DNA of 41,957 nucleotides, taken from NCBI GenBank assembly GCA_903861715.1, contig CAIOVI010000011.1, forward strand, positions 1 through 41,957, given 5' to 3'. Position numbers and translations under genes: made by a program. The number at the start of each line of letters is the position of its first letter. Positions within the stretch are counted from its first letter, which is position 1. Below the pieces are notes generated by a model. That model searched no databases and was not told where the DNA came from. It worked only from the letters and a program-made list of their open reading frames with translations. Below, piece after piece: positions 1 to 41,957 of the stretch. This DNA comes from an uncultured bacterium (GTDB lineage Bacteria; Patescibacteriota; Minisyncoccia; Moranbacterales; GWC2-37-73).

Positions 1-2334
1 GAAGGCAAAACGCTGACCTCAACCTTGGCAGTTTATCTTAATGCCCTGGAAGGCAAAGGCGTGCACATCGTGACTGTCAACGACTATCTGGCCAAGCGTG
101 ACTGCAATTGGATGGGCAGTGTTTATCATGCTTTGGGGCTTTCCACGGCTTGCATCATGCATGACGTTTCCTATCTTTATGAGCCAAAAATTATTGACAG
201 CAATGAAGTGAGCGTGGAAATGGAAAATCTTTCGGAAATTTCTCGCCGGCAGGCATATGGCTCGGACATTACTTTTGGAACCAACAATGAATTTGGTTTT
301 GATTATTTGCGTGACAACATGGTGCAAAGCATTGAGCAGATGTCGCAGCGTGAGCTCAATTATGCGGTGGTGGATGAAGTCGATTCAATTTTGATTGATG
401 AGGCCCGAACCCCGCTGATTATTTCAGCGCCAGACAGTGAGTCGACCAAAATGTATCAACGTTTTGCTCAGATTATTCCTCGCTTGAAAGAAACGGAAGA
501 CTATGAAAAAGATGAAAAAATGAAAGCGGTGACTCTCACAGAAAAAGGTCTGGACAAGGTTGAAAAAGAATTGGGCGTGGGAAACATCTATGAGCTTGGA
601 AAAATTAGTTATGTGCATCATCTTGAACAGTCATTGAAGGCTGGAGTTTTCTTCAAACTCGATAAGGACTATGTAGTCAAGGATGGCCAAGTTATCATTG
701 TGGATGATTTCACTGGTCGTCTGATGGAAGGCAGGCGCTATAGTGATGGCTTGCATCAAGCGATTGAAGCCAAAGAAAAAGTGCAAGTGCAAAAAGAATC
801 TCGCACCTTGGCGACCATCACTTTTCAAAATTATTTTCGCATGTATGCCAAACTTGCGGGCATGACCGGAACTGCTTCGACCAGCGCCGAAGAACTTTCC
901 AAGGTTTACAAATTGGATGTGTTGGAAATTCCAACCAACAAAGTGATGTCCCGCAAAGATTTGCCAGATGTGGTTTACAAAACTGAAAAAGGCAAATTTG
1001 ACGCCATTGTGGAAAAAATAAAAGAGCTTAATTTCAAGGGTCAACCAGTTTTGGTCGGAACCATTGCGATTGAAAAATCAGAATATCTCAGTGCGCTTTT
1101 GGTGCGAGAGGGCATCAAGCATGAAGTGCTCAACGCCAAACAGCATGAAAAAGAAGCTTCAATAATTGCGGGAGCTGGTCAATTTGGGGCCGTGACGATT
1201 GCCACCAATATGGCTGGTCGTGGAACGGACATCAAACTGGGTGAAGGTGCGCGCGAGGTTGGTGGCCTTTGCATCATTGGAACTGAAAGGCATGAGGCGC
1301 GGCGCATCGACAATCAACTTCGAGGACGGGCTGGACGTCAAGGTGATCCGGGCCTTTCGCAATTTTATGTTTCGCTGGAAGATGAACTCATGCGCCGTTT
1401 TGGGGGCGACAAGCTTAAAAGCATGATGGATTCGCTTGGTTTGCCAGAAGATCAACCCATTCAAAATCCCATCATTTCCAGAACCATTGAAAGTGCTCAA
1501 TCAAAAATCGAGGGCTACAATTTTGATATGCGTAAGCACGTGTTGGACTATGACGATGTGATGAACAAACAGCGCGAGGTGGTTTACAAGAAACGCAAAG
1601 AAATTTTGGCAGCCGCAGAAGCAAAGCAAGAAATCCAGAGTTATGTTGAAGAAGAAATTGAACGCAATATCTCAGTGCATTGCGTGGGCGATGACTATGA
1701 GTGGCAAGTGGAAAAAATCACGGCTGAAATTCAAAATATTTTCCTCTTTACCGACCAAGATGGCAAAAAATTGGAGCAAATCAAAGATGACAAATCCAAA
1801 AATTCGGTCGAGAAAATCACTTTGATGCAGGAATATGTCATGGGCAAAGCCAAGGAAGCCTACATCAAGAAAGAACAAGAAATCGGCAGTGAAAACCTGC
1901 GTCAAATTGAAAAAGCCATCATCTTGCAAACCATTGACACCCTTTGGATGAATCATCTGGATGAAATTGATTATCTGCGCCAAGGCATTGGCCTGCGTGG
2001 TTATGGTCAGCGTGATCCCTTGATTGAATACAAACGCGAAGCTTTTCATTTGTTTTCACATTTGATGGAAAACATGCGCGCAACCACCGTCAATACAGTT
2101 TTCAAAATTTCAATGGTTTCAGCCCAGCCGCAAGCCGCAGTGGAAGCTTTGCCTCAAAATGTGCAATATCAAGGCGCTCAAGAAAATCTTGAGCAATTTG
2201 CGGGCGGCAGCGAAACCCAAACCAATCAGCAAGCTGCTCCGCAACAGCCAATCATCAACAGCAGCAAAGTTGGTCGCAACGACCCTTGCCCATGTGGGAG
2301 TGGGAAAAAGTATAAACAATGTCATGGAAGATGA
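1..2334 (+). CDS. secA: Protein translocase ATPase SecA, 5'-truncated by the window edge
   Basis: SecA is the ATP-driven motor that pushes unfolded preproteins through SecYEG. The reading frame is open from base 1, which begins inside Walker A (residues EGKT; the first Gly is outside), so the N-terminus is missing. Visible motifs are the DEAD-type segment [17 protein letters not shown], the helicase segments [15 protein letters not shown] and [13 protein letters not shown], the scaffold and wing region, and a C-terminal SEC-C zinc motif ([14 protein letters not shown]) after a Q/A-rich linker. The complete zinc tail shows that the 3' end is intact and that TGA acts as stop. secD and secF lie 4 kb downstream, separated by an accessory island. 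Identification is certain; only the start cannot be seen. Confidence 0.98.
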
Positions 2335-2342
2335 CATTGTTT
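2314..2342 (+). terminator. Perfect 12-bp hairpin across the secA stop codon
   Basis: Arms AAACAATGTCAT (2314-2325) and ATGACATTGTTT (2331-2342) are perfectly complementary around a GGAAG loop and span the secA TGA (2332-2334). Only a short T run follows, so it may be a weak intrinsic terminator or an mRNA 3'-stabilising hairpin. Confidence 0.6.
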
Positions 2343-2361
2343 GAAATTTCGTCGCTCGCTC

Positions 2362-2385
2362 CAAGTGAAAGATTACTTTCACTTG
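2362..2385. repeat. Perfect 10-bp inverted repeat
   Basis: CAAGTGAAAG and CTTTCACTTG flank the loop ATTA. AATTTC (left) and GAAATT (right) form an outer partial symmetry about 11 nt further out. It lies between secA and the histidine phosphatase gene. Function unknown. Confidence 0.6.
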
Positions 2386-2401
2386 CGGACTCGCTAGAAA
2401 T

Positions 2402-2424
2402 TATAAGAATTGCCACGGGAAATA
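2402..2424 (+). repeat. 23-nt direct repeat, copy 1 (second copy 5370-5392)
   Basis: The core TAAGAATTGCCACGGGAAAT differs from the copy at 5370-5392 at only two C/T positions. Each copy sits shortly upstream of a small cargo gene (histidine phosphatase here, GNAT at the other copy). It marks the left end of a duplicated module. Confidence 0.65.
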
Positions 2425-2464
2425 GATAATATAAGTTTTCATAACAGTTTAATAATTTTACTTT

Positions 2465-3029
2465 ATGAATAATACTTTTTATTTTCTTCGTCACGGAAAA
2501 ACAAAGGTAGATTTGGAAAAACCTATTAGTCAGTGGGTTCTTTCTGAGGTTGGTGCGCAACAAGCTATTGAATCTGCGCAAAGCGGAATTTTTGATGAAA
2601 TTGAAGTGATTATAGTTTCTGGTGAAAAAAAAGCTTTCCAAACGGCTAAGCCGATTGCAGACAAACTTAAAAAGGAGATAAAAAAAGTCAAAGAAATTAG
2701 TGAGTTGAATCGAGACAAGGGTGGTTTTTTATCATCAGAAAAATATGAAGAAACTGTTCGTTATTGCCTGGAACATCCATTAGAAATTGTGAACAACTGG
2801 GAAATGGCCTCACAAGCGCTAAAGCGTTTTTCAGAAAAAAATAGAAGAAATCGACAAGGAGTATGAAAATCAAAAGATTCTAATTGTTGGTCATGGATAT
2901 ACAATAAACATGTATTTTGCTCAATTGTTTGGCGTGCTTGATCAAGTATATAACAGATTAAACACAAATACTTTCTCTAATTGGGGTGTTGTAAAGAATA
3001 AAAAAGTTATTAAGGATATCGCTAATTGA
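2465..3029 (+). pseudogene. Histidine phosphatase family protein, frameshifted
   Basis: The N-terminal part (2465 to about 2840) encodes the phosphatase signature FLRHGKTK with the nucleophilic His. The frame then runs into a stop at 2864-2866. In the +1 frame from 2841 translation resumes as IEEIDKEYENQKILIVGHG and ends at a TGA at 3027-3029. That second piece holds the GHG motif that supplies the other catalytic His of the branch-1 histidine phosphatase fold. Joining the two gives about 187 residues, a normal family length. The break is at a run of seven A (2835-2841), where removing one A restores the frame, so either a recent homopolymer mutation or a sequencing error explains it. As written the product lacks half of the active site. 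Confidence 0.8.
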
Positions 3030-3061
3030 TTTCTGGGTATTTTTTGAAGATAGAAATTACC

Positions 3062-3121
3062 ATGAAAAATAATCTTTTTATGCATAAAGTTGTTGCCTTT
3101 GAAAAATCAGTGGGGGCGTAA
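3062..3121 (+). pseudogene. 5' relic of a NUDIX hydrolase gene
   Basis: A 19-codon frame begins with ATG and ends VAFEKSVGA then TAA. It matches the start of the intact NUDIX gene at 6094, whose product begins MKTKLFAFEKSVGAVVF. Bases 3093-3118 are identical to 6110-6135 at 25 of 26 positions, and the start codon and following codons are also similar. The rest of the gene is absent; the abiE promoter begins immediately after. It is best read as a duplicated or recombined gene end marking the left edge of the toxin-antitoxin cassette. Confidence 0.7.
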
Positions 3122-3123
3122 AT

Positions 3124-3152
3124 TTGACAAAATGACCAATTTTGTATATTAT
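3124..3152 (+). promoter_or_regulatory. abiE promoter with internal operator-like inverted repeat
   Basis: TTGACA (3124-3129), a 17-nt spacer and TATTAT (3147-3152) form a near-consensus sigma70 promoter upstream of abiEi. The 7-bp arms ACAAAAT (3127-3133) and ATTTTGT (3139-3145) overlap the -35 and fill the spacer. AbiEi antitoxins are known to autorepress through inverted repeats, so this is a plausible operator; that role is inferred. Confidence 0.7.
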
Positions 3153-3184
3153 TTAACTACAAAGTAACAATAATTCATTACCTT

Positions 3185-3964
3185 ATGGCAATAAATAGTA
3201 CAATATTGACCCAAAAAGAGTCAGATTTGATTGAAAAGCTCATCGCTAAATGTGGGCTGTTTGTCGATTTTGGGCAGATTTCTGAACAATTAGGGACTGG
3301 AATGACCAATCAAGAGGTAAAAAACGTTGTTGGCAGGCTCTTGAAAAGAGGCTGGCTTGTTAGGCTTAAAAGGGGTGTTTACTATATAACAACGTTGGAA
3401 TCAAGGGGCACGGCAAACGTTTCAGTTTATGTTATTGCACAAGTACTGGCGGATGATGCCTATGTTTCTTTTGAGGCAGCCCTGCAGCATCATGGAATAT
3501 TCGATCAATATTTAAAGACTATAACTTCACTTTCTCTTAAAAATCATTCTACTCAGGAATTGCAGGGCACTAAATATGAATTTATCAAAACAAGCCAAGT
3601 TAATTTTTATGGTTGGGAAGAAACCAGGATGGAAGGAAAATTAGTCAAAATAGCAACCCTTGAAAAAGCTGTCTTGGATATGTTGAGTACAAGGAGAACA
3701 TTATATTCAATGGATTTGATTCTTGAAAAATTCAGGGAATATAAAGACAATTTCAATTTTGAAAGGCTGTATGAATTTAGCAAAAAACAAACCATAGCTT
3801 CCAGCAGAATCTTAGGATTTTTATTGGATAGGGCTGGGTTGGATTCGACTAAAATATATTCTCAAGTAAAAAGCGCAAAGGGAATAAGCCGCATGATGAT
3901 CGATAGTAAGTTGTACGATTCAAAATGGCGACTTTATTATCATAATATCTTTGAACAAAATTAA
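3185..3964 (+). CDS. abiEi: AbiEi-type antitoxin / transcriptional regulator
   Basis: This 259-residue protein has an N-terminal winged-helix region (about residues 8-70, ending RGWLVRLKRGVYYIT), typical of the AbiEi antitoxin family, followed by a longer C-terminal part that in the family neutralises the AbiEii nucleotidyltransferase. The stop is followed after 2 nt by the AbiEii start, the tight coupling expected for a type IV toxin-antitoxin operon. A strong promoter with an inverted repeat lies upstream (3124-3152), consistent with autoregulation. The family is linked to abortive phage infection and element maintenance. Assignment rests on the fold pattern and the partner gene. Confidence 0.85.
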   Translation: MAINSTILTQKESDLIEKLIAKCGLFVDFGQISEQLGTGMTNQEVKNVVGRLLKRGWLVRLKRGVYYITTLESRGTANVSVYVIAQVLADDAYVSFEAALQHHGIFDQYLKTITSLSLKNHSTQELQGTKYEFIKTSQVNFYGWEETRMEGKLVKIATLEKAVLDMLSTRRTLYSMDLILEKFREYKDNFNFERLYEFSKKQTIASSRILGFLLDRAGLDSTKIYSQVKSAKGISRMMIDSKLYDSKWRLYYHNIFEQN

Positions 3965-3966
3965 AT

Positions 3967-4764
3967 ATGGCAAACGAAGTTTCACTTACCATAAGAGAGC
4001 TCGAAGTAATCAATAGGCAGAACTTGCAATATCCATTGGCTATTGCAGAGAAGGACTATTTTTTGGCGTTGGTGTCTAAGATAGTTTTCGAATCGGCACT
4101 TAAAAATAAGTTGCTTTTCAAAGGAGGCACAGCACTGCATCATTGCTACTTGAATCAGATGAGATTTTCTGAGGATTTGGATTTCACTTCACTTGATAGA
4201 AATATAACTGTTGATGAGGTCAAAAAAATATTTGAACCTTATGATTTTTTGGAAATTAAAAAGGAATATGTTTCAAATGCAACTATAAAACTTGAGCGTC
4301 TGACTTATGATGGGCCCCTGGGACAGCCAAACTCTCTGAAGATTGAAATTGATTTTATTCAGAATGTTGTCTTGCCTCCCAAAGAATTGGAATACAAAAA
4401 TGTTTGGAGGGTTGATACTAAAGTGAATGTTATGGATATTAGGGAAATTTGTGCAGAAAAGATTCGCGCCTCAAGCGAAAGGGTTAGATATAGAGACTTT
4501 TATGATCTTTTTCAGATTATGAAAAACTATGATTTGGACTTGAAAGAAATCGTAGAGCTCATAAAACAAAAAGAAGTGCGCAAACCTCTCAGTCAGCAAT
4601 CAATTTTGGCAAATTGGGAAAATGCTAAATTGGAAAAAGCTGATGACGCTCAGAGAATTCATTACACTGAAGAAGTTGACGATTTGGAAATGGAAGAAAT
4701 GCTCAAAACTTTAGATATAGGGCTGATTGAGCCGTCTAAATCTGTTTTTGATAAAAACGTTTAA
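3967..4764 (+). CDS. abiEii: AbiEii/AbiGii-family nucleotidyltransferase toxin
   Basis: The 265-residue product carries the family signature KGGTALHHCYLNQMRFSEDL followed by DFT: the GG-T segment and the SEDLDF metal-binding aspartates of the minimal nucleotidyltransferase fold. A further acidic strand, LKIEIDF, lies near residue 125, and IREICAEKIRASSERVRYRD is the usual downstream helix. AbiEii enzymes transfer nucleotides to RNA targets such as tRNA and block growth unless held by AbiEi. It follows abiEi by 2 nt. All recognisable catalytic residues are present, so the toxin looks intact. Confidence 0.88.
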   Translation: MANEVSLTIRELEVINRQNLQYPLAIAEKDYFLALVSKIVFESALKNKLLFKGGTALHHCYLNQMRFSEDLDFTSLDRNITVDEVKKIFEPYDFLEIKKEYVSNATIKLERLTYDGPLGQPNSLKIEIDFIQNVVLPPKELEYKNVWRVDTKVNVMDIREICAEKIRASSERVRYRDFYDLFQIMKNYDLDLKEIVELIKQKEVRKPLSQQSILANWENAKLEKADDAQRIHYTEEVDDLEMEEMLKTLDIGLIEPSKSVFDKNV

Positions 4765-4777
4765 GAATAGAAATTTT

Positions 4778-5335
4778 ATGCATTACATAATTTTTGACCT
4801 CGAAGCTACTTGCTGGGAGGATAAGACTGATAATATTAATGAAATAATAGAAATAGGTGCGGTGAAACTAGATGAGGACTTGAAAGTCGTTGATATCTTT
4901 TCACGATATGTAAAACCCATGATCAATCCCGAGTTGTCTGATTTTTGCAAAACGCTAACCTCTATTTCCCAGGCAGATGTTGATAGTGCTAAGACTTCCA
5001 ATGATGTTATTGGTGATTTTGAAAAATGGATTTTGGTGGATGGCAATAATGTAAAACTTCTTAGCTGGGGATATTACGACAAAAAGCAGATCTTGGTGGA
5101 AAGTGCTCTGAAAAATTATTCTGGAAATATTATCAAACTATTGGAAGAAAAACATATCAGCTTGAAGCATACTTTCGCCAAAATTAGGAAGGAAAGGACT
5201 TGCGGGATGGCGAGAGCTTTAGAAAAGTTAGATATTCCTTTGGAGGGCACGCACCATAGGGGAATTGATGATGCTAAAAATATAGCCAAGATATTTCAAG
5301 TTGTGTCCTCAGATCTAAAAGCAAAATACCTATAG
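4778..5335 (+). CDS. DEDDh 3'-5' exonuclease (ERI1/KapD-like)
   Basis: The 185-residue product starts MHYIIFDLEATCWED, with the DxE pair of exonuclease motif I. Motif II is the aspartate in LLSWGYYDKK, and motif III is HHRGIDDAKN with the catalytic His and Asp. This is the DEDDh fold of the ERI1/KapD/polymerase-epsilon group, acting on RNA or DNA 3' ends. The ATG at 4778 is preferred over an upstream in-frame start at 4727, which would overlap abiEii by 38 nt and add a non-homologous leader. It lies 13 nt after abiEii and may be co-transcribed with the toxin-antitoxin pair; whether it takes part in RNA processing or defence is unknown. Confidence 0.85.
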   Translation: MHYIIFDLEATCWEDKTDNINEIIEIGAVKLDEDLKVVDIFSRYVKPMINPELSDFCKTLTSISQADVDSAKTSNDVIGDFEKWILVDGNNVKLLSWGYYDKKQILVESALKNYSGNIIKLLEEKHISLKHTFAKIRKERTCGMARALEKLDIPLEGTHHRGIDDAKNIAKIFQVVSSDLKAKYL

Positions 5336-5369
5336 AACTATTGAAAATAAAAGTAAGCTAGAAGAAGTA

Positions 5370-5392
5370 TATAAGAACTGCCATGGGAAATA
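5370..5392 (+). repeat. 23-nt direct repeat, copy 2
   Basis: The core TAAGAACTGCCATGGGAAAT matches 2402-2424 except at two C/T positions. It sits 12 nt upstream of the GNAT gene. Confidence 0.65.
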
Positions 5393-5404
5393 ACTTTTTT
5401 TAAA

Positions 5405-5899
5405 ATGTTCTTGCTTGTCAATATGGATAAACGCATCTTGAAAAAAATGAATGAGCTTGCGGAAAGATTCTTTGGGACAAATGAAGATCCTGATCAAATT
5501 CCTATTGGTAACGGATCTCTTGAAAAACTTCAAAAGCTGAGTCCGGCAGCATTGACTTATAAGCTGGAAGATAGCAATCCGATTAGCTGGGTTGTGATTG
5601 TGCCCACAAGCAGTGATTTAGCTGACAAATTTTTGAATGGAAAAATTACCGAGAAGCTTTTGTTAGATTTATCTGAGCCAAGAAAAAGCTATGACGCTCT
5701 TTATCTTTGTGCAGTTTTTACTGTCCCCGAGCATAGAAATAAGGGCTATGCACTTGAAATGTTGAAGCGGGGCATTGAAAATATTCCTCATGCTGAAAAA
5801 GTAAGGCTGTTTGCTTGGCCATATAGTCCGGAGGGAAATTTTCTTATTAAGAAATTGGAAAAAGAATTAAATTTGCCAATAGAATTAAAATCTTTATAG
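5405..5899 (+). CDS. GNAT-family N-acetyltransferase-like protein
   Basis: In the 164-residue product the segment YDALYLCAVFTVPEHRNKGY, followed by ALEMLKRGIE, matches the beta4-alpha3 acetyl-CoA binding region of GNAT enzymes (Q/RxxGxG/A represented by RNKGYA). Substrate is unknown. An alternative start at 5423 (MDKRILKKMNE) removes six hydrophobic residues and is equally possible; neither has a clear Shine-Dalgarno site. It is the last gene of the accessory cassette before the intact NUDIX gene. Confidence 0.7.
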   Translation: MFLLVNMDKRILKKMNELAERFFGTNEDPDQIPIGNGSLEKLQKLSPAALTYKLEDSNPISWVVIVPTSSDLADKFLNGKITEKLLLDLSEPRKSYDALYLCAVFTVPEHRNKGYALEMLKRGIENIPHAEKVRLFAWPYSPEGNFLIKKLEKELNLPIELKSL

Positions 5900-6078
5900 A
5901 AAATAATTTGAGAAATATTTTTCATTTTAGATAGTAGTATATTCCAGATGATGAAAATTTTTATCCTTGCATTTTTGTGAAAATGTTTTTCCTGAATGAA
6001 GGCAACGTCTTTGATCCAAGAAAATTGAAAGGCCACAGGAAATTTTTTCTTGGGTTTTTCGATTTTTGGCTCATTTTG

Positions 6079-6087
6079 TGCTAGAAT
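6079..6087 (+). promoter_or_regulatory. Extended -10 promoter of the NUDIX gene, likely leaderless
   Basis: TGC plus TAGAAT (6082-6087) is an extended -10; the -35 is weak. Only 6 nt separate it from the ATG at 6094, so transcription should begin at the start codon. Confidence 0.55.
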
Positions 6088-6093
6088 AGGAAT

Positions 6094-6564
6094 ATGAAAA
6101 CAAAACTTTTTGCTTTTGAAAAATCAGTGGGGGCGGTGGTTTTCAGAAAACAAGCAGGCGAAATCTTGTATCTTTTGCTCTGTTATCGCAGCTGGCAATG
6201 GGATTTTCCCAAGGGACACACTGAAGCAGGTGAAAGTGAAGAGCAAACTTTGCGTCGAGAAATTCTGGAAGAAACTGGTCTTGCGCAAATTTCGATTTTG
6301 CCAAATTTCCGCCGGAGCGTTTGGTATTTTTATCGCGCCAAAGGCAATGAAAGAAAAGAGCGAATCGAAAAGGGCAGAGGAGTCAATATTTTTAAGAAAG
6401 CGGTTCTTTATTGTGTGCAGTCGGGCACGGCTCAGGTTCAAATTGATTTTGAAAGCAAGGATTTTACCTGGCTTTCTTTTGAAGAGGCCTCTCAAAAAAT
6501 TGGTAACAAGGATTCCCGAAAAATTCTCACTCTGGCCAATGAGGCGATTTTAAAAAATATTTGA
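6094..6564 (+). CDS. NUDIX hydrolase (Ap4A-hydrolase-like)
   Basis: The 156-residue product carries a complete Nudix box: G at the start of GHTEAGESEEQTLRRE, followed by ILEETGL, fitting Gx5Ex7REUxEExGU. The preceding WDFPKGH is typical of diadenosine-polyphosphate hydrolases, which clear signalling or toxic nucleotides. The first 42 nt have a partial copy at 3062-3121. A -10 hexamer ends 6 nt before the ATG, suggesting a leaderless message. Substrate specificity is inferred only from the family motif. Confidence 0.9.
   Translation: MKTKLFAFEKSVGAVVFRKQAGEILYLLLCYRSWQWDFPKGHTEAGESEEQTLRREILEETGLAQISILPNFRRSVWYFYRAKGNERKERIEKGRGVNIFKKAVLYCVQSGTAQVQIDFESKDFTWLSFEEASQKIGNKDSRKILTLANEAILKNI
6110..6135 (+). 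repeat. 26-nt direct repeat within the NUDIX 5' end
   Basis: It is identical at 25 of 26 positions to 3093-3118. The two copies bracket abiEi, abiEii, the exonuclease and the GNAT gene. Confidence 0.7.
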
Positions 6565-6579
6565 AAATCTTTTTTTGTG

Positions 6580-6728
6580 TGTCATTCTGAGCGTAGCGCC
6601 TGCCTGTCTGATAGGTAGATAGCGGAGTCGAAGAATTTGAGTTTGTATCGTCAAAGTTTTTAAGTATGAGCCCAGATCCTTCGACTATGCGTCATTTCTA
6701 TCGCAATTCCGCTTCGCTCAGGATGACA
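6580..6728. repeat. Intergenic inverted-repeat element (GTCATTCTGAGC type)
   Basis: The 19-nt outer arms TGTCATTCTGAGCGTAGCG (6580-6598) and CGCTTCGCTCAGGATGACA (6710-6728) are complementary except at two positions. The interior holds further short repeats. It fills the NUDIX-secD gap. A second element with similar ends is at 34557-34668. Confidence 0.75.
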
Positions 6729-6772
6729 ATCATATAAACTGTGATATGAAATAGTTTAAGCCTGCCTCATTG

Positions 6773-6801
6773 TTGCCTATTTCGCCAGGATGCCATATAA
6801 T
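6773..6801 (+). promoter_or_regulatory. secD promoter
   Basis: TTGCCT (6773-6778), 17 nt, TATAAT (6796-6801). The -10 overlaps the ATG at 6800 and ends 7 nt before the ATG at 6809, which argues that 6809 is the true start and that the message is leaderless. Confidence 0.6.
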
Positions 6802-6808
6802 GGAATTT

Positions 6809-8482
6809 ATGAACATGCAAAGGAAAATACAATTAAAGTTTGCCGGGGTGGTTCTTTTGGCCGTAGTGGTGGGGCTCATTTCCTATCCGCAGGCAGTTTC
6901 AAAAATAACCCCGCTTTACAGCGCACTCAATAAACTGAAAATAAATCTCGGGCTTGATTTGCAGGGTGGCATTCATTTGGAATATAAGGCGGATGTTTCA
7001 AAAGTGGAAGCTTCCAAGCGGGCTGACGCTTTGCAAGGCGCCCAAGATGTGATTGAAAAAAGAATCAACGCTTTTGGGGTTGGCGAGCCGTTGGTGCAAA
7101 CCAAAACTCCCAGCACTGGCGATGATTATCGCGTGATTGTGGAAATTCCAGGCGTCAAAGACATTGAACAAGCCAAAAATCAAATCAAAGAAACCCCCTT
7201 GCTCGAATTTCAAGAAGAGGGCACTGATCCTCAAATTCAGCAAATGTTTGATTCGACCAATGCGCAGGCCAAACAAAAAGCGACTGACCTGCTCGAGCAA
7301 ATCAAAAAGGGTGCTAATTTTGAAGAACTGGCCAAGGCCAACAGTCAAGATCCTGGCTCGAAAGACAAGGGTGGTGATTTGGGTTTTGTGAAAAAAGGAG
7401 CTTTTGTGCCGGAATTTGATGCCGTTCTTTTTGGCGGAACTCTGAAGCCAGGTGAAATTTATCCTCAGTTGGTTGAATCGCAATTTGGTTGGCACATCAT
7501 CAAGTTTCTTGAATCGCGCGGCGAAGGTGATAATCTTGAAATCCATGGCGAGCATATCTTGCTAGCCAAGCAAAGCGTTGATCAATATCCGCAGTTTAAA
7601 TACAAAGCAACGGGATTGACCGGCAAAAATTTGAAAAGCGCCTCGGTGGTTTTTCAAAGTCAAGGTTTGGGCGAACCGCAAATTTCCTTGCGTTTTGATG
7701 AAGAGGGCACCAAGCTTTTCGCAGATTTGACCAAGAAAAATCTTGGCAAAACCATTGCTATTTTGTTGGACGGAAACATCATCAGCGCTCCAACGGTTCA
7801 ATCAGAAATCACCAATGGGGAAGCGGTTATCACCGGCAAATTCACTTTGCAAGAAGCGAAAACTTTGGCGCAAAATCTCAACACTGGTGCGCTGCCAGTG
7901 CCACTGACTTTGGTTTCTCAGCAAAGCATTGAAGCTTCTCTTGGAATGGAGTCGCTCAAGAAAAGCTTGGTTGCTGGGGCAATTGGTTTGGGCGCAGTGA
8001 TTATTTTCATGCTTGTTTTTTATCGCTTTCTTGGGCTGGTAGCGTCCTTGGCGCTGCTCATTTACACGGGTCTGATGATCACGATTTTCAAAATGTTTGG
8101 CATCACTTTGTCGCTCTCTGGGATTGCAGGCTTCATCCTTTCCATCGGCATGGCAGTGGATGCCAACGTGCTGATTTTTGAAAGAACCAAGGAGGAAATC
8201 CGCAATGGCCGAACGGTCATCAATTCCTTGGATGAAGGTTTCAAGCGCGCCTGGACTTCGATCAGAGACGGGAACATTTCTTCACTGCTAACCGCGAGCA
8301 TCCTCTATCTGATGGGCACGGGTTTCGTGAAAGGTTTTGCCGCCACTTTGTTCATTGGAGTGGTGGTCTCAATGTTCACCGCCGTGGTGATCACTCGCAC
8401 CATGCTTAAATTCATCATCAGCGATTGGATTCACGAAAGAACTTGGATGGTAGGAGTAAGGAAGAAAAAGATTTCTGAATAA
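6809..8482 (+). CDS. secD: SecD translocase subunit with inserted parvulin-type PPIase domain
   Basis: SecD works with SecF to pull proteins across the membrane using the proton gradient. The 557-residue product has an N-terminal TM, the D1 box LGLDLQGGIHL, a periplasmic P1 domain, the segment LNTGALPVPL, and the C-terminal TM bundle with GMAVDANVLIFERTKEE. An extra block of roughly 90 residues lies within P1 (about residues 150-240). It reads as a parvulin rotamase: AKANSQDPGSKDKGGDLGF, VPEFDAVLF, GWHIIKFLE. A parvulin-strand-like HILLAK follows this block rather than preceding it. Standard SecD lacks such a domain. The start at 6809 is chosen because a TATAAT overlaps the more upstream ATG (6800). 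secF follows after a repeat element. Confidence 0.95.
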   Translation: MNMQRKIQLKFAGVVLLAVVVGLISYPQAVSKITPLYSALNKLKINLGLDLQGGIHLEYKADVSKVEASKRADALQGAQDVIEKRINAFGVGEPLVQTKTPSTGDDYRVIVEIPGVKDIEQAKNQIKETPLLEFQEEGTDPQIQQMFDSTNAQAKQKATDLLEQIKKGANFEELAKANSQDPGSKDKGGDLGFVKKGAFVPEFDAVLFGGTLKPGEIYPQLVESQFGWHIIKFLESRGEGDNLEIHGEHILLAKQSVDQYPQFKYKATGLTGKNLKSASVVFQSQGLGEPQISLRFDEEGTKLFADLTKKNLGKTIAILLDGNIISAPTVQSEITNGEAVITGKFTLQEAKTLAQNLNTGALPVPLTLVSQQSIEASLGMESLKKSLVAGAIGLGAVIIFMLVFYRFLGLVASLALLIYTGLMITIFKMFGITLSLSGIAGFILSIGMAVDANVLIFERTKEEIRNGRTVINSLDEGFKRAWTSIRDGNISSLLTASILYLMGTGFVKGFAATLFIGVVVSMFTAVVITRTMLKFIISDWIHERTWMVGVRKKKISE

Positions 8483-8557
8483 AAAATATTTTTCTAAAAT
8501 CCTAAATCTAAATGTCTAATGTCTAATAAAATCTAAAATCCAAATGTCAAAAGTATT

Positions 8558-8657
8558 TCTCCTCCCTTTTAAAAGGGAGGTCGGGAGGGATTAGAAAATT
8601 TTTTATTTAAGTTGGTCTTTCGAATTCCCCTCAATCCCCCTTTTCCAAAGAGGGAAG
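8558..8657 (+). repeat. Nested palindromic intergenic element, copy A
   Basis: It begins with a perfect 20-bp palindrome (8561-8580, CCTCCCTTTT and its complement). This is followed by GGGAGGGATT, then the complementary CGAATTCCCCTCAATCCCCC and an AGAGGGAAG end. Copies at 15049-15171 and, inverted, 35272-35395 share the same order of blocks. It lies between secD and secF. Confidence 0.75.
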
Positions 8658-8702
8658 ACAATGTTTTTTCAAATTAAAAATTTCAAATTTCAAATTGCCG
8701 TT

Positions 8703-9605
8703 ATGTTTAACATCATCTCCAAAACTAAATACGCCTACATTTTTTCTGGCACTCTGACCGTGCTTAGCTTGCTGAGCCTTTTGGTTTGGGGGCTTAAATA
8801 TGACACGGATTTCACTGGCGGAACTTTAATGGAAGTCAAATTCGCCAACGCTGTGCCTGCCAATCAGGAAATTTCTGATGTTTTGAGTCAGCTGAAATTG
8901 GACAGCTTGGTCATTCAGGCTTCGGCCAACAACTCAGTCTTGCTTCGCTATGCAGCTGATGATGATAAGATTAATGACACCGTTTGGAAAACGCTCAACG
9001 CAAAATATCCAGAGGCCACTCAATCCCAAGTCGATTTCGTCAATTCCTCAGTTTCTAAAGAGCTTAAAAAGAATTCTTTCAATGCGCTAGGTTTGGCGAT
9101 TCTGGCTATCATGGCTTATATTGCTTGGGCTTTTCGCAAAGTTTCCCGCCCGGTTGAGTCATGGAAATATGGCGCTGGCGCGGTGATTGCCTTGGCTCAT
9201 GACGTGATCATCACTGCTGGTGTTTTTTCTGTCCTGGGTCATTTTTATGGCATCAAAGTCGGCATTCCATTTATTGCAGCACTCCTAACTATTTTGGGCT
9301 TTTCCGTGCATGACACCATTGTGGTTTATGATCGAACCCGCGAAAATTTGCTGCGAGGTTCAAGCAAAGAGCCTTTTGCTGAAGTGGTCAATCGCAGTCT
9401 TAATGAAACCCTGGTGCGTTCCATCAACACTTCGATGACTGTGATTGTGACCTTGTTGGCGATTTATCTTTTCGGTGGCGCCTCCATCAAATATTTTTCC
9501 CTGGCTCTTTTGGTCGGCGTGACTTTCGGAACCTATTCCTCCATCTTCGTCGCCTCCGCCCTGCTGGTGACGAGTTATGAGCTGACGGTGAAATACAAAA
9601 AATAA
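8703..9605 (+). CDS. secF: SecF translocase subunit
   Basis: SecF is the partner of SecD in proton-driven completion of protein export. The 300-residue product has an N-terminal TM, the periplasmic box FTGGTLMEVKF, and a C-terminal five-helix bundle with the segment ILGFSVHDTIVVYDRTREN and LNETLVRSINTSMTVIVTLL. An in-frame ATG at 8661 would add 14 residues encoded by simple AAATTTCAAATT repeat sequence, so the start at 8703 is preferred. It follows secD with a 220-nt gap containing a repeat element; the two are probably functionally coupled even though the gap is long. Confidence 0.95.
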   Translation: MFNIISKTKYAYIFSGTLTVLSLLSLLVWGLKYDTDFTGGTLMEVKFANAVPANQEISDVLSQLKLDSLVIQASANNSVLLRYAADDDKINDTVWKTLNAKYPEATQSQVDFVNSSVSKELKKNSFNALGLAILAIMAYIAWAFRKVSRPVESWKYGAGAVIALAHDVIITAGVFSVLGHFYGIKVGIPFIAALLTILGFSVHDTIVVYDRTRENLLRGSSKEPFAEVVNRSLNETLVRSINTSMTVIVTLLAIYLFGGASIKYFSLALLVGVTFGTYSSIFVASALLVTSYELTVKYKK

Positions 9606-9819
9606 TTTTGCTAAATTATTTTTCCAATAACCAATAACCAAGAAACAATAATCAAACAAATTTCAAATTCAAAAAATCAATAATCAAACAGTTTGTAATT
9701 TGGATTTTGGTTATTGAAAATTGTTTGGTGCTTGTATCTTGGTTATTGTATCTTAGACAAAAGACCTTGTTTGATTCTCGTATCTCGCGTAAAATTAATA
9801 ATAATTTAAGATAACGACT

Positions 9820-10095
9820 ATGGGATTATTAGATGCTTTCAAAAAAGACAAAAAAAAGAAAGTTGCCAATCCGGCTGATCCGCAGAGCATGAATATGATG
9901 CAACGGATGGCCATGAAAAAATTGGAAAAAATGAGTCCACAGGAGCGGGAGAGTTTGATGAAAAAAGTGATGACACCGGAAAACATCCAGAAAAACAAAA
10001 AGGACATCCTGGCAACCCTGGAGCAAATGGAAAAATCCGGCCAAATGAACAGCCACCAAATTTTCGAAGCCAAAAAAAGACTGGGACTACTGTAG
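9820..10095 (+). CDS. Small charged hypothetical protein
   Basis: The 91-residue product is rich in Lys, Met and Gln, with no TM or signal peptide. It reads as a basic N-terminus (FKKDKKKK) followed by helical segments (MMQRMAMKKLEKMSPQERES and LATLEQMEKSGQM). A terminator hairpin overlaps its stop codon, supporting it as a real single-gene transcript. No family recognised. Confidence 0.7.
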   Translation: MGLLDAFKKDKKKKVANPADPQSMNMMQRMAMKKLEKMSPQERESLMKKVMTPENIQKNKKDILATLEQMEKSGQMNSHQIFEAKKRLGLL

Positions 10096-10108
10096 TCTCG
10101 GTTTTTTT
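10079..10108 (+). terminator. Intrinsic terminator overlapping a stop codon
   Basis: ACTGGGACTAC (10080-10090) can pair with GTAGTCTCGGT (10092-10102) using two G-T pairs, and seven T follow. It terminates the 91-aa gene. Confidence 0.7.
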
Positions 10109-10128
10109 AAAAATATTTTGCTAAAATT

Positions 10129-10569
10129 ATGAAACTTTATCATGGATCTAAAAGGGACATTATCTTAATAGAAAGAAGGCAGGCTGGAAAGGCTGATAGC
10201 GTTGTAGTTCCAGAGACGGAATTACAAAATGCAATTTACTTGACGCCAGATTATGGTTTTGCTTTAGCTTGTGGAGCAAGGCCGAATGGAGTTACAACAA
10301 TAGATAATGACAATAAGACTATTAACTTTGAAAATCCCGATCTATTTGATTCTAATGCAAGAGTTTTTGTATATGAAGTTGATGCTGGTAATATTTCAAA
10401 AGAAAATATAGAACAGATTGATGAACGGCAATTTGTCGTGAGCAACATGGAAAGCTTGTCGTTTGAAAATAAATTTGTTCACAAAGCTGGGGATGTTCAG
10501 AAATATTATGAGTTAAATAATTGGAAAGAAAAGCCAAGGGATACTAATATGGGCTTTAAAATAAGATAA
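10129..10569 (+). CDS. Hypothetical protein, possible ADP-ribosyltransferase-like fold
   Basis: The 146-residue product begins MKLYHGSKRD and later has AIYLTPDYGFALACGARP. A YHGS strand followed by a YLTxDYxxALA segment resembles the order of motifs in ART-like proteins of the DUF3990 kind. The similarity is short, and no catalytic glutamate can be assigned with confidence. There is no obvious partner gene. Treat as hypothetical; the ART idea is a guess from motif spacing. Confidence 0.65.
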   Translation: MKLYHGSKRDIILIERRQAGKADSVVVPETELQNAIYLTPDYGFALACGARPNGVTTIDNDNKTINFENPDLFDSNARVFVYEVDAGNISKENIEQIDERQFVVSNMESLSFENKFVHKAGDVQKYYELNNWKEKPRDTNMGFKIR

Positions 10570-10727
10570 ATGGAAGCAATTACTCCAGTCGGAAAATAGA
10601 CTAAAATACTCTGCTATTAATTAAAAAACAAAAAAAGGCTTGAAATAAACAAAGTTAAAAAAGAGGTCACTTTGTGATCTGGAAATAGAAAATTTTCATA
10701 CCTTTAGCTTACAAATTAAGAGAGACT

Positions 10728-10757
10728 TTGTTAAAATATTTTTTAGTTAGTTATAAT
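10728..10757 (+). promoter_or_regulatory. Promoter of the DUF523 gene
   Basis: TTGTTA (10728-10733), 18-nt spacer, TATAAT (10752-10757). The predicted transcript start is about 10764, exactly where the hairpin below begins. Confidence 0.5.
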
Positions 10758-10763
10758 TAAATT

Positions 10764-10791
10764 CACACCTATAAATTAATATATGGGTGTG
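10764..10791 (+). promoter_or_regulatory. 5'-UTR hairpin before DUF523 (AATTAATA-loop element, copy 1)
   Basis: CACACCTATA (10764-10773) pairs with TATGGGTGTG (10782-10791) around the loop AATTAATA. The last G of the stem starts the GGAG ribosome site (10791-10794), 10 nt before the ATG. A second copy with the same loop and one compensated base pair is at 34685-34714. Confidence 0.55.
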
Positions 10792-10804
10792 GAGAAGAAA
10801 TCAT

Positions 10805-11218
10805 ATGAAGTTATGTAGCGCCTGTCTGTTGGGTTTGAAGTGTCGCTATGACGGCAATGCTAAGCCCGATGAAAAAGTTTTGAAATTAGCCAAAGAGGAA
10901 GTTTTGATTCCAGTTTGCCCTGAGCAATTGGGCGGTTTGTCGACCCCGCGAAAGCCAGCCGAACAGCAGGGTGAAAAAGTTGTGCGTGAAAATGGCGAAG
11001 ATGTGACTGAGAATTTCAATAGGGGGGGGCAACAAGTTTTGGAGATTGCAAAACTGCTCAACATCAAAACTGCAATTTTGAAACAGCGCAGTCCGTCTTG
11101 CGGTTGCGGTCAGATTTATGACGGAACATTTTCGAGAACTATCATTGTTGGTGACGGAGTGACTGCTAAATTGCTCAAAGAAAATGGGATTGAAGTTTTA
11201 AGTGAAGATGATTTATGA
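10805..11218 (+). CDS. DUF523 family protein (YbbK-like)
   Basis: The 137-residue product starts MKLCSACLLGLKCRYDGNAK and contains VCPEQLGGLSTPR and LKQRSPSCGCGQIYDG, the cysteine-rich signature of DUF523. The clustered cysteines suggest metal binding. Function of the family is not established. The ATG at 10805 has GGAG 10 nt upstream and is preferred over a start at 10787 that lies inside the 5' hairpin. It is followed 19 nt later by a methyltransferase gene. Confidence 0.92.
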   Translation: MKLCSACLLGLKCRYDGNAKPDEKVLKLAKEEVLIPVCPEQLGGLSTPRKPAEQQGEKVVRENGEDVTENFNRGGQQVLEIAKLLNIKTAILKQRSPSCGCGQIYDGTFSRTIIVGDGVTAKLLKENGIEVLSEDDL

Positions 11219-11237
11219 TTAACACACTTAGCTTATT

Positions 11238-11756
11238 ATGAAATATTCATATCAAAATCTTTTTAACTTGAACCCAACTGCTAAAACTTTTCTTGACCTT
11301 GGTTGTGGGCAGGGTTTTGTTTCCCTTTACGCTTGTGCTAGAGGTCTTCAAGTTGATGCGGTAGATATTGAAAAAGTGACTCCCTTGGCAATTCAAGATT
11401 TGAAAACTGTTAACTATATTTCTGCAGATCTTAATAGCTGGCAACCCGCGCATAAATACGATATTATTGTGGCGCATCACAGTCTTCAATTTTTATCAAA
11501 AGAATATGCTTTGAATGAGTTTATCCCAAAACTGTGTGCCTCACTTAATCAGGGTGGACTTTTGGAAATTTTTTCTTTTACGTCAGAAGAAGAATTAGAT
11601 GTACCGACGAAGTATGCCCTTGAAGAAATTTTAGCAGCATTGGAAATAAATTTAGAAGTTATCAAGCAAGAAGTTTTCTCTTATGAGGATTTACATAAAA
11701 AACTAGGAAAACATGCTTTTCATGAGCTGCATGTCATTGCGAGGAAAAAAGTTTAA
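11238..11756 (+). CDS. SAM-dependent class I methyltransferase
   Basis: The 172-residue product has motif I FLDLGCGQGF near the N-terminus, the acidic DAVDIE that binds the SAM ribose, and YDIIVAHHSLQFL as motif IV. Overall it is similar to TehB-type small methyltransferases. The substrate cannot be predicted. It lies between DUF523 (19 nt before) and csaA (21 nt after) in a likely operon. Confidence 0.85.
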   Translation: MKYSYQNLFNLNPTAKTFLDLGCGQGFVSLYACARGLQVDAVDIEKVTPLAIQDLKTVNYISADLNSWQPAHKYDIIVAHHSLQFLSKEYALNEFIPKLCASLNQGGLLEIFSFTSEEELDVPTKYALEEILAALEINLEVIKQEVFSYEDLHKKLGKHAFHELHVIARKKV

Positions 11757-11777
11757 TTTAAAAAAATATAAAATTAT

Positions 11778-12110
11778 ATGGCAACCTTTGAAGATTTTCA
11801 AAAATTGGATATCAGAGTTGGGAAAATCGTGGAAGTGGAGGATTTTCCTGAGGCGAGAAAGCAATCCTTCAAACTCAAGATTGATTTGGGACCAGAAATT
11901 GGCATCAAAAAATCTTGCGCTCAGCTTCCGCAAAATTACAAAAAAGAGCAGTTGCTTGGCAAACAAGTTTTGTGTGTGGTTAATTTCCCGCCTCGCCAAA
12001 TCGGCCCTGCAGTGTCTGAAGTTTTGACCCTCGGTTTGCCAGATGAAAATCACGAATGCATTTTAATAATCCCCGAATGCGAAGTTCCCCTGGGCGGAAA
12101 GCTATACTAA
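11778..12110 (+). CDS. csaA: CsaA-like tRNA-binding-domain chaperone
   Basis: The 110-residue product consists of a single tRNA-binding OB domain. FEDFQKLDIRVGKIVEVEDF at the start, IGIKKSCAQLPQNY, and VCVVNFPPRQIGPAVSEVL-like sequence in the middle match CsaA, an export-related chaperone also able to bind tRNA. It is full length for the family. The ATG follows a TATAAA by 5 nt with no Shine-Dalgarno site, so initiation may be leaderless. Confidence 0.9.
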   Translation: MATFEDFQKLDIRVGKIVEVEDFPEARKQSFKLKIDLGPEIGIKKSCAQLPQNYKKEQLLGKQVLCVVNFPPRQIGPAVSEVLTLGLPDENHECILIIPECEVPLGGKLY

Positions 12111-12138
12111 TCCTAATTAATCAATGTGATTGTGTTAT

Positions 12139-12164
12139 ACTTCCATATATCCATTTATGGAAGT
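12139..12164. repeat. ACTTCCATA palindromic element, copy 1
   Basis: ACTTCCATA and TATGGAAGT flank an 8-nt centre. Identical elements lie at 12633-12658, a near-identical one at 12696-12721, and an extended form at 36633-36664. No T tract follows. Confidence 0.7.
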
Positions 12165-12205
12165 GAGCCATTAAAAATAAAAATTAAGAAATAAAATAAA
12201 ATTAT

Positions 12206-12613
12206 ATGTCGAAGGTAAAACCTCACATGATTGATCCAAATGAGAAATTTCAAGCAATCGATAGTTTGTTTGAAGTTATTTCAAAACTAAAAACCAAGCA
12301 GGAAATTGTTGATTTTTTTCTGGGACTCTTTACCGCTAGTGAATCCTTGATGATGGCGCGCAGAATCCAGATTGCCAGAATGCTCTTGAATGAAAAAAGT
12401 TATGATGAGATAATGCGAAAGTTGCGGGTTAGTAGTCAAACCATTAATGCTACTGATAAATGGTTGCATAAAGGAGATGAAAAATACACAGCTTGGCTTA
12501 AAAGCAGAGTTTCAATTGTTGAAGATAAAAAGAATTTAAAAAAACATTTGACCTATGAAAGTTTGCTTGATAAATATCCCTATCACAGGTTCATCAAGAA
12601 TCTTTTTGACTAG
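12206..12613 (+). CDS. YerC/YecD-type TrpR-like regulator
   Basis: The 135-residue product matches the TrpR-superfamily helical DNA-binding proteins YerC/YecD. LFTASESLMMARRIQIARML is the typical dimerisation/first-helix segment, and KSYDEIMRKLRVSSQTINAT is the helix-turn-helix. Its targets are unknown. Palindromic ACTTCCATA elements lie on both sides of the gene and are possible binding sites, which is speculative. Confidence 0.85.
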   Translation: MSKVKPHMIDPNEKFQAIDSLFEVISKLKTKQEIVDFFLGLFTASESLMMARRIQIARMLLNEKSYDEIMRKLRVSSQTINATDKWLHKGDEKYTAWLKSRVSIVEDKKNLKKHLTYESLLDKYPYHRFIKNLFD

Positions 12614-12632
12614 TAATTGGCAAGAGTCCAAT

Positions 12633-12658
12633 ACTTCCATATATCCATTTATGGAAGT
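12633..12658. repeat. ACTTCCATA palindromic element, copy 2
   Basis: Identical over 26 nt to the element at 12139-12164; located 20 nt after the YerC-like stop codon. Confidence 0.7.
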
Positions 12659-12695
12659 AGGCATGATAAAAATAAGAAACACTAACTAGCAAGCT

Positions 12696-12721
12696 ACTTC
12701 CATATATCCATTTGTGGAAGT
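12696..12721. repeat. ACTTCCATA palindromic element, copy 3
   Basis: One A-to-G change from copies 1 and 2. CAAGCT and AGCTTG arms outside it form a second nested pairing, just upstream of the NUDIX gene at 12749. Confidence 0.7.
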
Positions 12722-12748
12722 AGAGAAATAGCTTGTGAAATATAAAAT

Positions 12749-13249
12749 ATGAATGATGAAATTATTTTGGAAAAAGTTTTGCAGGAATTTTCGGAAAAGT
12801 TGCCGAAGTTTGAAGATGGAAGAATTGACTATTCCACTTCCGATAAGGCGCCAGTTTTGAATTGCTTTGTTAAATTTGAGAACCAGGTTTTGATTTTAAG
12901 GCGAGGTGACAAGGTGCGAGCTTATCGAGGACTCTGGAATTCTATTGGTGGTTATTTGGATGAATTTTGCTTACTTGAGGAAAAAGTCTTGGAAGAACTT
13001 CGAGAAGAACTTGGCATAATGCCAGACTTGATTTTCCAAATGAAAACAGGAAATCCATTTGAGTTTAATGACAAAGATATTCAAAAAATTTGGCTCATCT
13101 TTCCAATATTAGTTGAATTAAAAAGTAAGCCTGAAATCAAATTGGATTGGGAGCACACTGATTTTAGATGGATATTTCCAGAGGACTTAAAAAGCTTCGA
13201 TACAATGCCAGGCCTGGAAAAAATATTGGCTAGTGTATTGATAGATTAA
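12749..13249 (+). CDS. NUDIX hydrolase with non-canonical Nudix box
   Basis: The 166-residue product has a NUDIX core: VLNCFVKFENQVLILRRG strand, WNSIGGYLDEF, then LEELREELGI. The metal-binding glutamates REEL are kept. In the Gx5Ex7REUxEExGU frame, however, the first E is Cys and the R is Glu, so the substrate pocket or metal geometry may be altered. The DFRWIFPEDL segment is typical of the family C-terminal part. Substrate unknown. Confidence 0.82.
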   Translation: MNDEIILEKVLQEFSEKLPKFEDGRIDYSTSDKAPVLNCFVKFENQVLILRRGDKVRAYRGLWNSIGGYLDEFCLLEEKVLEELREELGIMPDLIFQMKTGNPFEFNDKDIQKIWLIFPILVELKSKPEIKLDWEHTDFRWIFPEDLKSFDTMPGLEKILASVLID

Positions 13250-13305
13250 TTTATTATCTAGCAAAGTGAGTGATTTAGTATTAATTAAATTTTAAAATAA
13301 ATATT

Positions 13306-13818
13306 ATGAAAACTATTTTATACATGGCGATAACTGCAAATGGATATATCGCAAGGAAAAATGATGAGACCCCTTGGTCAAAAGAAGAATGGGGAAGTTT
13401 TTTTAGTAAAGTAAAGGAGGCAAAAAATATTGTTCTTGGCAGGAAAACTTTTGAAATGATGAAGTCAAATGGCAACCTTAAGGAAATTGGCGATCCTCTT
13501 GTTATTGTTGTTTCAAATAAGATGAAAAATAATTTGGATAATCCAAATTATTTATTTGTAAATTCTCCAGAGCAAGCAATTGAAACATTGAAAGAAAAGG
13601 GTTTCAATGAAGTCTTTATTGCTGGCGGAGCAGCTTTGAATTCTTCATTTATGCAAAAAGGCTTGGTTGACGAAATTTATCTCGATATAGAACCGTTTGT
13701 TTTTGGCGATGGCGTGAAACTTTTTTCAGAAAATGATTTCGAAGCAAATTTAGAATTATTATCAATAAAAAATCTTTCAAAGAATGTGCTTCAACTGCAT
13801 TATAGGGTAATTAAATAG
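13306..13818 (+). CDS. Dihydrofolate reductase-family protein (RibD C-terminal-like)
   Basis: The 170-residue product shows the fold's hallmarks: MAITANGYIA at the N-terminus, IVLGRKTFEMM for NADPH binding, EVFIAGGAALNSSFM, and DEIYLDIEPFVFGDG. It belongs to the DHFR/RibD-C reductase superfamily and probably reduces a pterin- or pyrimidine-like substrate with NADPH. It differs from FolA in key substrate residues, so true DHFR activity is uncertain. Confidence 0.88.
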   Translation: MKTILYMAITANGYIARKNDETPWSKEEWGSFFSKVKEAKNIVLGRKTFEMMKSNGNLKEIGDPLVIVVSNKMKNNLDNPNYLFVNSPEQAIETLKEKGFNEVFIAGGAALNSSFMQKGLVDEIYLDIEPFVFGDGVKLFSENDFEANLELLSIKNLSKNVLQLHYRVIK

Positions 13819-13915
13819 CATCGGTCTCTATATTGCCATAATGGCCTTAACTTGGTAAGATTGGATTATAAGAAAAGTCAGCATTAATGAATGTCATCAT
13901 GACAAGGAAATTCAT

Positions 13916-15001
13916 ATGTTAAAAGAAAAAATTGAGAAAATTAAAGAAGCGGCCCTGGTGGCAGTTGAAAACGCCAAAACCGTGGAAGAGGTTTTGCAAT
14001 TGGAAATTCAATTCTTGGGACGCAAAAGTGAGTTCGTGGGAATCTTGAGGCAACTTAAAGACGTTTCGCCTGAAGAAAAAAAAGAAGTTGGGCAATTGGC
14101 CAATGCTGTTAAAGTTGAAATTCAAACGCTGCTAGATCAAAAGAAAAAAAATCTCGCTTCAACTTTTGATGCTGCGGCGGAAAAAATTGACGTCACTGTT
14201 CCAGCTGTCAAATTGCGACGCGGTCATCTCCACCCCTTGACCCAAATTCAAAATGAAATTGAAGACATTTTCACTTCGATGGGTTTTGAAATTGCCGATG
14301 GCCCGGAAGTGGAAGATGAATTCCACAATTTTGACGCTCTTAACATGCCCAAGGATCACCCAGCTCGAGATATGCAAGACACTTTCTGGCTCAGATCGCA
14401 GACTAGTGCAGATAAGACGCAGACTAAGGCTGACAATAGACAGAACGACACAGAGGAAAAGAAAGGCGAACGGATTTTGCTGCGAACACATACTTCAAAT
14501 GTGCAAATTAGATATATGGAAACACATGAGCCGCCTTTTCGCATCATCGCCCCAGGCAGAATCTATCGTAATGAAGCAGGCGATTCAACTCATGAGCACA
14601 CCTTTCATCAATTCGAAGCCTTGGTGGTTGGCGATGATATCAACGTGGGAAATTTCAAATTTGTGGCACAACAATTTTTTTCCAAATTTTTCAAAAAAGA
14701 TATTCAAATTCGCATTCGACCGAGCTTCTTTCCTTTCACGGAACCAAGTTTTGAATTTGACATCAGTTGCACAGTTTGCGGTGGCAAAGGTTGCAGTGCT
14801 TGCAAAAATGCGGGCTGGTTGGAAATTGGTGGCGCTGGCATGGTCAATCAAAATGTTTTTGTGGCGGCTGGCTATCCAAGAAACAAATATCAAGGTTTTG
14901 CCTGGGGATTTGGGGTTGAGCGCCTAGCCATGATGAAATACAAAATCAGCGATATCCGCCTTTTCCACAGCGGAGATTTGAGGTTTATTAAACAATTCTA
15001 A
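13916..15001 (+). CDS. pheS: Phenylalanyl-tRNA synthetase alpha subunit, with repeat-derived insert
   Basis: PheS carries the catalytic core of the alpha2-beta2 enzyme that charges tRNA-Phe. The 361-residue product has an N-terminal coiled coil (1-85), motif 2 FRIIAPGRIYRNEAGDSTHE with HTFHQFE, and motif 3 GFAWGFGVERLAMMKY, so it is a complete class II synthetase. Between DMQDTFWL and LLRTHTS, where homologues have a short link, there is an extra hydrophilic stretch of about 25 residues (161-186). It is encoded by a repeat with two CGCAGACTA copies 21 nt apart. AAGGA lies 8 nt before the ATG. pheT follows. Confidence 0.96.
   Translation: MLKEKIEKIKEAALVAVENAKTVEEVLQLEIQFLGRKSEFVGILRQLKDVSPEEKKEVGQLANAVKVEIQTLLDQKKKNLASTFDAAAEKIDVTVPAVKLRRGHLHPLTQIQNEIEDIFTSMGFEIADGPEVEDEFHNFDALNMPKDHPARDMQDTFWLRSQTSADKTQTKADNRQNDTEEKKGERILLRTHTSNVQIRYMETHEPPFRIIAPGRIYRNEAGDSTHEHTFHQFEALVVGDDINVGNFKFVAQQFFSKFFKKDIQIRIRPSFFPFTEPSFEFDISCTVCGGKGCSACKNAGWLEIGGAGMVNQNVFVAAGYPRNKYQGFAWGFGVERLAMMKYKISDIRLFHSGDLRFIKQF
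14397..14455 (+). repeat. In-frame GCAGACTA-type repeat insert within pheS
   Basis: CGCAGACTA occurs at 14397-14405 and 14418-14426 (period 21 nt), followed by related degenerate units. It encodes a Thr/Asp/Lys/Gln-rich loop absent from the canonical PheS layout. Confidence 0.65.
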
Positions 15002-15048
15002 AACCCTACAAATCTACAAATAGAATACAAATCTACAAATTCGCATTG

Positions 15049-15171
15049 TTCCTCCCTTTGGAAAAGTGGCGAATGCGAGCGAGTGTAGCATTCGCGGGAG
15101 GGATTCGAAAACTTTCTTTTCTGGGTAGGTCTTTCAAATCCCCCTTAATCCCCCTTTTCTAAAGGGGAAAG
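15049..15171 (+). repeat. Nested palindromic intergenic element, copy B
   Basis: Same block order as 8558-8657, with an additional internal palindrome GCGAATGC / GCATTCGC that is also present in the inverted copy at 35272-35395. It fills the pheS-pheT gap, flanked by CTACAAAT simple repeats. Confidence 0.78.
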
Positions 15172-15222
15172 AGAATACATTTGTAGATTTGTAGCAAATT
15201 TGTAAATTTGTGGGAACTATTT

Positions 15223-17688
15223 ATGAAATATTCTTACAACTGGCTCAGGGAAATTTCGGGCACGAAACTATCACCAGAAGATTTGATCCAAGGCATCACG
15301 ATGCATGCTTTGGAAATTGAAGGCGTGGAAAAAGTCGGCAGTGATTTTGAAAATTTTGTGGTGGGCGAGATTTTGGAAATTTCCAAACATCCCAACGCAG
15401 ACAAGCTGCAACTGACTAAAGTCAATGTCGGACCCTCACTCCCAACCTCTCTCCCTGAGGGCGAGAGGGGAGATGGTAAGGATATTATTTTGGACATTGT
15501 TTGTGGCGCGAAAAACATCTCCGTTGGCGATAAAGTGCCTGTTGCTTTAGTAGGAGCAAAATTGCCAGCCAATGGAATGGAAATCAAGGCGGCAGAAATT
15601 CGCGGCGAAAAATCTTTTGGCATGCTTTGCGCCCAAGATGAACTTGGCCTGGGTAGCGATCACGCGGGCATTTTACTATTGGATAAAAATTTGAAAGTTG
15701 GCACGCCGCTCAAAAAAGTTTTGGGTGAAAATGATCAAATTTTGGAAATTAAGGTTTTGCCAGATCGAGCGCACGATGCAGTCAGTCATGTTGGCCTGGC
15801 TCGGGAAGTGGCAGCGCTTACGGGAGACAAAATCGAATATGATTATGATAGTTTAAAACTTGGCAAGAAAAAGACTGTCAGTTTGAAAGTTTCAATCGAA
15901 AATCAGAATTTGAGTAGTCGCTACATTGCAGCTAAATTAGATAACGTTAAAATTGAAAAATCTCCACAGTGGATTGCGCAAAGATTGGAAAAATGTGGGA
16001 TCAGGTCAATCAACAACGTGGTGGATGTGACGAATTATGTGATGCTGGAACTGGGTCAACCGATGCATGCTTTTGATTTTGCGCAAATTTCCAAAGATGG
16101 GACGGCGGAAATAATTGTCAGAAGCGCCAAAGAAAATGAGGAAATCACAGTTCTTGATGGCAGTGTGAAAAAAATGTCAGCGGATGACATCGTGATTGCC
16201 AACAAACAAGGCGTACTAGCCATAGCTGGGGTGATGGGCGGCAAAAATTCTGGAGTAAATAATGATACGACTAGCATCGTGCTTGAAGCAGCAGCCTTCA
16301 ATTCAACAGCCATTCGCAAAACCAAAAATAAATTCGCCTTGCAAACTGATGCAGCGATGCGTTTTGAAAAAGGACTTGATCCAAACCTCGCGGAAAAAGC
16401 CATGGTGCGGGCCATTGAAATTCTGACGCACATCACGGACGCTAAACTTGATGGCCTTGTGGACAAATATCCGAATCCAGTGAAGCCCTGGACCATCAAA
16501 CTCGAGTTGGCTTATGTGAATTCCTTGCTAGGTGAAAATGTGCCAGCCAAGGTTAGCCAGGAAATTCTCAGCTCACTTGGCTTTGAAGGGAAAAAAGTCG
16601 GCAAGGATTTGACAGTGACGGTGCCAACTTTCAGATTGGATGTGCTCACGCAAGAAGATTTGATTGAAGAAATTGGTCGAGTTTATGGCTATGACAAAAT
16701 TGCGCCAACCGCGCAACTTGTTTCCATCAAACCGCCAGTCATCAATGAGCAAAGAACTTTTGTCAGAAAAGTGAAAGATGTCTTGGTTGGGCAAGGATTT
16801 TCCGAAGTCTACAATTATGCTTTTTATAGTCAAAAAGATAGTGAAAATGCTAGATTGCAAAATTTTAAACATCTTGAACTTGAAGCGCCAGGCAATCTTG
16901 AGCAAACAATTTTGCGCGTGAGCTTGATTCCAAACTTGCTCAAAAATGTCAGCGAAAATTTGAAATTCAACAAGGAACTGCACCTTTTTGAAACTGGCAA
17001 AGTTTTTTTGCCGGGCGAAAATGTTTTGCCAACTGAAAAAAATATGCTTTGCGGAGTGGTGGTGTTGGAAAATAAGGCAAGCAAAAAAAATGGCCAAAGC
17101 ACTCTGCAGCAAACTGCTTTTTTTCAAGCGAAAGCATTTGCGGCCGACTTGCTGCTACAATTGGGCATCACTGATCACTATTTTGCAACTTTCGAAGAAG
17201 GCTTTGAACAAATCTCAAAATCATTTTGCCATGAGGGTCGCGCCAGTGAAATCAGAATCACTGGGAGCAACGACGCCGTCGGTTGCTTGGCGGAAATAAA
17301 TCCAACTGTGCTGGCTGATTTTGACATCAATAGTCGCGTGGTCTTTTTTGAATTTGAAATGAAAGGCCTGCAAGCGGTTTCCACGGCTGAGCGAGAGTTC
17401 AAGGCCATTGCGAAATTTCCCAACGTGTTGCGAGATGTTTCAATGGTGGTTTCTGATGGCAGGAGGATTGATGAAATTTTAAGTCTTATTCAAACTGAAG
17501 GAGGGGATTTAATTGTCGACGTTGATTTGTTTGACATCTTTGATTTTGCTGATGGCACTTCCAGTTATGCTTTTCATGTGATATTCAATGCTGAAGATCG
17601 AACACTCACGACTCAAGAAGCAGACAGCGTGATGGAAAAAATCATTTCCAAACTTGAATCGGAGCTTAAAGTTCAGATTAGGAAATAG
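15223..17688 (+). CDS. pheT: Phenylalanyl-tRNA synthetase beta subunit, with repeat-derived insert
   Basis: PheT forms the structural, tRNA-binding and editing part of the PheRS heterotetramer. The 821-residue product has the N-terminal tRNA-binding (EMAP-like) domain (FVVGEILEISKHPNADKLQL), B3/B4 editing and B5 domains (NNVVDVTNYVMLELGQPMHA), the catalytic-like core, and the C-terminal ferredoxin-like anticodon-binding domain. After KVNVG there is an extra 16-residue stretch (71-86, PSLPTSLPEGERGDGK) encoded by a palindromic repeat; homologues continue directly to the DIVCGA strand. The ATG at 15223 is chosen over 15208, which would add a non-homologous leader. Confidence 0.97.
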   Translation: MKYSYNWLREISGTKLSPEDLIQGITMHALEIEGVEKVGSDFENFVVGEILEISKHPNADKLQLTKVNVGPSLPTSLPEGERGDGKDIILDIVCGAKNISVGDKVPVALVGAKLPANGMEIKAAEIRGEKSFGMLCAQDELGLGSDHAGILLLDKNLKVGTPLKKVLGENDQILEIKVLPDRAHDAVSHVGLAREVAALTGDKIEYDYDSLKLGKKKTVSLKVSIENQNLSSRYIAAKLDNVKIEKSPQWIAQRLEKCGIRSINNVVDVTNYVMLELGQPMHAFDFAQISKDGTAEIIVRSAKENEEITVLDGSVKKMSADDIVIANKQGVLAIAGVMGGKNSGVNNDTTSIVLEAAAFNSTAIRKTKNKFALQTDAAMRFEKGLDPNLAEKAMVRAIEILTHITDAKLDGLVDKYPNPVKPWTIKLELAYVNSLLGENVPAKVSQEILSSLGFEGKKVGKDLTVTVPTFRLDVLTQEDLIEEIGRVYGYDKIAPTAQLVSIKPPVINEQRTFVRKVKDVLVGQGFSEVYNYAFYSQKDSENARLQNFKHLELEAPGNLEQTILRVSLIPNLLKNVSENLKFNKELHLFETGKVFLPGENVLPTEKNMLCGVVVLENKASKKNGQSTLQQTAFFQAKAFAADLLLQLGITDHYFATFEEGFEQISKSFCHEGRASEIRITGSNDAVGCLAEINPTVLADFDINSRVVFFEFEMKGLQAVSTAEREFKAIAKFPNVLRDVSMVVSDGRRIDEILSLIQTEGGDLIVDVDLFDIFDFADGTSSYAFHVIFNAEDRTLTTQEADSVMEKIISKLESELKVQIRK
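15433..15480 (+). repeat. In-frame palindromic repeat insert within pheT
   Basis: 48 nt (16 codons) containing CCTCTCTCCC (15446-15455) and GGGCGAGAGG (15459-15468), complementary except one position, around a TGA loop that is out of frame. The type is common as an intergenic palindrome in bacteria. Confidence 0.7.
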
Positions 17689-17985
17689 TACCACTGTGAA
17701 CAGATTAAAAGATTTTAGATTATAGATTTCGGAATCTTCTGAAATTAAAATCATCTTAGAAGTTATGCATTTGAGTTTATTGATTTGTTAAACGCATAGG
17801 TCGTGCATTTTTAAAAATAGACTTTGTCTTTGCGGGCTTAGTCTTTTTTAATTTTCAAAAATCAAACATCTAAAATCCAAATTCAGCCTCAGTGAGGTTG
17901 ATTTCTTGTTGGGTGTTGACAAAAATTGAGAATGTGTTAATATAATGTGAAACCTAATAAATTAAGCTATTAGACAATAAATAAT
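17689..17985. other. Intergenic region with simple repeat and promoter
   Basis: It contains a 25-nt AT-rich segment (17711-17735) about 80% identical to 35224-35248, then no recognisable gene or RNA until the promoter at 17916-17946. Confidence 0.5.
17916..17946 (+). promoter_or_regulatory. Promoter of the sigma4-HARE gene
   Basis: TTGACA (17916-17921) and TATAAT (17941-17946) are both consensus, with a long 19-nt spacer; an overlapping TAATAT gives 16 nt. The leader to the ATG is about 35 nt. Confidence 0.65.
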
Positions 17986-19041
17986 ATGAAAAACTCGATT
18001 GTTGAGGCAAAAAAGACCCAAGCAGAAAAAGGCTTTTTTTCCAGTGCTTTGGATGAAATTATTGGCGATTTGTCAGTCAGATCACAGGAAATTATTTTCA
18101 GTCGCTATGGCCTGGGTGGCGATGGAGCCTTGACCTTGGAGGAAATTGGTGGCAAATACACCATCACCAGAGAAAGAGTTCGCCAAGTGATTCGCGAAGC
18201 TCTCAAAAAAGTCAGAGAAAAAAACAACCATCCGCAATTTATCAAAATTAAGGACACGGTTATTTTGGCAATCACGAAAAATAGTGGTATAATTAGTAAG
18301 AAGAAATTGCTGAAAGTTCTTGGTGAGGAGAATTTGGCTGAACAAGCTGCTGTGCATTTTTTTCTGGAATGCATCAGTCAAATCAAGAGTCATGAAGTGA
18401 AAGGCGAACTGGCTTTCTCCTATTCACTTTCGGATTTTAATCTTGAGCATTGGCGAAAAACAAAAAATGCAACCCTAGCAGTTCTTAAGCGAGAAAAGAA
18501 ACCTTTGACCGGTGACGAACTTTTCAAATTTGCAGTTGGCGAATTGGAGAGCAATTTGAGCAAGGATCATTTTGTTTATCATCTGGAAATTTCTCAAGAA
18601 ATCAAACAAAATAATTTTGGCAAATGGGGCGCTATCAAATGGAAAGAAATTTCACCCAAGGGCACGCGCGAAAAGGCCTATTTGATTCTCAAAGAAGCTG
18701 GCAAGCCACTGCATTTCAAGGAAATTGCGCAAAGAATTGACAAACATCAACTCAACAAGAAAAAGACTCATCCGCAAACAGTGCACAACGAGCTCATTAA
18801 AGACAGTAATTTTGTTTTGGTTGGACGTGGAATTTATGCGCTGGCAGAATGGGGTTATCAAAAGGGGACTGTCAAAGATGTGATCAAAGAAATCATTTCA
18901 AAGAATTCAAAATCACTGAGCCGAGAAGAAATCTTGAAGAAAGTGCTGGAAGTCAGACAGGTGAAAAAATCCACCATTGTGATCAATCTCAACAATTTCT
19001 TTGCTAAATCAAAAGAAGGCTTGTATTCAATCAAGAAATAA
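17986..19041 (+). CDS. Sigma-70 region 4 / HARE-HTH regulator
   Basis: The 351-residue product opens with a sigma region 4-like domain (residues about 20-80): LDEIIGDLSVRSQEIIFSRY and the helix-turn-helix TLEEIGGKYTITRERVRQVI. There is no region 2, so it is not a complete sigma factor. The C-terminal half contains a HARE-HTH domain (about 225-290, AYLILKEAGKPLHFKEIAQR ... GRGIYALAEWG), the winged helix found in RpoE/delta and chromatin proteins. This architecture is typical of CPR genomes. It probably modulates RNA polymerase or promoter choice. It lies 65 nt upstream of the membrane protein/VirD4-like pair and may control it. Confidence 0.85.
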   Translation: MKNSIVEAKKTQAEKGFFSSALDEIIGDLSVRSQEIIFSRYGLGGDGALTLEEIGGKYTITRERVRQVIREALKKVREKNNHPQFIKIKDTVILAITKNSGIISKKKLLKVLGEENLAEQAAVHFFLECISQIKSHEVKGELAFSYSLSDFNLEHWRKTKNATLAVLKREKKPLTGDELFKFAVGELESNLSKDHFVYHLEISQEIKQNNFGKWGAIKWKEISPKGTREKAYLILKEAGKPLHFKEIAQRIDKHQLNKKKTHPQTVHNELIKDSNFVLVGRGIYALAEWGYQKGTVKDVIKEIISKNSKSLSREEILKKVLEVRQVKKSTIVINLNNFFAKSKEGLYSIKK

Positions 19042-19106
19042 GAAGAATAAAAGCTGCCAATATTTCAGCTCAACGAATAATAAGCAAAAAGCAAACATAA
19101 AAATTC

Positions 19107-20387
19107 ATGGATCTTATTTCAAACTCACTAAGCGAAATTGTTTCATCCACGAAAATGGCAGGGCAAATTTTTGGTTATACGTGGTTTTTTATCTTGCCAC
19201 CATTTTTGTATTTTTTGTTTAAAGTGCTTTGGATGTATCATGTCCAAGAAGCTTTTTGGGCTTCGGCTAGTTGGCTGGTGCTGGAAATAATTCCACCGAA
19301 AAATATTGAAAAAAGTCCCAAGCCCATGGAGTCACTCTTTGTGGGTTTTGCTGGGGTGGAAAAAAGTTTCAGCACCTTGGAAGAATATGTCGAAGGCGGC
19401 TTTCCGGATTACATGAGTTTGGAATTAGTCAGCGACCAGGGCACGGTGCATTTCTACATTCGCACGATGAAAAAATATCGTCATTTGATTGAAGCGCATC
19501 TTTATGCTCAATATCCTGACGTGGAAATTATGGAAGTGCCTGACTATGTCGATAATGTGCCCAAGTTCGTTCCGAATGCGCAGTGGGATCTTTGGGGAGC
19601 CGATGTAGCCATGACCAAAGACCATGATGCCTATCCGATTCGGACTTATCCAACCTATGAAGAAACTGTGAGTGGAACTATGATTGATCCACTGGCAGGT
19701 CTGATTGAAGTGATGGGCAAGCTTGGACCAGGGCAACATATTTGGTTGCAATGGATCATAGCCCCAACTTCGCCCAAGTGGAACAGCACCAAGGGCAAGG
19801 AGCTTAGTGAAAAACTCAAAGGCAAAGAAAAGAAAAAAGAAGATCTTGCAAGCATCATTTGGAAAGATTTGACCGATGTTTTTGGAGGCATTTTCAAATA
19901 TCTCAGCGCTCCAGTTGAATTTGAAGCTGAAAAGAAAAAAGATGAACAACCCTTGGACACAAGGCTTTCGCCGATGGAACGCGATGTGCTCAAAGCGGTG
20001 GAAGCAAATTTGGGCAAAGTTCAGTTCACCACCAAAGGTCGTTTTTTGTATCTCGGTCGACGTGAAAATTATGACAAGCCACTAGGAGTCTCAGCTTTTT
20101 GGGGTGCACTCAAGCAATTTGGCGACGATAACCTCAATGGCTTCAAGCCAGATGGTGACACAAAAACTTTTGCCAATTATATTTTCAAGGAATCACGTTT
20201 GCGCTATCGACAGCGCAAGGTTTTTCGTCGTTATAAAGTCAGAAACAGAGACGGCGTCAAAACTGTTTTGAGCAGTGAGGAACTGGCCACTATTTTTCAT
20301 TTGCCAGACATGAATGTGTTGGCCCCAGCCATGAGCAGAGTTGAAGCCAAGCGGGGTGGGGCACCTTCAAATTTGCCAATCGAATAA
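19107..20387 (+). CDS. Membrane-anchored protein paired with VirD4-like ATPase (DUF8128-like)
   Basis: The 426-residue product has one or two N-terminal TM segments (about residues 20-60; IFGYTWFFILPPFLYFLFKV) and a large soluble domain with VHFYIRTMKKYRHLIEAHLY, followed by AQYPDVEIMEVPDYV. This resembles the domain of unknown function that accompanies T4SS-type ATPases in many CPR genomes. No catalytic motif is visible. A charged linker (KGKEKKKED) sits mid-protein. It precedes the ATPase by 148 nt and probably forms its membrane platform; that role is inferred from synteny. Confidence 0.7.
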   Translation: MDLISNSLSEIVSSTKMAGQIFGYTWFFILPPFLYFLFKVLWMYHVQEAFWASASWLVLEIIPPKNIEKSPKPMESLFVGFAGVEKSFSTLEEYVEGGFPDYMSLELVSDQGTVHFYIRTMKKYRHLIEAHLYAQYPDVEIMEVPDYVDNVPKFVPNAQWDLWGADVAMTKDHDAYPIRTYPTYEETVSGTMIDPLAGLIEVMGKLGPGQHIWLQWIIAPTSPKWNSTKGKELSEKLKGKEKKKEDLASIIWKDLTDVFGGIFKYLSAPVEFEAEKKKDEQPLDTRLSPMERDVLKAVEANLGKVQFTTKGRFLYLGRRENYDKPLGVSAFWGALKQFGDDNLNGFKPDGDTKTFANYIFKESRLRYRQRKVFRRYKVRNRDGVKTVLSSEELATIFHLPDMNVLAPAMSRVEAKRGGAPSNLPIE

Positions 20388-20535
20388 GCCGATGCGAAAC
20401 TACCTGCCTCGACGGCAGGCGGGCGAATGAAATACGAATCTACGAATTTACGAATGAAAAAATTGTTACATGGTTGAAAATCCCACAAATCTACAAATAA
20501 AATGTTTTTAATTAATTCTAAACGACAACGCTCGT

Positions 20536-22638
20536 ATGAATAATAGTGAAATAGCTTTTTTTGCCAAAACCAATTTCAGAAATCAAGAACGAGTTTTTGG
20601 CATCAAAACTGACGACCGCAGACGGCACATGTATATCATTGGCAAAACCGGTATGGGCAAAACCAACTTGTTGGAAAATTTGGTGGTGCAAGATATTCGC
20701 AATGGCCATGGCGTTTGCTATATTGATCCGCATGGTGACACCGCTGAAAAATTGCTCAAAGCGATTCCTTCCAACCGCATCAATGACGTGATATATCTCA
20801 ATCCCGCTGATCAAAATTTTCCTTTGGCTTTCAACGTGATGGAGTCAGTCGATCCTGACTATCGTCATCTCGTCTCTTCGGGGCTCATTGGAGTTTTCAA
20901 AAAAATCTGGGCTGATTCCTGGGGACCTCGTTTGGAATATATCTTGCGCAACGCTATCTTGGCGCTCTTAGAATATCCCGGCAGCACGCTTTTGGGCGTG
21001 ACTCGAATCTTGGTGGACAAAAAATATCGCGAACGGGTGGTGGACAAAGTTACTGATCCAGTGATTAGGCAATTTTGGGTGGATGAATTTCCCAAATGGA
21101 GCGACAAAGTTTTGCAAGAAGTTGTTTCGCCGATTCAAAACAAAGTTGGACAATTTTTGTCCAGCTCGCTGATCAGAAACATTGTCGGTCAAACTCAATC
21201 ATCTTTTGACATCAGGGACATTATGGACAGTCGCAAGATTTTGATTTTGAATTTGTCCAAAGGCCGCATTGGCGAAGACAATAGCGCCTTGCTTGGGGCC
21301 ATGATGATCACCAAAATTCAGTTGGCGGCCATGGGTCGGGTTGACATTGCCGAAGAAACTCGCAATGACTTTTATCTTTACGTGGATGAGTTTCAAAATT
21401 TTGCCACTGAATCCTTTGCCAACATCTTGTCGGAAGCTCGCAAATATCATCTCAATTTAATTTTGGCCAATCAATACATCACTCAAATTGACGAAAAGGT
21501 TCGCGATGCAATTTTTGGAAATGCTGGCACAATTGTTTCTTTTCGGGTTGGCGCCATGGATGCGGAATTTTTGGAAAAAGAATTTGAACCAGTCTTCATG
21601 CAAAACGACATTGTTAATTTACCGAAATATAATGTCTATTTGAAATTGATGATCGATGGTATCGCGGGAGATGCTTTTTCGGCCAAAGTCTTGCCGCCAG
21701 TTTTCATCGAAGACACAGCTGAAAATGAAGAGAAAATAGTGGCCGCTTCCAGAGAAAAATATGCTTCCAGCAAGGATGAGGTTGAGGACAAAATTTCCAG
21801 ATGGGCAGGGATTATGCCAGCCGCTGGTTTCCAGACTGTCAACAAACCTCCAATGGCTTCAGCTGGGCCTAATCCAGTCATTGTTCAAGCTCCAACCCGC
21901 CCTCAACCAGCTTTTGCCCCTGCGGCGCAACCTGGGTCAAATTCTGGCCCCACAACGCCAAGAGCACCTCAAAATCCAACTCTTGTCAGCCCAAAGCCAC
22001 TTCCAAAGGTGCAGGTTCAATCGCCATCCGCTACGGTTTCTTCAGCTACCCAGGCTCAAGTCACAGTCAAGGAAACCAACTTCAAAATGTCAACTCAGCA
22101 ATTTCAAAATCAAGCCCCAGCTTCAGTTCAGGCCCAAGATGATCAGGATTATTATGTTAAACCAGCTGACACCCGACCGAAATTTGAAGCAATTTGCGAC
22201 ATGTGCGCTGAAAAAATTCAAGTCCCATTTCAACCAGATGGATCGCGTCCAACTTTTTGCAAAGATTGTTTGAAAGAATATCAGCGCATGACGGCCAAGG
22301 AAAAACTGGCCCAAGAAAAAAGAATTGCGCTCCAAAATGAAGACCAACAACAAGGGCAACAAATTCAAGCTCAGGTAGTTCAGCCAAGCAGGGCCATTCA
22401 ATTTCAAACCAAAAAAGTTGAAAATTCAAAACCTGCCTTCTCGGAGCCACTTCGGCAGCCTCCAGTCAAGAATATTCAACAAAAAGCCTACGCACCCCAG
22501 GAACACCCCATGAGTCTTTCGCAAATGCAATATATCGCTCCCAAAAAATTCAGTTCCAATCGCCAACGCCCAGTTGTGAATTTGGACGAAGTTCGCAATT
22601 TGATTGATGCTTCCAAGCAAAAGAATTCAGTCGAGTAA
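20536..22638 (+). CDS. VirD4/TraG-like DNA-translocation ATPase with C-terminal zinc ribbon
   Basis: The 700-residue product has Walker A GKTGMGKT (36-43), Walker B FYLYVDEFQNF (D284-E285), and the RecA-like core with TraM-recognition-type region typical of type IV coupling proteins (SEARKYHLNLILANQYITQI). No N-terminal TM is present, unlike classical VirD4. After residue 420 comes a long Pro/Gln/Ala-rich linker and then a CxxC...CxxC zinc ribbon (C554, C557, C575, C578). No relaxase, VirB4 or pilin genes are nearby, so this may be a stand-alone DNA (or protein) pump together with the membrane protein upstream. Substrate unknown. Confidence 0.88.
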   Translation: MNNSEIAFFAKTNFRNQERVFGIKTDDRRRHMYIIGKTGMGKTNLLENLVVQDIRNGHGVCYIDPHGDTAEKLLKAIPSNRINDVIYLNPADQNFPLAFNVMESVDPDYRHLVSSGLIGVFKKIWADSWGPRLEYILRNAILALLEYPGSTLLGVTRILVDKKYRERVVDKVTDPVIRQFWVDEFPKWSDKVLQEVVSPIQNKVGQFLSSSLIRNIVGQTQSSFDIRDIMDSRKILILNLSKGRIGEDNSALLGAMMITKIQLAAMGRVDIAEETRNDFYLYVDEFQNFATESFANILSEARKYHLNLILANQYITQIDEKVRDAIFGNAGTIVSFRVGAMDAEFLEKEFEPVFMQNDIVNLPKYNVYLKLMIDGIAGDAFSAKVLPPVFIEDTAENEEKIVAASREKYASSKDEVEDKISRWAGIMPAAGFQTVNKPPMASAGPNPVIVQAPTRPQPAFAPAAQPGSNSGPTTPRAPQNPTLVSPKPLPKVQVQSPSATVSSATQAQVTVKETNFKMSTQQFQNQAPASVQAQDDQDYYVKPADTRPKFEAICDMCAEKIQVPFQPDGSRPTFCKDCLKEYQRMTAKEKLAQEKRIALQNEDQQQGQQIQAQVVQPSRAIQFQTKKVENSKPAFSEPLRQPPVKNIQQKAYAPQEHPMSLSQMQYIAPKKFSSNRQRPVVNLDEVRNLIDASKQKNSVE

Positions 22639-22755
22639 GTCAAATCTTGAAAGAAAAAAACAGCCGAGGCGTAGGATGTTATAGGTATTATAATAATTAT
22701 TTGAAATAAGTCAGCCGGATTAATTTGCATTTTCAGGGCTTATTTAAAAGAAGAA

Positions 22756-22980
22756 ATGAAAAATATTTTCCTAACCTTTTTGATGATTGTGGGCTTGCCA
22801 ATTGCGGTGGCTGTTTTTATTTATGTCAGCATTTTCAAAAATTCTAATCAAAACTCCACCCAGACAGTCGCACCGTCAACTGCTGCGACCGCCACAAGCA
22901 CCAATTCAGCAACTCCGAAATATGCTGCCACGACTCAAGCAGTTCCAGTGAAAGCCACGAGAACTACTCGAGTTTCCTAA
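22756..22980 (+). CDS. Small single-TM protein with Thr/Ala-rich tail
   Basis: The 74-residue product has one hydrophobic segment (about 4-27, FLTFLMIVGLPIAVAVFIYV) followed by a low-complexity Thr/Ser/Ala/Asn tail. It is probably inserted with the tail outside. It follows the ATPase gene by 117 nt and may belong with it. No family recognised. Confidence 0.6.
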   Translation: MKNIFLTFLMIVGLPIAVAVFIYVSIFKNSNQNSTQTVAPSTAATATSTNSATPKYAATTQAVPVKATRTTRVS

Positions 22981-23016
22981 ATTTCCAATGTTTTAGTAGG
23001 GTGGCAAAAATATAAA

Positions 23017-23043
23017 TTAGCACTCATCTCCAGGGATTGCTAA
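23017..23043 (+). promoter_or_regulatory. CIRCE operator (HrcA binding site)
   Basis: TTAGCACTC (23017-23025), a 9-nt spacer and GATTGCTAA (23035-23043) match the CIRCE consensus TTAGCACTC-N9-GAGTGCTAA at 17 of 18 positions. The right arm overlaps the -35 of the dnaJ promoter. Confidence 0.88.
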
Positions 23044-23065
23044 TTTTTTGTTTTTAAATTATAAT
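23037..23065 (+). promoter_or_regulatory. dnaJ promoter overlapped by CIRCE
   Basis: TTGCTA (23037-23042), exact 17-nt spacer, TATAAT (23060-23065). HrcA bound at CIRCE would block the -35. Confidence 0.7.
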
Positions 23066-23305
23066 GATTAAGCTGAAGTATTGCTCGTAAATGTTCTTTA
23101 TCCTTACGGGGCTGTTTAAGATTTTAGGACTTATGTGCCTGCTTTCAAATTCCTAGAGCGTATGCTCTTTGCTAAGCAAGCTGCTCCTGGTCTACTTCAA
23201 GTATCTCTTGCTTTAGTTGACGTATGGTGACAAGGCAAGTCACTTTTAAGTGAAAAAGAAAAAGTTTGCTCGCTCAGATTAAAAATATTAAATGTAACTA
23301 AACAT

Positions 23306-24409
23306 ATGGCAAAGGATTTATACGAAACCCTAGGCGTTAGCAAGGGCGCCTCGGATGATGAAATCAAAAAGGCTTATCGCAAGCTGGCGCACAAACATCA
23401 TCCCGACAAAGCTGGTGGCAACACTGAAAAATTCAAAGAAATCAACGCTGCCTATCAGGTGCTTTCCGACAAAGAAAAGCGCAGTCAATATGATCAATAT
23501 GGTCAAACTTTTGAACAAGCGCAAAGAGGCGGTGGCGGTGGCCAAGGCTTTGGGGGATTTTCTTCGCAAGGTTTCGATTTCTCTGGTTTTCAGCAAGGTG
23601 GAGAATTTTCTGGCGGTTTTGAAGATATTTTTTCGGATATTTTTGGCGGTGGCGGCGGTCGCGGAAGAAGTTCTCAGAGGGCTGGTCGTGATATTCAAAT
23701 TGACGCTGAAATAAGTTTTGAAGAAATGGTTCATGGCGCTCATCGAGAAGTTTCCCTTTTGCGAAGAATGGTTTGTGATCTGTGCCGTGGCACTGGGGGA
23801 GAACCTGGCGCCAAAGAGGAGACTTGCCACACGTGTAAAGGTTCGGGTCAAATCAGACAAACGGTGCAAAGTTTTTTTGGCAGTTTTGTGCAAGCCTCGA
23901 CTTGTCCAACTTGTTTGGGAGCTGGCAAAACCTATGCCAAAAAATGTCACAAATGCGGCGGCGATGGCCGTGTGCGCGAGCAACAATCCATTGCTTTCGA
24001 CATTCCAGCAGGAATTTCCAATGGTCAAACAATTTCCCTGCAAGGTCAAGGTGAAGCAGGCGAGCGAGGTTCGCAAAATGGCGATCTTTTTGTCAACGTT
24101 CACGTCAAGCAGCATAATCTTTTTGAAAGAAAAGGCAACGACATCTTGTCGACTGAGCACATTTCTTTTTCGCAAGCCGTGTTGGGTGACAAAGTGAGCG
24201 TGCGCACGATTGATGAAAAACTCAGCATCAAAATTCCAGCCGGCACTCAATCAGGCGAAACTTTTCGCATCAAAGACAAAGGCATCCCGCAACTTGGTCG
24301 CTCAAGCGTGCGCGGTCATCAACTGGTGAAAATTGTCGTTGACGTGCCCAAGAATTTAAGTCGTGAGCAGAAGAAACTTTTGGAAGAGCTAAAAAATACT
24401 GGGCTCTGA
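23306..24409 (+). CDS. dnaJ: Chaperone DnaJ (Hsp40)
   Basis: DnaJ delivers unfolded clients to DnaK and stimulates its ATPase. The 367-residue product has the J domain with HPD ([10 protein letters not shown]), a Gly/Phe region ([16 protein letters not shown]), four CxxCxGxG zinc repeats ([32 protein letters not shown]) and the C-terminal client-binding domains. It is full length. It stands alone without grpE or dnaK, behind a CIRCE operator about 260 nt upstream, and ends in a terminator at 24511-24536. Confidence 0.97.
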
Positions 24410-24510
24410 AATTGTTAGATTGTTATATTGCTAAGAACCCACAAGTCTACAAATTTGCTACCCGCCTACCGTCGAGGCAGGCAAATCTACAAATAAAAAT
24501 GCAAAAAAAG

Positions 24511-24536
24511 AAACGGGCAATTTTGCTCGTTTTTTG
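24511..24536 (+). terminator. Intrinsic terminator after dnaJ
   Basis: AAACGGGCAA (24511-24520) pairs with TTGCTCGTTT (24523-24532) through one G-T pair, followed by a T run. Confidence 0.75.
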
Positions 24537-24672
24537 GTTGGTTAGAATGATATCAATTGGTTGTATCAATAGGCTTTTCAAAGAAGGGAAATTGGAGTAA
24601 AATAAAGATGTTATTTAGTAAGCTTTACTGCTTAGCAAGCTGTTGTTATAAAAAATAGTCTATATCTAAAAC

Positions 24673-26694
24673 ATGAGTAAATACAAGGATTTATCTAAAG
24701 AAGAACTCCTAAAGCTGATTGAAAAGCAGGAGGCGGAATTGAAGTCAAAGAAATATGGCTTAGTTTGGGATGCCGAAAGGGAACCTGAGCAAGTTGTTTT
24801 GGATTGCGAAAGCAATTTGCCGGTTTTGAAAAGAGTTAAGGGCAAAGAAATTAAAACCAATGATGAGCAGGATAATATCTTGATTGAAGGTGATAATTAT
24901 CACGCGCTGACAGTTTTGAATTATACGCACAAGGAAAAAATTGATGTGATTTATATTGATCCGCCTTATAACACAGGAAATAAAGATTTTGTATATAATG
25001 ATCGTTACGTGGACAAGGAAGACGGATACCGGCATAGCAAGTGGCTGAATTTTATGGAGAAGCGACTTAACCTTGCAAAAAATCTGCTCAAAGAAACAGG
25101 CGTGATTTTTATTTCCATTGATGATAATGAAGTCGCCCAACTTAAAATGCTTTGTGATAAAATTTTTGGGGAGGATAATTTCATTGCTCAAATAGTCTGG
25201 CAGAAAAAATATGCTGCAAGTAATGATAGCAAAACAATTGCAAGTGTTCATGAATATATATTATGTTACACAGTAAGTATTAACGGGTGGAAACCAAAAC
25301 TATTTAAACGATCTGATGACTTAAACGCGAAGTATAAAAATCCAGACAATGATATCCGAGGTGATTGGTATGCTACAAATTTATCTGTAAAAACTTTTTC
25401 AGTAAAAAATTATTACGAAATAATTTCTCCTAACGGAAACAAATTTTTACCACCACCTACTAGGTGCTGGGTATTTTCTAAAGAAAAATATAAAGAATTA
25501 TTGGAAGATAATAGAATTACTTTTGGGAAAAATGGAAATACAAGACCATATTTAAAAACTTTTTTATCAGAAGTACAGCAAGGTGTTGTTCCTGATACAT
25601 TATGGTTACACAAAGACGCTGGGCATAACATAGAAGCAAAGAGTTTACTAAGGTCAATGTTTGGAGATTTGAATAATCTTTTCGATACGCCTAAACCAGT
25701 TAGATTAATAAAACGGATTTTAGAAATTTCAACCAAGAAAAATTCGATAGTTCTTGATTTTATGGCGGGTTCTGGAACAACTGGACAAGCAGTATTGGAA
25801 TTAAATAGTAGCGACAAGGGATCTAGAAAATTCATTCTTTGTACAAATAATGAAAATAAGATAGCCGAAGATATTTGTCAGCCAAGAATTTTAAAAGTTA
25901 TTGGTGGATATTCACCGCAAAAAAGTGAAAGAGTGATTGGTTTGGGTGGAAACTTGCAATATTTCAAAACTGATTTGGTCAAAAAAACCACGGCAGTGCA
26001 GACAAAACTTGACATAACCTCCAAGTGCACTGAGATGCTCTGCGTTAAAGAAAATATTTTCAATTTAGAAAAGGAAGTTGAAGACTGGAAGATTTTTTCG
26101 TCCAATAAAAAAGAGAAATTTTTGTGCGTTTATTATAATTTCATTGAAAAAAGTTTTGATGATTTTTTGACCGAGCTTAAAAAAATAAAGGCAGAAAAGG
26201 CTGTCTATATTTTTTCTTTGTCGGATGAGCTTGATGAAGAAATCATTGCTGTGGTTGAAAATGCTAGCCTTGAGGCTATCCCGCAAAAGATTTTGAAAGT
26301 TTATGAAGAATGGGTCAAAAAAAATGTGCCAATGCGGAGTGACTTGATTTTGTTGGAATTCCAAAGGGCAAAGGAGAGAATTTTTGATCAAAAAGACAAG
26401 GAGGAAGGCGCACGGTTGCTCAGGATTGTTTTGGAAAAAACAATTGTCAAAATTTCTCAGCAAAATGGGGTTGAATTTCTGAAAGAAAATGCTAAAGGTG
26501 AAAAGACTTCAATTTTGAATGACAAACTGAAAGGTAAAAACATTTTTTCCAAAGTGCAGTGGGAGGAAAACAAAACCTTTTTGGCGATTGGAAATTATGC
26601 AGCTCATGGGGAATATGATCAATACGAGCTTGAGCAGGTGAAAAATTTCTATAAGCACGTCCAAGCTTTGTTAAGCAAATTTAACCTAGAATAA
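24673..26694 (+). CDS. mod: Type III restriction-modification methyltransferase (Mod)
   Basis: The 673-residue beta-class N6-adenine (or N4-cytosine) methyltransferase has DPPYN (96-100) in motif IV before FMAGSGTTGQA (363-) in motif I, the order typical of type III Mod. The region between them (about residues 165-360) is the target recognition domain. Its codons are visibly more A/T-rich (many TTA Leu, ATA, AGA) than the flanks, as if exchanged. The C-terminal extension ends NYAAHGEYDQYELEQVK, a helical segment of unknown role. The stop is 1 nt before the Res start. Mod sets the sequence specificity of the complex and protects host DNA. Confidence 0.93.
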   Translation: MSKYKDLSKEELLKLIEKQEAELKSKKYGLVWDAEREPEQVVLDCESNLPVLKRVKGKEIKTNDEQDNILIEGDNYHALTVLNYTHKEKIDVIYIDPPYNTGNKDFVYNDRYVDKEDGYRHSKWLNFMEKRLNLAKNLLKETGVIFISIDDNEVAQLKMLCDKIFGEDNFIAQIVWQKKYAASNDSKTIASVHEYILCYTVSINGWKPKLFKRSDDLNAKYKNPDNDIRGDWYATNLSVKTFSVKNYYEIISPNGNKFLPPPTRCWVFSKEKYKELLEDNRITFGKNGNTRPYLKTFLSEVQQGVVPDTLWLHKDAGHNIEAKSLLRSMFGDLNNLFDTPKPVRLIKRILEISTKKNSIVLDFMAGSGTTGQAVLELNSSDKGSRKFILCTNNENKIAEDICQPRILKVIGGYSPQKSERVIGLGGNLQYFKTDLVKKTTAVQTKLDITSKCTEMLCVKENIFNLEKEVEDWKIFSSNKKEKFLCVYYNFIEKSFDDFLTELKKIKAEKAVYIFSLSDELDEEIIAVVENASLEAIPQKILKVYEEWVKKNVPMRSDLILLEFQRAKERIFDQKDKEEGARLLRIVLEKTIVKISQQNGVEFLKENAKGEKTSILNDKLKGKNIFSKVQWEENKTFLAIGNYAAHGEYDQYELEQVKNFYKHVQALLSKFNLE

Positions 26695-26695
26695 T

Positions 26696-29086
26696 ATGTC
26701 ATCTATTCAATTAAAAAAATATCAAGAAACTGCTGTTGAAAAAATCATTGTCAAAACCAAAGAGGTCTTTGAGCGCAAAGAGGTCTCAACTTCAGATGAC
26801 AAAATTATTATTTTCAAAGCCCCGACGGGAAGTGGCAAGACTTTCATGATGGCTGAGTATATTTTTCAGCTCATCAAGGAGATGGAAAATAAAAGAGAAT
26901 TCAGTATGTGTTTTCTTTGGGTTAGTATTGGCAAGGGGGAATTGCACAAGCAAAGTTATCGTGCACTGAAAAAAAACTTCGGTCCTTTTCCAAATGTTTC
27001 TTTGCTGGAAGAAAAATATTTTGGCTCACTGCGAACAATTGAAAATAATGATGTAGTGGTGGTTAATTGGGAAAAATTAAGAGCCAAAAACAATCAAACA
27101 GGAGAGTGGAAAAATGTTTTAATGAAAGACAAAGAGACAGTTAATTTTCGTGAACTTGTGGAAAACACAAAAAAGAATGGCACGAAAATAGTAATGATTA
27201 TTGACGAAAGCCATAGTGGCGCAACTAGCGAACGAGCGAATGAACTTCGTGAGATTATTGATAGTGACGTGATTGTGGAAATGAGCGCCACGCCCATTTT
27301 GCTAGACGGAAAACACGATAGCCGTCTGGTTGAGGTATCTGCAAATGAAGTGATTGATGAAGGCATGATTAAAAAAGAAATCATCGTTAATGAAAACATT
27401 GATGAAATCGCTGAGGATGAAATAACTTCGCAAGACTTGGTTTTGGAGGCTAGTTATCGCAAGAGATTAGAACTTGTGAAAATGTATGAAAAAGAAAAAG
27501 CCAATGTTAATCCCTTGGTCTTGATTCAAATTCCAACAGGAGAACAAGGTAATGAAAAAAGAAAACGTATTGAAAAGTTTTTGGCAGAAAAAGACATTGC
27601 ACTAGATAATGGAAAATTAGCGGTCTGGCTGAGTGAGGAAAAAGTGAATTTAGAAATCCTCGAAAATAATGTCAGTGGAGTGGAATTTCTTATTTTCAAG
27701 CAAGCCATTGATACTGGTTGGGATTGCCCAAGAGCCCAAATTTTGGTGAAATTTCGAGAATCGCACAGTGAAACTTTTGAGCTGCAAACAGTGGGTAGGA
27801 TTTTGAGAATGCCGGAGGCAAAACATTATCAAGATGACAATTTAAACAAAGCCTTTATTTATACCAATATAAATCCTGAAAATTTGGAATTCAAGGGGAA
27901 GGATTTGACGATTAAAAATGCAATCAAATCAATTCTCGTAAAACGCTCTGAGGCTTATCAGACCTTGAAATTGAGATCATATTATCGAAACAGAGTTGAT
28001 TTTGGTGACTTAACGCTCGGTTTTCATGAAGTGTTGGAGAATGTTCTTTGTGCAAAATTTGAAATTGAAAAAAATAAATTTGATTTTAATTTTGCTGAAA
28101 AAAATAAACAACAACTTAGCAAAAAAATAAATCTTAGTGGCTTGGAAAATAAATCTGAAATAATTTTAAACAACAAGATAGATGCAAAATTATTTGATGG
28201 ATTGGACAAAGAAAAAATTATTCAGAGTGAAAATTTTCAAGTTTATTTATCGGAAGACGATAAGGATGCACTTTTTGAAAATTTGATAAAAATGAATCTC
28301 AATGGTTTTGCTCCAAAAAGATCGATGTCAATTTTTATGGGAGCAATTTTTAGTTGGTTCAAGAAATATCTAGGTATCACTCGTTTTGATAATGGAACAA
28401 TTTTTATTCAGAATATTATTTTGAATAATATCGAAGTGTTTGATCAGCTTTTTGATGAAGCGGTGCTTCAATATAGACCTGTAAAAAATGAAGAAATAAA
28501 AAGAAAAATAAAGGAAGTTGAACAATGGAATGAGCAGTGGGAGATTGCCCAGAGCAGAAATTATAATCCAGACAATTATAAACCTTTTGATTTTAGTCTC
28601 TCGCTATATCAAAGACCAACTGAAAAAAAAGCTTATCTCAATTTTGACAGCGAAATTGAAAGAGAATTTGTGGAATTTTTGGAAGAAAATAAAGATAAAA
28701 TTTCTTGGTGGTGGCAAAATGGCAATGAGCATATGGCGCTTAATTTTGGAATCAAATACGGTTTGGGTTCAACTTTTCAGCCAGATTTTTTAGTGTCGCT
28801 TAAAAATGGAAAAATTGGAATTTTCGATACTAAGGCTAGCGGATATAATGAAGGCGACAATAAAGTAAAATCTGAAGCTTTGCAAAAATACATCAAAGAA
28901 GAAAATGAAAAAAATAAAAAAGAAAAAATCTTTGGTGGACTTGTTATTAAGAGTGGGGAACACTTCAGAATCAATAGTGATCTGGAATATGAATCATTTA
29001 AAATGGCAGATGGAGTAAGAGAGAGTTTTGCTAAATATGGATATGCGAAGGAAGGCAAGAAGGGATGGCCCTATTTAGAATTTTAA
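26696..29086 (+). CDS. res: Type III restriction enzyme Res subunit (helicase-nuclease)
   Basis: The 796-residue SF2 translocase has Walker A APTGSGKT (42-49), DESH (170-173), SATP (197-200), and motif VI QTVGRILRMPE. A C-terminal PD-(D/E)xK nuclease shows TFQPDFLVSLKNGKIGIFDT followed by KASG. It cleaves DNA with Mod when unmethylated sites meet. All motifs are intact, so the system is probably active. Coupled to mod with a 1-nt gap. Confidence 0.93.
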   Translation: MSSIQLKKYQETAVEKIIVKTKEVFERKEVSTSDDKIIIFKAPTGSGKTFMMAEYIFQLIKEMENKREFSMCFLWVSIGKGELHKQSYRALKKNFGPFPNVSLLEEKYFGSLRTIENNDVVVVNWEKLRAKNNQTGEWKNVLMKDKETVNFRELVENTKKNGTKIVMIIDESHSGATSERANELREIIDSDVIVEMSATPILLDGKHDSRLVEVSANEVIDEGMIKKEIIVNENIDEIAEDEITSQDLVLEASYRKRLELVKMYEKEKANVNPLVLIQIPTGEQGNEKRKRIEKFLAEKDIALDNGKLAVWLSEEKVNLEILENNVSGVEFLIFKQAIDTGWDCPRAQILVKFRESHSETFELQTVGRILRMPEAKHYQDDNLNKAFIYTNINPENLEFKGKDLTIKNAIKSILVKRSEAYQTLKLRSYYRNRVDFGDLTLGFHEVLENVLCAKFEIEKNKFDFNFAEKNKQQLSKKINLSGLENKSEIILNNKIDAKLFDGLDKEKIIQSENFQVYLSEDDKDALFENLIKMNLNGFAPKRSMSIFMGAIFSWFKKYLGITRFDNGTIFIQNIILNNIEVFDQLFDEAVLQYRPVKNEEIKRKIKEVEQWNEQWEIAQSRNYNPDNYKPFDFSLSLYQRPTEKKAYLNFDSEIEREFVEFLEENKDKISWWWQNGNEHMALNFGIKYGLGSTFQPDFLVSLKNGKIGIFDTKASGYNEGDNKVKSEALQKYIKEENEKNKKEKIFGGLVIKSGEHFRINSDLEYESFKMADGVRESFAKYGYAKEGKKGWPYLEF

Positions 29087-29134
29087 TTACAAGTTTAAAT
29101 GATATCAATGGTAAAAATATAAAAACAAACAAAC

Positions 29135-31204
29135 ATGAACAACAAAAAAATGGAAAATTTGTTTGCGCCGCAGTCGATTGCGATTGTAGGAGCTTCCAAC
29201 AAAAAAGGCAAGATTGGCACCGTCTTGGTAAACAACATAACTAAGTTGGGTTATCAAGGCAAGGTGTATTTTGTAAATCCATCGTATAAGATGATAGGCT
29301 TGAAAAAATGCTATCAAGCTTTGACGGAAATTCCGAAAGAAGTTGAGTTGGCAATTTTGGCCATTCCAGCTAAGTTTGTTTGTGAAACCATCGAGCAAGC
29401 TTCAGGAAAAGTCAAGAATTTCATCATCATCTCTGCGGGCTTTTCAGAAACTGGAACGGCTGGGAAAAAAATGGAAGAAAAAATTGAAAAGTTGGCCCGC
29501 GAAAAAGGTCTGCATATTTTGGGACCGAATTGTTTGGGCTTCATTGCGCCGCCTGTCAAGCTTAACGCTTCTTTCGCCACTGGCCTGCCAAGCGCTGGCA
29601 ACATTGCTTTTGTTTCGCAGTCTGGCGCCTTGGCGGTGGCTTTGATGGACAAAGCTAAAAAAGAACATTTGGCTTTTTCGAAAATCATTTCCGTTGGCAA
29701 CAAAATGCAAATTTCCGAATCAGAGCTGATTGAATATTTGGGCAATGACGAACAAACGAAAGTGATCGGACTTTATTTGGAAGGCATTAAAGATGGCCAA
29801 AAATTTCTCAAAGTGGCCAGTCAAGTTTCTCTGAAAAAGCCGATTGTGATTTTGAAGGCTGGCAAAACTGCCAAGACTCAAGTTGCGATTGCTTCGCATA
29901 CTGGCGCTTTGGCCGGCAGTGATGAAATCATGGACGTGGCTTTTGAAAAAGCTGGCGTCATCAGAGCCAATGATTTGGATGAATTTTTGAATTTATTGAA
30001 ATTGCTGAGCAATTATGCTGCCCCAAAAAGTTCAACCTGCGCGGTCATCACCAATGCGGGAGGCGCGGGAGTTTTGGCCACTGACGCTTTTAAAGATAAA
30101 CAAATAACCTTGGCTGAAATTTCTGCAATTGCAAAAAAGAAACTTAGAAAAATTTTGCCGTCCGAATCTTCAGTTGAAAATCCTATTGATCTTTTGGGCG
30201 ACGCGCAAGAGGATCGCTATCAAGCAGCCTTGGAACTTTTGCACCAAGAAAAAATTGAAAATGTTTTTTGCTTGCTGACTCCACAGGGCCAAACCAGAGT
30301 TGCCAAAATTGCTACGACTATTGTTGCGCAAGCCCAAAAAAGAGGTTTGGATATAGTTCCTGTTTTTATTGGGGGCGAGAAAATTGTTGGGGCGCTGGAT
30401 ATTTTTATCAAAAATAAGTTGGTTAATTTTGCCACGCCGGAAGCGGCCATAGGAGCATTGGAAAAATATCGCATCTGGCAGCAGTTTAGGGAAAATAACT
30501 CAAAAGTTTCTGTGTTAAAAATTGATAGCCAAAGAAAAAGTCTCTCGCAAGAAATCATCAAAAAAGCCATTACTGAAAAACGCAAAGCGCTTTCTTTCGC
30601 TGACGGCGCCAGTGTGATGGAGCTTTATGGCATTGCGGCCATTGCGCACAGTGACGTGACGGCCGAAAATATTCAGAGTTTGACCATTGGTTTTCCGTTG
30701 GCTTTGAAAGTTGATTCGGACACGATTTTGCACAAAACTGATCAAGGCGGTCTGCGCTTAGGAATTAAAAACGAAGAAGAGCTAAAAAAATCTTTTAGCG
30801 AAATGCAAACAGCTTTTCCAGGCGAGAAAATTATTGCGCAAGCTCAGGTGGACAAATTTGCCGAAATTATTTTGGGCATCAAAAAAGATCCAATTTTTGG
30901 ACCAGTAATTGTCTATGGTTTGGGTGGAATTTACACGGAAATTTTCAAATTGGTGAATTTTCTGTTGGCGCCAATGAGTTTGAAAGAAATTGAAACGCAA
31001 GTTTTGAAAAGCAAAATTGGTTTTCTTTTCAAGGGAGCTCGCGGACAAAAGGCTTGCGACGCAAAAGAATTTGCCAAAATTTTATTGGCCTTGATGAATT
31101 TTGCCCAGGAAAATCCTCAAGTAGCTGAGTTCGACATTAATCCGCTTTTTATCTATAATGATAAGCAAAGAGCATGTGCAGTTGACATTAAGATTATCTT
31201 TTAA
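29135..31204 (+). CDS. ADP-forming acetyl/acyl-CoA synthetase, alpha-beta fusion
   Basis: The 689-residue enzyme interconverts acyl-CoA + ADP + Pi with the acid + CoA + ATP, giving substrate-level ATP. It comprises a CoA-binding domain (SIAIVGASNKKGKIG, 14-28), succinyl-CoA-synthetase-like domains with SQSGALA (161-167) and the phosphorylatable His255 in ASHTGALAGSDE, and a C-terminal ATP-grasp domain (from about 490) with ILHKTDQGGLRLGI. Length equals the sum of archaeal alpha and beta subunits. Such enzymes are a common energy route in fermenting CPR bacteria. Substrate could be acetyl-CoA or another acyl-CoA. Confidence 0.92.
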   Translation: MNNKKMENLFAPQSIAIVGASNKKGKIGTVLVNNITKLGYQGKVYFVNPSYKMIGLKKCYQALTEIPKEVELAILAIPAKFVCETIEQASGKVKNFIIISAGFSETGTAGKKMEEKIEKLAREKGLHILGPNCLGFIAPPVKLNASFATGLPSAGNIAFVSQSGALAVALMDKAKKEHLAFSKIISVGNKMQISESELIEYLGNDEQTKVIGLYLEGIKDGQKFLKVASQVSLKKPIVILKAGKTAKTQVAIASHTGALAGSDEIMDVAFEKAGVIRANDLDEFLNLLKLLSNYAAPKSSTCAVITNAGGAGVLATDAFKDKQITLAEISAIAKKKLRKILPSESSVENPIDLLGDAQEDRYQAALELLHQEKIENVFCLLTPQGQTRVAKIATTIVAQAQKRGLDIVPVFIGGEKIVGALDIFIKNKLVNFATPEAAIGALEKYRIWQQFRENNSKVSVLKIDSQRKSLSQEIIKKAITEKRKALSFADGASVMELYGIAAIAHSDVTAENIQSLTIGFPLALKVDSDTILHKTDQGGLRLGIKNEEELKKSFSEMQTAFPGEKIIAQAQVDKFAEIILGIKKDPIFGPVIVYGLGGIYTEIFKLVNFLLAPMSLKEIETQVLKSKIGFLFKGARGQKACDAKEFAKILLALMNFAQENPQVAEFDINPLFIYNDKQRACAVDIKIIF

Positions 31205-31316
31205 AGATAGAACACACGGCATACAACATATAACAATATACAATACGTAACACCCAACAAAGATACTAGCATTTTGCTCCATGTTCTATGTTCCATGTTA
31301 TGTTCCAAAGACTTTT
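31205..31316. repeat. Simple ACATAACA/GTTCCATG-type repeat tract
   Basis: It is made of variants of ATAGAACAC, CATATAACA and ATGTTCCATG. Similar tracts are at 34455-34490 and 37255-37341, and inside gltX. Its ATGTTCTATG gives a spurious upstream start for recJ. Confidence 0.6.
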
Positions 31317-33023
31317 ATGGCAAAATGGCTGAACAAGGAACCCGTTGAGGTGCCCACTGATTTTTCTTCAAATTTGCATCCTTTGGTGACAAAAATTTTG
31401 TTTGCCAAGGGTTTGGCGAGTGAAAAGCAATTGCGGGAGTTCATCACCCCCGACTATCAAACGGACTGCCTTGATCCGTTTCTTTTTGTGCAAATGGAAA
31501 AAGCCGTCGAGCGAATCAGACAGGCGCGTGACCAACAAGAAAAGGTGATTATTTTTGGTGACTATGACGCCGATGGCATCACCTCCTCGGCAATTTTGAA
31601 AGAAACTTTGACTGAACTTGGAGTTGAAGCCGAGGTTTATATTCCAGACAAGCGGACAGAGGGCTATGGTCTCAATTCGTTGGCTATTGAGCTTTTCAAG
31701 CTTTCCGGGGTCAAATTGATCATCACCGTGGATTGCGGCATCACTAGCATTGCGGAAACCGAAAAAGCCAGAGAGTGTGGAATCGATGTGATCATCACCG
31801 ATCACCATCATGTTCCGGAGCAGGTTCCCAGCGCCTTGGCCATCATCAATCCTCATCAGAAAAATTGTGGCTATCCCTTCGAAGACTTGGCTGGGGTGGG
31901 CGTGGCTTTCAAAGTCGTGCAAGCAATTTTTCAGAAATTGATGCCGGAAAAAATTGGACAAACAAAATGGATGTTGGATTTGGTGTCCATTGGCACAATT
32001 GCTGATTGTGTGCCATTGATTGGTGAGAATCGTTTGTTTGTGAAATATGGCTTGATTGTGCTTTCCAAAACCAGGCGCATTGGCCTTTCGGAAATGTTCA
32101 CTGTCGGCCGAATTGTGATTGATGAAGCTGCCATTCCTGACACCAAAAAAGTTTCTTTTTATGTTGCGCCCAGAATTAATGCGGCTGGACGCATCAATCA
32201 TGCAAATTTGGCCTACAATTTGATTATCGAAAAAGATATTCTCAGAGCGCGAGATTTTGCGCTTGAATTGGAAGCCAACAATACTGAGCGTCAAAAAATC
32301 ACCAACGAAGTTGTCAGTCAAATCAGACAACTGGTGGAAACTTCTGATCAAAACAAAAAACTCATTTTTGCCGTCGGAGAGCATTTCCCAATTGGCGTGG
32401 TTGGCTTGGTGGCTGGAAAAATTGCCCAACAATACAACAAGCCCACCGCTGTTTTTCAAAAAGGTCTTGAGGTTAGCAAAGGTTCTTTTCGCAGCATTCC
32501 TCAAATCAACATCATCGAAAGCATCGGCCAGTGCAGTCAGTTTTTGATTAAATTTGGCGGGCACAGTCAGGCAGCTGGAGTTTCAGTTCAAAATGATCAA
32601 TTGGAAAATTTTCAGAAAGCCCTGGAAGAAATCATTGAAAAGCAGCTTGTTGGCATCAAGTTGGAAGCTGAAATTGTTATTGATGGGCAGGTCTTGCCAG
32701 CCGAGATTAATTTGGAATTGATTGCGGATTTGGAAAAGCTCAAGCCTTTTGGCATTGGCAATGAAGAGCCGATTTTGCTGATCAAAAATTTGATTATCAA
32801 GGAGAAGCGTTTGTTGGGCAATGAGAAAAAACACGTGAAATTTTTTCTTTCTTCGACCGAGCAGGAAAACAGAATTTTTGAAGCCATTAGTTTCAGTGGG
32901 GCTGAAAAGTTTGAAGGCCTAAAGGAAGGTGATCAAGTTGAAGTGCTCTGCAACCTCCAAAAAGACGACTGGAACGGCAACAGCAAAATCCAACTCAACG
33001 TGGTGGATATGCATATTGCTTAA
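31317..33023 (+). CDS. recJ: Single-stranded-DNA exonuclease RecJ
   Basis: RecJ degrades ssDNA 5'-3' in recombination and mismatch/base-excision repair. The 568-residue DHH/DHHA1 protein has FGDYDADGITS (motif I, 80-90), VDCGITS, TDHHHVP (DHH at 162-164), RINAAGRINHA and GGHSQAAGV. A C-terminal OB-like part follows. The ATG at 31317 is preferred; an upstream in-frame ATG (31281) lies within a simple repeat and encodes a non-homologous leader. Confidence 0.96.
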   Translation: MAKWLNKEPVEVPTDFSSNLHPLVTKILFAKGLASEKQLREFITPDYQTDCLDPFLFVQMEKAVERIRQARDQQEKVIIFGDYDADGITSSAILKETLTELGVEAEVYIPDKRTEGYGLNSLAIELFKLSGVKLIITVDCGITSIAETEKARECGIDVIITDHHHVPEQVPSALAIINPHQKNCGYPFEDLAGVGVAFKVVQAIFQKLMPEKIGQTKWMLDLVSIGTIADCVPLIGENRLFVKYGLIVLSKTRRIGLSEMFTVGRIVIDEAAIPDTKKVSFYVAPRINAAGRINHANLAYNLIIEKDILRARDFALELEANNTERQKITNEVVSQIRQLVETSDQNKKLIFAVGEHFPIGVVGLVAGKIAQQYNKPTAVFQKGLEVSKGSFRSIPQINIIESIGQCSQFLIKFGGHSQAAGVSVQNDQLENFQKALEEIIEKQLVGIKLEAEIVIDGQVLPAEINLELIADLEKLKPFGIGNEEPILLIKNLIIKEKRLLGNEKKHVKFFLSSTEQENRIFEAISFSGAEKFEGLKEGDQVEVLCNLQKDDWNGNSKIQLNVVDMHIA

Positions 33024-33354
33024 TACAAATAGTGATTATTTCGAGTTATATTCTTTGACTATGAATTGTGCAAATGTTGCATGTGAAAATTTGAAATTTT
33101 AAATTTTAAATTTGAAATTAAATCCTAAATGCTAAATGAATTAATTTTTTGAAATAATTTTTAATCTTATACCAAATCAATTAAATTAAATTGCTGTTGG
33201 TTGCAAGGAGGTTCGACCTCCCTAATGGAGGTCGAACCTCCAACGTATAGCTGTAACTAATTAAGTTTATTCTGTATTATTTAAATTCATTTTTTAATTT
33301 TAAAATTTGATATTGATTTAAAATTTCAAATTTCAAATTTAAAATTATTTTAAT
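33024..33354. other. Intergenic region with simple AT repeats and a strong hairpin
   Basis: Runs of TTTGAAATTT-type sequence lie on both sides of the palindrome at 33207-33241. No gene or structured RNA recognised. Confidence 0.6.
33207..33241. repeat. Perfect 15-bp inverted repeat, 5-nt loop
   Basis: GGAGGTTCGACCTCC and GGAGGTCGAACCTCC flank CTAAT. Each arm is itself a smaller palindrome (GGAGGT/ACCTCC), so two small hairpins or one long one can form. No T tract follows. Confidence 0.8.
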
Positions 33355-34473
33355 ATGCGTATTGCTTTTGTTCATGATTATTTGGTCCAACATGGGGGAG
33401 CCGAAAGGGTGCTGGAATGTTTTTGCGAAATTTTTCCCTATGCCCCAATTTACACCATCGTGCACAACAAGCAGGCCATGCATGGGGCTTTTGAAGACAA
33501 AAGAATCTACACTTCCTATCTGCAAAAAATGCCATTCACCAAAAATTGGCATCGCATTTTTCCATTGCTGATGCCACCAGCCATTGAGCAATTTGATTTT
33601 TCGGCCTATGACGTGGTGGTTTCAGATTCGTCCAGTTATGCCAAGGGCATCATCACGCGGCCCGAGACTTTGCACATTTGCTATATGCACACGCCGATGC
33701 GCTATGCTTGGGATGATTGTCAAAAATATACGCGCGACTTTTATTTCCCACGCTTTGTCAAAAGCATGATTCCTTTTGCCATGAACTACATTCGGCTTTG
33801 GGACAAGGTCAGTGCTGACCGCGTGGACGTGTTCGTGGCCAATTCCAATTTTGTGGCCAATCGCATTCGCAAATATTATCGCAAAGAAGCGTTGGTGGTT
33901 CATCCGCCAGTCGACACCAAAAGATTTTCGCCAGTCATTGGTGGTGTGCAAGAAAACAAACCGTATTTTTTGATGGTGGGAAGACTCATTGCTTACAAGC
34001 GACATGACATCACCATCAAGGCTTTCAATGAATTGGGACTAACACTCAAAATCATTGGTCGGGGTCCAGAAATGAAAAGACTCAAAAAAATGGCCGGACC
34101 AACCATTGAGTTTTTGGGTCGAGTGGATGATGATGAATTGAAAGAATATTATTTGAACTGCCAAGGTTTGGTTTTTCCGCAAGAAGAAGATTTTGGCATC
34201 GTGGCCATGGAAGCCTTGGCTTGTGGCAAACCGCTCGTGGCTTTTCAAGGAGGGGATATTCCTGAACATATGGAAGACAAAACTATGGGCGTTTTTTTCC
34301 AAGAGCAAACCAGCCAGGCTATTGTTGAAGCTGTCAAAAAATTTCAAACAATGTCTTTCGATCCCCAGTACATTTCCAACAAAGTCCAGAAATTCAATCG
34401 AGAAATTTTCAAATCGAGGATGAAGGAGATTATTGAGAATAAGCTCAGGGAGCACATAACACGTAACGCATAA
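33355..34473 (+). CDS. GT4-family glycosyltransferase
   Basis: The 372-residue product has a GT-B fold: N-terminal FVHDYLVQHGGAERVLE (acceptor side) and C-terminal YFLMVGRLIAYKRHDITIKA with FPQEEDFGIVAMEALACGKP, the E-x7-E nucleotide-sugar motif of GT4. It probably adds a sugar in envelope or exopolysaccharide synthesis. The last eight residues (REHITRNA) are encoded by the simple repeat CACATAACACGTAACGCA, so the stop codon is repeat-derived. Donor and acceptor unknown. Confidence 0.9.
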   Translation: MRIAFVHDYLVQHGGAERVLECFCEIFPYAPIYTIVHNKQAMHGAFEDKRIYTSYLQKMPFTKNWHRIFPLLMPPAIEQFDFSAYDVVVSDSSSYAKGIITRPETLHICYMHTPMRYAWDDCQKYTRDFYFPRFVKSMIPFAMNYIRLWDKVSADRVDVFVANSNFVANRIRKYYRKEALVVHPPVDTKRFSPVIGGVQENKPYFLMVGRLIAYKRHDITIKAFNELGLTLKIIGRGPEMKRLKKMAGPTIEFLGRVDDDELKEYYLNCQGLVFPQEEDFGIVAMEALACGKPLVAFQGGDIPEHMEDKTMGVFFQEQTSQAIVEAVKKFQTMSFDPQYISNKVQKFNREIFKSRMKEIIENKLREHITRNA

Positions 34474-34556
34474 CATGGAACATGAAGCATGGGGAATTCA
34501 ATTCCTAATGTCTAATTCCTAATTTCTAATGCCAAATATAGAACGTGAAAGGACCG

Positions 34557-34668
34557 TGTCATGCTGAACTCCATGGCGATGCCGTATGGCTGTCGTGTTT
34601 CAGAATCTACTTTCTTTGCCTCACTAAACTGCCCGTAACCAAGATGCTGAAATAAATTCAGCATGACA
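34557..34668. repeat. Intergenic inverted-repeat element with TGTCATGCTGAA ends
   Basis: TGTCATGCTGAA (34557-34568) and TTCAGCATGACA (34657-34668) are perfectly complementary. Ends resemble those of the element at 6580-6728. Confidence 0.7.
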
Positions 34669-34684
34669 AATTATTTTTAAAAAA

Positions 34685-34714
34685 ACAAACCTATAAATTA
34701 ATATATGGGTTTGT
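34685..34714 (-). terminator. AATTAATA-loop hairpin, copy 2; distal terminator for the minus-strand gene
   Basis: On the minus strand an 11-bp stem ending GGTTTGT is followed by seven T. It shares its loop and inner stem with 10764-10791, with one compensated pair. Confidence 0.55.
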
Positions 34715-34749
34715 CTGCTTGTAGTGATAATTTTTTAAAAATAAAAAAT

Positions 34750-34804
34750 CGCAGAAACTGATTTGCAACTCGTACACTTTCGTGTATGCAAATCAATTTC
34801 TGCG
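34750..34804 (-). terminator. Long terminator hairpin of the minus-strand gene
   Basis: 18-nt arms (34750-34767 and 34787-34804) match at 17 positions, with an internal ACAC-GAAA-GTGT mini-hairpin. On the minus strand ATTTTTTATTTTT follows. The stem ends 10 nt past the stop codon. Confidence 0.85.
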
Positions 34805-34814
34805 GAATGCATTG

Positions 34815-35075
34815 TTAGGGGGTAATTGCATTACTGACTGCAGTCTGTACCTCCCTTATTAACTCTGGAAAATCACTGAGCACAAGTGGCACCGAGCTTT
34901 GATTTATCATGGATAGGGCTAAATCTTCTACGCTCGTATTTCCTATGTTGCCACCCATTTCCCTGAGTATATCAATCGCTTTCGCAATGGTTGCTAACTT
35001 TTCCATTGCTCCTGCTGTTGAAGCAAATTTTGCAATTAGCTCAAATGAGAATACTGGTTTTGTGAAGATAGACAT
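34815..35075 (-). CDS. Orphan 86-residue protein, unknown function
   Basis: This is the only credible minus-strand gene in the window. The product starts MSIFTKPVFSFELIAKFAST and is predicted helical, with no TM, cysteines or known motif; it ends VQTAVSNAITP. It has GGAG 8 nt before the ATG, a consensus promoter (TTGACT-17-TATAAT at 35173-35145), a short leader hairpin and two terminators. These make it an independent transcription unit, which supports expression despite the lack of a recognised family. It separates two glycosyltransferase genes. Confidence 0.75.
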   Translation of the reverse strand: MSIFTKPVFSFELIAKFASTAGAMEKLATIAKAIDILREMGGNIGNTSVEDLALSMINQSSVPLVLSDFPELIREVQTAVSNAITP

Positions 35076-35091
35076 GACCTACTCCGTTTGT

Positions 35092-35105
35092 GGCTATTTT
35101 TAGCC
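35092..35105 (-). promoter_or_regulatory. Leader hairpin of the minus-strand gene
   Basis: GGCTA-TTTT-TAGCC palindrome in the 5' UTR, 10 nt upstream of the GGAG ribosome site. It could influence translation or stability. Confidence 0.45.
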
Positions 35106-35144
35106 GTTTTTAAGGTATGAATTTAGGACTATTTGTAACTGTAA

Positions 35145-35173
35145 ATTATACTCCTTTTCCACCCAAAAGTCAA
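35145..35173 (-). promoter_or_regulatory. Consensus promoter of the minus-strand gene
   Basis: Read on the minus strand: TTGACT, exactly 17 nt, TATAAT. Transcription would start near 35138, leaving a leader of about 60 nt. Confidence 0.8.
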
Positions 35174-35271
35174 GACTACCGCAAAAGCGGGGGATGGTAT
35201 ATGGTTATTAGAGAAAGATATTAGATTCTAAATTATAGATTCTGGAATTTTTATCAATTCATGAATGCATT

Positions 35272-35395
35272 TCTTCCCCCTTTGGAAAAGGGGGATTGAG
35301 GGGGATTCGAAAGCCCAGCTCAAGCAAGGAAAAATTTTCGAATCCCTCCGCGAATGCTGCACTCGCTCGCATTCGCCACTTTTCTGAAGGGAGGA
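35272..35395 (-). repeat. Nested palindromic intergenic element, copy C (inverted)
   Basis: The reverse complement matches copy B closely, including the GCGAATGC / GCATTCGC inner palindrome and the CCTCAATCCCCC block. It lies upstream of the second glycosyltransferase. Confidence 0.78.
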
Positions 35396-35448
35396 ATGAT
35401 ACTTTTTGTAGATTCGTATTTAATTCGTAGTTTCGCATCGGTAATAAT

Positions 35449-36597
35449 ATGAGAGTAGGAATTGACATCCGCTGTTTGGTGGAAGGAAAAAACACGGGAG
35501 TGGAAGAATATACGACCAACATTTTGCATCGGCTTTTTGAGTTGGATCAAAAAAATGATTATGTTTTGTTTATCAATTCTTGGCACGAGCCTAAAGCGCA
35601 GTTGCAACAATTTGAGAAATACAAAAATGTTTCCGTCCAGCAGTTTCACATTCCAAATAAACTTTTGAATTTTTGTTTTTGGTATTTGCGTTGGCCACAG
35701 ATTGACAAAATGCTCGGCGGAGTGGACAAATTTTTCATGCCGAACATCAACTTCTTGGCGCTTTCCAAAGACGCGAAATTAGTTCTGACCATTCATGATC
35801 TTTCTTTTGAAATTTTTCCCGAAACTTTTTCTTTCAAGCGACGTGCTTGGCATCATTTCATCAACACCCGCAGTCTTTGCCAGCGAGCTGAAAAAATTAT
35901 CACCGTTTCTGATTCATCCAAGCAGGATTTGATTAGTTATTATGGCATTGACCCTAGCAAAGTTGAAAGGATTTATAACGCCGTGGCCGATGACATTGAG
36001 CAGCTTGATCGCAACGACCCGCGCTTGATGGCCGTGAAAGAAAAATATCATCTGCCTTTCAATTTCATTTTCTATCTCGGCACGATTGAGCCGCGCAAAA
36101 ACATTCCGGCGATTGTGGCGGCGTTTGATCAATTGAAAACTTTGCAAAATCCACAACTGGATAAGTTTAAGTTGGTGATCGCGGGCGGCAAAGGTTGGGG
36201 CGTGGAGAAAATTCTGACCAAAATGCGCAAGGCTCAAAAAACCGATGATATCATTTTCACCACTTGCATCACCAACCAAGACAAAGCAGCTGTCTACACC
36301 CTGGCTTCAATTTTCGTTTATCCTTCTTTTTTTGAAGGGTTTGGCATTCCAGTGTTGGAAGCGATGCGCTGCGGCGTGCCAGTCATCACTTCCAATGTTT
36401 CTTCGCTGCCAGAAGTGGTGGGTGAGGGCGGGCTCATGGTTGATCCAGACAATCCTAATGAACTTTATTTAGCCATGAAGGAATTGCTGCTCAATAAAGA
36501 TTTTTATGACCAACTCAAAAACAAAGCCCTACGGCAATCAATTCGCTTCAACTGGACAACTTCCGCCCGTCAACTGTTGACGATTCTAGGAAAGTAA
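35449..36597 (+). CDS. GT4-family glycosyltransferase
   Basis: The 382-residue product starts [20 protein letters not shown] (acceptor domain with a GVxxY-like loop) and has [20 protein letters not shown] and [20 protein letters not shown] in the donor-binding half, the mannosyltransferase-like GT4 pattern. Full length. Likely envelope glycan assembly along with the GT at 33355 and the WecG-like enzyme downstream. Sugar specificity unknown. Confidence 0.92.
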
Positions 36598-36632
36598 ATT
36601 TTCAGCACCTCCCCAAACAATTTATTTGATAC

Positions 36633-36664
36633 TTCACTTCCATAAATCGATTTATGGAAGTGAA
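36633..36664. repeat. Perfect 32-bp palindrome (ACTTCCATA family, copy 4)
   Basis: Arms TTCACTTCCATAAATC / GATTTATGGAAGTGAA meet at ATCGAT with no loop. It contains the same ACTTCCATA core as the three copies at 12139-12721. It lies just upstream of the thpR promoter. Confidence 0.85.
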
Positions 36665-36687
36665 ACTAAAATTAGTATTAGAAAACC

Positions 36688-36715
36688 TTGATTTTTCCTG
36701 CGTCTGTGCTAAAAT
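36688..36715 (+). promoter_or_regulatory. thpR promoter, likely leaderless
   Basis: TTGATT (36688-36693), 16 nt, TAAAAT (36710-36715), with an extended -10 TGC. The ATG at 36722 is 6 nt after the -10. Confidence 0.65.
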
Positions 36716-36721
36716 CGGCTT

Positions 36722-37261
36722 ATGCAAAAGAAAAAAATATTTATTGAAATTCAGCTTCCGGCTCAAACCAAGCGGCGTTTGGCCAAAAGATTTGAACAGT
36801 ATGGCCAATTGCCAATCAAGTGGAGCAAGGAAGACAATTTGCATCTGACCGTGGCTTTTGTGGGCTATGTGGATGAAAGTGTCACGCCGGAAATTTGTGC
36901 CAAGGTTGGACAGGCTGTCGAAAGTCTGGAGTCTTTTGATTTGGAATTGGACAAAATCGAATTTAGCCCAAGTGCAAGTGACCCCAAAATGGTGGTGCTG
37001 AGCGGTCAGCCAAGTGAAGAGCTGCGAATTCTCAACGAAGCCATCGAGGAAGCACTAGGCATGAACAAGGTCGAGCACAAACAATTTAGTCCCAAGATTA
37101 CTTTGGGAAAAATTCGAAAAGAAAAATGGACTGAACTCGAGGAAAAGCCTAGTCTCGAAGAAAAAGTTCATATTATTGTGCCAGTTGACTATGTGAGTGT
37201 GATGGAAAGCAAGGGTGGAGGAGCGGAGTATATTTCACTGGAGGACTGTCCGTTAGCATAG
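36722..37261 (+). CDS. thpR: 2H phosphoesterase, RNA 2',3'-cyclic phosphodiesterase-like (ThpR)
   Basis: The 179-residue product matches the ThpR/LigT 2H family: FIEIQLPAQTKRRL at the start, WSKEDNLHLTVAFVG with the first HxT motif (H41), and a second motif region QFSPKITLGKI. In that second motif the expected His of HxT is Lys (K125), so one of the two catalytic histidines is missing. The enzyme may be inactive or work differently. Neighbours are glycosyltransferases; no RNA ligase is seen. Confidence 0.85.
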   Translation: MQKKKIFIEIQLPAQTKRRLAKRFEQYGQLPIKWSKEDNLHLTVAFVGYVDESVTPEICAKVGQAVESLESFDLELDKIEFSPSASDPKMVVLSGQPSEELRILNEAIEEALGMNKVEHKQFSPKITLGKIRKEKWTELEEKPSLEEKVHIIVPVDYVSVMESKGGGAEYISLEDCPLA

Positions 37262-37341
37262 AACACGTAACACATAACATAGAGCATAGAACAGATGAAA
37301 ATTTAAACATTTTTTGTTCCATGTTCCATGTTCCATGCTTC
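37262..37341. repeat. Simple ACATAACA/GTTCCATG repeat tract
   Basis: Contains variants of AACACATAACATAGA and three tandem GTTCCAT units. It is related to the tracts at 31205 and 34455 and to the insert in gltX. Confidence 0.6.
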
Positions 37342-38046
37342 ATGATGGTGCTTGGCATTGAAATCGACAATCTGACCAAAAAAGAAATTCTTGAAAAGCT
37401 GGAATTTTTTTTGAGTGAAGATAGTTTTCACCAAATTGCTACGATTAATCCAGAATTTATTCTCCGGGCCAAAAAGAATAGAGAATTCAAAGCCATTTTA
37501 AACCAGTGTGATTTGAAAGTGGCTGATGGGATTGGAATCAAATACGCTTTCTCGCGCTTTGGGAAAAAATTGAAAACCACAGTGCCTGGCGCTGACCTGT
37601 TGACGGAAATTTTGCAAATTGCCAATGCCAAAAGACTCAGTGTTTTCCTAGCGATTAACAAAGATGGCCTAAGCTCCTACAAGGAAATAGTTTTAGTATT
37701 AAATAAAAACTATCCAAACATCAACTTTTTCGGCGAAGATATTAATCCAAGAATTACTGATTACCAGTTACTGATTACCAGTTACTCTATTTTGTTTTGC
37801 AACTTCGGGGCTCCGTTTCAGGAAACCTTTATCCAAAGCCAGAAAGATGCTAGAATAAGGATAGCCATGGGAGTCGGAGGTAGCTTTGATTTTCTGACTG
37901 GCAAAATCACGCGCGCCCCTTTTTGGATGCGCCAATTTGGGCTTGAATGGCTATGGCGCTTTGTTCAAGAGCCGAAATATAGAGTCAAGAGAATTTTCAA
38001 GGCAGTGATCGTTTTTCCAATTAAAATTTTGTTTTCAAAAAAATAA
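37342..38046 (+). CDS. WecG/TagA/CpsF-family glycosyltransferase (GT26), with repeat-derived insert
   Basis: The 234-residue product has the family opening VLGIEIDNLTKKEILEKL, TINPEFILRA, VADGIGIKYAFSRFG and the C-terminal GVGGSFDFLTGKITRAP, WMRQFGLEWLWRFVQEPKY. These transfer N-acetylmannosamine-type sugars to lipid-linked GlcNAc in envelope polymer synthesis. Residues 138-148 (ITDYQLLITSY) are encoded by a 14-bp unit repeated 2.4 times, lying just before the conserved FGAPFQE segment. The start is 37342 (or 37345); an upstream ATG lies in a simple repeat. Confidence 0.9.
   Translation: MMVLGIEIDNLTKKEILEKLEFFLSEDSFHQIATINPEFILRAKKNREFKAILNQCDLKVADGIGIKYAFSRFGKKLKTTVPGADLLTEILQIANAKRLSVFLAINKDGLSSYKEIVLVLNKNYPNINFFGEDINPRITDYQLLITSYSILFCNFGAPFQETFIQSQKDARIRIAMGVGGSFDFLTGKITRAPFWMRQFGLEWLWRFVQEPKYRVKRIFKAVIVFPIKILFSKK
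37754..37786 (+). repeat. 14-bp tandem repeat inside the WecG-like gene
   Basis: Unit TTACTGATTACCAG at 37754-37767 and 37768-37781, plus a partial third TTACT. It has an intergenic-type simple repeat character but is in frame. Confidence 0.75.
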
Positions 38047-38047
38047 C

Positions 38048-39613
38048 ATGACTCAAACAGAAAAAAAAGTCAGGGTTCGTTTTGCGCCTTCACCAACGGG
38101 CTATTTGCACATTGGCGGCTTGCGAACGGCACTTTACAACTATCTTTTCGCCAAAAAAAAGGTGGGAACTTTTGTCCTGCGGGTTGAAGACACCGATCAA
38201 AAAAGATTTGTCGAGGGCGCAGTGGAAAATCTCATCCAAGCACTTGAACAAATGGGCTTGAGTTGGGATGAAGGAGTTTACATCATGGATCATGGAACAT
38301 GTAACATAGAACACGAGAAAAAAAATTCAAAAACTTATGCTGGTATAGTTGAAGTTGGTGAATTTGGACCGTATGTGCAGTCAGAAAGATTGGAGCTTTA
38401 CAAAAAATATGCCGAGCAGTTAGTAAAGGACGGAAAAGCTTACTATTGTTTTTGCGACTGCGAAAGGCTGGAACAGATGCGTGAAAAACAGCAACAAGCA
38501 AAATTGCCACCAATGTATGATCGCTATTGTTTGGATAATTTAACCTCTGCAGAAATAGCCCAAAAATTGGCTGAAAAATGTCCGGCGGTTGTTCGCTTGA
38601 AAGTTCCCAAAGATGAAATTATTGAGTTTGAAGATTTGGTGCGAGGCAAAGTGACTTTTGCCAGCAATACGATTGATGATCAGGTGTTGCTCAAATCTGA
38701 TGGTTTTCCGACTTATCATTTGGCCAATGTGGTGGACGATCATTTGATGGAAATTACTGAGGTGATTCGCGGTGAAGAATGGCTTCCAAGCACACCCAAG
38801 CATATCTTGCTTTATCGCGCTTTTGGTTGGCAAGAGCCACAGTTTGCACATATTCCACTGCTGCTAAACGCTGACAAGTCGAAACTTTCCAAACGCCAAG
38901 GCGACGTGGCAGTTGAAGATTATCTACAGAAAGGATATCTGAAAGAGGCTGTCATTAATTTTGTGGCGATGCTTGGCTGGAATCCAGGGGAGGGAAGTGT
39001 GCAGGAGATTTTTTCCATGGCTGAGCTTATCGAAAAATTTGATTTGAAAAAAGTTCACAAAGCTGGCGCCGTTTTTGATTTGAAAAAACTAGATTGGCTT
39101 AATGCGCAATACATCAAAAAATTATCCGTAGATGAATTACACAACAGTGCTAAGACATTTTTTGAGGCAAAAGAATTTTTTGAAACTTGGAACGTAAAAC
39201 GTGCAGTTTGGAGTGTGGCAGAAAAAGAAGAATACCTCAAAAAAGTTTTAGCTATTGAACAAGACCGACTAGCCAATTTGTCTCAGGTGGGAGATGAAAA
39301 TGAATTTTTCTTTAAGGATATAGCTTATGAAAAAAGTTTACTCGCTTGGAAAGAGATGACCGACCAGCAAGTGAAAGAATCTTTGCAAAAATCTTTACAA
39401 GTGCTTGGTGACACGTCAGAATCGCAATGGACACGTGAATTGCTGGAGCAAAACCTACTAGCAGCCGCTGGTGAAAAACGAGGAGAGTTGCTTTGGCCCC
39501 TGCGAGCATGCTTGACTGGCGTGCAAAAATCTCCGTCGCCATTTGATTGCGCTTGGGTGCTCGGAAAAGAAGAAACGCTCAAGCGCTTACAAAGAGCCTT
39601 ACAATTATTTTGA
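38048..39613 (+). CDS. gltX: Glutamyl-tRNA synthetase, with repeat-derived insert
   Basis: Class I synthetase charging tRNA-Glu (and possibly tRNA-Gln). The 521-residue product has RFAPSPTGYLHIGGLRTALY (HIGH-type), VLRVEDTDQKR, and KLSKRQGDVAVEDY (KMSKS-type), and a C-terminal anticodon-binding domain. After LSWDEGV and before FGPYVQSERLELY there is an extra stretch of about 25 residues (78-102, starting YIMDHGTCNIEHEKK), partly encoded by a GGAACATGTAACATAGAACA repeat. The gene starts 1 nt after the WecG-like stop. Confidence 0.96.
   Translation: MTQTEKKVRVRFAPSPTGYLHIGGLRTALYNYLFAKKKVGTFVLRVEDTDQKRFVEGAVENLIQALEQMGLSWDEGVYIMDHGTCNIEHEKKNSKTYAGIVEVGEFGPYVQSERLELYKKYAEQLVKDGKAYYCFCDCERLEQMREKQQQAKLPPMYDRYCLDNLTSAEIAQKLAEKCPAVVRLKVPKDEIIEFEDLVRGKVTFASNTIDDQVLLKSDGFPTYHLANVVDDHLMEITEVIRGEEWLPSTPKHILLYRAFGWQEPQFAHIPLLLNADKSKLSKRQGDVAVEDYLQKGYLKEAVINFVAMLGWNPGEGSVQEIFSMAELIEKFDLKKVHKAGAVFDLKKLDWLNAQYIKKLSVDELHNSAKTFFEAKEFFETWNVKRAVWSVAEKEEYLKKVLAIEQDRLANLSQVGDENEFFFKDIAYEKSLLAWKEMTDQQVKESLQKSLQVLGDTSESQWTRELLEQNLLAAAGEKRGELLWPLRACLTGVQKSPSPFDCAWVLGKEETLKRLQRALQLF
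38291..38314 (+). repeat. Intergenic-type repeat inside gltX
   Basis: GGAACATGTAACATAGAACA with flanks matches the style and words of the intergenic tracts at 31205, 34455 and 37262, but here is read in frame. Confidence 0.7.
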
Positions 39614-39664
39614 TCGTTTGGTAAGCGATTACGTTTATTTCCATTACTACGCTAGCTAATAAAA

Positions 39665-40966
39665 ATGAAAAAAAATAACAAATATCACCCAAAATATCGA
39701 AGGATTTTTCTGCTCAAAGCCATTGCCCTTAGCGCTGTTTTTTCAACCTTTTCTTTGGCACATGCCACGACGCCCATTAGCACTAGCGCTAATTGTGACA
39801 GTGTGACTGCTTGTCTTGATCAAGCTGCAATAGTTCGCAGTATTATTGACATCAAAAAAAAGCAAACTGAAATTATTGGCAACAAAATTTCCTCCACCAA
39901 TTCAAGTTTGCAAGACGTGAAGGCTCAAATTCAAACAACTGGCAATCAAATTGATGATCTTAATGCTCAAATTAATGAGCTTGAAAAACAAATTGAAGCA
40001 AAAAAAACCCTGATTGCTTCCAACAAAGAGCTACTTGTTCAAATGATTCAGGCTTATTATCAAATTAGTCAGACAAATCCAGTGGCAATTTATCTTTCTG
40101 AAGATAACCTGGCCTCTTTTATGGTTAATAAGGATCGCATTTCTCAAACTGGCGATAAGATAAATCAAACTATTGAAAATTTGAATAACCTTAGAGCTCA
40201 AATCCAACAACAAAGCGACCAACTGGCTGAAAAAAAGGCCCAATTGGTTAGTGCTCATCAAGAACTACAAAGCAAGAATGACAATTTCGAAGCCATCAAA
40301 AAACAACAAACTTCTTTATTGGTTCAAACTCAAGGAGAGCAAGCGCAATATTCTCAACTACTAAAAAATATTGAAGAACAAAAAGCTCAGTTGTTGGATA
40401 TCGATCAATTCTTTGCTGCCAGCGGTTTGTCGGCTGATTCTTATCCAAAACCTGATTCAAAATATACTGCTTCAACTGGTTGGTATTTTTCACAAAGAGA
40501 CCCTCAGTGGGGAGGCATGACTATCGGAAACACCAAGACCTTGATGAAAAGTTATGGTTGCGCCGTGACTTCGGTCGCCATGGTTTTCAAGGAGCATGGC
40601 GGTTCAGTCACGCCAGGCAAACTTGCCAAAGAATCAATTTTTTCAGGCGACCTTATCAACTGGCCAAGCAGCTGGGATAATCCAAAATTAAATCTCAGTG
40701 GCGACGGAAAATCACACAAGAATATTGATTGGTCAATCATTGATGCTCAAATAGCGAAAAGTAATCCTGTTATTGTTTATATTGGCAGATCAAATGGTTC
40801 CGGTGGACATTATGTCGTCGTTCATCATAAAGATTCAAAAGGCAAGTATGTGGTGCACGATCCATATTTTGGAGCTAATATTTTTCTGGACACTTCACGC
40901 GCCCTGATTGGCGCCATGGGCTCAAGCAGCTCAACCTACATCGATCAGATGATTATTTATAATTAA
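39665..40966 (+). CDS. Secreted coiled-coil protein with C39-like peptidase/amidase domain
   Basis: The 433-residue product has a basic N-terminus then a hydrophobic signal segment (about 13-34, LLKAIALSAVFSTFSLAHA). A long coiled coil (about 60-245) of the PcsB/CwlO type follows. The C-terminal C39-like papain-fold domain is GWYFSQRDPQWGGMTIGNT, with Cys299 in YGCAVTS, His382 in GGHYVVV and Asp399 in VVHDPYFG. The coiled coil in PcsB-type hydrolases docks to FtsEX; here it suggests regulated cleavage of cell-wall peptides, or of surface peptides. It ends in a clear terminator. Confidence 0.88.
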   Translation: MKKNNKYHPKYRRIFLLKAIALSAVFSTFSLAHATTPISTSANCDSVTACLDQAAIVRSIIDIKKKQTEIIGNKISSTNSSLQDVKAQIQTTGNQIDDLNAQINELEKQIEAKKTLIASNKELLVQMIQAYYQISQTNPVAIYLSEDNLASFMVNKDRISQTGDKINQTIENLNNLRAQIQQQSDQLAEKKAQLVSAHQELQSKNDNFEAIKKQQTSLLVQTQGEQAQYSQLLKNIEEQKAQLLDIDQFFAASGLSADSYPKPDSKYTASTGWYFSQRDPQWGGMTIGNTKTLMKSYGCAVTSVAMVFKEHGGSVTPGKLAKESIFSGDLINWPSSWDNPKLNLSGDGKSHKNIDWSIIDAQIAKSNPVIVYIGRSNGSGGHYVVVHHKDSKGKYVVHDPYFGANIFLDTSRALIGAMGSSSSTYIDQMIIYN

Positions 40967-40992
40967 AAATATTCTTCAGCATTTACTTTTGT

Positions 40993-41026
40993 AAAAATAC
41001 CATGCATGATTGTGTGGTATTTTTTT
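40993..41026 (+). terminator. Intrinsic terminator after the C39-like gene
   Basis: AAAAATACCA (40993-41002) pairs perfectly with TGGTATTTTT (41015-41024), followed by further T. Confidence 0.85.
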
Positions 41027-41310
41027 GAAAAAAATAAAAGTTGAAATTCTTAACTAGCACAAAAAAACCCAACTCTTAGGTTGTGCGACATTAAAATAGG
41101 CGGGTGCTATCTAAATAGGAAATAGTTTTTTTGTCCTGAGTTCAAAAGTGTGAAATTCTAAATTATTTTTTTGATATTGGGTTACCCCAAATAAACACCC
41201 CCTCTTTTATAATCAAGTGTTTTTGAAATTTATTTTTTATTGCTAAAATTTAATTTAAATTTAATTTAAGATTTTGCACTTTAAAGATGTGTCACAAGCA
41301 TTCCAGGAGT

Positions 41311-41346
41311 TGAGCTTTAAAATAGTTGTAACTATAAAAAAGCTCA
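41311..41346. repeat. Nested 8+6-bp hairpin
   Basis: TGAGCTTT and AAAGCTCA form the outer stem, ATAGTT and AACTAT the inner, separated by a symmetric A-rich internal loop. Fourteen pairs in 36 nt. Confidence 0.65.
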
Positions 41347-41899
41347 AGTCCGAGGTGCTTTTCATTCAATATGAATGCTTAAGGAGGATTGATAAATTTG
41401 AGTTCGAGGGGTGTTTTTAATGACTGAATGTATATCTGACCACCATAGGATGAAAAAACTTTTGCTGGGTCATTTTAAGGCTTCAAAACAATCAAAAACA
41501 GTCCAAAAATAACTCCAAAATAATGGCTTATTTAAGCCAAAAAACGACGCTTAAAATTGACCTGTGAGGTGCCTCTAGTCAAAAAGTGATATATCTATAC
41601 CACCAAAAATGGCTCATTTAAAGCTCATAATGGCATCATGGAGGATATTGGAATTAATGGGATGGGAAACTCGTGAATGGTATTGTAGGCAGATACCAAA
41701 TAGGGTAATTATGAATAATTAGGTAAGTTTGGATACTATGGGTTACTGAATAGTTGAGTTTTTGTTTAAGTAAGAGAAGGCTTTTTTATTATAAGAATTA
41801 ATACAGTGTCGTGAAAGATATATTGTGCGACGTATTGTTTATTTAAAGAAAAAAGCCGAAAGCTATTTGTTCCTCCCTATTTCAATTTAAAATAACTTA

Positions 41900-41908
41900 T
41901 GTTATGAT
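41900..41908 (+). promoter_or_regulatory. Extended -10 promoter candidate near the window end
   Basis: TGT plus TATGAT (41903-41908), with a weak TTTCAA 17 nt upstream. It would drive a gene beyond the window. Confidence 0.35.
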
Positions 41909-41943
41909 ATTAGCACATTAGTAATTTGCTTGCAACTGTCCCC

Positions 41944-41952
41944 TGTGGATAA
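41944..41952 (-). promoter_or_regulatory. Perfect DnaA box
   Basis: TGTGGATAA, the complement of TTATCCACA, at the last bases of the window. One box is visible; others could lie beyond. Confidence 0.6.
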
Positions 41953-41957
41953 GTCAA

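Follow-up and report, generated by a model that had tools for sequence, protein, structure and literature searches.

Seven-nucleotide tandem arrays between genes and within protein loops of a Moranbacteria genome

Several conserved enzymes of the Moranbacteria contain in-frame loop inserts, which are probably best explained by dispersed, slippage-prone arrays of seven-nucleotide units (heptads) that selection filters to loops, termini and gaps, the loops being refilled with arrays of differing families. As judged by comparison between species, the inserts would mainly be short, degenerate tandem 7-nt arrays, scattered over the genomes of Moranbacteria and subject to rapid turnover, and a minority (in pheT and parts of TsaD) may be hairpin- or MITE-like sequences. 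The window, that is the whole stretch of DNA analysed (41,957 nucleotides), is an entire contig of a Moranbacteria genome of 1.28 Mb (G000), which was compared with four congeners (G001–G004). The phenomenon is wider than an earlier note on this DNA had described, and its main agent is not of the Rickettsia palindromic element (RPE) type suggested there.

Arrays and inserts in the window

The genes of the window given with coordinates here lie on the forward strand. The gltX gene for glutamyl-tRNA synthetase (positions 38,048–39,613; Pfam PF00749, E = 1.6e-105) carries the in-frame loop array ATCATGGATCATGGAACATGTAACATAGAACA at 38,282–38,313, which was retrieved by a period-7 scan and consists of ATCATGG, AACATGT and AACATAG heptads (loop lag-7 p = 0.002). 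In comparisons with two listed solved GluRS chains, query residues 79–100 and 77–103 are left unaligned, and in the AlphaFold2 model block 81–90 has a pLDDT of 61, its flanks of 92 and 90. The loops of the congeners have equal length and are filled with AAATTTC heptads (G001, G002, G004) or AACAATA-type heptads (G003). Of the 16 genomes of the family in which gltX was matched, 15 have a loop of 87–93 nt, the loop of G007 being short. The loop extension is an old family feature and only its content turns over. When G000 is set aside, seven of the 15 gltX loops of the family lack significant lag-7 identity. The loop of G027 contains a hairpin, and a register test for in-place drift from one family to another gave mixed results across pairs, with in-register similarity between G000 and G003 and none between G000 and G001.

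The adjacent gene for a WecG/TagA/CpsF-type glycosyltransferase (37,321–38,046; Pfam PF03808, E = 2.6e-32) contains an in-frame TTACTGA/TTACCAG array at 37,754–37,786 (TRF: 100% matches, period 14, i.e., 2 × 7; loop lag-7 p = 0.024). The TTACCAG variant sits where a pure TTACTGA array would yield an in-frame TGA. The array is shared with G003; G001, G002 and G004 have ATCAGTAATCA-type sequence in reverse orientation and 11 additional amino acids. BLAST with this array retrieved no further site from the sample of its own genome. It did find matches in congener loci, and these appear to be intergenic because none lies in an open frame longer than 52 aa.

Two further inserts reside in the phenylalanyl-tRNA synthetase genes. 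In pheS (alpha chain, 13,916–15,001; Pfam PF01409, E = 2.4e-100) a degenerate in-frame loop insert of 57 nt (14,399–14,455; 19 aa, QTSADKTQTKADNRQNDTE) is unaligned in the PheRS structures 4p71 and 2rhq; G002 lacks it, and in G003 and G004 it is shorter by 21 nt. Loop lengths across the five congeners are 29, 29, 22, 22 and 10 aa, with steps of 21 nt between species of the genus (29 vs 22 aa). The insert of G000 is not significantly heptad (lag-7 p = 0.437) and has one match elsewhere (39 nt at 77%, L047:5830–5868), and clear heptads fill the pheS loops of G015, G017, G022 and G028. The pheS loop of locus L102 is identical to that of G014. In pheT (beta chain, 15,226–17,688; Pfam B3_4, B5, tRNA_bind and FDX-ACB) a G+C-rich, partly self-complementary in-frame insert of 48 nt (PSLPTSLPEGERGDGK, 15,433–15,480) is present in G000 and G004 and absent in G001, G002 and G003; most of it is gapped in the alignment with E. 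coli PheT (3pco), and a search of five whole genomes at up to three mismatches found its 37-nt core nowhere else. Since the pheS insert lacks significant periodicity and the pheT core a second copy, half of the four initial cases do not clearly belong to the heptad arrays. The claim that four genes carry different intergenic-type repeats in frame at loop positions thus stands for gltX and the WecG-like gene; for pheS the insert is real and its repeat character weak, and for pheT the insert was confirmed and its status as a repeat was not.

Arrays also occur at the ends of genes. CATAACA/CATGGAA heptads at 34,453–34,492 provide the last codons and the stop of the glycosyltransferase gene at 33,355–34,473, as the earlier note had recognized; the C-termini of the congeners differ. 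A CATGTTC array (37,310–37,346) forms the start of the WecG-like ORF (MFHVPCF), with the same family in G001 and other sequence in G002, G003 and G004. A CATGTTC-type array (31,275–31,301) starts the ORF identified by Pfam as recJ (MFYVPCYVP), and a 26-nt stretch including it recurs without mismatch at L043:3072. In secF the ORF opens with codons from an AAATTTC array (8,670–8,700), where G001 and G002 have an ATTAGAA-type array. Intergenic arrays found by the scan comprise AAATTTG (33,084–33,122; 34 nt identical at L038:8498), AAATTTC (33,314–33,348), CTAATTC (34,504–34,533), CATAACA (37,261–37,290) and a period-8 array of the ACGAATCT type (20,430–20,458). An Rfam search of the window gave no matches.

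Abundance, position and families of the arrays

With strict settings, 17 period-7 arrays were observed in the own genome and none in an order-3 Markov control. In a census sample of 316 kb (one quarter of the genome, 78% coding), arrays of period 7 and period 8 are the dominant classes between genes, their density per kb being 14-fold and 65-fold lower, respectively, inside genes; arrays of period 9, a minor class, show no such depletion. Although 78% of the sample is coding, 24 of 30 period-7 arrays are in noncoding positions. This distribution fits tolerance combined with purifying selection, with heptad arrays in genes tolerated and not targeted. The earlier note had proposed a spread of repeats into proteins and had named in-ORF copies no more frequent than expected as an outcome against it; literally this was found, as ORFs contain fewer period-7 copies than chance would give.

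Arrays are mostly 21–55 nt long with mostly three to six units and fall into many families. Identical heptamers are shared by 21 pairs among 38 arrays, vs a null mean of 1.2 and a maximum of 7 in 300 draws. The 14-mer GAACATGGAACATG, of the family to which the gltX array belongs, has 10, 18, 14, 1 and 3 matches in G000 to G004 (overlapping ones counted), those of G000 lying at seven places that do not include the degenerate gltX array; its reversed-sequence control has no match in any of 36 genomes. Heptad families have expanded by lineage. A scan with 20-mers, from which those at more than 40 positions were excluded, retrieved a few blocks of 25–34 nt that occur at more than one locus, and the composite block TTTGGTTATTGTATCTTGTATCTTG is present in two contigs. 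The case for copying-based spread rests on the sharing of families and on these few blocks, which chance in low-complexity sequence could partly produce.

In-frame arrays were found inside unrelated genes (gltX, the WecG-like gene, TsaD, PriA, GT4). As arrays of period 7 or 9 occur in the genes for TsaD, PriA, TatD, GT4 and an LTD protein, a particular association with aminoacyl-tRNA synthetases was rejected. The proposal that several unrelated repeat families lie in frame in coding sequence was borne out, relatives having empty or differently filled sites.

Turnover of loop content among relatives

Loci were obtained from 30 of 35 genomes with a match for pheS and 30 of 34 each for gltX and TsaD. 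The TsaD comparison used 29 of 30 loci (partial L200 excluded), with loops delimited by alignment. PriA loops were extracted from 14 of 24 loci, the ten missed by the motif search being all non-family; weak L237–L241 and partial L233 were left out of the set. Loops shorter than 36 nt (6 of 68 family, 16 of 56 non-family) and G000 were excluded from the loop-by-loop test, which used 1000 shuffles for lag 7 and 300 for control lags.

Of the 62 loops of gltX, TsaD and PriA that could be tested in the family, 46 show lag-7 periodicity at p ≤ 0.01, counts of events being inflated because these loops were selected for the arrays that G000 carries there and the species are not independent. The same test returned six loops for lag 8, three for lag 6, two for lag 10 and none for lags 5 and 11. 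When the family loops of the three genes were pooled (G000 included), lag-7 identity was 0.475, vs a codon-shuffle mean of 0.300 and a maximum of 0.316 in 500 shuffles; it is 0.252 outside the loops, and within them identity peaks at lags 7, 14 and 21. PriA loop C of G000 is not significant (lag-7 p = 0.24).

In gltX, TsaD and PriA, one and the same loop is filled by differing heptad families in different species. Within the family the two TsaD loops span 9–57 aa and 11–74 aa, and PriA loop A has 18–20 aa in each of the eight family genomes compared. TsaD loop 2 of G000 contains a dispersed element, for which BLAST gave matches in L034, L043, L047, L048 and L049 and a translated search gave matches in G000, G001, G002 and G004. 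The tree resolves a single grouping within the genus, that of the sister species G001 and G002, which are 92.3% identical over 34 kb and have their PriA and TsaD loops replaced by different repeats. The net length change is divisible by three in all eight coding difference blocks between them, vs five of 17 noncoding ones; a strong period-7 stretch is contained in only two of the eight coding and four of the 17 noncoding blocks. One block in TsaD is 30 nt longer in G001 than in G002 and contains a GGGAGCTCAACTCCC hairpin.

Origin of the arrays and relation to known repeats

Replication slippage or template switching may generate, copy and lose the arrays. As 7 and 3 have no common factor, three or more units encode one repeating seven-residue peptide whichever frame of a strand is read, and an array would therefore be tolerated wherever it alters the overall length by whole codons, no stop arises and the site is a flexible loop or a terminus; elsewhere, as the depletion inside genes suggests, arrays would be purged by selection. 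By these rules the permissive loops of gltX, pheS, TsaD, PriA and the WecG-like gene would be refilled repeatedly, with families differing by species.

It is unlikely that slippage is purely local, each array being born in place and nothing dispersed. The 21-nt steps in the pheS loop would suit such a scheme, and in most surveyed genomes no class is commoner than heptanucleotide repeats, with polymerase slippage as the proposed cause (Mrazek et al. 2007, as cited in the available text of PMC4679880), but heptamer families are common to unlinked loci far above the null expectation, expansion is lineage-specific, and composite blocks such as TTTGGTTATTGTATCTTGTATCTTG recur on two contigs. Quite improbable, in our view, is insertion of the repeats, genic ones included, by a transposase (e.g., Y1/RAYT) acting on RPE- or MITE-like mobile elements. 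In-frame hairpin- or MITE-like sequences do exist (TsaD loop 2 of G000, the GGGAGCTCAACTCCC block of G001, the gltX loop of G027, pheT), and 19 of 36 genomes including G000 have Y1_Tnp matches; however, units such as AACATGG and TTACTGA lack self-complementarity (AAATTTC includes the palindrome AAATTT), and arrays are mostly far shorter than the about 150 bp given for RPEs in the available text of PMC10969869. RPE-like transposition of the heptads themselves was rejected, since the heptad-rich G005 and G013–G017, all drafts, have no Y1_Tnp match. A telomerase-like reverse transcriptase as the writer was discarded as well, as 18 of the 36 genomes, including the heptad-rich G003, G013, G014 and G017, have no RVT_1 match.

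There is a slim chance that the loops are ancient functional extensions in which length or peptide matters and repeats are incidental. The near-constant lengths of the gltX loop and PriA loop A speak for it, and peptides that cannot be aligned between close species, together with the wide length range of the TsaD loops, against it. Assembly artefact or chance low complexity is practically negligible as an explanation: the genomes are drafts, and those named nearly all MAGs, yet in many genomes with assemblies of their own the frames stay open through arrays, and the signal is confined to lag 7. Dispersed, selection-filtered heptad arrays remain our preferred reading. A bolder version, which we regard as doubtful, is that a hitherto unrecognised CPR process extending beyond Moranbacteria overwrites unconstrained DNA, including protein loops, with seven-base arrays copied from other genomic sites, often length-neutrally, and so continually rewrites the loops of universal enzymes. 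Around pheS, 16 period-7 coding arrays were counted in 345 kb of other CPR and three in 592 kb of non-CPR DNA, group labels being assigned from record titles and pheS similarity and at least three of the 16 belonging to pheS, by which the loci had been retrieved.

The arrays resemble heptanucleotide LSSR/STRR repeats (PMC4679880) as short tandem arrays of 7-nt units above chance, mainly intergenic and common to distant bacteria; TAACTGA STRR-type repeats occur in Beggiatoaceae, Cyanobacteria and Bacteroidetes, and 25 predicted proteins contain or partly cover heptanucleotide repeat sets, for the most part at protein ends (PMC4679880). In contrast to these, a single Moranbacteria genome has many families, essential enzymes have arrays in their internal loops, and loop families change between related species. 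With RPEs they share dispersal in frame within unrelated genes whose proteins tolerate them. They differ in length and in non-palindromic units, and the partly self-complementary pheT insert lacks a second copy. The precedent of a single RPE family entering many genes also needs correction, as three of ten families enter ORFs according to the available text of PMC10969869. Like Borg aaTRs, as described in the available text of PMC9879509, they are fast-evolving tandem repeats that make probably flexible protein segments; Borg ORF units, however, are divisible by three and virtually all unique within a genome, whereas the Moranbacteria units have 7 nt and recur in families genome-wide. The minor period-9 class does have a Borg-type unit length.

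Core enzymes of a reduced genome (tRNA synthetases, TsaD, PriA) thus receive repetitive DNA in their coding sequence, and repetitive intergenic 'junk' DNA keeps providing new protein sequence in the loops of essential enzymes. Replacements at the same site between related species offer a natural series for studying the tolerance of new protein sequence. Caution is advisable where length or sequence of CPR protein loops is used in trees or structure models, as these can be repeat-derived. The preference for period 7 offers a testable lead on how DNA is replicated or repaired in bacteria that resist cultivation.

Heptanucleotide arrays in and at the ends of genes

The window is one entire contig (C11) of 41,957 bases. 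The genome that holds it (G000) comprises 1,276,207 bases in 63 contigs and is scored 100% complete. Its assignment to the CPR (Patescibacteria) is borne out, because the best named relatives of its pheS are mostly Candidatus Moranbacteria or Moraniibacteriota. We compared it with four congeners (G001-G004), further members of the same family (G005-G017) and of the same order (G018-G035), and scored each loop by its base identity at an offset of seven nucleotides (lag 7) against codon shuffles. In-frame repeats had been proposed for pheS, pheT, gltX and a WecG-like gene. The one in gltX is a clear heptad array (38282-38313; loop p = 0.002), and that in the WecG-like gene consists of TTACTGA/TTACCAG heptads (37754-37786; p = 0.024), the unit TTACCAG sitting, as read from the sequence, where an uninterrupted TTACTGA array would put an in-frame TGA. 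The simple repeats noticed in the terminal codons of the glycosyltransferase gene at 33355-34473 are likewise heptads, which form the start or end of this and some other ORFs (recJ, secF, the WecG-like gene). The pheS insert is real, but its repeat nature is weak: it is degenerate, with a lag-7 identity that does not exceed that of codon shuffles (p = 0.437), and its one 39-nt match (77%) elsewhere in our sample of this genome falls within an open frame of 142 residues that may not be a real gene. The pheT insert is also real: G000 and G004 have it, and three congeners lack it. Its 37-nt core, however, matched no other place in five whole genomes when as many as 3 mismatches were allowed.

A scan of the sample revealed further carriers, namely TsaD (PF00814), PriA, TatD (period 9), a GT4 protein and an LTD protein. 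In G000, lag-7 periodicity is significant in TsaD loops 1 and 2 (p = 0.029 and 0.0005) and in PriA loops A and B, with loop C at p = 0.24 (A, 0.004; B, 0.0005). One PriA array lies immediately before the nucleotide-binding motif, and two additional PriA loops carry arrays in some species. The TatD DNase gene (L047:17694-18854) has a long insert of nine-base repeats of the CCCCTTAAC type, and its contig carries related nine-base repeats at two more places, L047:9669 and L047:14594.

Turnover at fixed sites

The gltX loop is equally long in the five congeners while its heptad family varies, being of the AACATGG type in G000, AAATTTC in G001, G002 and G004, and AACAATA in G003. It measures 87-93 nt in 15 of the 16 family genomes with gltX (42 in G007), and further families appear in G014 (AAGTTGA), G015 (ACAACAG), G017 (ACAACAA) and, from another family, G023 (AAATTCC). 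Eight of 15 family loops were significant at lag 7 and seven were not (G000 excluded). TsaD loops span 9 to 57 aa and 11 to 74 aa in 17 family genomes, with many heptad families. In its common short form the pheS loop is about 10 aa long; its lengths within the genus are 10, 22, 22, 29 and 29 aa, with 17 aa in G015, G017 and G028 and 24 aa in G014. Among pheS loops longer than 13 aa, lag-7 p was ≤0.05 in 5/10 (30 of the order set), 2/8 (24 other CPR) and 2/3 (11 named Moranbacteria; one of these two loops is the same as in G014). The 45 non-CPR sequences had one such long loop, and it did not reach p ≤ 0.05. In two other CPR genomes (L118 and L148) this pheS loop has 51 and 30 aa and is apparently filled by larger hairpin-like repeats rather than heptads (lag-7 p = 0.369 and 0.656).

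Taken together, the family's gltX, TsaD and PriA loops (with those of G000) had a lag-7 identity of 0.475, and identity peaked again at lags 14 (0.427) and 21 (0.381). Outside the loops these genes gave 0.252 at lag 7, and 500 codon shuffles averaged 0.300 and never exceeded 0.316; the loops of the order's other families gave 0.375 versus 0.289. Singly, 46/62 family loops and 13/40 others reached p ≤ 0.01 at lag 7 (G000 excluded), and control lags 5, 6, 8, 10 and 11 gave 0, 3, 6, 2 and 0 of the 62 and 1, 1, 2, 0 and 0 of the 40, loops that are not independent events because they are related by descent.

Turnover was observed at close range in the sisters G001 and G002, which share 92.3% identity across 34,253 compared bases. 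Their gltX is the same; near-total differences affect the pheS loop and the start region of the WecG-like gene, as well as PriA loops A and B and TsaD loop 2, two genes selected since G000 carries arrays there. Net length change is divisible by three in all 8 coding difference blocks and in 5 of 17 noncoding ones. Only 2/8 coding and 4/17 noncoding blocks reach 15/21 lag-7 matches, and heptads are therefore not the sole source of change; one of the coding blocks consists of hairpin sequence.

Tolerance in genes and probable exposure in proteins

The earlier note would be refuted by in-gene copies no commoner than expected, which, taken literally, is what we observed. In a 315,802-base sample, about a quarter of the genome, scanned at a relaxed setting and divided by a greedy longest-ORF set rather than annotation, coding and noncoding arrays numbered 6 and 24 for period 7, 1 and 18 for period 8, 9 and 2 for period 9, and 5 and 11 for period 14, with 0-1 coding arrays for each of periods 5, 6, 10, 11, 12 and 13. 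Per kb, period 7 is 14-fold and period 8 65-fold rarer in genes, which are therefore avoided, not targeted. There is no such depletion for period 9, which is a multiple of three, and some of its cases are ordinary protein repeats. In-gene arrays are probably the remainder that selection tolerates.

The inserts probably sit in exposed flexible loops, because the pheS segment is missing from the solved PheRS chains compared and the gltX segment from the GluRS ones, because most of the pheT insert has no counterpart in E. coli PheT, and because an AlphaFold2 model of GltX, with a mean pLDDT of 83.3, falls to 61 at residues 81-90, between two strands and flanking blocks of 92 and 90. They are likely translated, because the frames are open and both flanks conserved in many genomes.

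Probable dispersal, breadth and known work

The data demonstrate the anatomy and turnover of the arrays, whereas how they arise and move we infer. Copying, rather than purely local slippage, is favoured because canonical heptamers recur across unlinked arrays (21 identical pairs among 38 arrays; null mean 1.2, maximum 7 in 300 draws), because GAACATGGAACATG, with overlapping matches counted, is found 10, 18, 14, 1 and 3 times in G000-G004 (7 separate places in G000) but in only 5 of the other 31 genomes, its reversed control being absent from all, and because unlinked sites share certain identical composite blocks of 25-34 nt. A few shared blocks could be due to chance, the A+T-rich families being simple enough. 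As to an enzyme for such copying, Y1_Tnp matches occur in 19 and RVT_1 in 18 of 36 genomes, each is absent from several heptad-rich genomes, which are drafts, and we found no enzyme that would have to be responsible.

The window also contains intergenic interspersed MITE- or REP-like repeats of about 60-180 nt (6620-6730, 8496-8662, 9625-9757, 15028-15214, 20389-20446, 23124-23212, 33166-33349, 34557-34679, 35264-35445), each with several matches elsewhere in congener genomes; an inverted repeat of 71 nt, 72% complementary (9619-9761); and four copies, 86-100% alike, of the imperfect 28-nt palindrome ATACTTCCATATATCCATTTATGGAAGT (12137-12164, 12631-12658, 12694-12721, 36634-36661), 27 nt of which recur at L051:8285. 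Pfam matches further identify an AbiEi/AbiEii-type (type IV) toxin-antitoxin pair (3185-4764), a protein with sigma-70 region 4 and HARE-HTH domains (17986-19041), and adjoining DNA methylase and ResIII-type helicase genes (24673-29086), presumably a type III restriction-modification system.

In genome records collected around pheS, the gene by which these loci were picked, we counted 3 period-7 coding arrays in Moranbacteria (160 kb), 16 in other CPR (345 kb) and 3 in non-CPR sequence (592 kb), the group labels being our own. At least 3 of the 16 (L112, L117, L119) lie within pheS itself, and L113 and L115 hold the same array. In Beggiatoaceae, MacGregor (2015; PMC4679880) describes TAACTGA heptads that lie within or overlap 25 predicted proteins, mainly at their ends, and also reports Mrazek et al. 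(2007). Schoelmerich et al. (2023; PMC9879509) state that Borg in-ORF repeat units are all divisible by three, a 2024 MITE review (PMC10969869) gives an account of RPEs (Rickettsia palindromic elements), and according to a 2025 short tandem repeat survey (PMC12699852) prokaryotic phyla are enriched in a subset of the 6-9 bp repeats. The open-licence literature that we searched contained no description of heptad arrays within proteins of Patescibacteria.

The phenomenon described in the earlier note is real and widespread, but its RPE-like label is wrong, the repeats being mostly heptanucleotide arrays and a minority of the inserts hairpin-like. In essential proteins, permissive loops have been filled by heptanucleotide arrays again and again, and the family of these arrays changes between related species.

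What the first reader, a model, noticed from the sequence alone, without database searches (positions are those of the whole stretch)
15433..15480. In-frame palindromic repeat insertion in pheT
A 48-nt block with a near-perfect CCTCTCTCCC / GGGCGAGAGG hairpin encodes 16 extra residues between KVNVG and the DIVCGA strand, which are adjacent in homologues. The sequence type is usually an intergenic palindrome. Its length is divisible by three and the TGA in its loop is kept out of frame.
Basis: partly seen in the sequence, partly recalled or inferred. Interest (0 to 1): 0.68.

Follow-up and report, generated by a model that had tools for sequence, protein, structure and literature searches.

The report
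Mobile palindrome inserted inside tRNA-synthetase gene
A short repeated DNA hairpin that normally sits between genes has been inserted, without breaking the reading frame, into an essential enzyme gene of what appears to be a candidate-phyla-radiation bacterium, and the same protein loops are hit again and again in its relatives, so these repeats keep adding short peptides to conserved enzymes.

Summary
Window 15433-15480 adds 16 in-frame residues to PheT between two beta-strands that are adjacent in E. coli PheT, in 70 of 71 other bacterial PheTs and in most close relatives. It belongs to a dispersed ~36-nt palindrome family ([AC]CCTCAcCCCAaCCCTCTCCC-loop-GGGAGAGGG) with 11 copies in this 1.28-Mb genome. 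Four copies are in frame inside genes (pheT, gatB, uvrA, a glycosyltransferase); the other copies inspected lie in no long reading frame. In the genome and its relatives, 42 of 94 copies lie in frame inside long ORFs (UvrC, MiaB, PolI, DnaG, LepA and others), using both orientations and all frames; the one copy that looked frame-breaking is intergenic. Ten genomes of seven genera carry inserts at this PheT loop, with at least three unrelated sequences. In 13 other genes, sibling species have empty loops or loops filled by unrelated sequence. This resembles Rickettsia palindromic elements and the intragenic REPs of Di Nocera 2013, but differs in element family, host group, frame usage and repeated refilling of the same loops. 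Translation and neutrality are inferred; the mobilising enzyme is not identified. A second window gene, gltX, carries another in-frame dispersed repeat.

The parts
15223..17688 (+). pheT, phenylalanine--tRNA ligase beta subunit, 821 aa, intact
   Evidence: NCBIfam TIGR00472 738 bits over the full length; PheT structure 3pco E=2.6e-127
15433..15480 (+). 48-nt in-frame insertion = 16 extra residues PSLPTSLPEGERGDGK (71-86)
   Evidence: four of the five same-genus genomes lack it
15432..15469 (+). copy of the dispersed palindromic element (model R1), head CCCTCACTCCC followed by the hairpin
   Evidence: 49 bits, E=3.9e-9
15446..15455 (+). left arm of the hairpin CCTCTCTCCC
15459..15468 (+). right arm of the hairpin GGGCGAGAGG
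38048..39613 (+). gltX, glutamate--tRNA ligase, also carrying an in-frame dispersed repeat (second instance in the window)
   Evidence: NCBIfam TIGR00464 536 bits; ~22 residues (79-100) absent from Borrelia GltX 4gri
38284..38313 (+). in-frame copy of another dispersed repeat family (CATGGATCATGGAACATGTAACATAGAACA) inside gltX
   Evidence: repeat family D2/I7 with copies at 31206, 31237, 34453, 37257 and 37315; translation

Best explanation
The block is a copy of a dispersed REP/MITE-like palindromic element that was inserted into pheT and is kept as coding sequence. The element is about 36 nt and its consensus is open in five of six frames. It landed in the loop between two beta-strands of the tRNA-binding (OB-fold) domain of PheT, in a length and phase that keep the frame. 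It therefore adds a hydrophilic 16-residue loop (PSLPTSLPEGERGDGK) without destroying the enzyme. Copies that break frames or fall in protein cores are purged, so copies survive between genes and in permissive surface loops, and the same loops are hit repeatedly. Shown here: family membership and multicopy state; in-frame position; empty or differently filled sites in relatives; frame conservation across many genes; use of both orientations and all frames. Inferred: that the insert is translated, that it is near-neutral, and that the element moves or moved as DNA. The mobilising machinery is not identified.
For: Eleven copies in the genome, of which the pheT, gatB, uvrA and glycosyltransferase copies are in frame and others intergenic. 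Of 94 placed copies in the genome and relatives, 42 have at least 60 codons open on both sides in one continuous frame and one does not; that one lies between two genes. In other orders the count is 9 against 0. All frame/orientation classes are used: same strand 12/9/10, antisense 1/4/6. Host genes are confirmed by NCBIfam: IleS, ValS, HypD, MiaB, PEP synthase, MutM, LepA, PolI, DnaG, CCA, UvrC, UvrB, Tgt, RsmA, TsaE, PrmC. Ortholog alignments of 13 genes show empty loops in some siblings and unrelated inserts in others. The same loop is hit in opposite orientation (MiaB G130 against G110) and in different frames (UvrA G000/G005 against G109; PolI G053/G110 against G109). The AlphaFold model puts residues 69-88 as a low-confidence, mostly coil loop between strands 59-68 and 89-94.
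Against: All eight CCTCA-type inserts at the pheT site (five genera, three families) share one orientation and one frame, which is not what independent random insertions would give. The G000 and G005 inserts are 92% identical although the genes are 77% identical. No target motif or target-site duplication was found. RAYT-sized transposase genes are not flanked by the element (0 hits around 20 genes). The focal genome has only one Y1 transposase, of IS200 type, without flanking copies. No expression data exist.
Confidence: 0.87

Rival explanations
1. Single ancestral insertion at the pheT site. The element entered pheT once in an ancestor of the order and was lost precisely in most descendants, or moved between species by recombination, so the pheT site itself is not a repeated target.
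For: Same site, orientation and frame in all eight CCTCA-type inserts. G000 and G005 share private features (extra CT, same T.C mismatch) and 92% identity in the insert.
Against: The pheT tree groups G005 with empty G001/G002 (support 1.0) and leaves G000 beside empty G004, so several precise losses are needed. G100 and G021 have unrelated inserts there. Other loops show mixed frames and orientations.
Confidence: 0.3
2. The insert is selected: the peptide or RNA hairpin has a function, for example regulating pheT or modifying tRNA binding.
For: It lies in the tRNA-binding domain, and the insert is more conserved between G000 and G005 than the rest of the gene (14/16 against 475/820 third positions).
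Against: It is absent from the nearest sister species, other genomes carry unrelated sequences at the same place, and the family uses every frame. The RNA fold is not unusually stable (z = -1.1).
Confidence: 0.07
3. The hairpin is not translated but bypassed or spliced out, as for mitochondrial byps elements or phage T4 gene 60.
For: Short hairpins in conserved genes; no protein data are available.
Against: Bypassing would not need frame conservation, yet 42 copies keep frame and no copy shown to be inside a gene breaks it.
Confidence: 0.03
4. Assembly or binning artefact.
For: The genomes are draft assemblies and the elements are repeats.
Against: Present in many separately assembled genomes and frame-preserving in genes; the focal genome is listed as 100% complete with 0.28% contamination.
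Confidence: 0.02

Closest known systems
Rickettsia palindromic elements (RPE; Ogata 2000, 2002; described in PMC2229807 and PMC10969869)
   Same: Dispersed palindromes found between genes and in frame inside conserved housekeeping genes; the protein is translated and active where tested (Gmk, as cited in PMC2229807)
   Different: RPEs are given as 105-150 bp, encode a conserved peptide and occur in Rickettsia; here the element is about 36 nt, uses all frames in both orientations, and occurs in an unrelated group
Intragenic GTAG/CGTC REPs (PMC3733652, 2013)
   Same: Short (20-40 bp) palindromes inside ORFs, notably uvrA, uvrB, UvrD/Rep helicase, PolI and tRNA synthetases; one case (recB in two Xanthomonas species) at about the same site
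   Different: No GTAG or CGTC tag; no RAYT next to the element; a different host group; the same loops are refilled by unrelated sequences in sibling species
Small intragenic MITEs such as ERIC/RU-1 and Neisseria Correia/NEMIS (PMC2229807)
   Same: Mobile repeats with open frames fused into genes
   Different: Longer, with terminal inverted repeats and target-site duplication, which were not found here
Coding palindromes of Nematomorpha mitochondria (PMC6649704)
   Same: Inverted repeats embedded in coding sequence
   Different: There both arms encode conserved amino acids and the repeats are not dispersed copies of one element

Membership tests
Rickettsia palindromic elements (RPE) | Dispersed palindromic repeat with intergenic and in-frame intragenic copies | tested here: met
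Rickettsia palindromic elements (RPE) | Element length about 105-150 bp | tested here: not met
   36-position model, 48-nt insert
Rickettsia palindromic elements (RPE) | Element family encodes a conserved peptide (one preferred frame) | tested here: not met
   All same-strand and antisense frames used: 12/9/10 and 1/4/6
Rickettsia palindromic elements (RPE) | Protein with the insert is expressed and active | not testable with these tools
   no expression data
REP elements mobilised by RAYTs (GTAG/CGTC families) | 20-40 bp imperfect palindrome in many copies | tested here: met
REP elements mobilised by RAYTs (GTAG/CGTC families) | GTAG or CGTC tag at one end | tested here: not met
   Consensus ACCCTCACCCCAACCCTCTCCCAGAGGGAGAGGGGG
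REP elements mobilised by RAYTs (GTAG/CGTC families) | Cognate RAYT gene flanked by the element | tested here: not met
   No hit around 20 RAYT-sized Y1 genes; among 8 better-scoring Y1 genes only one IS200-type gene, in G053, is flanked
MITE | Terminal inverted repeats and target-site duplication | tested here: inconclusive
   The palindrome occupies one side of the element; no duplication or target motif seen
phenylalanine--tRNA ligase beta subunit | Full-length match to the curated family model | tested here: met
   TIGR00472 738 bits against cut-off 403

The most novel reading that the evidence does not exclude
In this lineage a repeat-type-agnostic process, not one transposase, keeps filling, replacing and emptying the same permissive surface loops of core proteins with whatever short repeat is abundant in the genome, so that loop sequence turns over between sibling species while the fold stays intact.
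Probability: 0.3. Interest if true: 0.78.

Novelty: new variant of a known kind. Interest (0 to 1): 0.6.

Why it matters
In-frame palindromes are mainly known from Rickettsia and a limited set of REP-rich bacteria. Finding them in essential enzymes of small-genome bacteria, recurrently in the same loops and alongside unrelated inserts, suggests a general source of new peptide segments in conserved proteins. It gives natural replicates (filled, empty and differently filled sites in siblings) with which to ask how much insertion a core enzyme tolerates and what moves these repeats. It also explains odd low-complexity insertions in proteins from these genomes and warns against reading them as conserved domains.

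Tried and rejected
(1) A search for near-identical copies of this exact variant in the genome found only 17-nt matches, so the family had to be found with a covariance model built from inserts and other copies. (2) RAYT as the mover: Y1 transposase domains occur in 16 of 18 genomes, but the element is not next to RAYT-sized genes, and the focal genome's only Y1 gene is IS200-like with other hairpins around it; not supported. (3) A target-site motif: no clear preference in 92 flank pairs. (4) An RNA-structure role: fold z-score unremarkable and no Rfam family in the window. (5) Pattern hits in G003, G022 and G036 are ordinary loops with a second chance match downstream, and G080 has a natural loop only slightly longer than usual. 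(6) Six phylum-wide pattern hits share a DDGG-type loop of their own and do not look like palindromes (only the first 80 bases seen). (7) The CAC-codon version of the pattern found nothing. (8) The genome-contig scan returned mainly distant phyla and did not name the host; those PheTs served as outgroup. (9) Apparent frame-breaking copies: L151 lies after the stop of one gene and before the next; L100 appears only at the loosest threshold, on short open runs; L173 appears only at the 100-codon threshold, next to a run of N, and was not resolved.

Full report
Observation. The block at 15433-15480 is real. In the pheT frame it reads PSLPTSLPEGERGDGK, residues 71-86. Its arms CCTCTCTCCC and GGGCGAGAGG pair at 9 of 10 positions around the loop TGA, which is out of frame. 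Hairpins of this quality are rare in shuffled windows (0-2 per shuffle, 2 places in the window), so the hairpin alone is mildly unusual. The RNA fold in context is not exceptional. The flanking strands KVNVG and DIVCGA are adjacent in solved PheT structures (3pco, 7n8y). In 71 PheTs from other lineages the stretch after HPNAD measures 15-17 residues in 70 cases, against 32 here.

Host. The genome is a 1.28-Mb assembly in 63 contigs, listed as 100% complete. It has no name in the tools. Small genome size and named PheT relatives (Candidatus Uhrbacteria, a Patescibacteria group bacterium and Berkelbacteria, 36-38% identity) suggest the candidate phyla radiation (Patescibacteria); this is an inference.

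The family. A covariance model (R1) was built from six pheT inserts and four other copies. It finds 11 copies in this genome and up to 31 in relatives. In a sample of the phylum, 22 of 239 other genomes have at least one strong copy. The consensus is ACCCTCACCCCAACCCTCTCCC-AGA-GGGAGAGGGGG. The sequences used to build the model match it by construction; the other copies do not have that advantage.

In-gene copies. In the focal genome, copies in pheT, gatB, uvrA and a glycosyltransferase are in frame. The copies inspected on contigs 42, 29, 51, 62 and 36 show no long covering ORF. Over 94 copies placed in the genome and eleven relatives, 42 have at least 60 codons open on each side in one frame through the element and one does not. 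That one lies after the stop codon of one gene and before the next. In 29 copies from other orders the count is 9 to 0. Both orientations and every reading frame are used. NCBIfam names the hosts: isoleucine- and valine-tRNA ligases, HypD, MiaB, PEP synthase, MutM, LepA, DNA polymerase I, DnaG, CCA-adding enzyme, UvrB, UvrC, Tgt, RsmA, TsaE and PrmC (some of these truncated at locus ends score below the curated cut-off).

Recurrent loops. Ten genomes of seven genera in three families carry an insert at the pheT loop. Eight have this family in the same orientation and frame. G100 and G021 have other sequences. In G053 a 21-bp palindrome is nested inside the element. The search pattern requires a CAT codon and a GG, so the count is a lower bound. 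In 13 other genes, orthologs from sibling species show the same loop empty, filled with this family, or filled with peptides that look like translations of other dispersed repeats: VETQNFASLQ, LPAGRQ, NFQIPNFQ, CNMKHETKK, VIASEAKQS, CHAELVSAS. I inferred the repeat families behind these peptides from the peptides and from general knowledge, and did not map each copy. The same loop is hit in opposite orientations (MiaB G130 against G110) and in different frames (UvrA G000/G005 against G109; PolI G053/G110 against G109). That is the best evidence for independent insertion at permissive loops.

The pheT site itself is less clear. The pheT tree places G005 with empty G001 and G002, and leaves G000 beside empty G004. 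The two inserts are 92% identical against 77% for the gene. Single gain with losses, transfer of the segment, or two insertions of one variant are all possible. The shared frame in all eight genomes also leaves an ancestral component open.

Structure. An AlphaFold model from a ten-sequence alignment (mean pLDDT 70, pTM 0.41, so modest) places residues 69-88 as a poorly defined loop between strands 59-68 and 89-94 of the tRNA-binding domain.

Mechanism. The evidence supports insertion of a dispersed element into a length-tolerant loop, with loss of frame-breaking copies by selection. What moves the element is open. Y1 (HUH) transposase domains are present in 16 of 18 genomes. The element is not next to RAYT-sized genes. 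In G053 an IS200-type gene has related hairpins on both sides, which is a lead only. No target motif was seen.

A second case in the window. gltX (38048-39613) carries a copy of another dispersed repeat family at 38284-38313 within a ~22-residue insert that Borrelia GltX lacks. Its state in sibling genomes was not tested.

What is known. RPEs of Rickettsia are the classical case (described in PMC2229807 and PMC10969869; the original papers were not held). [quoted passage not shown] Searches of the held library found no report for Patescibacteria, but most subscription papers are not held. The present elements lack the GTAG/CGTC tag and RAYT association, are far shorter than RPEs, and use all frames. 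The kind is known; the element family, host group and loop turnover appear new.

Noticed in passing
window 38048-39613 (gltX), 38284-38313: A copy of a second dispersed repeat family (CATGGATCATGGAACATGTAACATAGAACA) lies in frame in glutamate--tRNA ligase, as part of a ~22-residue insert absent from Borrelia GltX.
   Followed up: partly
window 13916-15001 (pheS), about 14390-14470: A variable ~25-residue linker in PheS between DTFWL and ILLRTHTS; relative G015 has a palindrome-type peptide (DLPTGQAGKQ) at the same place.
   Followed up: partly
window 8553-8658, 15043-15190, 35267-35396: Three intergenic composite palindromic repeats (TCCCCCTTAATCCCCCTTTT... type), 70-90% alike in direct or inverted orientation, two of them weakly similar to the pheT element.
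   Followed up: no
L162 (G053 contig 13, 34200-38400): One ORF of 626 aa, apparently a membrane protein, carries four antisense copies of the element in frame.
   Followed up: no
L137 (G129 pheT): A second, different in-frame palindrome-like insert (RPTPPSLNARSLSSSTLREGGGQTLK) in another loop of the same pheT.
   Followed up: no
L061-L066 (phylum-wide pheT hits): Six genomes share a loop of another kind (DDGG...) at the same pheT position, suggesting the loop tolerates length change widely.
   Followed up: no
L305 (G053 contig 24, around 7103-7456): An IS200-type Y1 transposase gene with related hairpins on both sides, a possible lead to the mover.
   Followed up: partly
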